Position numbers and translations under genes: made by a program. The notes beneath the pieces were generated by a model that worked only from the letters and a program-made list of their open reading frames with translations, had not been told where the DNA came from and did no database searches. Of a stretch of DNA of 64,000 nucleotides, positions 1 to 64,000 are shown piece by piece. Origin of the DNA: Owenia fusiformis (Eukaryota; Annelida; Polychaeta; Sabellida; Oweniidae); assembly GCA_903813345.2 (NCBI GenBank), contig CAIIXF020000011.1, positions 36,824,062 through 36,888,061 on the forward strand. The letters are read 5' to 3'. Numbering within the stretch: position 1 is the stretch's first letter; each line of letters begins with the position of its first letter.

Positions 1-199
1 GGCTATGAGAGAGTACAGTGCCACATAATGGTGTTAACAAAATTATTGTGTATGAATGAAAATGGTATGTATTGAATGGTGAAAATTATATTAATAGTCA
101 AGCAACAAATCTGGGTTTGATCAACATTAAATGTAAAACTGTTCATCAAAAAACAATATCAATTATTAAAGGAAGTATCAATTAAACTGCAATACTCAC

Positions 200-277
200 T
201 GGTCCAAATCCACCTCCTGCTGAGATGAGCTCTGGGTTCTTTGCCAAGTCTAGTTGGTCTGTTTGTTGATGTGGAGT
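200..277 (-). CDS. CPT1: CPT1 exon 17 (last visible)
   Basis: Residues 687-712, ending GGGFGP, donor GTGAGT at 199. The remaining C-terminal exon(s), expected to begin with the VADDGYGVSY-type block, are not present in positions 1-199. Confidence 0.95.
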
Positions 278-3200
278 CTGAAATGTGCAATCAAAGATAA
301 TTATTAATATACTTAACTGTAGTACCAGGGGTTCCATTAATAACATGTGATATTTTGGAGTTGTTCTTTTCAAATCCCTGTTTGTAAGGGTGTGCAATGG
401 TTTCCATATGAAATAATTATTTCCAATAATTTTGTTCGTTGTTTATTTACCTTGAGTAGGGAATAAAGTTACATTTAAACTTTAAATGTCAGTTTTGGCA
501 TTCTCCAAATGCAGGGCTTCATTACTCAAATATGATATTCAGTGCTCTGTTTTGAGAATCATTTAAACTTACAATTTGTCTTTTGATCTAAGATTAGACT
601 ATTGATTTCTAAAGAGTTGAAAGTTACAATTGTACTAAAAAAGGATCTTGTAGCCCTTTGGTCCATGGGTGGATTCTTGGGGACTAGGTATATAAGGTAC
701 ATTGGATCAATATTGAGATGTACATTTACTATGGGACACCATCATGCAACTCACAATGCAACAAACCTTTGCATTTTAGTTCTTTTAATCATTTAGCAAC
801 TAGGCCTATCAAACAGAAAACTTGGCATGAAACTGAAACATTTCACTCAACAGAACTCACTTTAGAATCATGTTGAGTACCCTTCCAGAACATCTAAATT
901 AAATTGTACAGCAAAAGTTGTTGGTTGTTTAAAAATCTATGTGTGTTTTCAGATTTGTAGCTTTAATTATGCAACATTTTCTTAAAATTCAATTGCGAAC
1001 TTATCATCCTGCTTATTGAGTGAGCAATATTTTTCAAGCTACGATATTCAAATGAGTTCTTAAATCACCATTTGAGGGCAAATCGTGGCTCCATTGTAGT
1101 CACACGTGAATTGATTGAAGGCATTTAGCAGCATCAACACAAATTCTTTACAATCATGCTAAATGTGAACTCTACTGTGTGTTTTAATCACTTCAACATG
1201 ATCATGAAATACATCAAAAATCGTCAATATAAATGAGTGAGAAGGAGTCCTAATACAGACCCCTTAGACACTTACCTGACTGGTTGATAGCCTCCAAGGC
1301 TCACTCAATACTTCCTTGAGGAATGGCGATTCAATCCCAAGGTATTTAGAAACAACATACAAGCAGAATAGATGGCGATCAATGCCTCTACCAGTCATGG
1401 CATTTCTATAGCCCTTCTGATGGATCTCTGTAGCTTCACGGAACAATGCGATCCTTTCAGATGTCTGGAACATATGAAGATGTATAACAGTTATTCACAC
1501 AAGGCTAGGCATGCATTGTCACATTCCAGCCAATCAGAAACAGCATATAGACATGCTATATCAGATAACCAAGCACGAGTTTTATTTGTTTTAGAAAATA
1601 CTTTTAAATATTGCCACATAAAGTTGTTCTGAAATGACTGAAATTGAATATTAGCTTACTGTTTTAGATTTATCCTCCATTGCCTTAACAAAGTTGGTTG
1701 ACTCTACGGTACATGAGCGAACAGTTTCTGTACGTCCTCCACGGAAGAGACGCGTCATGGCTGCCTCGTATGTCAAACACACACGCCCTGCATCCTAAAA
1801 TAGATTAATAATTCATATAGATTATGATTACATCTGTGAAGATAACAGCTCATCTTCCCAAAAACAAGTAAACTGATGAAACTAGATAAAATAGAAACAG
1901 AAGTATTACCAACAGAAATGGAAACAAACAACCAATGATGACATTGTACAAAACAATCAAAAAGCACAAAATTATGAGACACTTCAAACTACAACAAGAA
2001 CAAGGTATTAACATGCAAAATGTCACCACATGTCATTAATTAGTTGTTACAGACACCAAACATGGAACACAAACCAGTGAATGCCAAACACCAATCATGA
2101 AACACCAACCAACAAATGCCAAACACCAACCACCAACCAATTTGGAGACTATAACAATATGCACATAATAATAACAAATTAGTAGGCTAATGTTTTGAAA
2201 GTGCTTACTCTGTAGTAAGCCAACTGTAGTGCCATCTGTATGAAGGCATCTGGACTAGTTTTACACTTCTTCATGAGTCCCTTCCCATAAGCATCATGCA
2301 TCATCAGGTGGAGGTCTACATCATTTAGCAGTTTCTCTGCTACATCTAAGCTGTTATGGATCACCTCAATACACTGAAATAACAAAAATTGTACATTAAT
2401 TGATGATTTTCTCAGACTATGCAAAGATGCATAGAATAGAATAATAAAAACATTCACTTTTAGAAACAGTAAAGACAACTTCACCCAGTTCATTTTGTCA
2501 ATATACTACTATAATAGAGAGATGTGCATAGCCGTAGGCAGCGGGGGTTCGGTGGGTTCGAACGAACCCCCGGTCAGGATTTCCCAAAATATCATTTTGG
2601 TGAAAGTAACCAGAAACATTAAATTACTGTGCTATTTGAAAACTACATATATGAGCAGTAAATGAATTGATATTTGTTATGGTGAACACGAGAGCCTTAT
2701 TTTGTTAAAAACATGTCATAGTGAAGTTACACTTCCCTCAAAACGTTTGGCAACCTTAGACACGGGGTGAGATTCAATTTTGGGAAGACCCCAGAGCATG
2801 AGATTTTACATTAGAAATAACAATAATTTCGCACAATTAACTTAAAAGTTGCTTCTTCTCGACAAAATAACCCATCTTGGGCAATGGCTAAATCAGTCCT
2901 TTGTAGGAATTTTGTTTTAAGCCAGTTCTGGTCCAATACGAGGATATTGAAACTAGTTATTGAAAACAATGCAGACGTCCCATACTCCGAATGATTTTTA
3001 CAACATTGACGAATAATTATCTGGAAAAGTCGTAATATTGATGAAACACATGTTCTTTCAAATGTGTACATCACTGTTTTGTTTTATTTCAATTGAAATT
3101 TAAAATATTTCTTGGGACGTCCCTGGGGCTGGCGTAGTCCCCGAAACCAATTCGTTAAATAATTAAAAACGTTGTGAAATTAATTATTTAAAAGCGTATA

Positions 3201-6200
3201 TCATTTATAAACGCAAGCATTTGTTCAAATTTATTCATTCTTTCAATTGTTCAGTATTTATTTACCCATCACCTTCGATTCCAAAGAAAAATCAATCTTT
3301 GCAAAAAATGATTTTGTGTTTTCAGATACACTCCACTCATCTAAGAGATTGTATAGAATTCAAATTGTTATCGTTCCAGTTTACTTGCTCTCCGTTTTCA
3401 TGTTAATGTCATGATATGTTTAGCAAATAAATTACATAATAAAAAACATTGAAAATCATATGGTATTAATCTTCAAATAATGAAAGCGTTATTTGTTATC
3501 AAGCCGTCTGAACTTAACAAAATACGTATTTATATTCGAACAGTCGCTTGTATTTATATATGATTTATATCCACCAAAACGTTTTTATTATCAGTCATAT
3601 ATCAGTTATATTGTCAGGACGTCCAAAGCAATATTTTTAACTTTTTAAAACAAAGCATAACCGAGACCCACTTATTTGAATAATAGATATTTTCATCAGT
3701 AATACGACTATCCCGGATAGTTTAAAAAGCCTTCGTATAAACGTTGTGAAAAGTTATCATAGAAGAACGACCTTTCCGAGTACAGGGTGTTTGCGCCAAT
3801 TTCAATAACCTTGCATTTGATCCGAACTGGCTTCCAACAAAATTCCTGAAAAATAATGACAAGCCATTGCATGAGGTGATATATTTTGTCCTAGATGAAG
3901 TAGCTTATAAAGAATAAATTGTGCGAAATAGTTGATATTCCTTGGAAACAAATCATGCTCCAGGATCTTTTAGAAGTCAGACGAAATAATGCTGGATTCG
4001 GGGCAAATCAGATTTCAGGATATCTATTCAGTAAAAGATTCACCGAAATATATTTTGATGCAGAAAATTAATTGTAATAAGTTGTCTGAGTTTTTTGAAC
4101 GTTGCCTAAAGTGAACATTTAAGTTAGAAAGCTACAAGGTCATTTTTGAAAATCGTTTTTACGTCCTGTGTTATTTCAATGGGAGAGGTTTCTTAATAAA
4201 GCCTATTACTTTCCGACTTTGCTTAACGTAAATAAAGACATCATATTTGTTAAATAAAATTCAAATTCAATTGTCTACTTAATTCAATGAAGGTATTAAT
4301 ATGAATTATATTTCCCCTCCTTTTCTATTTACAAATTATGCATATAAAATTGAAACTTAAAGATGCAATTAATACATACTCCAATGGGTTAGTTAGGATT
4401 GCCAAACTTTTGGAGGGAGTGTAATTGTACAAATTGCATTATTTGAGGAACCCTAATAAGGGGGGGGATTTGTGAATAACATAAAAATAGAACCCCCGGT
4501 CACCAAATCCTGGCTACGCCACTGATGTGTGTATGTTGTTTTTAATGTTGGGAATGTAGAATTGTGTACTTTGTCTTCATTTTTCATATTGGATAATGAA
4601 GACACAAAAACACATGTGGTTACCTCAGGTGAAAGATCCCACTGTAGTCTGATTGGATTGGGAGGTACCATCTCTGGTTCACCTTTACAGTGGCCATCCT
4701 CACGGTATCTGCAATTCAAAATACCACATTTAATATTCAGGTTAAATCAATTTTATATCAAAATGCAACTCCTATGAAAATTACATGTATTACTAAGAAT
4801 TTTATTCTCAATTTAGATTACGAAAAAACAATATCCCAATTACAACATTCCAAAAGTAATTTGAGCATCTTAACCTATTATATTGCTTTAAAACAGTATA
4901 TGAAATACATTATATTATGATCATGATTAAAATAAAATATATATAAAACAAACTTAAAGACTCAGTATTCATCTATAAACAAATTACAATACTTATTTTA
5001 CAGAACTAATTTACAATAGTCAGTATCAGAAGGTTACAGTTGTTGCATTTTCTTTCAAAATGCCAAGTAATGATATCAGATTTCATTGAGTTAAACTACT
5101 TTACCATGAACATACAGCTGTTATTGACCTGATAAACTCCACAATCTTAAAGTGCCTATATTGTGTGTAAATGCCATGATCTAACAATATTATATTCTAC
5201 CACTTGGGGTATGAACGGCTAATGAAGAATTCAGGTTACCATTTCCATCAGTAGTAGATATCATTGGATTGTGGCATCCATGTGTGGTGATATGAAAACA
5301 ATTTAGTTGCAGAGTTTCTATGTCTTAAAGCTAAGTGTAGTTGAAATATCAAAGTCAAATGTCCATGGCAATGTGGTTTAATTTGATGGAAACTAAAAAT
5401 ATAGAGACCAGGATTTACCAGCCCCCATTTTGAAAGAGAATGTAACACCTGTTACTTTCTCTGATACTGACCAGTAATTTAAAATATAAACTGCAAGAAA
5501 AAGACTTAATTTCATGCAAAATATGAAGGAAAAATTACAGGATTGGATACTAGTATTGGGGAGTTAAAAACTGAATGCGATTAGCATATAATTCAATACT
5601 AGAGGATGAAAACTTGCAATACAAAAGTGAGAGCAGAAAATGTGAGTTGACTGATCTGTGATTCCACTTGTTCCTGATGAGTGCAGAAAAATGTATCAGT
5701 CAAAGACTTTATTAATTCAACTGCATTGATACAAATTCACACTGCACGTCTATTATACAAATCTATTTCGGAACATGTGACTAGGTATTGACCAATCAGG
5801 ATAAGTGTTACATATTAGGTATATAATAAACACAACTGTAGCATGGGGATCGGAGTGTCACAATGAATAAATGAAGAGAAACAATAATACAATGACATGA
5901 AGGTACACTCACTTAAAGATCAACTTGTTTAATGGCATCATCCATACAATGCATTTTTGATATACTGTAATACAAGGTGTCCATAAAGTTCCTACAATTA
6001 TAATACAGTCAGTGTAAAGAGACTAATAGACACCCTGTATAATATCTTATTGAATGGTGAATACAACGCAGAACTAAGTTGCATACTACTGAGGGTCACA
6101 TCTACCATTGTGTTTCAAATTTCAACAAAGCTGACTAAAACAACTGGCTTCACGATTAGTTGTCCTCAGATTTCGAAAAAGCGTAGGTGCCATACACAAC

Positions 6201-9200
6201 AATGATATGATGGAAGTCTGGAGAAATAAATATAAGTAAACATAAATACCCGTATCTGTCTTTTATGGTAAGAAACTCCCATGTTTGCGCCATTATTGGA
6301 GCATCAGCCCTGAATTCAGCAGAATATCCACTCAGTGCAATTATAGCCAAGGATAAGGATTAAGGGGGTGCTATTGTTAAGAGGTTCTATTGTTAAGATA
6401 GAATTTATCCTCCTTAATTACTTAGAGGGATCAGTCATTTAAATATGGAAAGCTTATGTTTAACAAGATTCTCAGTGGGATTAATTAATTAATGGTTTTA
6501 GTAAGCACACAAAAAGCTTAAATTATTCCAACTGTGGGTAATTGTATGTCATCATTCTACATTCTACAACTATTTTTCCAAACTTTGACCATCAAAACAA
6601 TGGAAAAAATGACCAAGACAAAATGTAAAAATGTAATTAGGTCCCTTTGTATACGTAGAGGAGATAAATTCAATTTTCATCATCGTGACAAGAAAAAGAA
6701 AATCTAAAAAATAATCGACATTTCAATTTTCACTAACCTGGAATCAACTATATACCAGTCAATACAGAAGAGTAGCTAGATTTGAAAAATACAGACATTA
6801 AATTACCCGAATTAATCATTTGATGTCAATTAGAGTGAAGCAAACAATGCGGGGGGAGGGGGGGGGTTAAGCTGGGTTAATAACTATAGCTACTAATCTA
6901 TTAGTTTTTATCATTGTACAGCAAAACTTGTGAATATGAATGAATGGCTCAAAATGTAAAGTTTAATATTCCTGTTGCATATGCTATAAGATACTCTAAA
7001 TATGAACATCTTTCATCATCAATGTTAAAGATAGTCCCAGCAGTGTTAATTCAAACAGGTTTTGCTGTACCATGATTTGATGGGCCTACATGCTAATTGT
7101 AATTGCCAAGTTGTATAGTTACTTGTAGGGGAAATTGAGGTTTATGTGCTCTCTCCCACAACTGCATATATGGAGATAAAATAGAATGGGGGAGGGGGGA
7201 TGTAGGGAACAGATGTGGTGGTTCCATTTCAGATGTTCCTATCCTCTCCAGAGCTTAGAGTTTAGAGAGGAGGGTCGGGGGACTGAGAGAGTAAAAGGAT
7301 CCAAAGCCAATGTGTTACATTGTTGTATCCGAGATAAAAGCTTGCATATTTATGTTCCATAACAACCTTGAAAAGATCAAAATGTGCAAATTTTCACCTT
7401 TGACATAACTTTAAAGTAATATAGAATGATTAACAAGGAAAACATACATACATATATTATTTTCAAGGGTTTTAATATGTAAATGTAATCATTCTATATT
7501 CTTTCAGCAAATGATATGTAGGGAATTCAATTGAACATTTAGGGTAAAAGCTGTCTAAGCGATGGCCTATTTGTATTGTATTGTATCTTGGTTACCCCAC
7601 ATTTGGCAAGCAATTGTACAATATCCTATGAAATCAAAACATGAATTTGAATCTGAAATCTGTAAATGAGAGATTAACAAGAGTTTTACAATGGAATTCC
7701 CCGACCATCGTCATGGTTACGAGACAACAACAATGTTAATATTAATGATATGACAACACCTCACAACATCTATAACTGACCCTAGTCGAAGAACATCATT
7801 GTCACACGAGAACTCCCAAAGGTGTGCCATAATAGGTGCGTCAGCCCTGAAACATCAAAATGACGGCAAATATTTGATAAGTGGTACTCTCGAAATCAAT
7901 CTTTAAGTATCAAACATCTTGATCATTGTCAATTTTCAGGCTCAACCCTCTACTGAATTCATCAAAAATATCCATTTTTTTATTTTCTAGTTATGTACAT
8001 TTCTTTAATACAAGTACAGTTACATATAAGTTGAGTTACACATTAAAAGCTGCTGCATTCACATAACAAATAAGCTCCAACACCACGACACAGCTTTTTA
8101 GTTTTATAGCAAAAAGCGAAACGGGCGAAACTTAGATTATAATACATAAAGGACTTAGCAATAAAGCTCATTCATAATGCAATAACAAGGCATATTCAGG
8201 TACTTTTATAATGTGAATATGACTAAAACAACAACAACAACAACTAAAACTTTACTCAGATTTTATTTATGCATGTCTTTACATTGATAAACTACTACTG
8301 TATGACATTTTAACTGTGAACTGAGCATCTATTATTACTAGCAAATTCTTGAAGATTTTCATTTGAGTAACTTAAATTTGACTTACCAAGAGTGTTCTGC
8401 ATTGAAGCCAATCTGAAACATACAGTGTACATGAAATACGTGTACATGAAATATGTGTACATGAAATATGTCTACATGAAATTACTGAGCATTAAATTAG
8501 ACTTTTTATCAGAGTTTGACTAAATGTACTGAGCAGAAACAGAATTGCCATGCTTTTCTGACTGTATGTTCTTATTGGATATCTAGCTATATCTAATTCA
8601 AATCTCTTGCAAATGATAATAACCCTACTATCACACCAAACTAGTTCTCACTACGTTCTCGAAAACGGGCTTCAATTGTGTACGAACGGACTGGACATAC
8701 TTAAAACCGTTTGGGGTCTATTTACAAACTTCATCGAACGTACTCGAACGGATAGGTCCTCTAGAACTTAGAACATGCTCAAAATGTTCTCTTGGTCGTC
8801 TTAGAACGAGTGACAACCTACTAATGACGAGATGGACGTTACGAACGGAACCGTCGTACTTCAATCCTACTAGTGACGTTTTTACAACGAGTTGAACTGT
8901 CTGAGGACGTATTGAGAACAAGGTAGAACTTATTGCAAACGGGTTAAAACTGATTAAGAACGTATTTATCAATGAGTTAGCAAAAATATAGCCATCACAC
9001 CAAGCAAGTTGCCACTGCGTTCTTCAAAACTGGTTTTAAACTGTGTGCGAACAGAATGAATGTAGCTACAATGTTCCACGGTCAGTTTACGAACTTCATG
9101 GACTTTCCCGGATGGGGAATGTGATTTACAATTTTGAATCGATTCAAAATTCGATGACGACCATACCGTTCTGTAATCAGGTCATGATGACCTTCTAGAC

Positions 9201-12200
9201 TAAGGGACGCATTATACAACGTTGCACACCGACGTGTTGCGACCTGAACGAACTGCGAATGAGATGGACGTATTGAAGACTGTTTGTGAACGAAGTAGCT
9301 AATTATTTTTAGGCATATTTCCCGACCACAGCCAGATTGAGCCCGTTTTACGACGTTGTCGTTGGACTTGCAAGAATGGGTAAGAACTAGTTTGGTGTGA
9401 TAGGGGGGTAATGCAAAAGCAAGCTCACCTTTCCATTCTTGAAGATGATAAGACTGAAAGACTTATCAAACCAGCGGTCATATCCTTTACCATGTAGACA
9501 GGTCCTGCCAAATTTGTCCAGAGCACCAATGTCTTTCTGTAATGAAAGGCTTTAAAATGATATATGGTTGAAACAACAGTGTTATAGATTTATGTAACAT
9601 GTGATAGAGAGTGAGAAAATATTTACAGTTAATCAAGCAGTGTGTCCTTTATCATCTAATATCTCATTACAGACATTTGATATCAAATGGTACAACAAAA
9701 CCATTCTAATAATCTTGCAAGACATACACACAATATGGACATTATTTTGGTTATCATTTGGTATTTAAAAGGCATTGGAGTGCTTAAGCCCAGTGATTAG
9801 TGACTGTTACAAAATACAAACATAATGAATAATAAGAAAAACTTATAAATGGACTTCCAAAACTAGACTTAAGCATTGATTCAGAAAAATGGTTGGTTGA
9901 AAAAAATTGTTGAAAAATGGGCACCACTAGAAATGATAGGAGGTCAATAAATTCTGAATTGTTTCAGTTAATAACTGATGGTACCTTTAATAGAGGACGC
10001 TTAAATAAAATAAAATATTAAAATAATGTACGAGTACAAAATGTGTAATCAAATTCAACAGCCAAAACAAAAGCTTATTTTTAGTAGTGTTATAGTTCTT
10101 TATATACTAACACTGCCATTTAAAACAGCCAAATGCCCATTGAGAGGATCCTATGAAGACAGGAAAAATAAATAAATAAATTTTAAGAAACTTTTTCATA
10201 TCAAAGCTTAGAACATGATCTTAATTTTTGTTTTAAGCATCATCCAATAACAAAATAGAACCATGTTACATTTCAACCACCAATCATCAAATTTCTTATT
10301 TCTGATAATACTAGCTATAAAAGCAATAGGTTGGATATATAATTCTCAAGGGGATGCTGGGAAAGATTTTGCATTTTCCCATAAGACAAAGCAGGGTTAT
10401 GTAAGGGGTATAAGCGATGTGGCTGGAACTTTGAGAATTGAAATGTGCTGCTGGTAAGAGCAGGGTGTAACATAGCATTTAACTGTGTTCCTTATTTCTT
10501 CAATCTTTTTGAACATGCCTTTAAGTATATGTGTAGTGAAGTACATTGGTATAATAGCCAGAACATAAATGCAACATTAACCAAATTATTCCAACAATTG
10601 TCCTTAATTAAATAAAATACCTTGAGAGCTTGTCTCTGAAATAAAAAGATAGCTTATGATGACATAAATTTGTATTTATTGATATAACTACAAGTACATA
10701 AATTCTGTAAATGCCACAAGACGTGACAGGTATTCAGTGAAACTGAAATATTTTGGACAGAGGAAAGGTGAACTAAACTTTTCAAAAATGCAGTCCATTA
10801 ATGTAAGAAATATATACAATAGTAATCTTTATCATGCCAACAAACTGATGTTTTGAACATTTAAAATCTGCACTGACCGGGTCAAAACCATGTTCTTCCT
10901 CATCAAGAGACACAAAGAACGCAGCTTTTTCGACAGCATCAAGAGACGTCTTGTTGACACCCTTGGAGAAATGTTGCTTCCTGGCCTTGGCCCATGGGAT
11001 ACGATCGCCAGCTGTCATAGCGGCCAACTTCTCCTCTCCTTCGACTGGCTCAGATTCATCGTCTAAGATTTTCTGGAGGGACCTTTAATGACAAACATCA
11101 GCATAAGTACATTACTTTGTATCAGCACAATATTTAAATTGGAATCAAAAGAGTTTAGAAGAAATGGCAATTATCACCTTATTTTTGGCATACGTCATAC
11201 ATGTACTCATGCTACAAGAGATGTCACTGATAGCTGGTTTTGTTCCGACCTGCAGAACTAGATAATGGCAACTCCGCGGAGTAGCAAATCCCAACGAACA
11301 AAATATCAATTACCGAATTCCAATCAATTATACTCATTACTTTGGTTGAAAATGAAAAAATTAGATTTTAGAATTGCGAATTCCTGCAAAGCAGCCATTT
11401 TGAATTTTCTGAGGTACAAATCTGAAAAATAATACCATAATTGTGATCTACTCCAAAATTCCTTCAATTTGAGTATAATATAGCCATACTTTGAAGGGAT
11501 CGAAAAATTATTGCGAAATCGTACATTAGACGGCCATTTTGAATTTTACGAGGCTCGAATCAAAAAAAAGATACAATATTTGCAATCTACTCTTAATTGC
11601 CTTTCATTTGAGTATAATAAAGCTATACTTCAGAGAGATCTAAAAATTAGCGAAAATTTCTGTTTTCCTTTCCCCCCATACATGGCCCCTGGGGGTCAGG
11701 ATGAAAAACACGGAATATATGTGAAATAGATAAATGTTGTGAATACACTACCGAAATTTCAAACAATAATATTAATTACTTTGGTTTAGAATGAAAAATT
11801 TATGATTTTTGTGAAAAAGTCCCGTCAGTTTTAAAGTGGCGGCCATCTTGAAATTTTTTTTTTTGCGTAAAACTATTCACCAATATACATCTTTCCACTA
11901 AATATGAAGAAAATCTGTCAACTAGTATTTGAGTTATCTTCCGGACAGACGGACGGACTGACTGACTGACTGACTGACTGACTGACTGACGGACAGACGG
12001 ACGGAGGGCTTCACTATATCCCTTACGAACTTCGTTCGTTGGGATAATTAGGCTCTCAAGTAGGTTTGGTTTAGGAATAAGAAGAGCCAACAACTCAAAG
12101 GTTTTAAATTAATCTAATATGCACAGTCACTCTGTTCTGAAATTGTTCCTTTCTGAAGCCAAATCTTTCTAATCGAACTGTTCCAATTATAGATTATACA

Positions 12201-15200
12201 TTTACTCACACTTCTATAGATTATATATGTACTCACACTTCTATAGATTATACATTTACTCACACTTCTATAGATTATACATTTACTCACACTTCTATAG
12301 ATTATACATTTACTCACACTTCTATAGATTATACATTTACTCACACTTCTATAGATTATACATTTACTCACATTTCTATATACTATACATTTACTCATAC
12401 TTCTATAGATTATACATTTACTCACACTTCTATAGATTATACATTTACTCACACTTCTATAGATTATACATTTACTCACACTTCTATAGATTATACATTT
12501 ACTCACACTTCTATAGATTATACATTTACTCACACTTCTATAGATTATACATTTACTCACACTTCTATAGATTATACATTTACTCACACTTCTATAGATT
12601 ATACATTTACTCACATTTCTATATACTATACATTTACTCATACTTCTATAGATTATACATTTACTCACACTTCTATAGATTATACATTTACTCACACTTC
12701 TATAGATTATACATTTACTCACACTTCTATAGATTATACATTTACTCACACTTCTATAGATTATACATTTACTCACACTTCTATAGATTATACATTTACT
12801 CACACTTCTATAGATTATACATTTACTCACATTTCTATATACTATACATTTACTCATACTTCTATAGATTATACATTTACTCACACTTCTATAGATTATA
12901 CATTTACTCACACTTCTATAGATTATACATTTACTCACACTTCTATAGATTATACATGTACTCACACTTCTAGCTCACAAGGCAGAAGAAGTCTTCCCTT
13001 GTAATGCACATAGACCTTGTAGTATCTCCCCTTGTGGTAGACACAAACATGCTTGCTGTCCTTGTAGTGGACCAGTTGATCTGAAATTAACATAATAGTA
13101 TTTATGGTTCATTCAAGGGGCTTACCAGGACATTTTCAAATCATCTATAACTTTGTTGTAGATTTAAAGTTTTAATGCCATCTCGCCGGATTTTTCACTC
13201 TCTTTTTTGATGGCTTATAGTTATAGTCTACTGTAAAAGGTATTTACATTTAACAGTTCTTTTAGTTAATGATCATTCAGAACAATTTACTAAAACAATT
13301 TACTTAATACATTCACCTTTTCCACAAGAAATAAATCCTTACCCTAAATGAGCAGCAAAGTGCTGCCACCTATAGAATAGCTAGATTTGTTCAGTATATG
13401 TCCAATCATTCATTCAACTTTTAATTTATTGTTGAATTAGAAAACTACTGCTCATTCTTACCTGTTTCAACTCCAGGTATTCTCGTTGTATTAAACTGTC
13501 TTTCATACTGCCAGGAACACAGAGGCACAGTCTTATTCAATTGGATCTACAAAGACATATAAGAGTATGTACATAGTTGTATTAAACTGTCTTTCATACT
13601 GCCAGGAGCACAGAGGCACAGTCTTATTCAATTGGATCTACAAAGACATATAAGAGTATGTACATAGTTGTATTAAACTGTCTTTCATACTGCCAGGAAC
13701 ACAGAGGCACAGTCTTATTCAATTGGATCTACAAAGACATATAAGAGTATGTACATAGTTGTATTAAACTGTCTTTCATACTGCCAGGAGCACAGAGGCA
13801 CAGTCTTATTCAATTGGATCTACAAAGACATATAAGAGTATGTACATAGTTGTATTAAACTGTCTTTCATACTGCCAGGAGCACAGAGGCACAGTCTTAT
13901 TCAATTGGATCTACAAAGACATATAAGAGTATGTACATAGTTGTATTAAACTGTCTTTCATACTGCCAAGAACACAGAGGCACAGTCTTATTCAATTGGA
14001 TCTACAAAGACATATAAGAGTATGTACATAGTTGTATTAAACTGTCTTTCATACTGCCAAGAACACAGAGGCACAGTCTTATTCAATTGGATCTACAAAG
14101 ACATATAAGAGTATGTACATAGTTGTATTAAACTGTCTTTCATACTGCCAGGAGCACAGAGGCACAGTCTTATTCAATTGGATCTACAAAGACATATAAG
14201 AGTATGTACATAGATGTATTAAACTGTCTTTCATACTGCCAGGAGCACAGAGGCACAGTCTTATTCAATTGGATCTACAAAGACATATAAGAGTATGTAC
14301 ATAGTTGTATTAAACTGTCTTTCATACTGCCATGAACACAGAGGCACAGTCTTATTCAATTGGATCTACAAAGACATATAAGAGTATGTACATAGTTGTA
14401 TTAAACTGTCTTTCATACTGCCATGAACACAGAGGCACAGTCTTATTCAATTGGATCTACAAAGACATATTAGAGTATGTACATAGTTGTATTAAACTGT
14501 CTTTCATACTGCCAGGAACACAGAGGCACAGTCTTATTCAATTGGATCTACAAAGACATAGAAGAGTATGTACATAGTTGTATTAAACTGTCTTTCATAC
14601 TGCCAGGAGCACAGAGGCACAGTCTTATTCAATTGGATCTACAAAGACATATAAGAGTATGTACATAGTTGTATTAAACTGTCTTTCATACTGCCAGGAG
14701 GCACAGTCTTATTCAATTGGATCTACAAAGACATATAAGAGTATGTACATAGTTGTATTAAACTGTCTTTCATACTGCCAGGAACACAGAGGCACAGTCT
14801 TATTCAATTGGATCTACAAAGACATATAAGAGTATGTACATAGTTGTATTAAACTGTCTTTCATACTGCCAGGAACACAGAGGCACAGTCTTATTCAATT
14901 GGATCTACAAAGACATATAAGAGTATGTACATAGTTGTATTAAACTGTCTTTCATACTGCCAGGAACACAGAGGCACAGTCTTATTCAATTGGATCTACA
15001 AAGACATATAAGAGTATGTACATAGTTGTATTAAACTGTCTTTCATACTGCCAGGAACACAGAGGCACAGTCTTATTCAATTGGATCTACAAAGACATAT
15101 AAGAGTATGTACATAGTTGTATTAAACTGTCTTTCATACTGCCAGGAACACAGAGGCACAGTCTTATTCAACTGGATCTACAAAGACATATAAGAGTATG

Positions 15201-18200
15201 TAAATATATATCATGAACTATACTATAGTTTTTGCTTACAAGATTTATTTCATAGGTGCAGGTAAATCACATTTTGGCGTTAAACGTGCCTGAAAATATA
15301 TAATAAAATTCTAAACAGCAGCTAGTATAGATAAGTAGATAAGTCTATGCATGTTTTGTGTTCTATGTTATGTGGAACCAATAAAATTACCTCTATGAAA
15401 ACCTGGCTTACGTACACTCTCTGTTGAATGCCCAAAAATTAAATACATCTAAAACTTCCAAAAAATTACATAACATTCTTTAAAGATGACCACTTACTGG
15501 TTTCAGTTCCTCCCTATCCTGTAAACGTCTAAAGGACAGGAATGTGTAGATGACATTAGCTGCCCTAGCGACTTGTACAGTAGTGGGGTGAATGAACACT
15601 GCATCTACGCCATAATAGTTGCTGTTCACCATTAGGGGAGCACGGCCTCTCAGATAGACATATTCTTCCCACCAATCAGACACCTAGAAAATAAATGAGA
15701 GATAAAAAATGAAAATCATACATATTTCAGATTTATTGGTCAGATATGAAATATGGAGCAAATTCTAGTTATTTTGTATAAATGGTGGGATCAAAATTGA
15801 CTTTTTAGTAACTTTAAAAGTATATGACAAATTTTTAATAATTAATTAATTTTGTAACGGTGACCTTAAGCAGATAAAGGATTGTTGAAACAAAGAATTT
15901 TTCAGACCAAAACCTGTGACAGGGTATTTTAAGTTCAATTTATAATACATGTTGTATATGATAACATTGTTATATTTAATCAGAACACTAAACACAACAT
16001 AAATGAGAAATTTTACCAGTAAATTTTCTATTAATTACAATACAAACCTATTCCATGACATATGCTTACTCCCCTTATTTGGAGTAATTGGCAAGTCTAA
16101 AAAACACCCCTTTATAAAAAGTGGACTGGCCCAAGTGGCCAATATCGATCCCCAACTCATTATGTATTCATATTTAATACGCTAACAAAATAATAAATAA
16201 CCTCCATTTTCCCAAAGGCGGGGAGGCTGGGTGGGCCTCTGGTCATGGAATAGGTTTGTATTGTAATTAATAGAAAATTTACTGGTAAAATTTCTCAATT
16301 ACATACAATCCAACCTATTCCATGACATATGCTGAATAAAAAGTTAAGGAGGTGGGGACCTCGTTACTAAAAGTACAAAAGAACTATATTACCATCCTAA
16401 TGAGATGTCACCCAAAGAATAGTACATGTACCATTACCCCCATCTGCTAGTTGGATCCAAGACGGAGGCTGTTACATGTCCAACTGGAGACTGTTATGTC
16501 CTATCAGAGTGAGCAGTCTTAGCCATTTAAGGGTAATGACCAACTCCTATGAATAGAGACTGGTTAACCAAGAAAGGGCCGTTTAAACCAAACGAGGTAA
16601 CCGTTGCAGTTCTTCAAGGGTCCAGGTCACAAGCTAGTTGAGTTGAACCCTTCTGCAAAACAGTCGAGGCCAAGCTTCCCACGTGAATCCATCTGCAGAT
16701 ATATAGTGAGTGAAGAACACTTACGTCTAAAAGTTGCAGAGAGTGCCAGCTAGTACCACCGGGCCCAGCTTGTGCATGCCTTTCTCCAGTACTGTCACAT
16801 CTCTGAGGTAGTAACTTGTGAAGGTGTTGTGGGATGCCCATGAACAGGTCTTGAAGAGTGCTGTTAATGAGGCATTGGCTTGTAGAGCTAGTGAGGAAGA
16901 TATGGCTCTTGTCTCATGTGGTCGTATCTTCCCTTGTAACTTGCTTTCTTCTGAGGCATTCTTGTAGACATAGTTCAACAGTTGTTTCACCCAACTAGAG
17001 AGAGTGTTAGGGTGTACATCAGAACTGCATCCTTTCTTGAAGGGGATGAAAAGTCTATTCCTGACTCCTCTGATAGGAACTGTGGCTTGAAGATAATATC
17101 TTAGGGCCCTCACAGGACATAAGAATTTATCTGGCGTTTCATTTCCAACGAAATTAGCTAGAGCCTTGATAGTGATTGGTTGGAATCTGGACTGTCCTTC
17201 TGCGCAATTCAATGATTTCGGCAGGAAACCAACAAAAGGGAAAAGTACCGCTTCCAAGTTGTTTCTAGTCCATTGTATACGCCTAATGTCTATGGCATGG
17301 ATGTCAGAACGTCTTTTCCCTGAAGCCAACAGTAGAAGGAAAAGTGTCTTCCACGATACATGTTTGAGATCAGCTGTCGACATTGGTTCGAAGGGAGGTT
17401 TGGTTAACTCGTGTAGTACAAACACTAGGTCCCACTTAGGCATCAGATCTTTAGGCTGAGCATCTTCTAATTTGAACGAATGGATCAGATCAGAGATTTC
17501 TTGAGTCGACGAGAGTGATGTGCCACTTGAATGTTGAAGGACTTGATTGATGACAGTTCTATAACCTTCAATGGTACTCACTGTTAACTTCTTTACTGAA
17601 TGAAGATAAAGTAAGAAGTCAGCTATTTCTGGAACAGAGACTGTGCAGGGATCCAGATTCCTCTCAGAACACCAAATAGAGAACTTCTTCCATTTGGCAT
17701 CATAGACTCTGTTGGTGGAAGGTCTTCTAGCATCTGATGCGATTCTTTTTGACACTTGTGTTGAAAAACCCTTCTGAGTGAGAGATTTCGTGAGAGTTTG
17801 CAAGCGTGAAGATGGAAAAGTTCTGGATTTTGATGGAAGATCTGACTTCTTGGCATTTTGAGAAGTTTCTCCAATGGGGGGATTTCCCTTGGATAGTCCA
17901 CTAGAAGATCTAAAAGTTCTGGGAACCACGGCTGATTCTGCCATTTTGGAAGGATTGCTAGAGCTAAACAGTCGTGATCCTTTATCTTTTGTAGAACTAA
18001 TCCTATCACTGGCGTGGGGGGATAGATGTACAGATGAAGATTTTGCCAGCTTAGGGATAGAGCGTCTGTTGCCCAAGCTGCTTGATCTTGTATTGGTGAG
18101 ACATACACTGGTAGTTGGTTGTTGTAGCATGTCGCCATCATGTCTAGATTTGGAGTTCCCCATATCTTGAACATCTGTTTGACAACTGCTGGATGTAAGG

Positions 18201-21200
18201 ACCATTCTGTCGCAACTATCTGATTTCCCCGGCTCAACAGATCTGCTCTTCGATTCAGTCGACCTGGCACATGTCTTGCGCGAACGGACTTGATGTAAAT
18301 CGGCCCATAACCATATCTGTCGAGATAACTCTGTCAGTTTTGCTGACTGTGTTCCCCCTTGTTTGTTGAGGTAGGTTGTCGCAGTTGTGTTGTCTGCACA
18401 AATTAACACCATCTTTCCTTGGAGGTGAGTCTGAAAGTGTTGAAGGGCTTTCTGTATGGCTTTTAGTTCCAGCCAGTTTATGTGGTTGTTGGATTCTGAT
18501 TGGGACCAGTTTCCACAGCACTCTTTCGATATGTTCAGATCCATGTGAGCTCCCCACATCGCTGTTGAAGCATCTGTGAATATTGTCACTTCTGGTGAAA
18601 ATGGAGCTAAAGTCATCCCTTTCTCCAGATGCTGGCCTTGATTCCACCACAACAGGTCCAATCTTGCAGTACGATCTACTGTTATCATCTTGTCCAATGG
18701 ATCTCTGAGTTGAGACCAATTCTGAGACAGGCATTGTTGGAGGAACCTCATGTGTAATCTCCCCAGTGGGACTTGTTTCTCTGCTGATGCCAGTAATCCC
18801 AGAAGAGACATCCACTGCTTGGCTGTTGCTCGACTTTCTGTGAGGAACCAGTCTGTTAGGTGTAGAATTTTGTCTATTCTGTCCTGGGGGGGATAGGACA
18901 TCCCTAGATGAAGGTCCCACCGTACACCTACATAGTCGAAGATCTGCAACGGAATCAACTGCGATTTCTTGTGATTGATGATGAAGCCAAGGTTTTCCGT
19001 CACCGTCATCACAATCCGTAGGTGATCTGAGACTTCCTGTGGCGATGCTCCTCGGATTAACCAATCGTCTAAATACCGGTGGAGTTTTATCCCGAGCTTG
19101 TGGAAGAATGAGGCTAGGGGTTCCAGGATCTTGGTGAATATCATCGGTGCTGTTGCCAGACCGAAAGGCAGTACTCGAAATTGCAGAATTTTCCCGTTGA
19201 CGACAAAACGGAGATACTTCCGGAAGTTCTCTTTCATCATTATATGAAGATAAGCATCCCGAAGGTCCAAGGATACTGCCCATTCGCCTTGTTGGAAGGA
19301 GGTCATGTACTGCTGTACTGTTTCCATTTTGAATTTGGGAACTATTAAGACTTGATTTAAAGTTCTCAAATTGATGACGGGTCTGTCTTCTCCATTCTTC
19401 TTCTTGACCAAGAATAGATTGCTGTAAAACCCTGGAGAATGTCTGTTTAGAACTTCTTCTACAGCATTCTTTTGCAGAAGGTCCTCTACCACTCTGCTGA
19501 AACGAGCTGCTTTGCTCGATGTTGAAGACTCGAACTGGTTTGGTTCGGTGCATAACGTCACAGTTGAATTCATCTGTGGGATGTATCCTACCTGGATCAT
19601 CTTCAGTATAAACGGATCTTCCGTTAACAGCTTCCAATTCGGAAGGAAAAACATCAATCTTCCCCCTACAGGTCCTGGATAAGGAGGAATTGTGAAGATT
19701 GGGATCATAGAATGGTCACTTCTTGGAGAATCTGTTGTCTTTGTTGAAGTGCTTACCACCTTTATTGTCGTATTTCTTCTTGGAATCACGAAAATCTGAT
19801 TTGGATTTGTCTTGTGATTTGGACCAATCTTTGTTAGAAGATTTCTTCCTGTAGTCAGGCCTGGATTGGCGTTGGGACCTGTCTTTGTCTTTACTAGATC
19901 TAGAACTGGACTGGGCCAAGGTAACTAGTGCTTGGTTTGTCAGATTTGAGGAGGCTGAGTCAACCAAATCTTTAAGTTGTGACTCTGGATACAAAGTGGT
20001 AGATGTATGCTCAACTGGTAGTACCCTCATAGATTCGCGGAAGCGTGTTGGTACTTGTTCTTGAATCAGATCACGTTGAAGTAATGCTGAGTTGGTGAGA
20101 GTCTTGAGAATACCTTCAGTAGCGGTAACAGAGGCTGTCGAACCCCTAAGGAGTAAATCGCCCATGGAATCTAACAACTGGGTAACTAGTGGATCCGTGT
20201 TGTTGGATAAGTGTGCTGTGAGTTGGGTAACTAACTTTGAAACAGAACCTATATACCACTCTGAGTACACCAAAGGTTGAAGGACAGCCCTCAAGTTCTC
20301 TTCGAGACCCTTCCAGTTTTTATTGGAGAGTTGAGTTTTAGTATCAGCATTCTTGAAGAAATCACTGAAGGTTTTATCATTTGGGACTAAGTTTCCAAGT
20401 GAATTATTGAGTTTGAGGGGCCGTACGACTGAATCATCTCCCTTGGCTAATCTATAATTTGAAGATTTGATTCTGAAGAGTTTTCCCTTTGTGTTGAAAC
20501 CGGAAGTGGCAGATGAGATCTGATTATTGATATTCTGCACCAACTGATGGAACACTGGGGGACAAGGTAATGAAGCTTTAGTGACTGAAGATTCATCAAC
20601 TTTCTGGAGAGCTACCCTAGTCAAAGATTCTTTAGAATTAGTGGAGCTGTTGACTTGGTCAATTTCTAAGGCTGATATGGTTGAATCCCATAAGGAACGA
20701 ACTAACAAGACCGCTTCTTCTTCAGAGGACTTAGATTTAGACGGCTCGTTGTCATCAGAATCCAAAATACGAGGTTTAGAATCTGAATTTTGAGATTGTG
20801 AAATTTTGGAACTAAAATTGTTGATAATAGATCGTGAATTCTGAGTTCCCTGACGTGAAGTCCCGGAAATCCTACTCGGCGAACTATCAGAGGGTCTATT
20901 AGTGTGAGAGTAGGAGTGGTGAGACAATCTAGAAGGGCTTCTAAGCTGAGAAACGGGAGATCTTGAACGATTTCGAAAAGTTGACCTACTTACGTCCACG
21001 TGGTGTGTGGCGGAATAGTTGTAGTCACGAAATTTGGTGTCATTTCGGTGCGAATCGTTACCTCGTTTTCCCGTCTCTACGGCCTTCTTACTGCTCCGGG
21101 GGGACTGCTCTCTCGGAAGCGAGTATTCCGAGTTGTGTAAATAGCTTGAAGACGGGCTTCTACGGTCAGAAGGAGGTCTCGTTGGTGGCCTGTTTCCAAG

Positions 21201-24200
21201 GGTAGCCATTTTCCTAGTCACCGCCTCTTCCACTAAGGATTGGACATAATCTGTGACGGATGTGGTAGCCAAAGAGACGTCGTTTATCACTTCATTCCCG
21301 GTCAAAGTTGACGAGGTCGAGGGACCGTTCAAGTTCAATTCAGAAGTAATTTCACCCTGAATAGAGCCCTGTTCTGCCATACTACACTAATGTTATGACT
21401 ATGATACTCTCTATTCAAAAAACAAATTCTGACTTATAAGTAACAGAAATTTGTTGAGTGAATAGATCATACGATATATATTGACTTGAAAAATTTTCCA
21501 ATTACTCCTACGTGGCAAGAATTAAATATGAATACATAATGAGTTGGGGATCGATATTGGCCACTTGGGCCAGTCCACTTTTTATAAAGGGGTGTTTTTT
21601 AGACTTGCCAATTACTCCAAATAAGGGGAGTAAGCATATGTCATGGAATAGGTTGGATTGTATGTAATAGAAATAAAAGCACATCCTGTCTGTCTAGTCA
21701 GCTGAAGGAGATCCTAAAACAAGGTGACCCAGACAGACAAATCAGGCTTGAAATTTAGAAGGAATTTTTTAATTCTGTAAAATGTGATTGAAGAATGTAA
21801 TTTTTTGTTATTATTTAGCTTTCCCTTCATCCATATTTACATTAATTATTCATTTTCAACTTATCTTGCATTTGAAAACATAACCGCCTTGACATATTAA
21901 ATAAACACGGCTATTGAATCAATATTGAATAATTATTAACAATATGTATTCATACATTATTACATTCTAGAAAAGATCAATGACCTCAGGTACACTGCAC
22001 TTTGTTTGGCTTGGGTTTTATTTCATGTATTATCATAGTTATCAATATACAATGTAGTAATTTTCAACATTGCATAAAAGAAGTAGAGACTTAAACAAGG
22101 TGACCCAGACAGAAAAGTAATTTCTTTAAAATTAACTCTCTGAAAATATGGTTGAAGAATATAATTTCCTGGTTCTCTACTACAGGGTGTTCACTAAGTA
22201 ATAGGGAGTTTAAGCTAGCACATATAATCGGAACACCAACCTATATGTATGACAAATCGCCCATACAAATGCACCGCTTAAATATTTTACGTTCACATTT
22301 AGGTTTTGAAAATAACCTTAAACTCCCTAATGACACTAAGTCTCCCATTTTGTCAATTTTTAAGGAATCTTGCTTTTTCAGCATGTCTTAAAAGTATAAT
22401 TGTGAGTTTATCACAACAATAAAATAATTTTACTCAATTTTGATGAAACAATGTATAACAGGGTTTTACATGATTTTGAGCTATGTATTCTCTGTTGAAT
22501 TTATGCCAGTTGGTCTTTTTGATATGTGCACTCATTACTACATGCCCGATAATATGTGCAAAATCTATAAAGATTGGTTAAAACGACAGCTGATTTTAAC
22601 TGTCGACAGATTTTAATTCTACCGTCACCAGCCGACTGTCGTTCTGTCGTTCAGGCACTACACCCTATATTATTTAGCTTTTCTTTCAACCCTGTTTACT
22701 TTTAGCATTGCTAATTCATTCCATTTTCAATGTATATTGCATTTGAAAACATAACCATATTAAACATGGCAATACTATAAGTTATTGAATGATTTGAAGT
22801 GCAATACAAGATATATTCTGCTCGAGAATTCCGTATTGGAACGAGACGAAGTCGAGTGCCAATACAGAATATCGAGACTAAATATATCCTGTATTGCACT
22901 TCAAATCAATCAATAACGTTTTTATTGTGTGCTCCTCTGTATTGCTACTGAGATTGTCCCCTCCGTACCAATATTTTCTGTATTGTGACGGAGATGATCA
23001 ACGGGGACAATCTCAGTAGCAATACAGGTTGGTACAGCACAAGAACTGACCAATCAGAGGGCTTCATTTTACAGCTCATACGATAAATATAAATACTGTA
23101 GCATATAAGTATTAATATATAGAAGAAAGATCAATGACCTCAGGTACTTTATTTAGCTCTTAATTTTATTTCATGTGTAATTAAAGCATGTCATGTATTA
23201 ATATTTATGTAATTTTCAACATTGCACTTCATACTTAAGTTCTATGAAGTTATTTTAAGAAAAGTCATTGACAATATCAATATTATGAAATCCTAATCAC
23301 AAGTGATAGGTACTTCACTAAAAATAGGCCTTCAGACATGACACCAAAAATTGAGGCAAGATCTTTGTTGAAGAATGATTGAACAGCATTATTTAAGTGA
23401 TGAGCTCAGTACATGTATACGGTAAATATTTATAACTCTTCTTCCCACTGTTAACAGGTATTTCAATATAAGAAGTATTTCTAATGTTAATATTATATGC
23501 ATTTTTTCAAAACTATTTAGAATGTTAACTGTTGATTAGAATGTAATTTATAATTATTTATCTTAAAATAATAAAATTAGTTTATCTTGAATGTGATGCA
23601 GTTAATGGGTGCACTTTTTGAGATAAGCTATGCCTTTTGGCCTTGGATCTGGTTATTGAAATAATGATGTGTATTATATATATTATGTATGTTTATGTTC
23701 AAATTAATGAAATCTGATTTCATCTATTTCATGTTTCCTTAAACATTATTCAGTCACCAATTTAAGTGTATGTACTTTAAAAATACTCGAAAAAATGAAA
23801 TACTCACTTAATAATTTCTTGTTAAGAAATGTATGTCTTTGGTTTTAATTCTTGAAACTTTATATTGCGAATGAAGTTACATAATTTGAAACTGAATCCC
23901 TGTTAATATTTTCTCATTACAGTGCAATACAAGTTAATAGCAAGGCATTAACATGCAAAATGTCACCACCTACCATTTGTTACATACACTGAATGCTGAA
24001 CACCAACTGCCAAACACCGTCCACAAAAAAATTGGAGACTTTAACCATACGTCACCACTTCTGATGGTGACATAATAAAAAATCAAATATAATACATAAT
24101 CTATGAGTACATACATAGTTTGTTGCCCACCAGGACTTTAAGGTCAGATATCTCTGAAGTTTCTTGCCAATTCCATTTTCAAATTCATTGGCAATTTCTC

Positions 24201-27200
24201 TCATTCTATTGTGTTTCTCTTCAGGCATCAGTGGCTTTACAGATTGTAAGTACTGGAATCAAATAACATGTTAAGCTAGTAAATGAGAGCTATTAGTTGC
24301 AATTTCTGACAAAAGACAAATTAGAGGCAAAAATCATAACAGTGCGAAATTCAACAACTGGTAATTCCGTAAAAACAACTGGAGAAAATTGCCTTTTGCC
24401 AGCTGTTAAAAAAGAAACTTTTATTTTCTGATTTTACAAACTGTTTAATTGACCAAAAAAGAAAAATTCATCATTCTAAAAAACACATTTTGTGATTCTT
24501 TTTGCAAACTAAATGAGCTTAACATTTCTAGGTATTGATATGATCTACTCCAACTCAACCAATCACATGTACACTTTATTGTCAACAATATAACAGATTG
24601 GTGCATTAGAAAGAATCTGCACAATTCATGACTTACCCTCCTGACTGTCCCAGAGAGTGGAGGAACTGGTAGCTTGGGTAAGGATGCCTGGTAACTGTAC
24701 AGCAGGGGTGTTCTGCTAACTAAACACTTCACCAAAAGCTGAAATACAAAACATATACTATTTTAACATTACATGGTTTGTTTATTGTTTAGAAAAAAAT
24801 TATAAATATTAAAAGATTTAAGCCCAGAACTCAATATATTGCGGATGATTTAATTAACAAATATGTTGTTTATCAGACTTTTGAATGCGTACAGCAGCAA
24901 GAATGCAAGTAAAAATTTTAAAAATATTGTAATTTTCTCGTGTAGCATTTTAGGGTTGCGTCATTTTTAGTGCAACATTTCAAGATTTTTTAGTGTAACC
25001 AGTGATTATATAAAACCAAGATACAAAAACTATTTTACATTAATATTGGTGAAAGGTACTTACCACCCAAAGTTTGGTCCTCAGAGGCATCTTTCCCCTG
25101 GCATCATACATCCATCCCTGATATGTTAACAGGGCTTTTAATGTATAGCGTATGATAGCAATGAAAGCTAGACACAGCATGGCCCCAAACAACAGACTGG
25201 ATACATAGTGGTCCCATGGATCAGCAATACTTCGAATTCTGCAATTTGGATTTTAATTTATTTCTTAATTGTTCACCTAAACATTGGATAACAGGTTGTA
25301 TGTATACAAAAATGATTGTTTTAGAGTTTCTAAGAATAAAATAAAATATTATCTCAAAAGAAACCAGCATATGTTTACACCCATTTTAATGCAAAATATA
25401 GGTCTGTGATGAATAAATTAAAACCATCCTATTGACACACTTTCAATTCAAATAAAATGGGTGGCTCAAGCAGCTTACTTTAGCATTACAGGAATGCCAT
25501 ATACTAAAGTGTATCACACTTGGGAGAACATATATGCATTTAGAGATGGAATGTATCTAGAAGTTAATTATCATATGAAGTTAATTATCGGTGAATTTCT
25601 TAATTTTAACAGTATCTTCCTTTATAAATTCCGATCATCATGGCCTCTACTCGGCTACATTCATTCATTTGGATTAAGGATTTCAATTTCACACGTCAGA
25701 CATGATGAAGAAGTCACTAGTGAACATTAATTCAGTGTGATATAAAGATTGAATAAATAAGCATTGAATTATAATTTATTGACAGTACACACTGACTATA
25801 AAGCATTTATGAAAGCTACATGACATTTTGTTGATTAAGGGTACATAATATTCAATTGCTCTGTTGAAACAACAATATTGACATAGCCACCTTTATTAGA
25901 AACATAAATTAATATTACATTACCTAAAGAAAATTCATGGTCATTTTTGTTCCATTCAACTTACATACATGTAACGTATTCAACATTTTCTTATGAAACC
26001 ATCATCCCAAGACATTGGGCAAAAAAACTCATCAGTTTAAATTACACATACATTAGTTCTACACAATTTTGAAATATTTTAAATACTACTATTTACACAA
26101 TTTTAGGTATAAGTAGGGCAAAAAGGTTAAGCAAACTCAAAAGTAACTGAATGGTCTAAATTATATGAAAATGGCTATTTTTGCAACCCCTCGGGAAGGC
26201 AGCCATTCAGGGAACACTTATAAGTGCGATAATTTTACTAATTTTACTTATTTTACTTACAGTGGCCATTTTTCAATCCAGAGCGCCCATCTTGTGATCC
26301 AGTTATCCGTATCTGCTAGAACCAGGGCTAAGACTATTGACATGAAGAACATCCAAGTAGCTAAGGGCATTGGGTATGCATGGTTTATCAGGTTGTTCTG
26401 CAAATATATTTATTTAAGGATTTAAGCCTAAGACTCAATGCATTGTTTGCTGCATCATACCATGAAGGTGTTATTTCCAAACCTTTGCATGACCGCGCAT
26501 ACATTGCAGTTTTTTCTATAAAATCATCTAAAAGGAACGAAATCACTAAAAGAACACATTTTCAATGACATTTTTTGCAAGGATCAAGTTGGCAAGTCAT
26601 CAAATCCAATGTGAAAAATCAATTCATTACCATGACAACTGTTTAACTTGTGACCTTGCATGTGTTATTGATATTTCACACACTGTTCATTATGTGAATA
26701 CTCTGTTCGGATTGACTGGAATTGGACACATGTTGCCTAGCTATTTGTGAAACATGTATTATGTGTATGAATCTCTAATGACAAGAACAAAATGCTGGAA
26801 AACAAAAAAAAGTTTTTCTCTACATAGTTTTTTTAAATTTTTCTCCTAATGGCCTAGTCACATAGCCCGGCCGATGAGGTTACAATGAGCCAGCGATGCA
26901 ATTTTCATCGAACTCGGCCGAACACCGGCCGGACATCCGTGGCGTTTGTTGCTTAAAACCGCATCGGTGGAAGCTCGGTGAAATTTTAACTTCGGAGTTA
27001 AATTTCACCGGGCTCTCACCGAGCTCCCTCATCATGTCATCGCAGCCCCATCGTAACCACATCGGAAAACACGTCGGCCGGTGCACGGCCGAGTATCGGT
27101 TGGTGTCCCGTGCATCTGAGACAACCAGAGGACGAGGTTTTTTAACGGACAGCGGCCGAGCTCCGATCGAGCTCCGGCCGATGTGGGACAGAGCATCGGC

Positions 27201-30200
27201 CGGTCACTGTTCAAAGCCCGTTAACAAGCCGGCCGGCGATCGCACAGTGTCCTGTTACCTGCTCGGGTACCGGCCGTATTCCTTCCGATGTCCGGCCGAC
27301 CTCCGGCCGGTAGTTGCTGCCACATCGGCAGAAAAAAACTACCATTTTGAGACAGACTCCGTACGGTCACTGGCCGGTGTTCGGCCGGTCGCCTGAAGAT
27401 GTCCGGACGGAGTCCGTTCACGTCACCGAGCTCTGCTTCCGATGAGGAGAGCTCGGTGGCACCAAAAAAATCCACCGAGCTCTAACGATCCCGGACATCG
27501 GCCGGGCTATGTGACTAGGCCATAAATGTCAAACAAGTATGCTTGATGGTATTCTCGGGATTTTTTATTAAATGGGTGCAAAATTATCATTTCACAGATC
27601 TATATAAAAATGATCAAAATATGTCAATCATTTTTCATGATTTTCACATTTGCAGGTTTGGTTTATTGTTGTATTGTATTGTATTTTGTTTACCACCAAT
27701 GAAAGTGAGCAGTAACCTCTTGGGTATATCCCGTGTATATACTGTTGTAGTTAACATAATAAGCCTGGAAGATAGACCCAGAAACCCCTCCTCAGATCAC
27801 TACTCTTTGCACAACAGTGAATATTTTTTTAAAGATTATTTATTACCTTGATTCTAAACATTGTTTCTTTTCGCTTTGTCCTGACGGTAAGTTCAATACA
27901 TTCTATGTATCCCTTTAGAAGATTCATTGCATTATCCTTTAATGACTTGAATAACCATTCATCACATTTTGGAATTTGAAATGCATCAATGCTCACATTT
28001 TGTCCCTGGTCAGTGGACTCCTTATTTTGAATGGAACCATTTTGTATCTTGCTTTTAGACTCCAAGACAATTTGTCTTTTCTTAAATTTGCCTTTACGCT
28101 TTACTTTTGCCATTAAAAACTTTTGATATCAATTTTAGCGGTGCTCCTGATACATCCTCAAACCCCTTTAACTATATTCCACAAGTTTTCAATAACAGCC
28201 TTTTACACTTAAACTAACATTACACTGAAAGGGTCTTAATCTGAGGATGTGCTTTATTTACCAGCCATTGAAAAGGAAGTTGATTTTACTATTTGTCCAG
28301 CAAATGTCCGATTTACTTGTATATTTACCGAAGATCGAAACAACTTAAAGTTTGGCATTTTCAAGGTTAAGTTCAGAATTGTTCAGATGCCCAATAGCAA
28401 GGGGACTCCCCGAGGGGTATGTGATAATGTGTCTTGACCCGGTGGCCTCTAAAAATGGGACTAAATGGAACTTTGGGGTATTTAAAAATGAACAAATGTG
28501 ACAAATAAATGCTTACAAGTGACAATTAGTACATTTATCTGACTGGAAAGTTTTTTGAAAGTGACAATATAGACAATTCGTTGTGAATGTAAATAGATGC
28601 AAGTTAAGATGACTTATTCTAACCAGTAACCACTATTTGTTGCATTAAATGCTTTGACTGACTAAAAAGGAATGATTCTGACAAAATATAACAAGTAAAT
28701 TTTAAATGTGACAGAGACAATTTTGAAATTTTAAAAGTGACAAAAGCTACCTCACTGCCCCTCTTTGGGAGCCCTAGCAAGCCCTGATCATGGCCAATGG
28801 ATTTGATGACTTCCCAACTTGACCCTTGCAAAAATGTCATTGAAAATATGTTCTTTACATGATGTTGTTGCTTTTGGATGATTTTGTTGAAAAAATTGCA
28901 ATGTGTGAAAAGAATTTAAGCTCAAGACTCAATGCATTGTAGCCGCGTGGTCATGCAAAGGATTGGAAACAACACCTTCATGGTATGATTCAGCAAACAA
29001 TGCACTGAGTCCAGGGCTTAAATCCTTAAGCCAAAATCTACAACACCATCATAATACATAGCAGTGCGCGAAATAGACGTCCGACATCGGCCATTGGCCT
29101 GACAAAATTATAGATGGCTTGTTTTGATAAAAACACCCAGACATTTTGGCCTGCTAGACATTTGTGGCATTCGTTAGATTGCCCATGAAGGCATGAATAG
29201 AACTTACATATCAGTCCGGAAATCCTCCGAATTCCCTGCGTTTTCGGCTTATTTCATGACTTTTGTTGAAGATTGAAAAACATTTCAAAATATTTTTGTT
29301 TGGTACCGAAGCACAAGATATTACGTGACTTTCGATTGGCTGTTGTTGTTTGTTGAAATTACGGTGATTTTGATTGGCTATGAATGACTCATTTCTTAAT
29401 TGTCGTTCGCAAATCGAGTGCATTATCAGTATGCCGGATGTAGGAAAGAAATTGAAAAATCGAGCCGGCATCTAAGTCGAAAAAGTCGGCAGTTTGGAAG
29501 TATTTTGGGACTCCGATATCACAAGGTAAACGAATTGGTGATAGTACACCATGCAGACTATGTGAAATGCCGATCACATTCGCGGCAGATGCTTTATATT
29601 TGATTTAATTGACGTATTTCTGAATGTGATTTTGAAAAGTGAAACTGAAAGTGAAAGTGAAACTGTCATCATCAGACGATTGTATCATGTTCTGTCTGTC
29701 CCGTCCCGTCCCGTCCCGAAAGTACCGTATCCCGAGACCATTTGTACCGATCCAAACCGTACCGAATTTTTTTGACCGTGACACCAATAATATATACCTT
29801 GAATTTTAGTGGAGTCTGTGTACATAATATGTGTTTTTGAATACCTTGAAGCTTCTGATTTCTGAGCAATTCTAAACTGAACAAAATCAGTACAATTTAG
29901 TTTGATCAATATGTACATGTTCCTCATGTTTTTGCAAGGTGAATCTAGGGGGGGATCAACACACTCAGGCAGTGTTGTCATTAACAGCCGGTCCACTGGC
30001 CATTATCTGGTTAATTTTGATACGGACCAGTTGATTTTTTAACTAGGTATAGGAAAATAACATGCAACTGGTCCGTAATATCATTTTGACCAGCAGGTTT
30101 CAGCCCCTTAGTGTCTACACTGCACTCAGGCTGTTGGTTAAGTCATCGAGTACAGTATAGTGAATGATACATGACATGCAATATGCAATTAGTTTTATCT

Positions 30201-31172
30201 TTGTTAATATTGTACTAAACTAAATCTCAATTTAGAGTGGTTGTGGAGAAATATGGTAAGTGAAATTTTTGGCCAGAGAAGGAAGAAACAGCCTGCCAAA
30301 AATTGGCCTGAGAAAAAATGATATGGCTTGTTAAAATCTGGCAGGCCTGCCAAAATGTCTAGGTTAAAAAAATCCTTATTTCATGCACTGCATAGTCTAT
30401 ACATTATTTAACTACACCCCGGAATAGCCTGACAACGGTAAAGTCAGATACCGTTGTCACAAATGGCGGACATAACCGTCGCTTCAATTAGATTTTCATG
30501 AATTGTATGTTTAATAGAGCACCTAGACTAAATTCCTTTGGAACAACAATCAATCAAAGTGTCTTAATACTCATTGTACAGTTAATAATGTTCTACCATC
30601 GAAATAAAGTCTTTAATTTTACCGACCAAAATGAGATATGGGACAACGGAGACTGTAATTACCATATGCCGTTCAGATTCTCAGATTCCGTTGTCCTTCA
30701 CAATATCGAAGACGCTATATTATGGCGCTTCACGACCCAATTTGATGGAAAATGGGATTTCATATGATACATTATCACAAGAGCTTAATGCATGCACAGA
30801 ATTAGCGACGATAAAATCCCATGAAATGAAGACCTAGTGATTAAACAGTTGAAGCAACAGTTATGTCCGCCATTTGTAACAACGGTATCTGACATTACCG
30901 TAGTCAGGCTATTCCGGTGTGAACTAGTCATTCTGCAGGAAATATTCTCATGAGTAAATCCATTTACATATACTTACTCAAAATAGAATCTCCAAGCAAC
31001 CAATGGTTAAAAAATCATGAAATTCACTTACCCTGAATTGTGCATATCTTTTTTTCCATGACCTAACTCCGCTTCCCCAGACTGCCCATAAAGCCTCATG
31101 GTTCAGATCAAAGTCCACTCCTTCTGGGGTCACGGTAAATGAGAATGCAACGGCAGAATGAGCTTCAGCCAT
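200..31172 (-). CDS. CPT1: Carnitine O-palmitoyltransferase 1 (17 coding exons in window, 3' end missing)
   Basis: CPT1 transfers long-chain acyl groups from CoA to carnitine at the outer mitochondrial membrane, the rate-setting step of fatty-acid import for beta-oxidation. Coding exons on the minus strand: 31172-31032, 26397-26261, 25238-25064, 24738-24637, 24252-24115, 15683-15498, 13546-13462, 13080-12966, 11082-10878, 9536-9429, 8412-8387, 7846-7781 (12a) or 6309-6250 (12b), 4708-4624, 2373-2209, 1794-1660, 1464-1276, 277-200. All junctions are GT/AG and phases match, giving 712 residues with 12a. Visible features: N-terminus MAEAH with Glu3 and His5 (malonyl-CoA sensitivity residues in mammalian CPT1A), two membrane segments near 59-75 and 105-122, NAEHSW with catalytic His471, LSTSQ at 682-686 and GGGFGP at 707-712. 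The mammalian enzyme has about 773 residues, so roughly 60 are missing off the left edge. CPT2 is excluded by the N-terminal CPT1 regulatory domain. Confidence 0.97.
1276..1464 (-). CDS. CPT1: CPT1 exon 16
   Basis: Residues 624-686, containing [20 protein letters not shown] and [10 protein letters not shown], the carnitine/CoA-site signature of CPT1. Acceptor TTCCAG, donor GTAAGT. Confidence 0.98.
1660..1794 (-). CDS. CPT1: CPT1 exon 15
   Basis: Residues 579-623, containing [11 protein letters not shown] and [10 protein letters not shown] (substrate-binding region of the family). Acceptor TTTTAG, donor GTAAGC. Confidence 0.97.
1993..2168. mobile_element. TGTCACCA-family element fragment in CPT1 intron 14-15
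   Basis: Starts with the inverted form of GTGGTGACATTTTG and contains several CCAAACACCAACC-type short repeats. Related copies lie at 23935-24080, 51527-51600, 53735-53855 and 62063-63650. Confidence 0.7.
2209..2373 (-). CDS. CPT1: CPT1 exon 14
   Basis: Residues 524-578, containing [16 protein letters not shown] and [16 protein letters not shown], strongly conserved in carnitine acyltransferases. Acceptor TTTCAG, donor GTAAGC. Confidence 0.97.
2525..4525. mobile_element. Probable 2 kb non-autonomous element in CPT1 intron 13
   Basis: Left end CATAGCCGTAGGCAGCGGGG-GTTCGG and right end ACCCCCGGTCACC-AAATCCTGGCTACGCC are imperfect inverted repeats of each other. The 2 kb between them is AT-rich with no convincing ORF. 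The family was not identified. Confidence 0.5.
4624..4708 (-). CDS. CPT1: CPT1 exon 13
   Basis: Residues 495-523: [13 protein letters not shown] through RLQWDLSPE. The first base completes a Gly codon from either exon 12a or 12b. Acceptor TTGCAG, donor GTAACC. Confidence 0.95.
6250..6309 (-). CDS. CPT1: CPT1 alternative exon 12b
   Basis: 60 nt encoding [19 protein letters not shown], with the same start and end phases as exon 12a and two residues shorter. ADAPIMA and WEF are shared; the remainder differs. Acceptor ATTCAG, donor GTATTT (weaker). Because 12a is a better match to vertebrates, 12b looks like a diverged duplicate. Joining 12a to 12b would also stay in frame, so mutual exclusion is an inference. 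Confidence 0.82.
7781..7846 (-). CDS. CPT1: CPT1 alternative exon 12a
   Basis: 66 nt completing Trp473 and encoding [21 protein letters not shown] up to a split Gly. It is closest to the vertebrate sequence here (ADAPIVAHLWEY). Acceptor TTTCAG, donor GTCAGT. It begins with one base completing a codon and ends with two bases of the next, the same phases as exon 12b. Confidence 0.9.
8387..8412 (-). CDS. CPT1: CPT1 exon 11, 26 nt microexon with catalytic His471
   Basis: Encodes I-G-F-N-A-E-H-S plus two bases of Trp473. NAEHS contains the catalytic histidine (His473 in human CPT1A). Acceptor TTTCAG, donor GTAAGT. The frame joins both exon 12a and exon 12b. The polypyrimidine region just upstream consists of a 15 bp tandem repeat. 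Confidence 0.93.
8419..8480 (-). repeat. 15 bp x ~4 tandem repeat upstream of CPT1 exon 11
   Basis: Repeats of GTGTACATGAAATAT (plus strand) begin about 7 nt from the exon 11 acceptor, so they form its presumed polypyrimidine and branch-point region. Confidence 0.85.
8626..9405. mobile_element. Foldback/MITE element in CPT1 intron 10
   Basis: Terminal inverted repeats CTATCACACCAAACTAGTTC (8628 and inverted at 9383-9403). An internal direct copy of the left end occurs at about 8993 (ATCACACCAAGCAAGTTGCC). The right end is about 20 nt from the exon 10 donor. Confidence 0.8.
9429..9536 (-). CDS. CPT1: CPT1 exon 10
   Basis: Residues 429-464, containing [15 protein letters not shown]. Acceptor ATTACAG, donor GTGAGC. 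A foldback element ends only about 20 nt past the donor. Confidence 0.96.
10878..11082 (-). CDS. CPT1: CPT1 exon 9
   Basis: Residues 360-428, including [16 protein letters not shown] and [18 protein letters not shown], hallmarks of the family. Acceptor TTAAAG, donor GTCAGT, phase 0 at the end. Confidence 0.96.
11286..12048. mobile_element. Element with TCCCAACGAAC termini and (GACT)n core in CPT1 intron 8
   Basis: AATCCCAACGAAC at 11286 is inverted as GTTCGTTGGGAT near 12033. It contains a (GACT)n microsatellite at 11955-11990, GGCGGCCATCTTG and internal near-repeats with GCCATTTTGAATTTT. Probably non-autonomous. Confidence 0.6.
12190..12972 (-). repeat. 27 bp x ~29 tandem array carrying the CPT1 exon 8 donor
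   Basis: On the minus strand the unit is TAGAAGT|GTGAGTA followed by an AT-rich tail of 13 nt: the last 7 bases of exon 8 plus the first 20 of its intron. Most units keep an intact GTGAGT. Variant units with ATGAGT occur at about 12369, 12612 and 12828, spaced 243 and 216 bp (9 and 8 units), so there is higher-order duplication. Because 27 is divisible by 3, long meaningless ORFs run through it on both strands. Confidence 0.97.
12966..13080 (-). CDS. CPT1: CPT1 exon 8 (donor site seeds a 27 bp array)
   Basis: Residues 322-359 plus two nucleotides: [22 protein letters not shown] and on to LPCELE. The donor GTGAGT at 12965 is chosen because it joins exon 9 with no gap or insertion relative to vertebrate CPT1. 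The last 7 exon bases and first 20 intron bases are the unit of the array at 12190-12972. Confidence 0.94.
13462..13546 (-). CDS. CPT1: CPT1 exon 7 (first 62 nt also tandemly repeated upstream)
   Basis: Residues 294-321 plus one nucleotide: [19 protein letters not shown] then TTRIPGVET. Donor GTAAGA at 13461. The first 62 nt of the exon and the 29 nt of intron before it form the unit of a 19-copy array reaching 15200. Only the copy adjoining 13485 runs on into the rest of the exon and a donor, so that acceptor (AG at 13548-13547) is the functional one by frame. Confidence 0.95.
13485..15200 (-). repeat. 91 bp x 19 tandem array made from the CPT1 exon 7 acceptor and exon start
   Basis: Units start at 13485, 13576, 13667, 13758, 13849, 13940, 14031, 14122, 14213, 14304, 14395, 14486, 14577, 14668, 14752, 14843, 14934, 15025 and 15116. 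Unit 14 lacks 7 bp and the last is cut short. Read on the minus strand each unit is 29 nt of intron ending CTTTGTAG followed by the first 62 nt of exon 7. Units are nearly identical. No unit except the first has a following donor. Confidence 0.97.
15498..15683 (-). CDS. CPT1: CPT1 exon 6
   Basis: Residues 232-293, [14 protein letters not shown] through DREELKP, phase 0 at both ends. It is almost residue-for-residue alignable with vertebrate CPT1 over this stretch. Acceptor TTCTAG, donor GTAAGT. Confidence 0.97.
16048..16181. repeat. DIRS left inverted terminal repeat
   Basis: About 133 nt matching the reverse complement of 21523-21654 with few or no differences, including the runs ACTCCCCTTATTTGGAGTAA and CCAAGTGGCCAATATCGATC. 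Confidence 0.93.
16242..16335. repeat. DIRS internal complementary region
   Basis: 16242-16296 is inverted relative to 16005-16059 (about 55 bp arms). 16298-16335 is inverted relative to the outer edge of the right terminus (about 21634-21668). In DIRS elements such a region templates end joining into a circular intermediate. Confidence 0.75.
16727..18250 (-). CDS. DIRS tyrosine recombinase
   Basis: The C-terminal half of the same 1020-codon frame as RT. The core domain covers about residues 690-1010, with catalytic-type residues in GKRRSD (Arg near 827), RPHETR (His958, Arg961), WASH (His987) and SYYLRD (Tyr993 or Tyr994). It integrates the circular DNA intermediate without target duplication. 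The first ~170 residues overlap the polymerase frame and may not all be translated. No stops interrupt it. Confidence 0.92.
   Translation of the reverse strand, partial: KSRSVEPGKSDSCDRMVLTSSSCQTDVQDMGNSKSRHDGDMLQQPTTSVCLTNTRSSSLGNRRSIPKLAKSSSVHLSPHASDRISSTKDKGSRLFSSSNPSKMAESAVVPRTFRSSSGLSKGNPPIGETSQNAKKSDLPSKSRTFPSSRLQTLTKSLTQKGFSTQVSKRIASDARRPSTNRVYDAKWKKFSIWCSERNLDPCTVSVPEIADFLLYLHSVKKLTVSTIEGYRTVINQVLQHSSGTSLSSTQEISDLIHSFKLEDAQPKDLMPKWDLVFVLHELTKPPFEPMSTADLKHVSWKTLFLLLLASGKRRSDIHAIDIRRIQWTRNNLEAVLFPFVGFLPKSLNCAEGQSRFQPITIKALANFVGNETPDKFLCPVRALRYYLQATVPIRGVRNRLFIPFKKGCSSDVHPNTLSSWVKQLLNYVYKNASEESKLQGKIRPHETRAISSSLALQANASLTALFKTCSWASHNTFTSYYLRDVTVLEKGMHKLGPVVLAGTLCNF
17623..18290 (-). CDS. 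DIRS RNase H end and post-RNase H region, in a shifted frame
   Basis: This frame continues the RNase H with [15 protein letters not shown], then [17 protein letters not shown] and [10 protein letters not shown], blocks typical of DIRS polymerases after RNase H. It is offset by one base from the RT frame, so either a 1-nt indel lies near 18290-18305 or translation shifts there. It overlaps the start of the recombinase frame, as is usual in DIRS elements. Confidence 0.8.
18290..19789 (-). CDS. DIRS reverse transcriptase and RNase H (first part)
   Basis: Residues 1-500 of a 1020-codon frame. RT motifs: VNLR-like INLRTLN at about 140, DLRDAY at 175-180, LPFGLATAP at 207-215, and catalytic YLDD at 239-242. 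RNase H motifs: IFTDAS at 403-408, Glu441 and ADNTTA at 465-470. The expected end of the RNase H domain is not in this frame; it resumes in another frame from about position 18290. The element's cDNA is made by this enzyme. Confidence 0.92.
19716..21380 (-). CDS. DIRS ORF1, gag-like protein (554 aa)
   Basis: Begins [10 protein letters not shown]. The N-terminal 220 residues are Ser/Arg-rich and disordered-looking, the middle (about 230-470) is more globular, and the last 60 residues are extremely Lys/Ser/Asp-rich ([20 protein letters not shown]), suitable for nucleic-acid binding. No zinc knuckle is visible. Its position upstream of RT and its 74 nt overlap with the next frame suit a structural protein. 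Intact, with no internal stops. Confidence 0.8.
   Translation of the reverse strand: MAEQGSIQGEITSELNLNGPSTSSTLTGNEVINDVSLATTSVTDYVQSLVEEAVTRKMATLGNRPPTRPPSDRRSPSSSYLHNSEYSLPREQSPRSSKKAVETGKRGNDSHRNDTKFRDYNYSATHHVDVSRSTFRNRSRSPVSQLRSPSRLSHHSYSHTNRPSDSSPSRISGTSRQGTQNSRSIINNFSSKISQSQNSDSKPRILDSDDNEPSKSKSSEEEAVLLVRSLWDSTISALEIDQVNSSTNSKESLTRVALQKVDESSVTKASLPCPPVFHQLVQNINNQISSATSGFNTKGKLFRIKSSNYRLAKGDDSVVRPLKLNNSLGNLVPNDKTFSDFFKNADTKTQLSNKNWKGLEENLRAVLQPLVYSEWYIGSVSKLVTQLTAHLSNNTDPLVTQLLDSMGDLLLRGSTASVTATEGILKTLTNSALLQRDLIQEQVPTRFRESMRVLPVEHTSTTLYPESQLKDLVDSASSNLTNQALVTLAQSSSRSSKDKDRSQRQSRPDYRKKSSNKDWSKSQDKSKSDFRDSKKKYDNKGGKHFNKDNRFSKK
21523..21654. repeat. DIRS right inverted terminal repeat
   Basis: Reverse complement partner of 16048-16181. 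It lies upstream of the gag-like ORF and probably holds the element's promoter. Confidence 0.93.
22781..22917. repeat. 137 bp inverted repeat (hairpin)
   Basis: GTTATTGAATGATTTGAAGT at 22781 pairs with ACTTCAAATCAATCAATAAC ending at 22917; the arms continue inward past GCAATACA. Confidence 0.85.
22930..23045. repeat. Second inverted repeat next to the first
   Basis: CTGTATTGCTACTGAGATTG at 22938 pairs with CAATCTCAGTAGCAATACAG ending at 23027. Together with 22781-22917 this makes a compound foldback, within CPT1 intron 5 just outside the DIRS element. Confidence 0.85.
23935..24080. mobile_element. TGTCACCA-family short copy
   Basis: GCAAGGCATTAACATGCAAA-TGTCACCACC at one end and GTCACCACTTCTGATGGTGA at the other. 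It looks like a deletion derivative of the larger element at 62063. It ends about 35 nt from CPT1 exon 5. Confidence 0.72.
24115..24252 (-). CDS. CPT1: CPT1 exon 5
   Basis: Residues 186-231, [12 protein letters not shown] through LKSWWATNY, phase 0 at both ends. Donor GTATGT. The intron that follows (15684-24114) is 8.4 kb long because of the DIRS insertion. Confidence 0.95.
24637..24738 (-). CDS. CPT1: CPT1 exon 4
   Basis: Residues 152-185, phase 0 at both ends. Contains the family-diagnostic block [14 protein letters not shown]. Acceptor TTTCAG, donor GTAAGT. Confidence 0.96.
25064..25238 (-). CDS. CPT1: CPT1 exon 3 (second transmembrane segment)
   Basis: Residues 93-151. Acceptor ATTGCAG, donor GTAAGT. 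The second membrane helix is at about 105-122, followed by [12 protein letters not shown], which matches the conserved stretch linking the membrane domain to the catalytic domain. Confidence 0.95.
26261..26397 (-). CDS. CPT1: CPT1 exon 2 (first transmembrane segment)
   Basis: Residues 48-92 plus two nucleotides of codon 93. Acceptor TTTGCAG, donor GTAAGT. The hydrophobic run from about residue 59 to 75 is the first outer-membrane helix. It is preceded by the conserved Y-P pair found in the family. Confidence 0.93.
26849..27523. mobile_element. GC-rich 675 bp foldback element in CPT1 intron 1
   Basis: Perfect terminal inverted repeats ATGGCCTAGTCACATAGCCC-GGCCGATG at both ends. The interior is strikingly GC-rich against AT-rich surroundings, with many CCGGCCG/CGGCCGA motifs in both orientations. 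The 166-codon ORF inside is a by-product of composition. Confidence 0.85.
27850..28113 (-). CDS. Unrecognised 88-residue ORF ending at a splice donor, inside CPT1 intron 1
   Basis: An ATG at 28113 opens an 88-codon frame that starts with a very basic stretch ([14 protein letters not shown]), passes through a polar middle, and ends with a helical-looking segment ([20 protein letters not shown], then RTKRKE). It runs into AAG followed by GTAATA at 27849, a plausible 5' splice site. It could be the first coding exon of a small nested gene on the same strand as CPT1; downstream exons were not identified. The basic start would suit a nuclear or nucleolar protein, but that is inference. It may also be a chance ORF. 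Confidence 0.35.
30414..30923. mobile_element. ~510 bp MITE-like element in CPT1 intron 1
   Basis: Arms of about 75 bp: CACCCCGGAATAGCCTGAC... at 30415 pairs with GTCAGGCTATTCCGGTGTG ending at 30921; both arms include ACCGTTGT and AAATGGCGGACATAAC. Confidence 0.85.
31032..31172 (-). CDS. CPT1: CPT1 exon 1 (start codon; regulatory N-terminus)
   Basis: Encodes residues 1-47, beginning [10 protein letters not shown] and ending KRYAQFR, phase 0, with donor GTAAGT at 31031. This is the cytosolic regulatory domain. The start is fixed by near-identity with vertebrate CPT1 N-termini. No acceptor just upstream was assigned, so the extent of the 5' UTR and the promoter are unknown. Confidence 0.95.
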
Positions 31173-33120
31173 ATTGGCCCCACTCTGGTGATGATCTTTA
31201 CAATAACGTGTCCAACTTTAATATTGTATTATCTGATGATGTAATCCGTTAATTCAGAGATCCCTGATGATGTAAGTTTAGATTCCAAATCTTGGAGACT
31301 GGGATATCAATTTTGCAGTGGGATGAAAACTGAAAATACAGAAGAATTAAATAAATTAATATTTCTATTGATCAATGTTCAACTGCACATCCAATCTAAT
31401 ACACAATGACAACTTTATATTTTTCTCAAAATGATTTTTTAGAATTCCAGTTAAAGCCAATGTTTGATATATTCAGGTAATTTAAGAATGTTCTTTTCTA
31501 AAAACTCATTGCTTGACCTAGTTTACCGAGATACAAAATGTAAAAGTACCTACTCCTAGATATCAACATTTCTTGGAATTATCTTCTTTCTTGTTTTACT
31601 CGCACGCATGCACAATAATATGACCATTCAAGTAAACAACACATATACTTACTATATTGACAAACAGGTTAGACAAACAATAAGAAAAGTTTTGCAATTG
31701 TAATTAGTTAAAACTGCATGTACTTCAAACAGGAATCATAATTGAACATTGTTTCTGTGTATTTTATTAATAAAACTTCCTTGTTTGTATTTGTTTGCCT
31801 TTACCTTAACTCTTCAGTGCAGGTCTGATAAGACTGCATGGCAATATTTGCAACTATTTTTATTTATAGACAGTTGTACTTGAGCAGATAACCTCATTTA
31901 GGTAAGGGTATTTTAATATTTGTAATGATTTTTTGCTTTTGCAAAAAGTTGATGAGATGATGTTTTACAATTCTAACATCATTACAAAACATTAAACATA
32001 GAATCAATGTTAGTTTTCCATATATGTTGCATTGGCCTTATTCATTATAATCATATAAAATGTAGACCTTCATTCAGTACTATGGCTGCAAACATTTTTT
32101 ATCTACCTTGGCCTTAAAACATTTAAGTACATGACGAGTGTGATACAAAAAGTAAGCATTGATAGAACCATTTTTCAATGAAAATCAATCCAAGAACTGT
32201 ATGTATAGTGGATTAACAAATCACTTAATATAATATATAGTAGGAAGAGGGGGGTCACTGATCAATAATTCAATTTCTAATCTGATCAATACACTGAATC
32301 AAACCATTATAGTACAGAATAATATCCAGTATAGTTCAATAAACAGTCCCAATGTATATCACTTAGGGACTCAGTTCCCCTTGCATCTTGTAAATATTTT
32401 TAATTTCAATGTTTTCTCAAAACTGTGGTAGAACTCTATTTTGGCTCTATTGAAATGCACATGTTAAATTGAGTTCAAGTTCAATTTAGAACTTCACTTT
32501 GCCCCTCCAAAGAATATCAGTGAAATGCAGCAAAAACTGTACCTTCCTAATTTAAAAAAAATCTAACGAAAATCAAAACTTCTGCTCTCTTATATAGATG
32601 GAGTGGCAAAATGTCATCATATTTGTGTGTATTGACCAATTCACCACTACAAAGCACAACCATTCGCAGAAATAAATCCCGGATATTTTACCATTTTCTG
32701 ATATAGTCTCCCAGGTATCTTGTACACTATACGTCTGCAAATTAGAGTATTCTATCCAAAGACGGTGAAGTTATATGCCATTAAAGTCCCAAACAGATTT
32801 TTAATAGAACTACTTTCACCATGTCATGAAATAAACAAAGCAAGTAATGATAGTACAGTCTGTGAAGTAGGTCTTGTTATGAATAGCATATACAAAGAAT
32901 TTTGTTTTCTCATGATAGCAGCGGATCACTGACCTTGAATTGAAGTGCTTACAGCTAAGAGGTCTATTTGTGTACATGTATCCTCCAAATTCAACCCAAC
33001 TTCTTCATCCTTTAACCATATAAATAAAATTTGTTACGAACCTAAGTTAAAAAAACATTTTACTGGAGACGGTTAGTGCTGAATCTGCCTGCTACTTTTC
33101 GAAATAATATATAATATGTT
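31173..33120. other. CPT1 upstream region
   Basis: AT-rich. It should hold the CPT1 5' UTR, any non-coding first exon and the promoter, but I see no motif strong enough to place them. Confidence 0.4.
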
Positions 33121-33480
33121 TAAGGATGTTCCCTGGACGAAGTTGAAAACGATGAACACCAACCCCTAATTTTTCTTTTCAAAATGTGAAGTACATAGCA
33201 TAACTAAGTGTTTCTGTGAGTTTAAGAAAAAGTTAAATATTCAAAAGTGTGTTTTGGGGTGAAAACCTGATTTTTAACATGGGTTTCAATGAGAAAGTGC
33301 CACGCCCACTTTTGTCAAATATTGACACTTTAGAGGCCTCTTGCTCAGAAAAAAGCACACTAACATATGGTTTTTAAAGTTTTAATATTCTTTGTTGCCC
33401 GTGAGAATCCCAGAAAACCATTTTTGAGAAAAAGTTAAATACTATTGAATATTTTCCTATCTGACCAGGGAACATCCTTA
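33121..33480. mobile_element. piggyBac-like MITE with TTAA flanks
   Basis: Termini GGATGTTCCCTGG (33124) and CCAGGGAACATCC (ending 33477) are inverted copies flanked on both sides by TTAA, the target duplication typical of piggyBac-superfamily elements. Confidence 0.75.
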
Positions 33481-34658
33481 AGGTACCTATTTAATCTGCT
33501 TTCATATTTAACAGCAAATTTTCCAATTTCTATCTTGATTCTTAAAGTATCCAACCTCATGAAATAGTCCTTTAGATGTGAAAAAGCTAGATGTTATATT
33601 GCTGATATTAAATAGCAAATGTTTGTTGTCATTTGATCTAAAAACATAAACAATCATTATGGGTATATCGTGTATATTCAAGAAATAAAATCTTTTTTTG
33701 GAAAATGAATGTTAAGTTTTTTTGGTTGTGGTAGCGAAACGAGTTTAAGTAAAAATAATAGGTTATCATAAATGTTTTCTGTTCTAGTTGTTCTATATTT
33801 TGACGACCAGGGTTGAGAGTTAATCTGATGTAGATGTTTGTTTCATCTATCTGACAAGATAATTTCTACAAAAAGATATGATTAGAAACATTTAAACACT
33901 TACATTCAGAGCTATTTCAGAGTCATTCAGCAATATTTGAGCCCAAATGGCAATACCATATCTTTAATCCCAAAATATTAAAGACTCATCTGACTCATGA
34001 CTCTCACTATCTCAATCTTCCTATTTACAATTAATTACAAAATCCCTCTTAATTTCTTTTTGATACTGTCATATCATCTGACCTGTAAATTTATCTAGAT
34101 TCAAACATCCATGATACAGCCAGTCATTCCAGGTGAAGTTTACCACACGAACTATGCCGATTATGATTCTTAGTGTACCCTTTGCCAGAAGATGACTTCT
34201 TAAACACTTTAAATTGAGAGTTCTTTGATCTAGCTCAAATATCCAATCATAAAGTTATACTTTCTGCCTATGAGGAGCTCACATGTAGACTACATGCATT
34301 CATTCAAACTCCAGGAAAAGATGAACACTCACACTACATTTAAAATTGACTTGGTGATCATCAAAACAATTAACTCATCTTTAATAGTCAGAGGGTAATA
34401 TAGCTAGCTAATGGCTAATCAGGTTATATTTTAGGTCAATGGCCTTTAATCAGTTTAAAATGTCACCTATCTCTCTCAAACTCTTATATGCACTGATATG
34501 CACAACACATAGGTTGTTGAGTGCAAATGCTTTGTATATTCCAATATGTTATATTGTGAAATAAACTATATATTATAGAGTGATGTTCAAGACTCCAAAT
34601 ATAAACATTCAGTGTGAACTTTAGTCTTAACTGTTTAACAATATCAATGACGTAGGTT

Positions 34659-35075
34659 AAGGGGAGGCATCAAAAGTTCGATGTCGGATCGGAAACTAAA
34701 TAAATCTAGTTTTGACTCAGACCCCCCCCTCCCCCACCAAAACTTAATACCGTGAAAGTTGATCGCTTACTTCCAGTTTGGGAATTTGAAAAATTATTGC
34801 TAAACACGATCTAGTTTTTGTTAATTCCTATCGTAATTTGCGGCTTTTAACAACTATTGATAGAATAGAATCCATTGGAATGATTCTGACGAAGAAAGCA
34901 TCAGGTAAAATCTTTATTTTTAAACCATTCCAAGGCATTCTGAGTTGAAATTGCCAAAAATTTGAAATGTTGAAATTTGTCAGATAGCAAACTGAAATTG
35001 GTTTGAACCCCCTCCCCCCCTAACTAGATTTATTTAGTTTTCTATCCGACATCGAACTTTTGATGCCTCCCCTAA
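34659..35075. mobile_element. ~417 bp MITE-like element
   Basis: TAAGGGGAGGCATCAAAAGT-TCGATGTCGGAT at the left is inverted at 35045-35075. Inside, AAACTAAATAAATCTAGTTT and a C-rich tract also have inverted partners. Confidence 0.85.
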
Positions 35076-35563
35076 GTGCTCATGTATTTCAGAATGTTAA
35101 CCTTATGAATGAATCGCCTAGATACAAGCCACTAAAACTCAAATAAAAGCATGTTTTCTCTGAACTTGGTCTGCGTTGACTGTTTGTTTGTAAACAAATC
35201 TGATTTATTAAATTGAACAAGGTGAGAAGAACATCTTGATCTATCTGAAGATATTGCATAGGCTGGTTGGAGTCGGTGTGTCAGGTGCAAGCAAGGTCTT
35301 GTTTTGTAAAAATAGATATTTAAGTACAATAAGGGTAACATAAAAGTGAAACCCATCTCTGGATTTACCATTTTAGAGGCATTCAGGTAGCTTGACTTTT
35401 ACAAAAATCCAAAACAAAGTTTACAATACAGTAATATAAATTTATCAGGATAATTCAAATGCCTCATTATCGGAATTATTGGATTCATTATGTCAGATCA
35501 AACTATTAAATTAAGTCATAGAGCCCCAGTGGCAAGTAACCTTAATGTCAATATTTTCTTACT

Positions 35564-35756
35564 GAGCAGTGATCTCCCCAGGTGGGTGCAAAATCCTTAT
35601 TTTCACAATTTAGACCAAAATTGGTCAAAATGTGCCAATTTTTCATGATTTTTCTCATTTTCAAGTGGGTGCAAATAGATTTTCAAATGGGTTATTTTTA
35701 GAATCTCAGGTGGGTGCTGCTCCCACTTGTTTTAATGCTGGGGGGATCACTGCTGA
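35564..35756. mobile_element. ~190 bp MITE (GAGCAGTGATC family)
   Basis: ACTGAGCAGTGATCTCCCCA pairs with TGGGGGGATCACTGCTGAGT. A reversed copy lies at 36947-37065 and a body fragment at about 27570-27655. Confidence 0.75.
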
Positions 35757-36946
35757 GTACAATTAGGAAGACCTTGCTATATCATACAACATGATAGATT
35801 TATGAATTGAACATTGATATTTTGTTCAAAATAACGTATAAAACCAAGGATAAATCTAAATTTACATATTTTACATTTGCTCTCTTTTGCTCAATGTCTT
35901 TAATATATAGAAAGCATACAAAATATTGCCCTTTGACTATAATAACACATATCTACATGTCTTTAATTCAAGGCTAATGTCAAAATCTATTATTTCTTAC
36001 TTTTTAGGTACATGCAAAAACAATAAATTTTTTCTACTACTTATTTTGCTACAAAATCTAATTTTGAGTCACTTACATATAACAGCTTGTAGATCCTTAG
36101 TCTCCGTTTATAAATTGAATAACTATTAACGAATAATCTGATCTGAGTTAATAATCTAGTTTTATTTCTTTTTTAGACGAGTCAATATGTTATTTATAGC
36201 TGTCAAGGTTATACGTATTAATGAATTACATAATTAATTAGAAATTACCCTTGGCATCTAAATGAATGATTAATATCAAAATGATGACAGGTATCTTAAC
36301 TACTTGTAGCAGTATATGATTTCATATTATATGTGTGAAATTAATGAGCATTGTTTGATAATCGCTTCATTCACAAAAGATTTATCTGTTTTGTCACCTT
36401 GTTTTCAAGTTTTTGATCATCACGTCAACAGCTTTTTACAAAATGCCAACAAAATAGTTTCGCATCCAAACCCATCTGAATATTCCCTCCCTATCATCTA
36501 AGGCTGGTGTTAGACCTCTGGCCAAACTATCAAACTGATTCTGGATCTGGCGAAAAGTGTGGGGGGATAAGGAAGGATTAGGATGTATTAGCCTGTTATC
36601 AGGGAGAATCATAGCTCCTATAGCTTTTAAATAATGTATTTTGAAATAATTTGATCTCTCAGTCTCATTATAGCAATACCTGCAAGAACTTTGTCTTGAA
36701 CATATGCAAGTGGCAGATAAGAGGGAGTCTAGTACATCAGAATGTCTAACTCACATCATACTTTTATTCTCCCAACTTTGTTTAATAGTCGTAAAGAATA
36801 GGCCTAGATTGGCTTGATGTCCCCCACTCAAGACCCCTCTCCTATATAAGGATGTAAGACTAAGGCCGAGGTGGATTTTATTCAAGATTCACCACAATAC
36901 TGCAGAGGCCTTATATGAAAAGATTCCCTACTATTGGCTTTCATAA

Positions 36947-37065
36947 CAGTGATCTTCCCAGTATTGAAAATGAGAGAAATCATGAAAATTGGCATTTTTG
37001 ATCAATTTTGGTCTGGATCGTGAAAATGAGAATTTTGCACCTATTTGAGAAAACAAACTGTGGAG
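36947..37065. mobile_element. Second GAGCAGTGATC-family MITE copy
   Basis: CAGTGATCTTCCCAG at the left and GTGGAGAACACTG at the right. The interior is the reversed body of the 35564 element (CAATTTTGGTCTGGATCGTG). Confidence 0.65.
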
Positions 37066-38409
37066 AACACTGATACACCTGTTGAGTCTACACGTGTCTT
37101 ATAAAGCATGTACAGCCGGGCAGCAAGACCCCTGGTTTCAATTGTCTACGTTGTTTGGCATTAAAATGTGGTGTTCTTCCGCGGAGAGAAAGTAGTTCGT
37201 TAATTGGATTTCTATGAAATGACAGCCTGTTTCAAACTAAGTTAAAGGGTATAAGCAAAAATTTTAAATTTATATTTATCCAATATTATGTGAGAGTGTA
37301 GTCTCAAGCGTCGGTCTGATGTACTTTTGAACGAATATCTTATTCATGGGAGTTGCTGTGACGTATTTCCCGATGGATCCAATACGATATATTTTTTAAC
37401 CAAAATAACGCTTGCATCACAAATTTTACTGGGCCGTTTGATGATAACGTTTGTTATATTTTATCATATTCAGATATGTGATAGCCCTAATGACGCCGGT
37501 TCTTTTCCTCCTTGTGGCCTAATCAAATTCACAATATGAGTTGGCAAAATTTGTCTTTGAAATTGGGCTTCGCACTTCAAACGATTTCATTTTTTATTTT
37601 GACATGGGTAGAAATAAAGGGTTTAAACTCCACTAGAAACTTACAGAAAGTCTAGAAAAGCAATTTATTTTGAAAATATACATTCAAATGCATCTTTGCT
37701 GAGATTTCTAATGTTAAGTATTAAAACTACTCACTTTTTTCCATGCTTTACTGCAGACGATGATTATTTGTGCTGTGAAAAAACTAAATAATTGTTGAGC
37801 CAAAACTAAGTCTGGGCCGTTTTATGATAACAATAATTTCATTTTCTCAAATAAGTGTTTTTTTATAGTGCTGATTCCAAATTTTATTGCTGTCTCAATA
37901 ATCAATTGAAAGACGCAAGGAAAGTTGGTGAATTTCAATCATGAAGATAGGTGAAAAATGACAGGTCCCCAATCAATTATATACGGCGCCATCTTTTTGC
38001 ATAGTTCAAGGTCACTGAAATATTGCTGAAACGAACAGTCTTTTCTGTGGAATTATGCGATAATCTGGCTCGATTAGGCTAAGTTATGATCTTTCCTTGT
38101 TGAGAGGTGTCATGCATTTATATAAGATGTCAACTAATTATCACGAAAAGGTATGTATAATTCCATTATTACGACGAAATCGTTACGATTACAGTATTTT
38201 TTTCAAGAATTTGATTTTGGAATTTGTGAATTTGATTCTGATTTTTCTAAATGAGGTCTAACCGTTATGCAGGTCCTTATCATATCGTACACATTGGGAT
38301 ATCAGAAGTACGGCATTGTACATGTATCTCCAACTAGGAATGAAATAATTCATACGAATAGGCCTACCACTAGACTTCAATAATGAAGTCCATAGGCACT
38401 AATGGGAGG

Positions 38410-38884
38410 AGAGGACTTTGTATAAAAAACCTCCTACCTCATACATCTACCCACCTACGTGGGACATGATACAGTCATTGAAGGTTTCAATTTTAAAGAT
38501 TTTTAAATCTCAACATAGCTCTAATTATTTCCACAACTCCGGCTTTATTTTAAGACAGATCCATGAATAAAGGCATATGGGTGCATTGTAATGTGTAATG
38601 ACCTGAGGGCGCCCCAGGGGAATAACTAACTAACGACTGCGAGCATAGGTCCAACAATTGAAAGAAAGTGTGCTAAATTCGATGCCCCAAGTGGGAATCA
38701 AACCCAGCTGGGCTGTAGTAGCAACTTGCTACCAAGGGTCGTTACAAATGCATCTATAATTCATCATAAACTAAGATTTAATAAACTAAGATCTTTGAAG
38801 TTTGAACCCTTCAAAGACTGTATCATATCCAACGTACGTGGGTAGGTAGGTATGAGGTAGGAGGTTTTTTATACAAAGCCCTTG
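38410..38884. mobile_element. ~475 bp MITE-like element
   Basis: Arms 38410-38476 and 38815-38884: GGACTTTGTATAAAAAACCT-CCTACCTCAT is inverted at the right as ATGAGGTAGGAGG...TATACAAAG. A tRNA-like B-box (GGTTTGATTCC on the minus strand) lies inside at about 38695. Confidence 0.82.
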
Positions 38885-41800
38885 GGGAGAGTGATTTGAA
38901 CATTTAATGTACCCAAGATCTGACTATAGCCTCTTTCGAGCTTACATAGATGATTACTTAAATACATCGCTTATGCAGTCTACATGTAACGTCCATGTTT
39001 GTGTGCTCTACTGTTGTGTATCTCGATTCCAGGACCATCACACACAGACCCACATTTTATCTGAACAACCATGCAGTGAGTACACAAGGTGACGAAGAAC
39101 TGCTGGGATGGACCGCTGAGGATAAGGGGACATGATGATATACAACATAATCTATTTGCTGTCCTTAGCTATACAATATGGAGCTCTGGGAGAATTGTCA
39201 GTCAAATTACTGTGTGCTGCATTGTATTTCATCTTTATATCTGTCCAAGAAGTTGGGAGTATGTCTGTCTGCTGGATATTTGACTGAGATTAGCAAGAAT
39301 ATATAACATTCAGGTAATAGTATTTGTGTGCAAGCGATCAAGATTCCTCTGGCGATTTCCGTAGCACATACATGTATGGCATAGCTAGAACCTGAATGAC
39401 AGAGAAATTCAGATCATTGTTGACAATGTGCCTGACTGCCTGATGAAAAGTCATTTCTGATTGTTAGTTTATCATAATCTTATATAAATATAGACATCAA
39501 CTATCCATTATTAGTGATACTTGTTGCACTTTCAATGATTCTGCAAAGTGTATTCCACTGACGCTTTAGGCTTTGGGTAATACACTTTTCTAGAATCGTT
39601 AAAAGATGAACAAGTATTTTTAAATTAAACCGTATGAAATATTTGTAAAACTTTTAACGTCTATTAAAACTTTGTTGATTGAAAAAATGTGCCATTAAAT
39701 AGTTTAAGGGTGACAATGTTATTCTGCTTTTATAATTTCCAATAGTAGTCAAAATGTAGGTATAAAATTTCTCTTCTATATATTTCCAGGCCAATGGGGT
39801 ACTGGCTGACTGGACCCAATCAAGAGAGACATGTTTCGAGGAATGCAGAGCAACAATGATTAATTAATAATTGACCTATGAAAATAGGATTATGTATCTA
39901 CATAATATACAAATCAAGATACCCTGTGCTGATTATTGTTGCATCAGAATATTCTGAATACTGTTATAAGTTTTGGAAAAATGAAGCTGTAAACAACAAA
40001 TATCCAGATGTATTGAGAAACAATTAATGTTGAGAGGGGACATTGAAGATGGAATATACATTTAAGTTCAACTTAGCAAGAATTTGGTGAGTCTTTCATT
40101 GACCAAAAACACTAACACTGTTCTTTGTTAAAAGTGTCAAGGCATAAACTGTAAAGTCTGATGTCTCACAAATCTATTAATCAGAAAGGAGGGACTAAAT
40201 TCAATTACTGGCAGATGGATTAATCCACTAAATGTTTATGGTAAACTCATTGAAATATGAAAAGAACATTCATTGAAATATGAATAGAATATTCATTGAA
40301 ATATGAATAGAATATTGGCAAGTACCATTATATTTAAATGAGTTGGGCATAAGATAGTTAAAGGACCAGGTATAGTATGGCGAGTGATTTTAGACAATCA
40401 TATTTTTATGAGTACTTTATGAGTTTAGATACAACTTTTCTCATTAACACAATATGTTATCGCTCAAGAAATTTCTCAAGGATAATAAAAATATCAATTA
40501 AAAAATTCAAATATTTATGAATAGCAACCCCATGTCAACATTTCTTTCAAAATATTGAAGTCATTTACTCACAAAGAGGATCTTCTCTTTTATTTTAATT
40601 GCATGAAAAGATTATTCAACAAGGGGTCTAAACCTCTTCATATGTAGAAATGTAAAGAAATTGAAATTAAATTTTGTAAACAGGCAAAGGAAATAATGTT
40701 CAGTTTTTTAAATAAATCTACTTGTATTGCAATAACATACTGTATGGAATTTCTTATTTACCCTTTTTCTAATCTAATTTTTAGTGGAGATGAAATGATA
40801 ATTGAAATTGAAATTTAATCAGGAATTGAGATAAAATATGCCAAATATGTTATTAATTCATGAAACATAACAGTATAAACTTTGGATTCACAAAGTTGTA
40901 TGGCATTTCATCTGTTCATAAGTGTAATAAGTTGCTTTTGAAGCATTTTTCTATAGCCATTTTGGAGGAAAAAATGATGAAAAAATGTTTAATCTTTTAA
41001 TTTGAAGTGTGACCTGAATTGATTGCAAACTTCATATTTGCACATCTGATGTGATATACCATTTTTGTGATATTGTGAAATTGTTTAATTTGCAATTGAT
41101 TCAGGTCATAGTGTATTTTAGGTATTTTTCGAAAATCAATAGAAACCAATGGCTTCAATTGGAATATAATGTTATCCATATGTTAAGTCAATGGAGCACA
41201 TCCAATGTCAAGTATATTCACCCTTGCTGAACTTAATGACCTCAACCTCAGCCCATGTGGGTCCAAATGCTTAAATATTTTCCAAAGTATTATGTGACAT
41301 TGCATTCTTTATGTTACATGTACACCTAAAAATTATTCATTTTGTTCATGGGGCAATCATAAAGGAGAGTGCACTAGACCCTTTATGTTGGTACACCTTT
41401 AGAATGGGCTTTTATTTAACAACATTAAAATTCATATTTGTATTAAGTGGCCTTGAATGAAAAATATGATTTTGAGATTGACCCCTCATATATAATATTG
41501 CACCCCACGACTTAATGGAAAGGTACAGTGAGTGCCTTTGTCAGCCAAGGTCACAATGACCTAGGCAGTGATAAACTATAACACAGCATGTTATGTGCAG
41601 TATATAGAAGTCCATGACTCCATGTACATGTATTAACCTCCTATAGACATGATAGAGACTAAAAGGGCTCTATACACTAGCCAACCCTTTCTGGCCGGCC
41701 AGTTATCTTCTCCCGGCCGGATATCCTGCTGGTATAGTAACAGTTCTTTGAAAAGGGATTGTAAATGCAGGAGAGAGTGGATTTTGCCTAAAAACTTGAT

Positions 41801-43449
41801 AGAATGCAGTCAGAATTCGATTTCATCTATAGATGTCACGCCGTCCGGTCAAAACATACAAAGGTCAAACTGAGTTCAGAGTTTTAATGGCGGTAGGTTT
41901 GGAATCGTTTTTAACCACTCGATCATGTCTGTTTTCTCAACTTATATTTAATCGAATAAGTTATTTTATACAAGGGACATATGTATAGATATATATGCTC
42001 CGTCGAGGGTAGTAATCAATACTATATTTTACGTTTTTGCTTAGTAATTGCGACTTGAAACGGTGTTTTCAACAAAAAAGTTGAAAATCTGACAAAGTTC
42101 TGTTCGCCACGACAGACGTGCGTGATTGTTTCAATATTAGCAGCGTAGATCAGGCATCTTAAGCTCAACGATTCTGTGTAATTTCAGGAATTATGATCAT
42201 ATATTTTGCGTATTACAAGCAATTCAATTTTCGAAATGAGAGATCTCAGAAATTTCTTACGAAGAAAATTTTTGTTGAACGTCAGCGGATTAATATATCG
42301 TGACGTCACGGATTTTAATGCTAACAATGGACTTGAGGGGCTTGCTGCCCGGCTGGTACAGTCATGGATTTAATACTCTGATGACGGGTCCAAAGTTACA
42401 TTTTTGACAGATAACAATTTTACATGAAATTTGATTAATGAGAATAAGGACGCTTTATAACCTTAGACTAGTGCACTAAAGTGCTTACTAAACCGATGAC
42501 TCACAATTGATGTTATCAGATATATGTTGATAAATACTCTATAAATACAGTAGTCATGATTGAAATACATATCGTTTAAATTCAAATAAGGAATATTCCA
42601 CTGAAATTCTAGTCTTTCTTACATCTGACTTCATGTGACAGCCCTTTATAAAGTTTGGATTGATACAATTTGTCATTTTCTATTAGTCATTTGCATGTCA
42701 TATATATTCTAGTAAAAGAGCATGATTTAATAAATTTAATTTTTGTTGATGACACCAGAATTCAAAATGATTTTATTAGAGAACTTCTAATTTATGTCAT
42801 GTTTGCGTACACATAATATTTAACTCTTAGGAAATCTTCATCTATTAATGAAAAAAAATGCTTCTTAATGGTATAACAGATTTGGTAAGAAAACTGAGGA
42901 TAACTTGAAATGAAAACCAATAACAATTACATGTACCTTTGCATCCTCTAGAAATATTGTAGAAATATCAAATCCTCAGCATAGAAGTCCTATAGCCTAC
43001 CCCAACAGCTATTTCAAAATAAAAGTGAAGAGGTGGTGAATTCGACCACTTTTGCCTGTTCTTCTCCAAAAGTAATCTAATCAAATTTGTGTGTCTTTTC
43101 TTAGTATTTTCACTGGAACTTTTACAACCTGTATCTAACACCTGCAGCGCCAGAACTGGTTTGGAACATTTCAGAACCTGGGCTCTGCACATTAACGCCT
43201 GATACTAGTAATAGGGCTCACTTATATTCTACATAGTGTGTGATAAAATCATCATCACACGTACCAAATATGATACAGGAAATATTCCAGGAAATTAAAA
43301 ATTGTATCACCACGAAAGCGCAGCTTGAATGGGGATTTTTTTTTACTTTTTACTCAGTTTAAAAGTATCAATCATATTTTTCTCTCACACAGATGTGTTA
43401 TGTCATTGATACAAAGTAGCTACTGGAATAAAAGTATCCATGTAATACA
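38885..43449. other. Intergenic, no gene recognised
   Basis: ORFs here are short and unconvincing. 42337-42361 (GGGGCTTGCTGCCCGGCTGG) is the inverted partner of 37106-37130, perhaps the ends of a large decayed element. Otherwise only the short repeat at 40240 stands out. Confidence 0.5.
40240..40318 (+). repeat. Short ~24 bp x 3 tandem repeat
   Basis: CATTGAAATATGAATAGAAT recurs three times with small changes. Intergenic. Confidence 0.8.
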
Positions 43450-44092
43450 TCCTAGTGCCTTACGGTAATGCCGGGTTGTCGGCAGCGGCAGTAGATACTC
43501 TCAATTGCCGGTAATAAAATCCATTGCCGATAATCGCCATGCTGCTGCAACATGATGATTGGCATTGCGATCCATTGTCAAATTTACGAAACAATGTTCG
43601 TTTAAGAATATTTTATCAATCATGTATATTTCAATCTCCACATTTGAAGAGCTAATCTGTCAATCAACTGCAAAGGATTCGTAAAAGGCGGGAGGATAAG
43701 CAAAACCCCACCCACTTCTGTCAATCATCTCCCATGCCGCGAGATTAACAAATCACATGACGTGATATTTCGGTGAAGTAAAAACAAAAACAAATAGTTT
43801 GATCAATTTTGATCGAATTCACTCTATATTATCATTCAAAGACTTCCTAACAATACACAATCACACACGAGATACACGATGATACAATATATCCACTGTA
43901 GTTGATGTGAGCGGGAAATCAAGCTGAGAAATCGGCTTCGTTAAGGATTTTTCGAAATATTTTAGTTTCACTTTCAGGTTTTTCCCCGGGATTTTAGGAA
44001 CATTATCAGTATCAACGATTATCGGTAACGGTAAGGTAATGGAGGTGAAATTTACCGGCAGTGAGATCCATTACCGTTGCAAGCACTAATAC
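43450..44092. mobile_element. ~640 bp element with degenerate inverted ends
   Basis: CTAGTGCCTTACGGTAATGCC and CATTACCGTTGCAAGCACTA are imperfect inverted termini. Both flanks carry TTGCCGGTAAT/TTACCGGCA and CGATAATCG motifs. Confidence 0.55.
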
Positions 44093-44106
44093 ATCCGTTG
44101 TCACTA

Positions 44107-44203
44107 TGACATAAAATATGCCTTCATTCTTGCCCAAATATAGAGTCTCCCAAGGTCGGCCTTATTGGGAGAACTCAGGCATATTTCACGTCATAGTGAC
44201 ATA
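44107..44203. repeat. ~97 bp inverted repeat
   Basis: GTCACTATGACATAAAATATGCC is inverted at GGCATATTTCACGTCATAGTGAC. Confidence 0.75.
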
Positions 44204-44404
44204 ACCTCTAAATATAGATCTAGCCCCTGGGATCTAGCCTGAGCATTTACATAATTTAAAATGGGAGAGTATCCATACACCGCAACCGTAGATGTTTACA
44301 TCACAAAGATTGGTGAAGATGCTTCAAGGAACCAATCAAAATATTTGAAACATTAGACTATTTCTTAGACCATCTTCTGTTGAGGTCCAAATATCGTTAG
44401 GCCT

Positions 44405-44643
44405 ACAGTTGGGGACATAAATAAATGACAGGTGGATTTGCTGAAGTGAGGATTTCCCATGTTAAAAATAAGAGAATTAACAAGAGGCCATAAATCAGTG
44501 GATGAGATTATACAAAATGTAAAATATACAAATTTTAAGGGATATGTATCTAGACAATATTGGAAATTATGGGCTTTCAGACCACCATAATTAGGAAATG
44601 GTGATCGAAAATCGACCTGTCATTTATTTTTGTCCCCAACTGT
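44405..44643. mobile_element. 239 bp MITE
   Basis: ACAGTTGGGGACATAAATAA-ATGACAGGT and ACCTGTCATTTATTTTTGTC-CCCAACTGT are near-perfect inverted ends. Confidence 0.85.
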
Positions 44644-45461
44644 ACTCATTTGTAAAAGAGGGTAGATTCGGTGACAACGATGGGAAAATGGCTAACCAAA
44701 ACCTATTAGCAAATTACAGCAATAGTGGAATCTGAATGAATTTATCTTCATATTCGATTTCAAAACAAACGATAACGATAGGCTAGCCAAATCTGAAAAG
44801 AAACTGTCCAAAAAAAGGCCCTGAAGAAGTTCCAACTTCTGTATGAACATGTGGATTGCTAGCAATGTATTGTGCATCAAATTGAAGATAATTGATATGC
44901 CTTTCATGATTTCATACAATATAAGACGAAATAAAACCAATTTACCTTTGATTTCTACGAAGAATTAGCAGGTGGGGAATTTTTCAGTCTCAATTCCTCA
45001 GAAGTTTAGGAGTCTCGCCGAATCTCGTCCAGTGCGTCCCACTCTATTTTCCACTTTGTAGCTTATGGCAGTTGTATCAAATTAGAGTGACCAACATATC
45101 CATTGTATAGTTATATATCAAGTAGTTTAAACACGCTCTTAGTTTGGATAAAAGTAATATAAATTTAGGAAAGCCGAAAAAAACAAAGTCAAAACTAAAA
45201 TTTCCCCTGGAGATAATACGAGAGTTAGATGGTGTCTCATTTCATGTCTCATAAGATAATTTTAATTTTACCAGTAACAATATCATCGTTGCTTTAAATA
45301 TCTAAATGTTAATTATACTAATTATTCATAAATTAAGTATATTTGAATCAGAAATGTATTGCGAAACGTCCTCAAATCATCATTTAATGCATCAATTCAA
45401 AGTTCACAACTCGGAGTTAAAAACTATGACTGTAGGGCAAGGCTTATTAGACACCAATATT

Positions 45462-45876
45462 TCACTAGAGGCAATCTGCGCGAGATTCCATTTTTTGGTT
45501 CGGTTTTTGGCGCATGCGCATTAAATCCAGCAATTTAATTGGTTAAAATTATTATCACGCATGCGCAATTAATAGCTGAAAAAGAACATTTAATTTGAGA
45601 TAGGTGTCACTTACGTTCATTATTTCACAGCAGTCCCTACCCATGATGCACCATATAGTGCGGGAATATTTTTGTTTAGTGTCAAAATAAAAAGTATACA
45701 CCCAAAACAAATGTAATGACATAATATCAACCTGCCCCGGATTTGTAGACGTGTGTTGTACAAACTTAAACCGAACCGATGGCAGAAAAGCACTTTGAAT
45801 CATGGGAATGAAGTACTTCCTTTAATGAAAAACCGAACCAAGTAAAAACCGAATCTCGCGCAGATTGCCCCGACTC
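45462..45876. mobile_element. hAT-like MITE, about 415 bp
   Basis: GGCAATCTGCGCGAGATTC at 45470 is inverted at 45851-45869. CCAATATTT flanks both sides (45453 and about 45877), consistent with an 8-9 bp target duplication. Confidence 0.65.
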
Positions 45877-46029
45877 CAATATTTTGATGAACAGCTGAGC
45901 CCAAAAGAGGCGTATAAGGTACTGTTTTGCATAATTTAAGTCCATGTAATGTTAGAAAATGATATCGTCAGTGTGTTTGCTGTTTGATTAACCATTCTTA
46001 TGATTTACGAAACCGTTTTGTATCACGTA

Positions 46030-46419
46030 AAGTCCATTTCACTGCTTCAGTGCGTCAGTAGAACGGCAAAAATAAGAAATTGGGAGACCATTGTGCAATA
46101 ATATATGGAAAAGTATATTCATAATATACATGAATGACATTTGTATATATCAGATTTTTTAGTTTTTTGTGCAATAAGCCTGTGCCGTCTTGTAATTTGA
46201 AGAATTTCAGGCATGTTAATCTTATTGAAAATAACATGGCAGAGAAGCATCCAAATATAAGAGGCCACACACTTTCTAAGCCAAACTAGAAGCAATCCAA
46301 GATATACAAATGTCATTCATGTTCAATAGGAATATATTTTTCCATATATTATTGCAAAATGATATTTTGATTTCTTATTTTATAGCTTTTACTGACGCAC
46401 TTTAACAGTGAAATGGACT
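46030..46419. mobile_element. 390 bp foldback MITE
   Basis: AGTCCATTTCACTG ends the left side and CAGTGAAATGGACT the right. The arms extend about 120 bp, including TGCGTCAGTA, AATATATGGAAAA and ATGAATGACATTTGTATAT. Confidence 0.85.
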
Positions 46420-47095
46420 CTAGTTCCAGACAAAACAAAAATTTGACTGAAGACTCAGTTTTGAAAAGTTTCAGAGGTTGGCCCCTGAGTTCCTTCCTGT
46501 TTTTTTTGTTATGAAGCCCCCCCCCCACGAGTGGGCGAAGCTCCTCATACTATGGATCGGGTTCGCACCATTCACGTGACTACCGGTCTTGTTAGCCTAG
46601 CATACAGTGGTGACCAAAAATAATTGATAAGTCATATATTTGGCATATTTTCTTGAATTTTAACATTTAGGGGAAATTGTCCTATCATCGCACAGGTACT
46701 CTGGAAATCTACTGACAGTTTCAAAAATGATTACTTCAACTTACTTTGAGGTTATGAAACGAAAAATCAACCTTTCTTCTAAAATTTAAATCATGTTTGA
46801 CATTTACAATCTTCGAACGCTAACACTTTAAGACCCCTTAGACTCGCATCTGTGGTGGTCCTAATTATCGCATAGTCATCCTAATTATCGCACAGTTGTG
46901 TTTTGAGTGTTATTTCATGATAGTGGATACATTTCACTGTTAGGTACAGCTGGAAAATAACATTTTGGTAAAAATTGCTACCTGCACATGTTATTTTCTG
47001 GTACAAAATAATGTATGAAGGCATGTTTCAATTTCCTTGCTTTTTCAGGAAAGTATGATTACATTGTCTTTTAGAATATCTGGTAGGAGTTCAAT

Positions 47096-49090
47096 GTTTT
47101 GTATTGTATTGTATATCTTTATTGCCCATAATAAAATGGAGATACAATTTATATTTACAGTGATGTAAAATAAAAGATAAAAGTACAAAATTATGACAAA
47201 ATTATATACATATTAGACTATAAAAACTATTCAATGAGCAAAATGCTCGTACGGTTGAGTTAGGCACTGTAAGTGTCTCAAACACAGTCACTGTTAGACC
47301 GTGCTTTATATTGTTTGAAAATAATTTGTGATATCTCTTTTAAGAGAACAATTGCATTTGGATTTGGCACAACATTTATTCCAAGAATTGTATTGAACGA
47401 AAACTCGAAATTGTGCTTACTAAAACATTCCTTAAGTTCTTGCCTGTATATGGAGTATTGTGCAGCAGAGCAATGCATTAAGAAATGTTCAACCGTCTCT
47501 AACTGGAATGAGTTACAAAGTTTACATCGTTTACACTGATCTTCACCTCCTCTATTCTTATAGTTTAAGTTGTGCTCACCTACCAATAGTCTAAACATTA
47601 GTTTACAAGAGTCTGTTGCCCGCGGAAAATTTTGAGCAACGATCCACCATATATTAGGATCCAATGTAATACAAACATTTTTTCTAAAATCTGCAAGACT
47701 GCTGTACATGATTGACTGAATAGACGTTCTATAAATTTGGCTGTGTGAAATATTGGCGAAAACTAATCTTTTCCATTGGCCTTTACTTATCACAATATTA
47801 CAATCTAACATATTCTGAATAATCTCTCTAAATCCAAACCTCATAGCACATTGCAACATTGATGCCATGGGTGAAAATATTTTGGTATTTTTAAACCCTT
47901 CATGTAAGAATTTTGTCAAACGTACTACAAGTAATCTTTTGTAAACATTCTTATATGATAACTGAATAAGACTCCACAAGAACATCATTCTTAAAAAATC
48001 TATATACAAGTCGATGTCTAACCACCCTAGGGTCACTGTAGAAATGGAATTGCTAGCAGATCTAGGCAAGGACTGGATCCTTCGCCCAATATCACGTTGT
48101 GTTTTATTAATAGTTTCAATGTCCTTCTGCTGATAATTCACAACTGGGGCAGCATAGGTCATACATGGAATTGAATAAGTTTTATACAGTTTAGATGCAG
48201 AAATTGGAGTTAAACCTCCACATTTATTTCCAATACCAAGTAATGAGTAAAATTGCTTTCTTCCCTTAGAACATTTTTCTTCTACATATGTTGAGACATC
48301 ATTCTTGGAGGACAGAGGTACACCTACATGTACTTGATAATCTGATTTTTCAATTGCCTCACCTCCAATACTCAAACTGTGATTAACATGTAAGTTTTTA
48401 TTGTCATTAAAGGTCATATATGCACATTTTTGTGGATGGACTTGGTACCTCCATTTGTTGCTATGATGTGTAAGATGATTTAGAAGGGTTTGCATTGACA
48501 TATATGAGTTTGACAGAATACACATATCATCGGCGTAACATGGACACACACATTTGATATCTGCTACAGATGCACCGGTATGAACTTGCATCATAGTGTC
48601 AATTAAATCTGACATATACAATTGGTAAAAAAGCATAGAAAGAACCCCTCCCTGGTGTACTCCTTGTAATACAGGGAAGGTTTCAGAGCATATTTGGCCT
48701 ACCATTACAGCACATTCATACATTTTATAGCTAAGGTACAATATTTTCCATAAATGGCCTCTAATACCGCAGTCGTACAGTTTAACCAGGAGACCATCTA
48801 TCCACACTGTATCAAATGCCTTTTTAATATCACATATTGTAATAATTAACATTTGGCCTTGTTCAACATTGTGAGCTATCGTTTCTTGTACCAACAAGGA
48901 GGTATGAACACTCGAGCATTTTTCAATAGACGCACCTTGGAGAAATGGGATAGCCTTTACAATTGGAGTTTTAATACGTAATAAAATAATGTTATCAAAC
49001 AGTTTGCGTAACATGGTCATTAAAGTAATGCCTCTCGAGTTATCTCTGTATAAGGGGTCTTTCCCCTTTTTATGGGAACTCCAGGAAATT
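47096..49090 (-). mobile_element. 5'-truncated LINE (non-LTR retrotransposon)
   Basis: Contains an intact RT-C-terminal ORF and a 3' end with a short pentanucleotide tail (TACAA-type repeats, 47098-47115). The endonuclease domain is absent: homology in frame begins with KKGKDPLYRDNSRGITL at about 49070 and a stop precedes it. It interrupts a larger inverted-repeat element. Confidence 0.88.
47278..49020 (-). CDS. LINE reverse transcriptase fragment (580 codons)
   Basis: RT motifs: CDIKKAFDTVW (about 63-73), GVHQGGVLS (120-128), and CYADDM with catalytic YADD at 162-165. A cysteine/histidine cluster CKRCKLC...HFLMHC at 496-517 is typical of the C-terminus of jockey/I-like LINE proteins. The frame is intact but starts inside the RT domain, so this copy cannot be a full element. 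The exact clade is not determined. Confidence 0.9.
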   Translation of the reverse strand: MTMLRKLFDNIILLRIKTPIVKAIPFLQGASIEKCSSVHTSLLVQETIAHNVEQGQMLIITICDIKKAFDTVWIDGLLVKLYDCGIRGHLWKILYLSYKMYECAVMVGQICSETFPVLQGVHQGGVLSMLFYQLYMSDLIDTMMQVHTGASVADIKCVCPCYADDMCILSNSYMSMQTLLNHLTHHSNKWRYQVHPQKCAYMTFNDNKNLHVNHSLSIGGEAIEKSDYQVHVGVPLSSKNDVSTYVEEKCSKGRKQFYSLLGIGNKCGGLTPISASKLYKTYSIPCMTYAAPVVNYQQKDIETINKTQRDIGRRIQSLPRSASNSISTVTLGWLDIDLYIDFLRMMFLWSLIQLSYKNVYKRLLVVRLTKFLHEGFKNTKIFSPMASMLQCAMRFGFREIIQNMLDCNIVISKGQWKRLVFANISHSQIYRTSIQSIMYSSLADFRKNVCITLDPNIWWIVAQNFPRATDSCKLMFRLLVGEHNLNYKNRGGEDQCKRCKLCNSFQLETVEHFLMHCSAAQYSIYRQELKECFSKHNFEFSFNTILGINVVPNPNAIVLLKEISQIIFKQYKARSNSDCV

Positions 49091-49654
49091 CTGATATTTC
49101 ACACTTTCTATTTTTCCAAATTTTCTTTCAAAGTTTCCAAACAACACAGGAGCTACCGTTGACCTGTTCCCAGGTTTACTAAATAAGACAATGTAATGAT
49201 ACTTTCCTGAAAAAGCAAGGACATATACACATGCCTTCATACTTAATTTTGTACCAGAAAAATAACATGTGCAGGTATAGCAATTTTTTACCAAACTGTT
49301 ATTTTCCAGCTGAACCTTAATAGTAGATATATACGTCATATGCTATAATCATGTTTCTATCAGTTTTAGTGTAAAATATCAACAAAATCTACATAATTCA
49401 TTTACTTTTCTGTCTTTATTTGGAGGGGGTCAAACTTTGTCAGAAGAATTTCACTTCTTGCGCAATCGCATTCATGACAATAGCGGAAGTAAATAATTTC
49501 AAACAAATGAAGAGATATTTCTAAATATATTAATAAATAATGAAGATTTGGAGTCATGTTGAGCTGGTGTTATGAACACTGGTTTAAAAGTTGTACGAAA
49601 CATATTTTAGCTATTTAGGACAATCGTGCGATAATTAGGACAGTTCCCCTAATG

Positions 49655-51311
49655 TCCCAAACTCCCCCAAACTGCAGAAAAGTATACACCGTAAATCATA
49701 TTTCCGAAAATGATTGTCCAAGGCTTCATACTAGCGTATGCATAATGCATTTGTCATGAGTTTCAAGAGCTGAAATTTCGCTAAAATGAAGTAAGGGTAA
49801 TCTCCACCAGGACTGTTTAGCTGGTTAGCTTTAAATGGTTGAAGTGCTCAGAAGCAAATAATTCATATGTGCAAAATATTCCAATAATCTGATGATCTGA
49901 TCACAAAAAGTCAATGGAAAATTAACCTCAAACTATAATAATACATGAGAACTTCAAAATGAGCGGTGCCATGCTTCCCTTTTTTGGTAATATTTCAAAA
50001 AGATTTAGAGTATGTGTTTTTAGGATTATCTTGAAGAAAAATCAATTTTGATTGATTAAAACGTGAAACACGTGATTAATCTCATTTAAAAGTAAACAAA
50101 AAAGACCAATAAGGAAAAGAGGTATCAAAATGTTCTTTTCGAGTGTTGCATTGTGGGTGATTATTCGAGAACACATTTCAATAATAGTATAATTTGTTGG
50201 GGAATGTTTCATTATTGCCATAATTATGATGAATTCCATTTTCTATTGAATTATCTCAACATACAACAAAATTAAGCAATACCGAGAAGTGGTCACTACC
50301 GGATCTCCTATTATATGGTACCAATTACTCAGATGCGAGTAGGTAGTTACCAGTTTCGCCACCAGGTGGCTGATTCGGGGGAAATAAAATTGCAGGGTAT
50401 TACAAAATTCCTTTAAACTTGAATATTCATCAGTTTTAGTGGTCCACTTTTCATATTACCCTTATGTGTCTGATAGTTATACAAATTAAAATAAGTCCAG
50501 GGAAAGAAAATATTATCTGCCTAACATAAGAAAAGATATTTCACTTTTTGTGATTTTAAAACATGGGGTCTAAGGGGAATCTCCCCGACCTAGAAGTCAC
50601 ATTTTCAAAGAAAATAAAATTTTCAAAGTTGATAAACGCTTTTCTAAACCACATTTCTAGATAATTTTACATGTAGATTCCAAATATGACATCAGTTTGA
50701 ATTTTTAATGACGTAAATCAAGATTATTTCTACTCGCATCTAGTCTATTGTGCAAATATAAGCCAGATATGATTTATAGATGCAAGTTGATGATACGTCT
50801 CGTAGTAGGTGAAGGTGTTGGGCGTTACTCAGAACCATATGTAAATAGAGTTTGTCAATTTTATCAAATATATGCAGCATATCGTAGAATAGAATAAATT
50901 TCAGCTAGAAAATTCATGGAAAATTTCAATTGACGATTCTCTGCCAGATTACACTCTGATCCATTGATTGGTCAATGTGACGTGCACCGGAAGAAATAAC
51001 TTTTGTTTCAATTACAAGCATTCCTCTATTGATTCACATGTTATTTTCAAATAGGAATCACTCCATCCCCACATTGTCTCCATCTTCCAGTTTTGCACAA
51101 AGAGTGCACTAATGAACCTAGAAAAGACTGACGAGAAGATTTCTTTTGTGAAAATTGACAGGTCACTGAATTTTCTCGTTTTTTATACATTTTACAAAAC
51201 AAATCTTCTCACTAGTTTTTTCTAGGCACCGAAGACTGGCTTTAAAACGGTTCCACTTCTACCCAATGATAAGGACAACTATTCCAAATTATAGGAAGTG
51301 TTTCTGAGGAT
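49655..51311. other. RAB3IP upstream region
   Basis: No gene recognised. AT-rich sequence leading to the RAB3IP 5' leader; the promoter is not identified. Confidence 0.4.
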
Positions 51312-51385
51312 CAGAGGGGCACCTCAGTAGGAAGAACAGCCTCTTGATATTAAGAGGGGTGCCTCAGTAGGTAGAAGAGCCTTAA
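51312..51385 (+). repeat. ~40 bp duplication in the RAB3IP 5' leader
   Basis: AGAGGGGCACCTCAGTAGG at 51313 is repeated as AGAGGGGTGCCTCAGTAGG at 51353, the second copy ending about 14 nt before the start codon region. Confidence 0.75.
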
Positions 51386-51394
51386 ATTGAAACA

Positions 51395-51498
51395 ATGGCA
51401 GAACACCCAGAAGCATCCCGCCAAGATAGTGGTATTGGGAGCCCTGGACTTGCATCGCCTCATCAGAATGGACACCTTGCCTCAACAGAAGACCCAGG
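51395..51498 (+). CDS. RAB3IP: RAB3IP-like exon 1 (start codon)
   Basis: ATG in the context AACAATGG. Encodes MAEHPEASRQDSGIGSPGLA through TEDP plus two bases. Donor GTAAGT at 51499. Low-complexity polar N-terminus. Linkage to exon 2 is by phase and position; the N-terminus itself is not strongly diagnostic. Confidence 0.8.
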
Positions 51499-54400
51499 GT
51501 AAGTCCCACTTATCTTGTCCTAATCTCATTATATCACCACCAGAAGTGGTGAAATATTGGTATTTTTTGTGGACAGTGATTGGTGTCTGTAACAGCGACT
51601 GTAACAAATGGTGGTCTGTGTCTGGTATTTTTTTGTATTGTCACACCAATAATAATGAATAACATAATAATATTATGAGCGAGTCCTGGGAAACTCAAAT
51701 GTTTATCACAAGTTTCATGGTACATGACATGTATTGATTGGTTGTTCATTATGCTTTGATTTCAATTTGTGGAGTCTTTAATTTCTACAATTTTATTAAA
51801 ATACATGCAAACTGCTAACTGTATGACATATTCTCTTTTAACAATATGTCAATTTCAGTGACCATTTTGAGAAATAATGGCAGTCTTGTCTGATATTTGA
51901 CAAGATGTTCAATGGTATTTTCTAAGCCATTATTTAGTCAATTCCCTACCCTTTGCATTCGTTCGACTTCACTTCTTAAAAGAGAGCTTCGTCTTCACTC
52001 TTTCAAACTAAAATAAACCTGTGAACTCACCGCGCCAATCAGTGTTCGTCGGCCAAATATGACCGACGTTCTATATATAGTCATTCCTTCTGACGACATC
52101 GTTGAGCCCGGAATTGACCAATGACATGCGCATATTTAATTAGAACGCATTTGGCGTATGTTTCTTCAAGCTCGCTGAATGGTGGAAGAAAGGCCTGCGC
52201 ATAGGTCAGAAGTGATTTATTACCCAAACTGTCACCGGTACCCGTTGTGGGGGCTGCTATACTGTAATATGGTCTCTACTAGGCAGAGTGTAGTTTAACT
52301 AGACTCTGCACGCAGGGTATCAATTCCCAGTCCAGTCAATCTCAATTAGATAACCTGAATGAACCGCTCTACCTCAAAGAAAGTCCTGATTTTGGTTGAA
52401 AGATTTTATGTAGTGGTATTCATTACCTAGTATAGATAAATTTTTACATATACAATGTATTCTGTTGAATAAGAGATTAGTTTGGCAAAAATACAATGTA
52501 TAATCTAAAATGCCTATTTGCATGACTTGAAATGCTGTTAATGCCAAACAAACACTTTCATGCAAATAGATTGTTCCGTGTATGACATGACTAGCTGGGT
52601 AAATGGAAACCTAAGATAACAGAGTGACTCAACCTCAGATAACTCTCATTATAGTGAAAGCAGGCTACATTGTACCATAGTAATTAAATCACACTAGAAA
52701 GCTTGAATATATAAGGACTCTTTCCAATAGTGATTTCACTTCTTTAAAAGAGAGCTTCGTCATGTTAATATGAGACTGTTTCTCAGGGTTGAATGAAGAT
52801 TTATTTATTCTGACCTTTGGATAATTGGATATTTTGAATATACAGGAATAAAGCAATCAAGGAATTCAGTCTCACCCATACACATTTATTTGTAAGTATT
52901 AAAAAGCATAGTATTATCATCAATGACTGAAACTTACACTCATAAAACTGACTCTAGATTATGTAATATCTGAATCTATTTTTCATTGTGCATGCCAACA
53001 TAACTTATGAATCTACAAGTTTGTTGTACAACACATTGAGTCTTATATTGAACACTTTGGAAAACTGTTAGGTGATCGTTTTAAGATTTATCCTAACCCC
53101 ACAATAGAGCTGTAAAATAAGTCCCCTTGATCAGATATCCAGTTCATGTACATGTCTATGCCATAGGCACCATTCTGATTTATCACCATCTCTCTTTATC
53201 AACAGCTTGTTAGATAATGCCAGTCTATTCCAAGGGATACAGTACTGCCTGTGCACTGCCAGATTAGGGGGGGGGGTTGCATCAAGAAAATGGACCTCGC
53301 ATTTTCAAAATTTGGTCCCAATTTTTAGTTTTACGGGAATTCTTTTTAGATCTGAACTTTCTCCCCCCCATCATGATATCATTTTTACAGGTTTAATTTA
53401 GGAAACCTATTATCTACTTTTGCAGTTACTTCGCCTGTCTCATTGCTAGCAATGCCTGTATTATAAGTTATAAGGACAACATTTTAATGAAGAATTATAG
53501 AGTGGTTGTAAAAATCTCTGGCCTATCTCTTGGAGATATTGATTTGTTGAAACTGAAACTGAAGTATATGAGATGTAAATTGGATTGTCAGAAATATGAC
53601 ATGACATGTTATAAATTGGGATGTTATCTGATTATTGGGATCAATATCCAGGACGAGGAACAGTTTCAAGTATTAACGTGAAGAGCAGTTATTTTGGATC
53701 TCTATAGACCTTTTGCTGAATTGCATTGTTATAGTCTCCAACCTTTTTGTGGTGGTGGTTGATGTTTGGTATTTGGCATTCAGTGGTTGGTGTTTGGTGT
53801 TTGTAACAAATAACAGGTGGTGACATTTTGTGTGCCTTGTTAAAATGATTGTTTATGATTTATCATAACGTGTGTGCTTCTTCCACATACATGTACATGT
53901 TATTTTGAAGTTGAACCATTACATGGGAAAGTGCCTTTTATACCACTTTACTTAACTAAGATATAGAGGTTCTTATATGAGTACCTGTGCAAGATCGTCC
54001 ATTCTTGATGAGCTTTGATAATGTTTCTTTATCGAAACATTATCAAAGCGAGTCAAGAATGGACGATATTGCACAGGTACGAGTACAAGAAAGTTTTTCT
54101 CATATGACTCTGTATTATGCCATATTTTCACCATTTTATCATAAAACTGAGTGATAAATAGCTTCAAATTAATTGATCTTCATCTTTCAATTCTCCCTTA
54201 CGCGATTCGCTCTTTGAATCAGAACGTTCGCAAATATGTACTGAAAAAGCACTCAAAAAGGACAAAATTTGATTGGTCAATATTTTCTCACTATGCATTT
54301 CGCGTAGCTATTTGCGTGACCCGAAAGTTCTAAATCAAACTAATTACGCAATTTTGTTTTTACACCTGCACGCTAAATAAAACAATGACAACATCGGAAG

Positions 54401-57400
54401 TATTCTTTTTGTCATTGCTTTAATTGTTAGTATACCGAGTTTAATCAATAAAAGATTGTACAATGAACAACAAAATTCGGAAACGAGTACTATAGATATG
54501 CTTTCGAACCACTGAACAGAGTGACCTAGATAATAGCGACGTTTCTTCTTTGGTCTACTGCTCAGGTTATTTGTTGGTTTTCAACGTAACTCTATGATGT
54601 AATTTGAAGATGAATACTTTTATTCAGTTGTTGCATCGATGTTGCAGTTTGTAGTGCGGTAAGATTGGCATGAAAGTATTGAAAGTCGAATGAAATTGTT
54701 TTTTCCAATATGGCGACTAGTCAACTGATCATGTGACCTTCTCTTCCGGAATATTTTCTCACTTTTCAATCATCGTTTTCACCACGCTATGAATCAATAC
54801 AATGAAAAAATAGCTGTTATATTAAGATTAATAAGAGATCAATCGTTTCTAATAATTTTTTCTGTACCCTCGTACGGGAATATGAACGAATATATCGTTT
54901 GAAAAATAGGTGTGAAAATCCCCATGTTAAACCTATGAGGGAAAACAAGGAAGTATAAATTTGTTCCTCCGCGAACTGCATCATGGGAAATATTTTGACC
55001 TTATAAGGAAAGATTTTCGCGTCTCCTCGTTTGAAGAGGGAACAGCGATTTCGAGAATTGTTATGACGTCATAACAACATTGAAGAAAATACATAGATAC
55101 ATGTGGCAAAAAGCTCCATTGTTATGACGTCACAGCTTAGTTTTGTATAAGTAGCATGGATACTCATAGCAACGGTGTATCCGTTGCCATGTTGTTGATG
55201 TTTATAGACCAGTGATGTCACAAGTAAATCTCATCTTGCACGTGTGACTTTTAGGATGAAAGATGGCAATATCTTGCATGGGGTAAAGATGGCTGTATCT
55301 TTGTTAGTCATATGAGAAAGTAGTTTATTGTTTACAAACACAAACAATGATATACAGTATGGCAATGCCTTTAGGACATCACATTTACATATGTTATTAC
55401 TTGTAAGAAAAATCGTGTACCAGTTCATGTATTTACATGATGTTAACACTTTTTGATGAGATAAAAAAAATAACAGAATAGAGACACAGATAATAATTTA
55501 AATAGCTCTTCGAGGTTTTCTAGGTCAGTACACTCATATTGGTTGGACACCCTATATTTCTAGTTCAGTATTCTAGTATTGATTGGACACCCTGTATATG
55601 AAGTCAGTATTCTTATATTAATTGGACACCCTATATTTCTAGGTCAGTATTGTTATATCGATTGGACACCCTGTATTTATAAGTCAGCACACTCATGCCA
55701 ATATGTCACCCTGTATATTTTAGGTCAGTATAATCATATTGATTGGATACACTGTATTTCTAGGTCAGCTTACTTATATTTATGGACATCATGTTCTTCT
55801 AGTTTATTGAACATTCTGTTTTTCTAAGCCAGTATACACATACTTATTAGACGCCCTGTATTTAAATATCTTAGTCAGTGAACTCCTTGATTGGACACCC
55901 TGTATTTCTATATCTAAGTCAGAACACTCATATTGATTGGACACCCTGTATTTCTATATCTAAGTCAGTACACTCATTTTGATTAGACACCCTGTATTTG
56001 TATTTCTTAACACTCATATTGATTGGATACCCTGTATTTCTATATCTAAGTCAGAGCACACGTATTGATTGGATACCCTGTATTTCTATATCTAAGTCAA
56101 TACACTCATATTGATTGGACACCCTGTATTTCTATATCTAAGTCAGAACACTCATATTGATTGGATATCCTGTATTTCTATATCTAAGTCAGAGCACTCA
56201 TATTGATTGGACACCCTGTATTTCTATATCTAAGTCAAAACACTCATATTGATTGGATACCCTGTATTTCTATATCTAAGTCAGAGCACTCATATTGATT
56301 AGACACCCTGTATTTCTATATCTAAGTCAGTACACTCATTTTGATTAGACATCTTGTATTTCTATATCTAAGTCAGTACACTCATTTTGATTGGACACCC
56401 TGTATTTGTATTTCTTAGTCAGAATACTCATTGATTGGACACCCTGTATTTCTATATCTAAGTCAAAACACTCATATTGACTGGACACCCTGTATTTCTA
56501 TATCTTAGTCAAAATACTCATATTGACTGGACACCCTGTATTTCTATATCTAAGTCAGTACACTCATTTTGATGGGACACCCTGTATTTCTATATCTAAG
56601 TCAAAACGCTCATATTGATTGGACACCCTGTATTTCTATATCTAAGTCAGAACACTCATATTGATTGGACACCCTGTATTTCTATATCTAAGTCAGTACA
56701 CTCATTTTGATGGGACACCCTGTATTTCTATATCAAAGTGAGTACACTCATTTTGATTGGACACCCTGTATTTCTATATCTAAGTCAGTACACTCATTTT
56801 GATGGGACACTTCTATATCTAAGTCAGTACACTCATTTTGATTGGACACCCTGTATTTCTATATCTAAGTCAGTACACTCATTTTGATGGGACACCCTGT
56901 ATATCTATATCTAAGTCAGTACACTCATTTTGATGGGACACCCTGTATTTCTATATCTAAGTGAGTACACTCATTTTGATTGGACACCCTGTATTTCTAT
57001 ATCTAAGTCAGTACACTCATTTTGATTGGACACCCTGTATTTCTATATCTAAGTCAGTACACTCATTTTGATTGGACACCCTGTATTTCTATATCTAAGT
57101 CAGTACACTTATTTTGATGGGACACCCTGTATTTCTATATCTAAGTCAAAACGCTCATATTGATTGGACACCCTGTATTTCTATATCTAAGTCAGAACAC
57201 TCATATTGATTGGACACCCTGTATTTCTATATCTAAGTCAGTACACTCATTTTGATGGGACACCCTGTATTTCTATATCTAAGTCAGTACACTCATTTTG
57301 ATTGGACACCCTGTATTTCTATATCTAAGTCAGTACACTCATTTTGATGGGACACCCTGTATTTCTATATCTAAGTCAGTACACTCATTTTGATTGGACA

Positions 57401-58850
57401 CCCTGTATTTGTATTTCTTAGTCAGTATACTCATATTGATTGGACACCCTGTGTTTGTATTTCTAGGTCAGTCCACTCATTTTGATGGGACACCCTGTAT
57501 TTCTATATCTAAGTCAGTACACTCATTTTGATTGGACACCCTGTATTTGTATTTCTTAGTCAGTATACTCATATTGATTGGACACCCTGTATTTGTATTT
57601 CTAGGTCAGTCCACTCATATTCTATGGAAGCCACTGATGTTGTGAACACGCGACTCAGTGACATGAAACTTGAGGAAGGAAACATGCGACGTAGAAGCGC
57701 CTCGATGCTGGAAGTTAAAGATAAAGCAAGTGTCAGAATACATGAGGAGCTTGACAAAGCACAAATGGTAAAATAACTCAACATGTATTTGATGTGTTTT
57801 GATTAATTAGGAGCCTATTGTTGAATTGAAATACGAGAATATATATTGTGAATTCTAATGTGGCTGTGTTTTCCACCTATCAACATTACAGTATCTCTTC
57901 CAAATGAAGATGGTAAAAAATGTAGAAAATTAAAGTGCTATAGAACTCTTGGAACCATAAGAAGTGTTCTACTTGGGAGGTGTTCTATTAACAGAGGTCC
58001 ATTTAATTAAAGTCAGTGTGTCACAAAACTTCTACATGCATTCCACTTACAGAGGTGTATTCTGCTTATAAGTTTCAAAACATACACTACATTTTTTAAA
58101 TTAATATTTTAAGGAATCAAAACTGAAAGATGAAGACAGAGGTCCATTAAATTAAAGTCAATGTGTCACAAAACTTAGAAACTTCTCCATGTATTCCGCT
58201 TATAAGTTTCAATACATTCACTACATTTTTTAAATTAATATTTAAGGAATTAAAGCTTAAAGATGAGGAGGTTGTTAAACTACAGCATGTTAGAGACCAG
58301 ATGGGACTGGAGATTGAAGAACTCACTGCCAGTCTCTTTGAGGTAATACACTAAAATGAACTATGTGTGTCTTTTAGGTTCATATAATATATAATGAAAA
58401 AGTGTCATAGAGTAGAATAGTTCATCTTTGAGAGATATTCAAACTGAAAAGTTTTACTGCATATTCAATATCAAAATAATAGTGCATTCAATATCAAAAT
58501 GATATTGCAGATTGGTCATCGTGAAAATTTACATTTGTATTTCTATTTTTACAAGCTGAGAAGAACATAACCATTTTAACAAGTATTATAAATTAAACCA
58601 CTTGTTTTTTAGATTTATTTATTTTCCTCAAACTCTTAAAATTAGAAGTACTTTCTGTATGGATACTGCGATCAATGTTCTGTATTATTAAGCCTCAAGA
58701 TTTAAGGATGTGTAAAAACAATGGATGTAACTATGTAGGATGATATCTAAATCAGAAATAACTTGATTCCAGGAAGCTAACAAAATGGTTCAAGATGCCA
58801 ATGTAAAGAGGATGCATGCAGAGAAGCTGTTGAAGGAAGCACAAGCTAAG
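51395..58850 (+). CDS. RAB3IP: Rabin8/GRAB-like Rab GEF (RAB3IP/RAB3IL1 family), 5' part only
   Basis: Four exons: 51395-51498, 57605-57767, 58247-58342, 58773-58850, giving 147 residues in frame. Family: Sec2-type guanine-nucleotide exchange factors for Rab8, acting in exocytic and ciliary vesicle trafficking as a parallel coiled coil. Visible evidence: a polar Ser/Pro-rich N-terminus (residues 1-40), then SASMLEV and the coiled coil with ELKLKDEE, VRDQM, EELTASLFEEANKMVQDANV and AEKLLKEAQ, matching the vertebrate Sec2 domain without gaps. The C-terminal region is beyond the window. RAB3IP and RAB3IL1 cannot be told apart here; an invertebrate probably has a single ancestral gene. Confidence 0.9.
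51527..51610. mobile_element. TGTCACCA-family end fragment
   Basis: ATATCACCACCAGAAGTGGT and GTGATTGGTGTCTGTAACAG match the terminal part of the 62063 copy. It lies about 30 nt past RAB3IP exon 1. Confidence 0.6.
53735..53855. mobile_element. TGTCACCA-family fragment
   Basis: Contains GGTTGGTGTTTGGTGTTTGT and CAGGTGGTGACATTTTGTGT-GCCTTG, the same end as 63622-63650. Confidence 0.7.
53981..54080. repeat. 100 nt near-perfect hairpin in RAB3IP intron 1
   Basis: Arms 53981-54028 and 54033-54080: GTACCTGTGCAAGATCGTCC pairs with GGACGATATTGCACAGGTAC, and GATAATGTTTC with GAAACATTATC, leaving a loop of only a few bases. Confidence 0.9.
55520..57621 (+). repeat. 46 bp x ~45 tandem array ending inside RAB3IP exon 2
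   Basis: The unit reads roughly GATTGGACACCCTGTATTTC, then TATATCTAAGTCAGTACACT, then CATTTT. The left third is diverged; the right part is more uniform. The last unit supplies the acceptor TTTCTAG and the first ~17 bases of exon 2 (GTCAGTCCACTCATATT). The block GACACCCTGTA resembles transposon termini elsewhere in the window. Confidence 0.95.
57605..57767 (+). CDS. RAB3IP: RAB3IP-like exon 2 (acceptor lies in a 46 bp array)
   Basis: Acceptor TTTCTAG at 57598-57604 keeps frame from exon 1. Encodes GSVHSYSMEATDVV, then MRRRSASMLEVKDKA, and ends KAQM; donor GTAAAA. The first ~17 exon bases are still repeat sequence from the array upstream. If the upstream exon is not linked, the ATG at 57624 could serve as an alternative start. 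Confidence 0.85.
57991..58266 (+). repeat. Two-copy tandem duplication across the RAB3IP exon 3 acceptor
   Basis: Copies begin with ACAGAGGTCC at 57991 and 58136 (145 bp apart). Both contain the tract CTACATTTTTTAAATTAATA, an AAG acceptor and about 22 exon bases. The first copy's pseudo-exon (from 58114) encodes ESKLKDED, then reaches a stop with no donor; the second copy is the real exon 3. Confidence 0.85.
58247..58342 (+). CDS. RAB3IP: RAB3IP-like exon 3 (Sec2 coiled coil)
   Basis: ELKLKDEEVVKLQHVRDQMG through EELTASLFE, 32 codons, phase 0 at both ends. Acceptor ATTTAAG, donor GTAATA. Very close to vertebrate Rabin8 in this GEF helix. Confidence 0.94.
58773..58850 (+). CDS. RAB3IP: RAB3IP-like exon 4 (Sec2 coiled coil)
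   Basis: EANKMVQDANVKRMHAEK through KEAQAK, 26 codons. Acceptor ATTCCAG. The donor is GTTAAT, a weak match to consensus; reading on instead meets a TAG 12 codons later. Vertebrate proteins continue at this point with an IDVLQ-type block, which I could not find downstream in the window. Confidence 0.88.
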
Positions 58851-61489
58851 GTTAATATAGATATACTATTGGAACTTAATAGCTAGATATGTACATGTAC
58901 ATCATTCATCTCCTTAGTCTAGAGTCCATCAATGATAGATCTACATTGTTATTCAGAACTTAATAGCTAGATATGTACATGCACATCATTCATCTCCTTA
59001 GTCTAGAGTCCATCAATGATAGATCTACATTGTTATTCAGAACTTAATAGCTAGATATGTACATGTACATCATTCATCTCCATAGTGTAGAGTCCATCAA
59101 TGATAGGTATACATTGTTTCTTAGAAATCGCATTTTAATACCTCACAAGTTTATAAAACTTTTACTTTAGAGTTGATAGTCCGGATCTACCATACAGTAC
59201 TTAAAAAATAATGTAAGGTATATGTAGTCATTTTCTGAACGTAGAAATATGTAAAAGTACGATGTTTTATTGTGTATCAACTATCATAAGGGTTTTATGA
59301 AGTGATTTAGCTGGGTTGGACAAAAGGCAACTTTGGGGAAAAAATTATATATTCAAATGAAGGTGGCCATTATCTAAAACGGGATTTTCTTCAATATTCT
59401 GAAAACTAAGTACAGAAACATCACAATATTGGTATCTAACCCCAGGTTTTCAGGGTCAGGGAATAAGATGATATTACATAATCAAGATTAGAACAATTGA
59501 AGGATAGTGGGCGAGTGCACGTGGGTCGATTACAATTATAGCTTCATAGAGTCTCTTGAACCAATAATCACAAAATAAGATTTAAAATAGCAATAAATCA
59601 ATTTATTTTCAGTATCAAAAATAGTAAGTGTAAAAATATGTTTTATCAATTATAAATTTTAAATCTGACTGACTGACAGGCAGTAAGGGCACACACAGTG
59701 CACACAGACAAACAGACAGGCAGACAGACAGGCCTGGAATAAGAAATATGAAATATTTTACATGTGTTCAACATTTATATAATAATAATTATGATTTATC
59801 GACCTAAAGAAGATTAGATCGACATATCATGTCATATTTCAATAACATATAATATTCTATCAATTAGATTGTATTTTATAACGTTTTATCACAGGCAAGA
59901 GAAATAGTTGTTTCATGATTCAATTTATTGCACTTGTAAAATGAATATATTTGTAAAATTGGGAAACATTGATGTAAAATTGACTGACAAACATTGTACT
60001 CTACATTCTACGACAAAATATAACTGATAATGAACAACACAATACGATACATAATTGAGAATAACAGTTTACAAAGTAACATCAAAAAATAACTTCCCAG
60101 ACACTCAAAATAGCACGATTCATGGTGTATATCTTTTAGGAAATGGTTTATGGGGGTTTGAAATATAGAAATAAGATTGGGGATAAAATTTGAAAGATAG
60201 GATTGGCCTAAATAGTTATAGTTGAAAATTACTAGAAGAAATGCTTGTAATATGGGATTAAATATTGAATTATGGAAGTGTTGTATATAACCTGATAGGA
60301 AAGTAGAATAAACATAATCCCCCTCCTGTTAATAACACTTTTATAAAGATAAATGATTTAGTCGCTCACACACATAAAGCAAAAGACAATTAAGTGTATT
60401 CAGTTGTCTACATGTGTTTTATGACGAAATCAATAGTTGAGGTTGGTCCTCAAAATACACAAGAACGAATCAAAATTGAATTGCAATTAACTTTGTGCAC
60501 CTTGGACGTAACCTGGGTTTGTGATAAGGTAAACAGTACCCAACTACAAATAAAGTGTTTTATGTCTTACCAAAAGAAATGACAAACTGAATTATCACTC
60601 CCTGACCTGGGCTGATTGTAGTTGGAGTGAAACAGCGGGTTGGTCCCTAGAATAAACAGTTTCTTTTAGAAATTTTGAACCAATTTGCAAAGTTTTGATA
60701 TTCAAGCTATTCAGTTTGTGCAACAATTCGATATTTTGAAATAAAGCATCAAACATTTTGATTGTAATGATGTTCTAATTATGTTATTTATTTATCTATG
60801 GCGCTAAGGCTCAGTCAGAAGAACAAAATAAATAATTTTGATGAATTTTGAGAAATTTGAGCCGCCATATTGATTTTCTCACGTGGATATTATTTTGAAA
60901 ACTCAAGTTTATGTCTTACAAAACTGCATTGAAATTATTACCAAGAAAGCTAAATCAAATGAATGTTTAGATATTATGAACTATCCTGCAAAACCCAGTG
61001 GACACATACCTTTCTATAATTGCAGCATATTGTCAAAGTAGCATCTCTTCGATATCAAAACGATTTATTTGTAAAATGTAAGTGACAAAGTTCAGAACAA
61101 CTAATTCAATTTCAATGTTTCATTTATATAGAATTGTTCTGAGTGAAATCCTTCAGATTTGATTGGTTTATAAAGTTTCAGCTATTGCATCTTGTTTTTG
61201 AATTCACGAATAAGTGAGTTTTGTTACTAAATTTAGATGTAGTTCTCGTCATGAATTCCAATTTTGCCGCGAAACCAATTGTAGATACCCTCTGGCACGT
61301 ATTGATTTGAACTCCTGACCTATCAACTGATCGATCGCGATGTAATATTATAATTAGGAGACCGCGAAATTAAATTTGCATTAAGAGACCGTGAATTTAT
61401 ATTTTAATTAAGAGATCGCGATATTATGTTTTAATAAAAAGATTATGGTCCTGTGACCATATATCACAATTATTTTATTATTTTGCAAA
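58851..61489. other. RAB3IP intron or downstream region
   Basis: After the 84 bp repeat this is AT-rich sequence with a GACA-type microsatellite near 59665-59735. I looked for the next Sec2-domain exon and did not find it. Confidence 0.5.
58872..59123 (+). repeat. 84 bp x 3 tandem repeat after RAB3IP exon 4
   Basis: GAACTTAATAGCTAG recurs at 58872, 58956 and 59040. The third copy is slightly diverged. The array begins 22 nt past the exon 4 boundary. Confidence 0.9.
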
Positions 61490-62050
61490 GTAAAGGCAGC
61501 CATTGTTGAAAAAGTGATTACCTTCAATATTTTGAAGACGAAGTATAGTAGTATCACAATATTGGTCCTTAAACCTAGGTTTTCAGGGTCAAAGAATAGA
61601 ATAAATTGGGCCTTATCAGAAAAAGATTATTGATTACGATTATGCAAATTAGGGTGGCCATTATCGAATTATTGATTATCCCTAATATTTCGAAAACTAA
61701 GCACACAAAACTCACAATGCGGGTGTCTAAACCCAGTTTTTAGGGTCAAATAATAAGATAGATAATAAAATAACTTGAACAACAATAATGATTATGATTT
61801 TGCAAATTAAGGTGGCCTGGCGTGGCCATTATCAAATTATTGATTATCTTCAAAATGTCTGAGACTAAGGAAAGTAGCTTAACAAAACTGGTGTCTAAAC
61901 CGTTTTCTGGGTCAAAGAATAAGATAAAATGATAATAAAAAGGATTAAATCAATAATCATTGTGATTATGCAAATTAGGGCAGCCATCGTTAAATTATCT
62001 CAGAAATATTCAAGACTACGAATAAAGTAAAATTACAATATACAATAGTT
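61490..62050 (+). repeat. Degenerate ~160 bp repeats
   Basis: Blocks with ATTAGGGTGGCCATTATC, ATTATTGATTATC, CTAAG and TTTTCAGGGTCAAAGAATA recur at about 61494, 61650, 61810 and 61975. A further copy lies at 59360-59480 and an inverted one at 63870-63990. Confidence 0.75.
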
Positions 62051-62062
62051 TTGTCTAAACTA

Positions 62063-63650
62063 TTGTTATGTCACCACCAAAAGTGGTGACATATTGTTAT
62101 GGTCTCCGTTTTTTGGCGACGGCGGTTGGCGGTTGGTGGTTGGCGTCCGGCGGTTGGCGTCCGGCGGTTGGCGTCTGTAACAATTTCTTACAACTTCCTA
62201 TAACTTAACAAATACTGTTTAGACTGACTTCAATTTTTTACTAAATCATCTACATGTTCTCAGAAGTTCAAATCTGACTTTAGATTTGACATTTGACCTT
62301 CAATGACCTTCTCAAGGTCAAAAAGGTCTTTTTTCAACTTGCTTCACATTGACTAAATTTTTTTTCAAAATCATCTACATGTTCTCAGAAATTCAAATCT
62401 GACTTTAGATTTGACATTTGACCTTCAAATCTGACTTTAGATTTGACATTTGACCTTCAATGACCTTCTCAAGGTCAAAAAAGGTCAAAAAGGTCTGTTT
62501 TCAACTTGCATCAAATTGACAAAATTTTTTTTTCAAAATCATCTACGTGTTCTCAGAAATTCAAATCTGACTTAAGATTTGACATTTGACCTTCGATGAC
62601 CTTCTCAAGGTCAAAAAAGGTCAAAAAGGTCTGTTTTAAACTTGCTTCAAATTGACTAAAATTTTTTTTCAAAATCATCTACGTGTTCTCAGAAATTCAA
62701 ATCTGACTTTAGATTTGACTTAAGATTTGACATTTGACCTTCAATGACCTTCTCAAAGTCAAAAAAGGTCAAAAAGGTCTTTTTTCAACTTGCTTCAAAT
62801 TGACTAAATTTTTTTTTCAAAATCATCTACATGTTCTCAGAAATTCAAATCTGACTTTAGATTTGACATTTGACCTTCAATGACCTTCTCAAGGTCAAAA
62901 AAGGTCAAAAAGGTCTGTTTTCAACATGCTTCAAATTGACTAAATTTTTTTTTCAAAATCATCTACGTGTTCTCAGAAATTCAAATCTGACTTAAGATTT
63001 GACTTAAGATTTGACATTTGACCTTCAATGACCTTCTCAAGGTCAAAAAATGTCAAAAAGGTCTGTTTTCAACTTGCTTCAAATTGACTAAATTTTTTTT
63101 TCAAAATCATCTACATGTTCTCAGAAATTCAAATCTGACTTTAGATTTGACATTTGACCTTCAATGACCTTCTCAATGTCAAAAAAGGTCAAAAAGGTAT
63201 TTTTTCATCTTGCTTCAAATTGACTAAATTTTTTTTCAAAATCATCTACATGTTCTCAAAAATTCAAATATGACTTTAGATTTGACTTTAGATTTGACAT
63301 TTGACCTTCAATGACCTTCTCAAGGTCAAAAAAGGTCAAAAAGGTCTTTTTTCAACTTGCTTCAAATTGACTAATTTTTTTTTTCAAAATCATCTACATG
63401 TTCTCAGAAATTCAAATCTGACTTTAGATTTGACATTTGACCTTTAATGACTTTCTCAAGGTCAAAAAAGGTCAAAAAGGTCTGTTTTCAACTTGCTTCA
63501 AATTGACCAAATTTTTTTTCAAAATCATCTACATCTTTTCAGAAGTTCAAATTTGACTTTACAAGTTCTCAGAAATTCAAATCTGACTTAAGTTTGAACT
63601 CATAATATTGTGAGCAACTAGGTGGTGACATTTTGTCATGTTAATGCCTT
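62063..63650. mobile_element. TGTCACCA-family element with an internal tandem array
   Basis: Ends: TATGTCACCACCAAAAGTGG at 62066 and GTGGTGACATTTTGTCATGT-TAATGCC at about 63620-63645. Between them are roughly 10 tandem units of about 150 bp, each with TCAAATCTGACTTTAGATTT, TGACCTTCAATGACCTTCTC and TCATCTACATGTTCTCAGAA. Unit length varies because the TTTAGATTTGAC block is itself duplicated in some units. Confidence 0.85.
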
Positions 63651-64000
63651 GTATATAATTATAATACTATTATACTATAAAAAGTTATTTTTGGCAACCA
63701 ACTTATATCACGAAGGGAAACCCTCAATTAGTGAGTACTTTCAATTGCACTGTAAACCTGATAAACGAAATATTTTGAATAAATGTGATATTTCGATTAT
63801 AAAATATGCTAATTTGCATATTCACATTATTATATAATGAGTTATTCTTGTATCTTGTTACATTATCTTATTCATTGACCCTGAAAACATGGGTAAGGAC
63901 ACAGTAATTGTGGTGCTATCATTATCACTTTTAAAAGAATGTAAAAAATTCAATGCTTCAATAATGGCCGCCTTAATTTGCATAATGATTTTCCCCAAAG

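Follow-up and report, generated by a model that had tools for sequence, protein, structure and literature searches.

"Mirages", in which an exon/intron boundary is copied in tandem in the manner of a minisatellite, have been described in amphioxus, in Adh3, the globin genes BflGb6 and BflGb9, troponin C and PGBD5 (PMC3087553, PMC3902484). According to those papers, the repeated unit (10-160 bp) takes in an acceptor or a donor, AG or GT is present in many copies, the authentic junction lies at one end, regular splicing is undisturbed, array length is unstable between haplotypes, and copies evolve in concert within a cluster except at its edges. In human F7, intron 7 carries 37-bp repeats, and normally the most upstream donor alone is used (PMC6627357). 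A study of human genes located in segmental duplications (PMC2812944) likewise describes internal tandem repeats where exons meet introns, with a skew towards long units; apart from that study, our literature search found no genome-wide survey of junction-spanning minisatellites. The Rogers model, in which introns are gained by tandem duplication, is cited in PMC3087553.

The DNA analysed here (the window: 64,000 nucleotides of Owenia fusiformis contig CAIIXF020000011.1, positions 36,824,062 to 36,888,061) contains four arrays at splice junctions in two genes. One is a carnitine acyltransferase family gene (best PDB match: carnitine acetyltransferase), which we take to be CPT1 rather than another family member; the other is RAB3IP (Rabin8). 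Their features are as follows.

15498..15683, minus strand: CPT1 exon 6 (186 nt; AG/GT borders, open frame, Carn_acyltransf match)
13485..15206, minus strand: CPT1 exon 7 acceptor array (91-bp unit x 19 by Tandem Repeats Finder; 62 nt of exon 7 start and 29 nt of intron end)
13462..13546, minus strand: CPT1 exon 7 (85 nt; among the 19 copies, the innermost supplies its acceptor)
12966..13080, minus strand: CPT1 exon 8 (115 nt; own donor is the innermost, first copy)
12188..12972, minus strand: CPT1 exon 8 donor array (~29 units of 27 bp, comprising the last ~5-7 nt of exon 8 and the GTGAGT donor)
10878..11082, minus strand: CPT1 exon 9 (205 nt; joins into the open spliced frame)
55517..57618, plus strand: RAB3IP exon 2 acceptor array, upstream of the exon (46-bp unit, ~39 copies, and a diverged part with a 40-bp period)
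57605..57767, plus strand: RAB3IP exon 2 (start at 57605 or 57610, set by the AG chosen)
57991..58133, plus strand: RAB3IP exon 3 acceptor region, upstream copy (self-BLAST, 83% over 143 columns)
58136..58266, plus strand: RAB3IP exon 3 acceptor region, true copy (reaches 20 nt into exon 3)
58247..58342, plus strand: RAB3IP exon 3 (open spliced frame, protein match)
58773..58850, plus strand: RAB3IP exon 4 (open spliced frame, protein match)
58872..59118, plus strand: intronic array that does not straddle a junction (84 bp x 2.9; begins 21 nt past RAB3IP exon 4)

In the cases read, the innermost copy of each array is the true splice site. CPT1 exons 6-9 and RAB3IP exons 2-4, when joined through these sites, each give an open frame, with matches to Carn_acyltransf (E 4e-57) and to Rab-3A-interacting protein (E 3e-26), respectively. 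The exon bases in the terminal unit number 62 nt (CPT1 exon 7), ~5-7 nt (CPT1 exon 8), 9-14 nt (RAB3IP exon 2, depending on the AG) and 20 nt (RAB3IP exon 3). The original prediction of four arrays straddling real splice sites in these genes is thus borne out, as are its copy numbers for both CPT1 arrays (Tandem Repeats Finder: 19.0 and 29.1) and its two copies at RAB3IP exon 3. The RAB3IP exon 2 array is also present, at 46 bp x 39.4 (55823-57618), the diverged part occupying 55517-55788. Three further small repeats had been reported near exon edges, and only the one following RAB3IP exon 4 could be placed; the other two were not confirmed.

These arrays resemble amphioxus mirages in their boundary-spanning units, retained AG or GT, terminal true junction and overlapping unit lengths (27-272 bp here). 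The two differ in that mirages are described there gene by gene in lancelets, while in Owenia arrays lie at 18 of 485 sampled junctions and are biased to acceptors. The Owenia genome, with 12 large contigs, also looks lophotrochozoan rather than cephalochordate: one of its muscle myosin exons scores 229 bits against the top PDB group (scallop), compared with 205 against vertebrate myosin-7 and 205 against a squid chain. Human F7 intron 7 has the same layout as CPT1 exon 8, where the true donor also sits within the first repeat; F7 is a single locus, whereas CPT1 exon 8 has ~29 units. The human segmental-duplication repeats are also boundary minisatellites with a long-unit bias, but they can alter the transcript or form novel introns, while the arrays here lie intronward of an exon that would be read through normally. 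In the tandem-duplication model of intron gain, the duplication likewise carries splice signals, but both intron ends must lie in the unit. The window arrays repeat a single end of an intron already in place and show no new intron position: each CPT1 array spans just one end of its intron, and for RAB3IP intron 1 the comparison covered the acceptor end. A Drosophila study reportedly concerns intron sliding or tandem duplication. The earlier statement that no named system matches does not stand, since amphioxus mirages do match and F7 intron 7 shares the layout.

The frequency of straddling arrays was estimated outside the window from 268 exon places chosen solely by Pfam matches, giving 485 predicted junctions (exon borders above the score cut-off in 485 of 536 possible cases) in 65 genes. 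From 144 matches, 17 that repeated a single kinesin exon were removed (127 kept), as were six window matches from 55; AMP-binding matches (14 places) were excluded as long single open stretches. A Sec2p family search of the genome gave no match and missed the window RAB3IP gene itself, and so it yielded no RAB3IP paralogues. Arrays straddled 18 of the 485 junctions (~4%) in 13 of the 65 genes. Left out of the 18 were a second array at L127 (exon outside the sample), the two-copy repeats at L069 and the L052 donor, and the L026 donor (~4 exon nt); L124, straddling by script, was rejected by eye. The family split is uneven (kinesin 13/235 junctions, myosin 3/156, CPT 2/94), and the ~4% rate may therefore not hold genome-wide. 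One kinesin exon is repeated 18 times at 159-bp spacing, with the last copy alone continuing into the remaining exon. Of 14 junctions no more than 0.5 Mb from the end of a contig, 4 bore arrays, compared with 14 of 471 elsewhere (P 0.001; two genes only, cut-off post hoc); at 1 Mb the count was 4 of 42 (P 0.06).

Straddling arrays were found at 15 of 250 acceptors and 3 of 235 donors (Fisher P 0.007). Three sampled genes bear two or three of them (clustering P 0.044), among these a kinesin gene with three (L129 acceptor, L129 donor and L130 acceptor). Both observations favour a process linked to splicing or transcription that creates or amplifies junction duplications, for instance through an R-loop, an exon-edge nick, or cDNA made from a lariat-exon intermediate and stopping close to the branch point.

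The prediction that junction overlap exceeds chance stood for long-unit arrays and failed when unit size was ignored. In a point-in-array test of 398 junctions against nearby intron (87 of the 485 were skipped, the flank or second exon being absent), no excess at junctions was found: arrays of any unit size covered 18 junctions (4.5%), 20-25 of 325-386 intron points (6-7%) at 40-180 nt, and 14 of 263 (5.3%) at 200 nt. Short-unit arrays likewise showed no excess (2 straddling vs 1.6 expected). These figures agree with a random scatter of ordinary minisatellites through a genome rich in repeats, the window having been noticed because three of them hit junctions. Random placement is nevertheless rather unlikely, as 16 long-unit arrays (at least 45 bp, a cut-off chosen post hoc; L058 and the second L127 array omitted from both classes) straddle junctions vs 4.1 expected from array-end density in flanking intron (conditional binomial P 8e-4).

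Multi-copy long-unit arrays numbered 14 straddling and 5 intronic; arrays of at least 2.5 copies (also a post hoc cut-off) made up 14/16 of the straddling and 5/12 of the intronic long-unit arrays (Fisher P 0.017). Two-copy duplications showed no obvious junction excess, with ~4 straddling vs 11 intronic by hand reading without a formal test. Because of this, the concentration at junctions may lie in amplification rather than seeding, and the earlier suggestion of a mechanism that seeds duplication at splice junctions is not upheld. For a splicing-linked process, the multi-copy excess is a further point in favour, while the two-copy counts speak against it, as do the breakpoints, which show no clear clustering at one position, for example the branch point (mean exonic share of the unit 0.56; over the 15 of 18 arrays assessed, no clear departure from an even spread, KS P 0.11). 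We consider such a process a minor possibility. GC content was a weak candidate cause (P 0.056).

The proposal of a functional use of decoy sites, in which copy number would set the proportion of unproductive transcripts, can be weighed against the copies themselves. In the CPT1 exon 7 array the TTTGTAG/ATCC acceptor is intact in 19 of 19 copies, and in the exon 8 array GTGAGT is kept in 26 of ~29 units, each count including the true site; the other three donor units read ATGAGT. A real gene thus carries up to ~25 intact look-alike sites beside the true one. In 17 of the 18 sampled arrays (L095 omitted), 73 of 74 decoys found kept AG or GT, with scores mostly close to that of the true site, although locating decoys by similarity to that site favours intact ones. 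Use of a decoy would lead to a stop at all five outer acceptors and all four outer donors tested in CPT1 (falling at codons 96 and 129 in the joined fragment), and use of the neighbouring decoy would do so in 14 of 16 sampled arrays; for L103, which gave no script result, a TAA in the unit was read by eye. Of five arrays compared, three (CPT1 exon 7, L061 and L103) never vary in their AG columns.

All of this would fit functional decoys, but several observations do not. First, many non-splice columns in the AG-invariant arrays are equally constant (for example, 14 of 32 in L061). Second, splice-site columns vary in the remaining two arrays, namely the CPT1 donor array (3 of 29 units without GT) and RAB3IP. 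Third, the frame stays open in 2 of 16 arrays (L127 and the L129 donor), and chance stops are expected in AT-rich DNA. Across 17 arrays the exonic half of the unit diverged less than the intronic half in eight, more in eight and equally in one (Wilcoxon P 0.63; pooled 115/6395 vs 77/3263, P 0.065), some of the splits being wrong by eye (L077, L130, L147). The halves diverge about alike, so outer copies do not clearly evolve as exons. In the window and sampled arrays together there was no clear sign of decoy use or conservation, and we judge a functional use very unlikely. Exon-anchored homology as a cause of amplification was set aside on the same comparison, the halves showing no consistent difference. 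In the RAB3IP array, the outermost copies are among the most diverged (identity 0.78 and 0.63), as are some inner copies (0.65 and 0.72).

The three multi-copy window units (CPT1 exon 7, CPT1 exon 8 and RAB3IP exon 2) match only their own loci in the 498-Mb assembly. These units arose in situ; a dispersed satellite or transposon source is ruled out by a search that skips very common words. Near-identical units make copy number hard to assemble, and PMC3087553 reports an apparently aberrant assembly of one lancelet mirage in the draft genome, but the copies here carry distinct, patterned variants (in the CPT1 donor array, for example, ATGAGT units with spacings of 216 and 243 nt) and the identical layout recurs at unrelated loci on several contigs. 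An assembly artefact is therefore extremely improbable.

We favour, with a probability of roughly 0.7, the interpretation that the arrays are mirages: tandem duplications in situ that chance to span a junction, with seeding that is probably blind to it. Arrays would then grow into the intron, through either slippage or unequal exchange, and the innermost copy would serve as the splice site, since its use keeps the exon small and delimited at either end. Tolerance of the near-identical outer sites would probably rest on exon definition, and outer copies would drift as intron. Acceptor arrays may outlast donor arrays, perhaps as competing downstream donors disrupt more. Against a blind neutral process, amplification is commoner among straddling long-unit arrays than among intronic ones, an outcome that such a process does not predict; near-universal decoy integrity and AG invariance in three of five arrays could mean that decoys are kept.

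The structure itself is already known as mirages; its frequency, acceptor bias and amplification excess appear to be new. It is conceivable, if improbable, that junction-spanning duplications are, once formed, preferentially amplified through some feature of splicing or of transcription at exon edges, chiefly those with acceptors, in which case a sizeable share of this lineage's genes would carry copy-number-variable decoy banks that can affect expression and feed exon and intron birth. If the sample rates hold (~4% of junctions, a fifth of genes), this genome would provide a natural test of site choice among up to ~26 near-identical sites, would allow exon definition to be tested against first-come selection, and would offer many young cases for testing whether tandem repeats give rise to introns and exons, an idea that has until now rested on few genes.

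The window lies at 36.82-36.89 Mb of contig C11 of the assembly surveyed (G000), 0.4 Mb from the end of this 37.29-Mb contig. Its plus-strand gene is RAB3IP (Rabin8), and profile matching identifies its minus-strand gene, at family level, as a carnitine acyltransferase. We call the latter CPT1, the label used in the original prediction and a probable identity. Each of the four arrays predicted to straddle exon edges in these genes was borne out:

CPT1 exon 7 acceptor, minus strand: 91-bp unit x 19, comprising 62 nt of exon 7 plus 29 nt from the intron before it
CPT1 exon 8 donor, minus strand: 27-bp unit x ~29, comprising ~5-7 nt of the exon 8 end and the donor GTGAGT
RAB3IP exon 2, plus strand: 46-bp unit over 55.5-57.6 kb, the terminal copy holding 9-14 nt of exon 2
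RAB3IP exon 3 acceptor, plus strand: a single duplication (x 2) of 131-143 bp over the acceptor

The acceptor sequence TTTGTAG/ATCC is intact in 19/19 copies of the 91-bp unit, and GTGAGT is kept in 26 of the ~29 27-bp units, the true donor counted. Window 11260-12060, between CPT1 exons 8 and 9, holds an element that combines a diverged repeat of 139 bp with a GACT-type microsatellite and is probably a transposon remnant; by eye, a stretch in the sampled locus L026 resembles it.

Joining the innermost sites, those of the copy attached to the rest of the exon, gives a single open frame through CPT1 exons 6-9 and likewise through RAB3IP exons 2-4. With outer copies (decoys) in their place, translation of the joined fragment would run into a stop, at codon 96 for all five CPT1 acceptors tested (of 18) and at codon 129 for all four donors tested (of 25). 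The protein-continuing exon also sits on the innermost copy in the sampled cases that were read, including an 18-copy kinesin array (L103 486-3329; C2:23266345-23269188). There, an exon region recurs at a spacing of 159 bp, each copy holding an acceptor and a long exon piece, and coding sequence runs on from the last copy only.

In a search of the 498-Mb assembly with a tool that skips very common words, no multi-copy window unit matched outside its own array; the three units had 20, 19 and 14 matches, every one within the window. As the units match their own arrays alone, they most likely arose at their junctions, judging from sequence comparison.

Exon places were sampled in G000 by Pfam matches alone (Carn_acyltransf, 49 outside the window; Myosin_head, 92; Kinesin, 127 kept of 144), giving 153 stretches and 264,407 bases in total. 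Splice borders predicted by script in 65 gene clusters comprised 250 acceptors and 235 donors, and the candidates were then read. Straddling arrays were found at 18 of these 485 predicted junctions, in 13 genes:

Straddled acceptors (15): L005, L028, L048, L052, L061, L077, L095, L098, L103, L108, L127, L129, L130, L146, L148
Straddled donors (3): L126, L129, L147

Acceptors are straddled more often than donors (15/250 vs 3/235; Fisher P 0.007). The straddled junctions cluster slightly by gene (P 0.044), and the families differ, at CPT 2/94, myosin 3/156 and kinesin 13/235. Within 0.5 Mb of contig ends, 4/14 junctions are straddled vs 14/471 elsewhere, in two genes only (C6:40.70 Mb and C10:37.15 Mb); the window itself is also near an end. 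Separately, a muscle myosin gene (C9:37985489-37994854, L074-L076) has about a dozen separate matches in a row to one myosin-head exon (profile positions ~18-84), which suggests a large cluster of putative alternative exons.

The overlap with junctions had been thought unlikely to arise by chance, and three null comparisons bear on this differently, a disagreement that is informative. At equal visibility, arrays of any kind cover 18/398 junctions (4.5%) and 24/386, 25/363, 20/325 and 14/263 intron points at 40, 120, 180 and 200 nt, respectively. Coverage of junctions is no higher than that of intron points, and junctions as such are therefore not array hot spots. Counting only junctions inside an array's terminal unit (16/398, 4.0%) gives an excess of about two-fold at most over intron points (5-10 per 263-377, or 1.6-2.8%, at 80-200 nt; 14/386, or 3.6%, at 40 nt). 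With exon borders that are predictions and cuts on unit length and copy number set after the data were seen, short units (12-44 bp) gave 2 straddlers vs 1.6 expected, units of at least 45 bp gave 16 vs 4.1 expected (conditional binomial P 8e-4), and at least 2.5 copies were present in 14/16 long-unit straddlers vs 5/12 intronic long-unit arrays (P 0.017). The expectation of a non-random overlap is supported for long units in this sample, and not for short units or all-array coverage.

The five amplified intronic arrays include L060 and L022, apparent multimers of shorter units, and L089, whose unit is like the reverse complement of the window repeat at 62.4-63.6 kb. By eye, similar repeats with a 136-bp period occupy window 62424-63561 and, on the opposite strand, L089 1045-1484 on C1, where a kinesin exon adjoins, which suggests a dispersed tandem repeat.

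Two-copy duplications, read by hand without a formal test, number ~4 straddling vs 11 intronic, which is near proportion and does not favour the proposed junction-linked seeding of duplications. Together with the excess of amplified long units, this places the junction excess, it seems, in amplification rather than in seeding.

The original prediction also raised a functional use of decoys. AG or GT is kept in 73 of the 74 decoys found in 17 of 18 sampled arrays, with scores mostly close to that of the true site, although decoys were located through similarity to that site and intact ones are thereby favoured. In a column comparison of five arrays, AG is invariant in CPT1 exon 7, L061 and L103, but many further columns are also constant (14/32 in L061); GT is lost in 3/29 CPT1 donor units, and the splice-site columns of the RAB3IP array vary. 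Exonic divergence is lower than intronic in 8/17 arrays, higher in 8 and equal in 1, and pooled divergence per site-copy is 0.018 vs 0.024 (P 0.065), some exon/intron splits being rough. Use of the neighbouring decoy brings a stop in 14 of the 16 arrays computed; in L127 and the L129 donor array the predicted frame stays open, so decoy use could lengthen the protein. These sequence data fit young, mostly neutral copies and do not establish a regulatory decoy bank, although RNA could show otherwise.

No named system had been thought to match these arrays. As described in PMC3087553, amphioxus globin genes carry minisatellite-like duplications of intron-exon boundaries, named mirages after work on Adh3; RT-PCR suggests normal splicing there, two haplotypes have 6 vs 3 units, and an intron-gain model is put forward. 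PMC3902484 adds PGBD5 and cites troponin C. Tandem copies of an exon/intron boundary are common to both systems, and the window and sampled arrays have the structure that defines mirages. In G000, a muscle myosin exon scored 229 bits against the leading PDB group (scallop chains) and 205 bits each against vertebrate myosin-7 and a squid chain; the host seems unlike a lancelet and may be closer to an annelid such as Owenia. In human, PMC6627357 and PMC2812944 describe, respectively, 37-bp repeats in F7, of which the most upstream donor alone is used, and duplicated genes with long-unit tandem repeats at exon-intron boundaries.

We propose that such an array would begin with a tandem duplication that spans a junction by chance. 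With the added copy placed intronward and the exon kept short by the innermost site, exon definition could allow splicing to continue. The array may then grow through unequal exchange. Competition from downstream donors would perhaps cause donor arrays to be purged more frequently.
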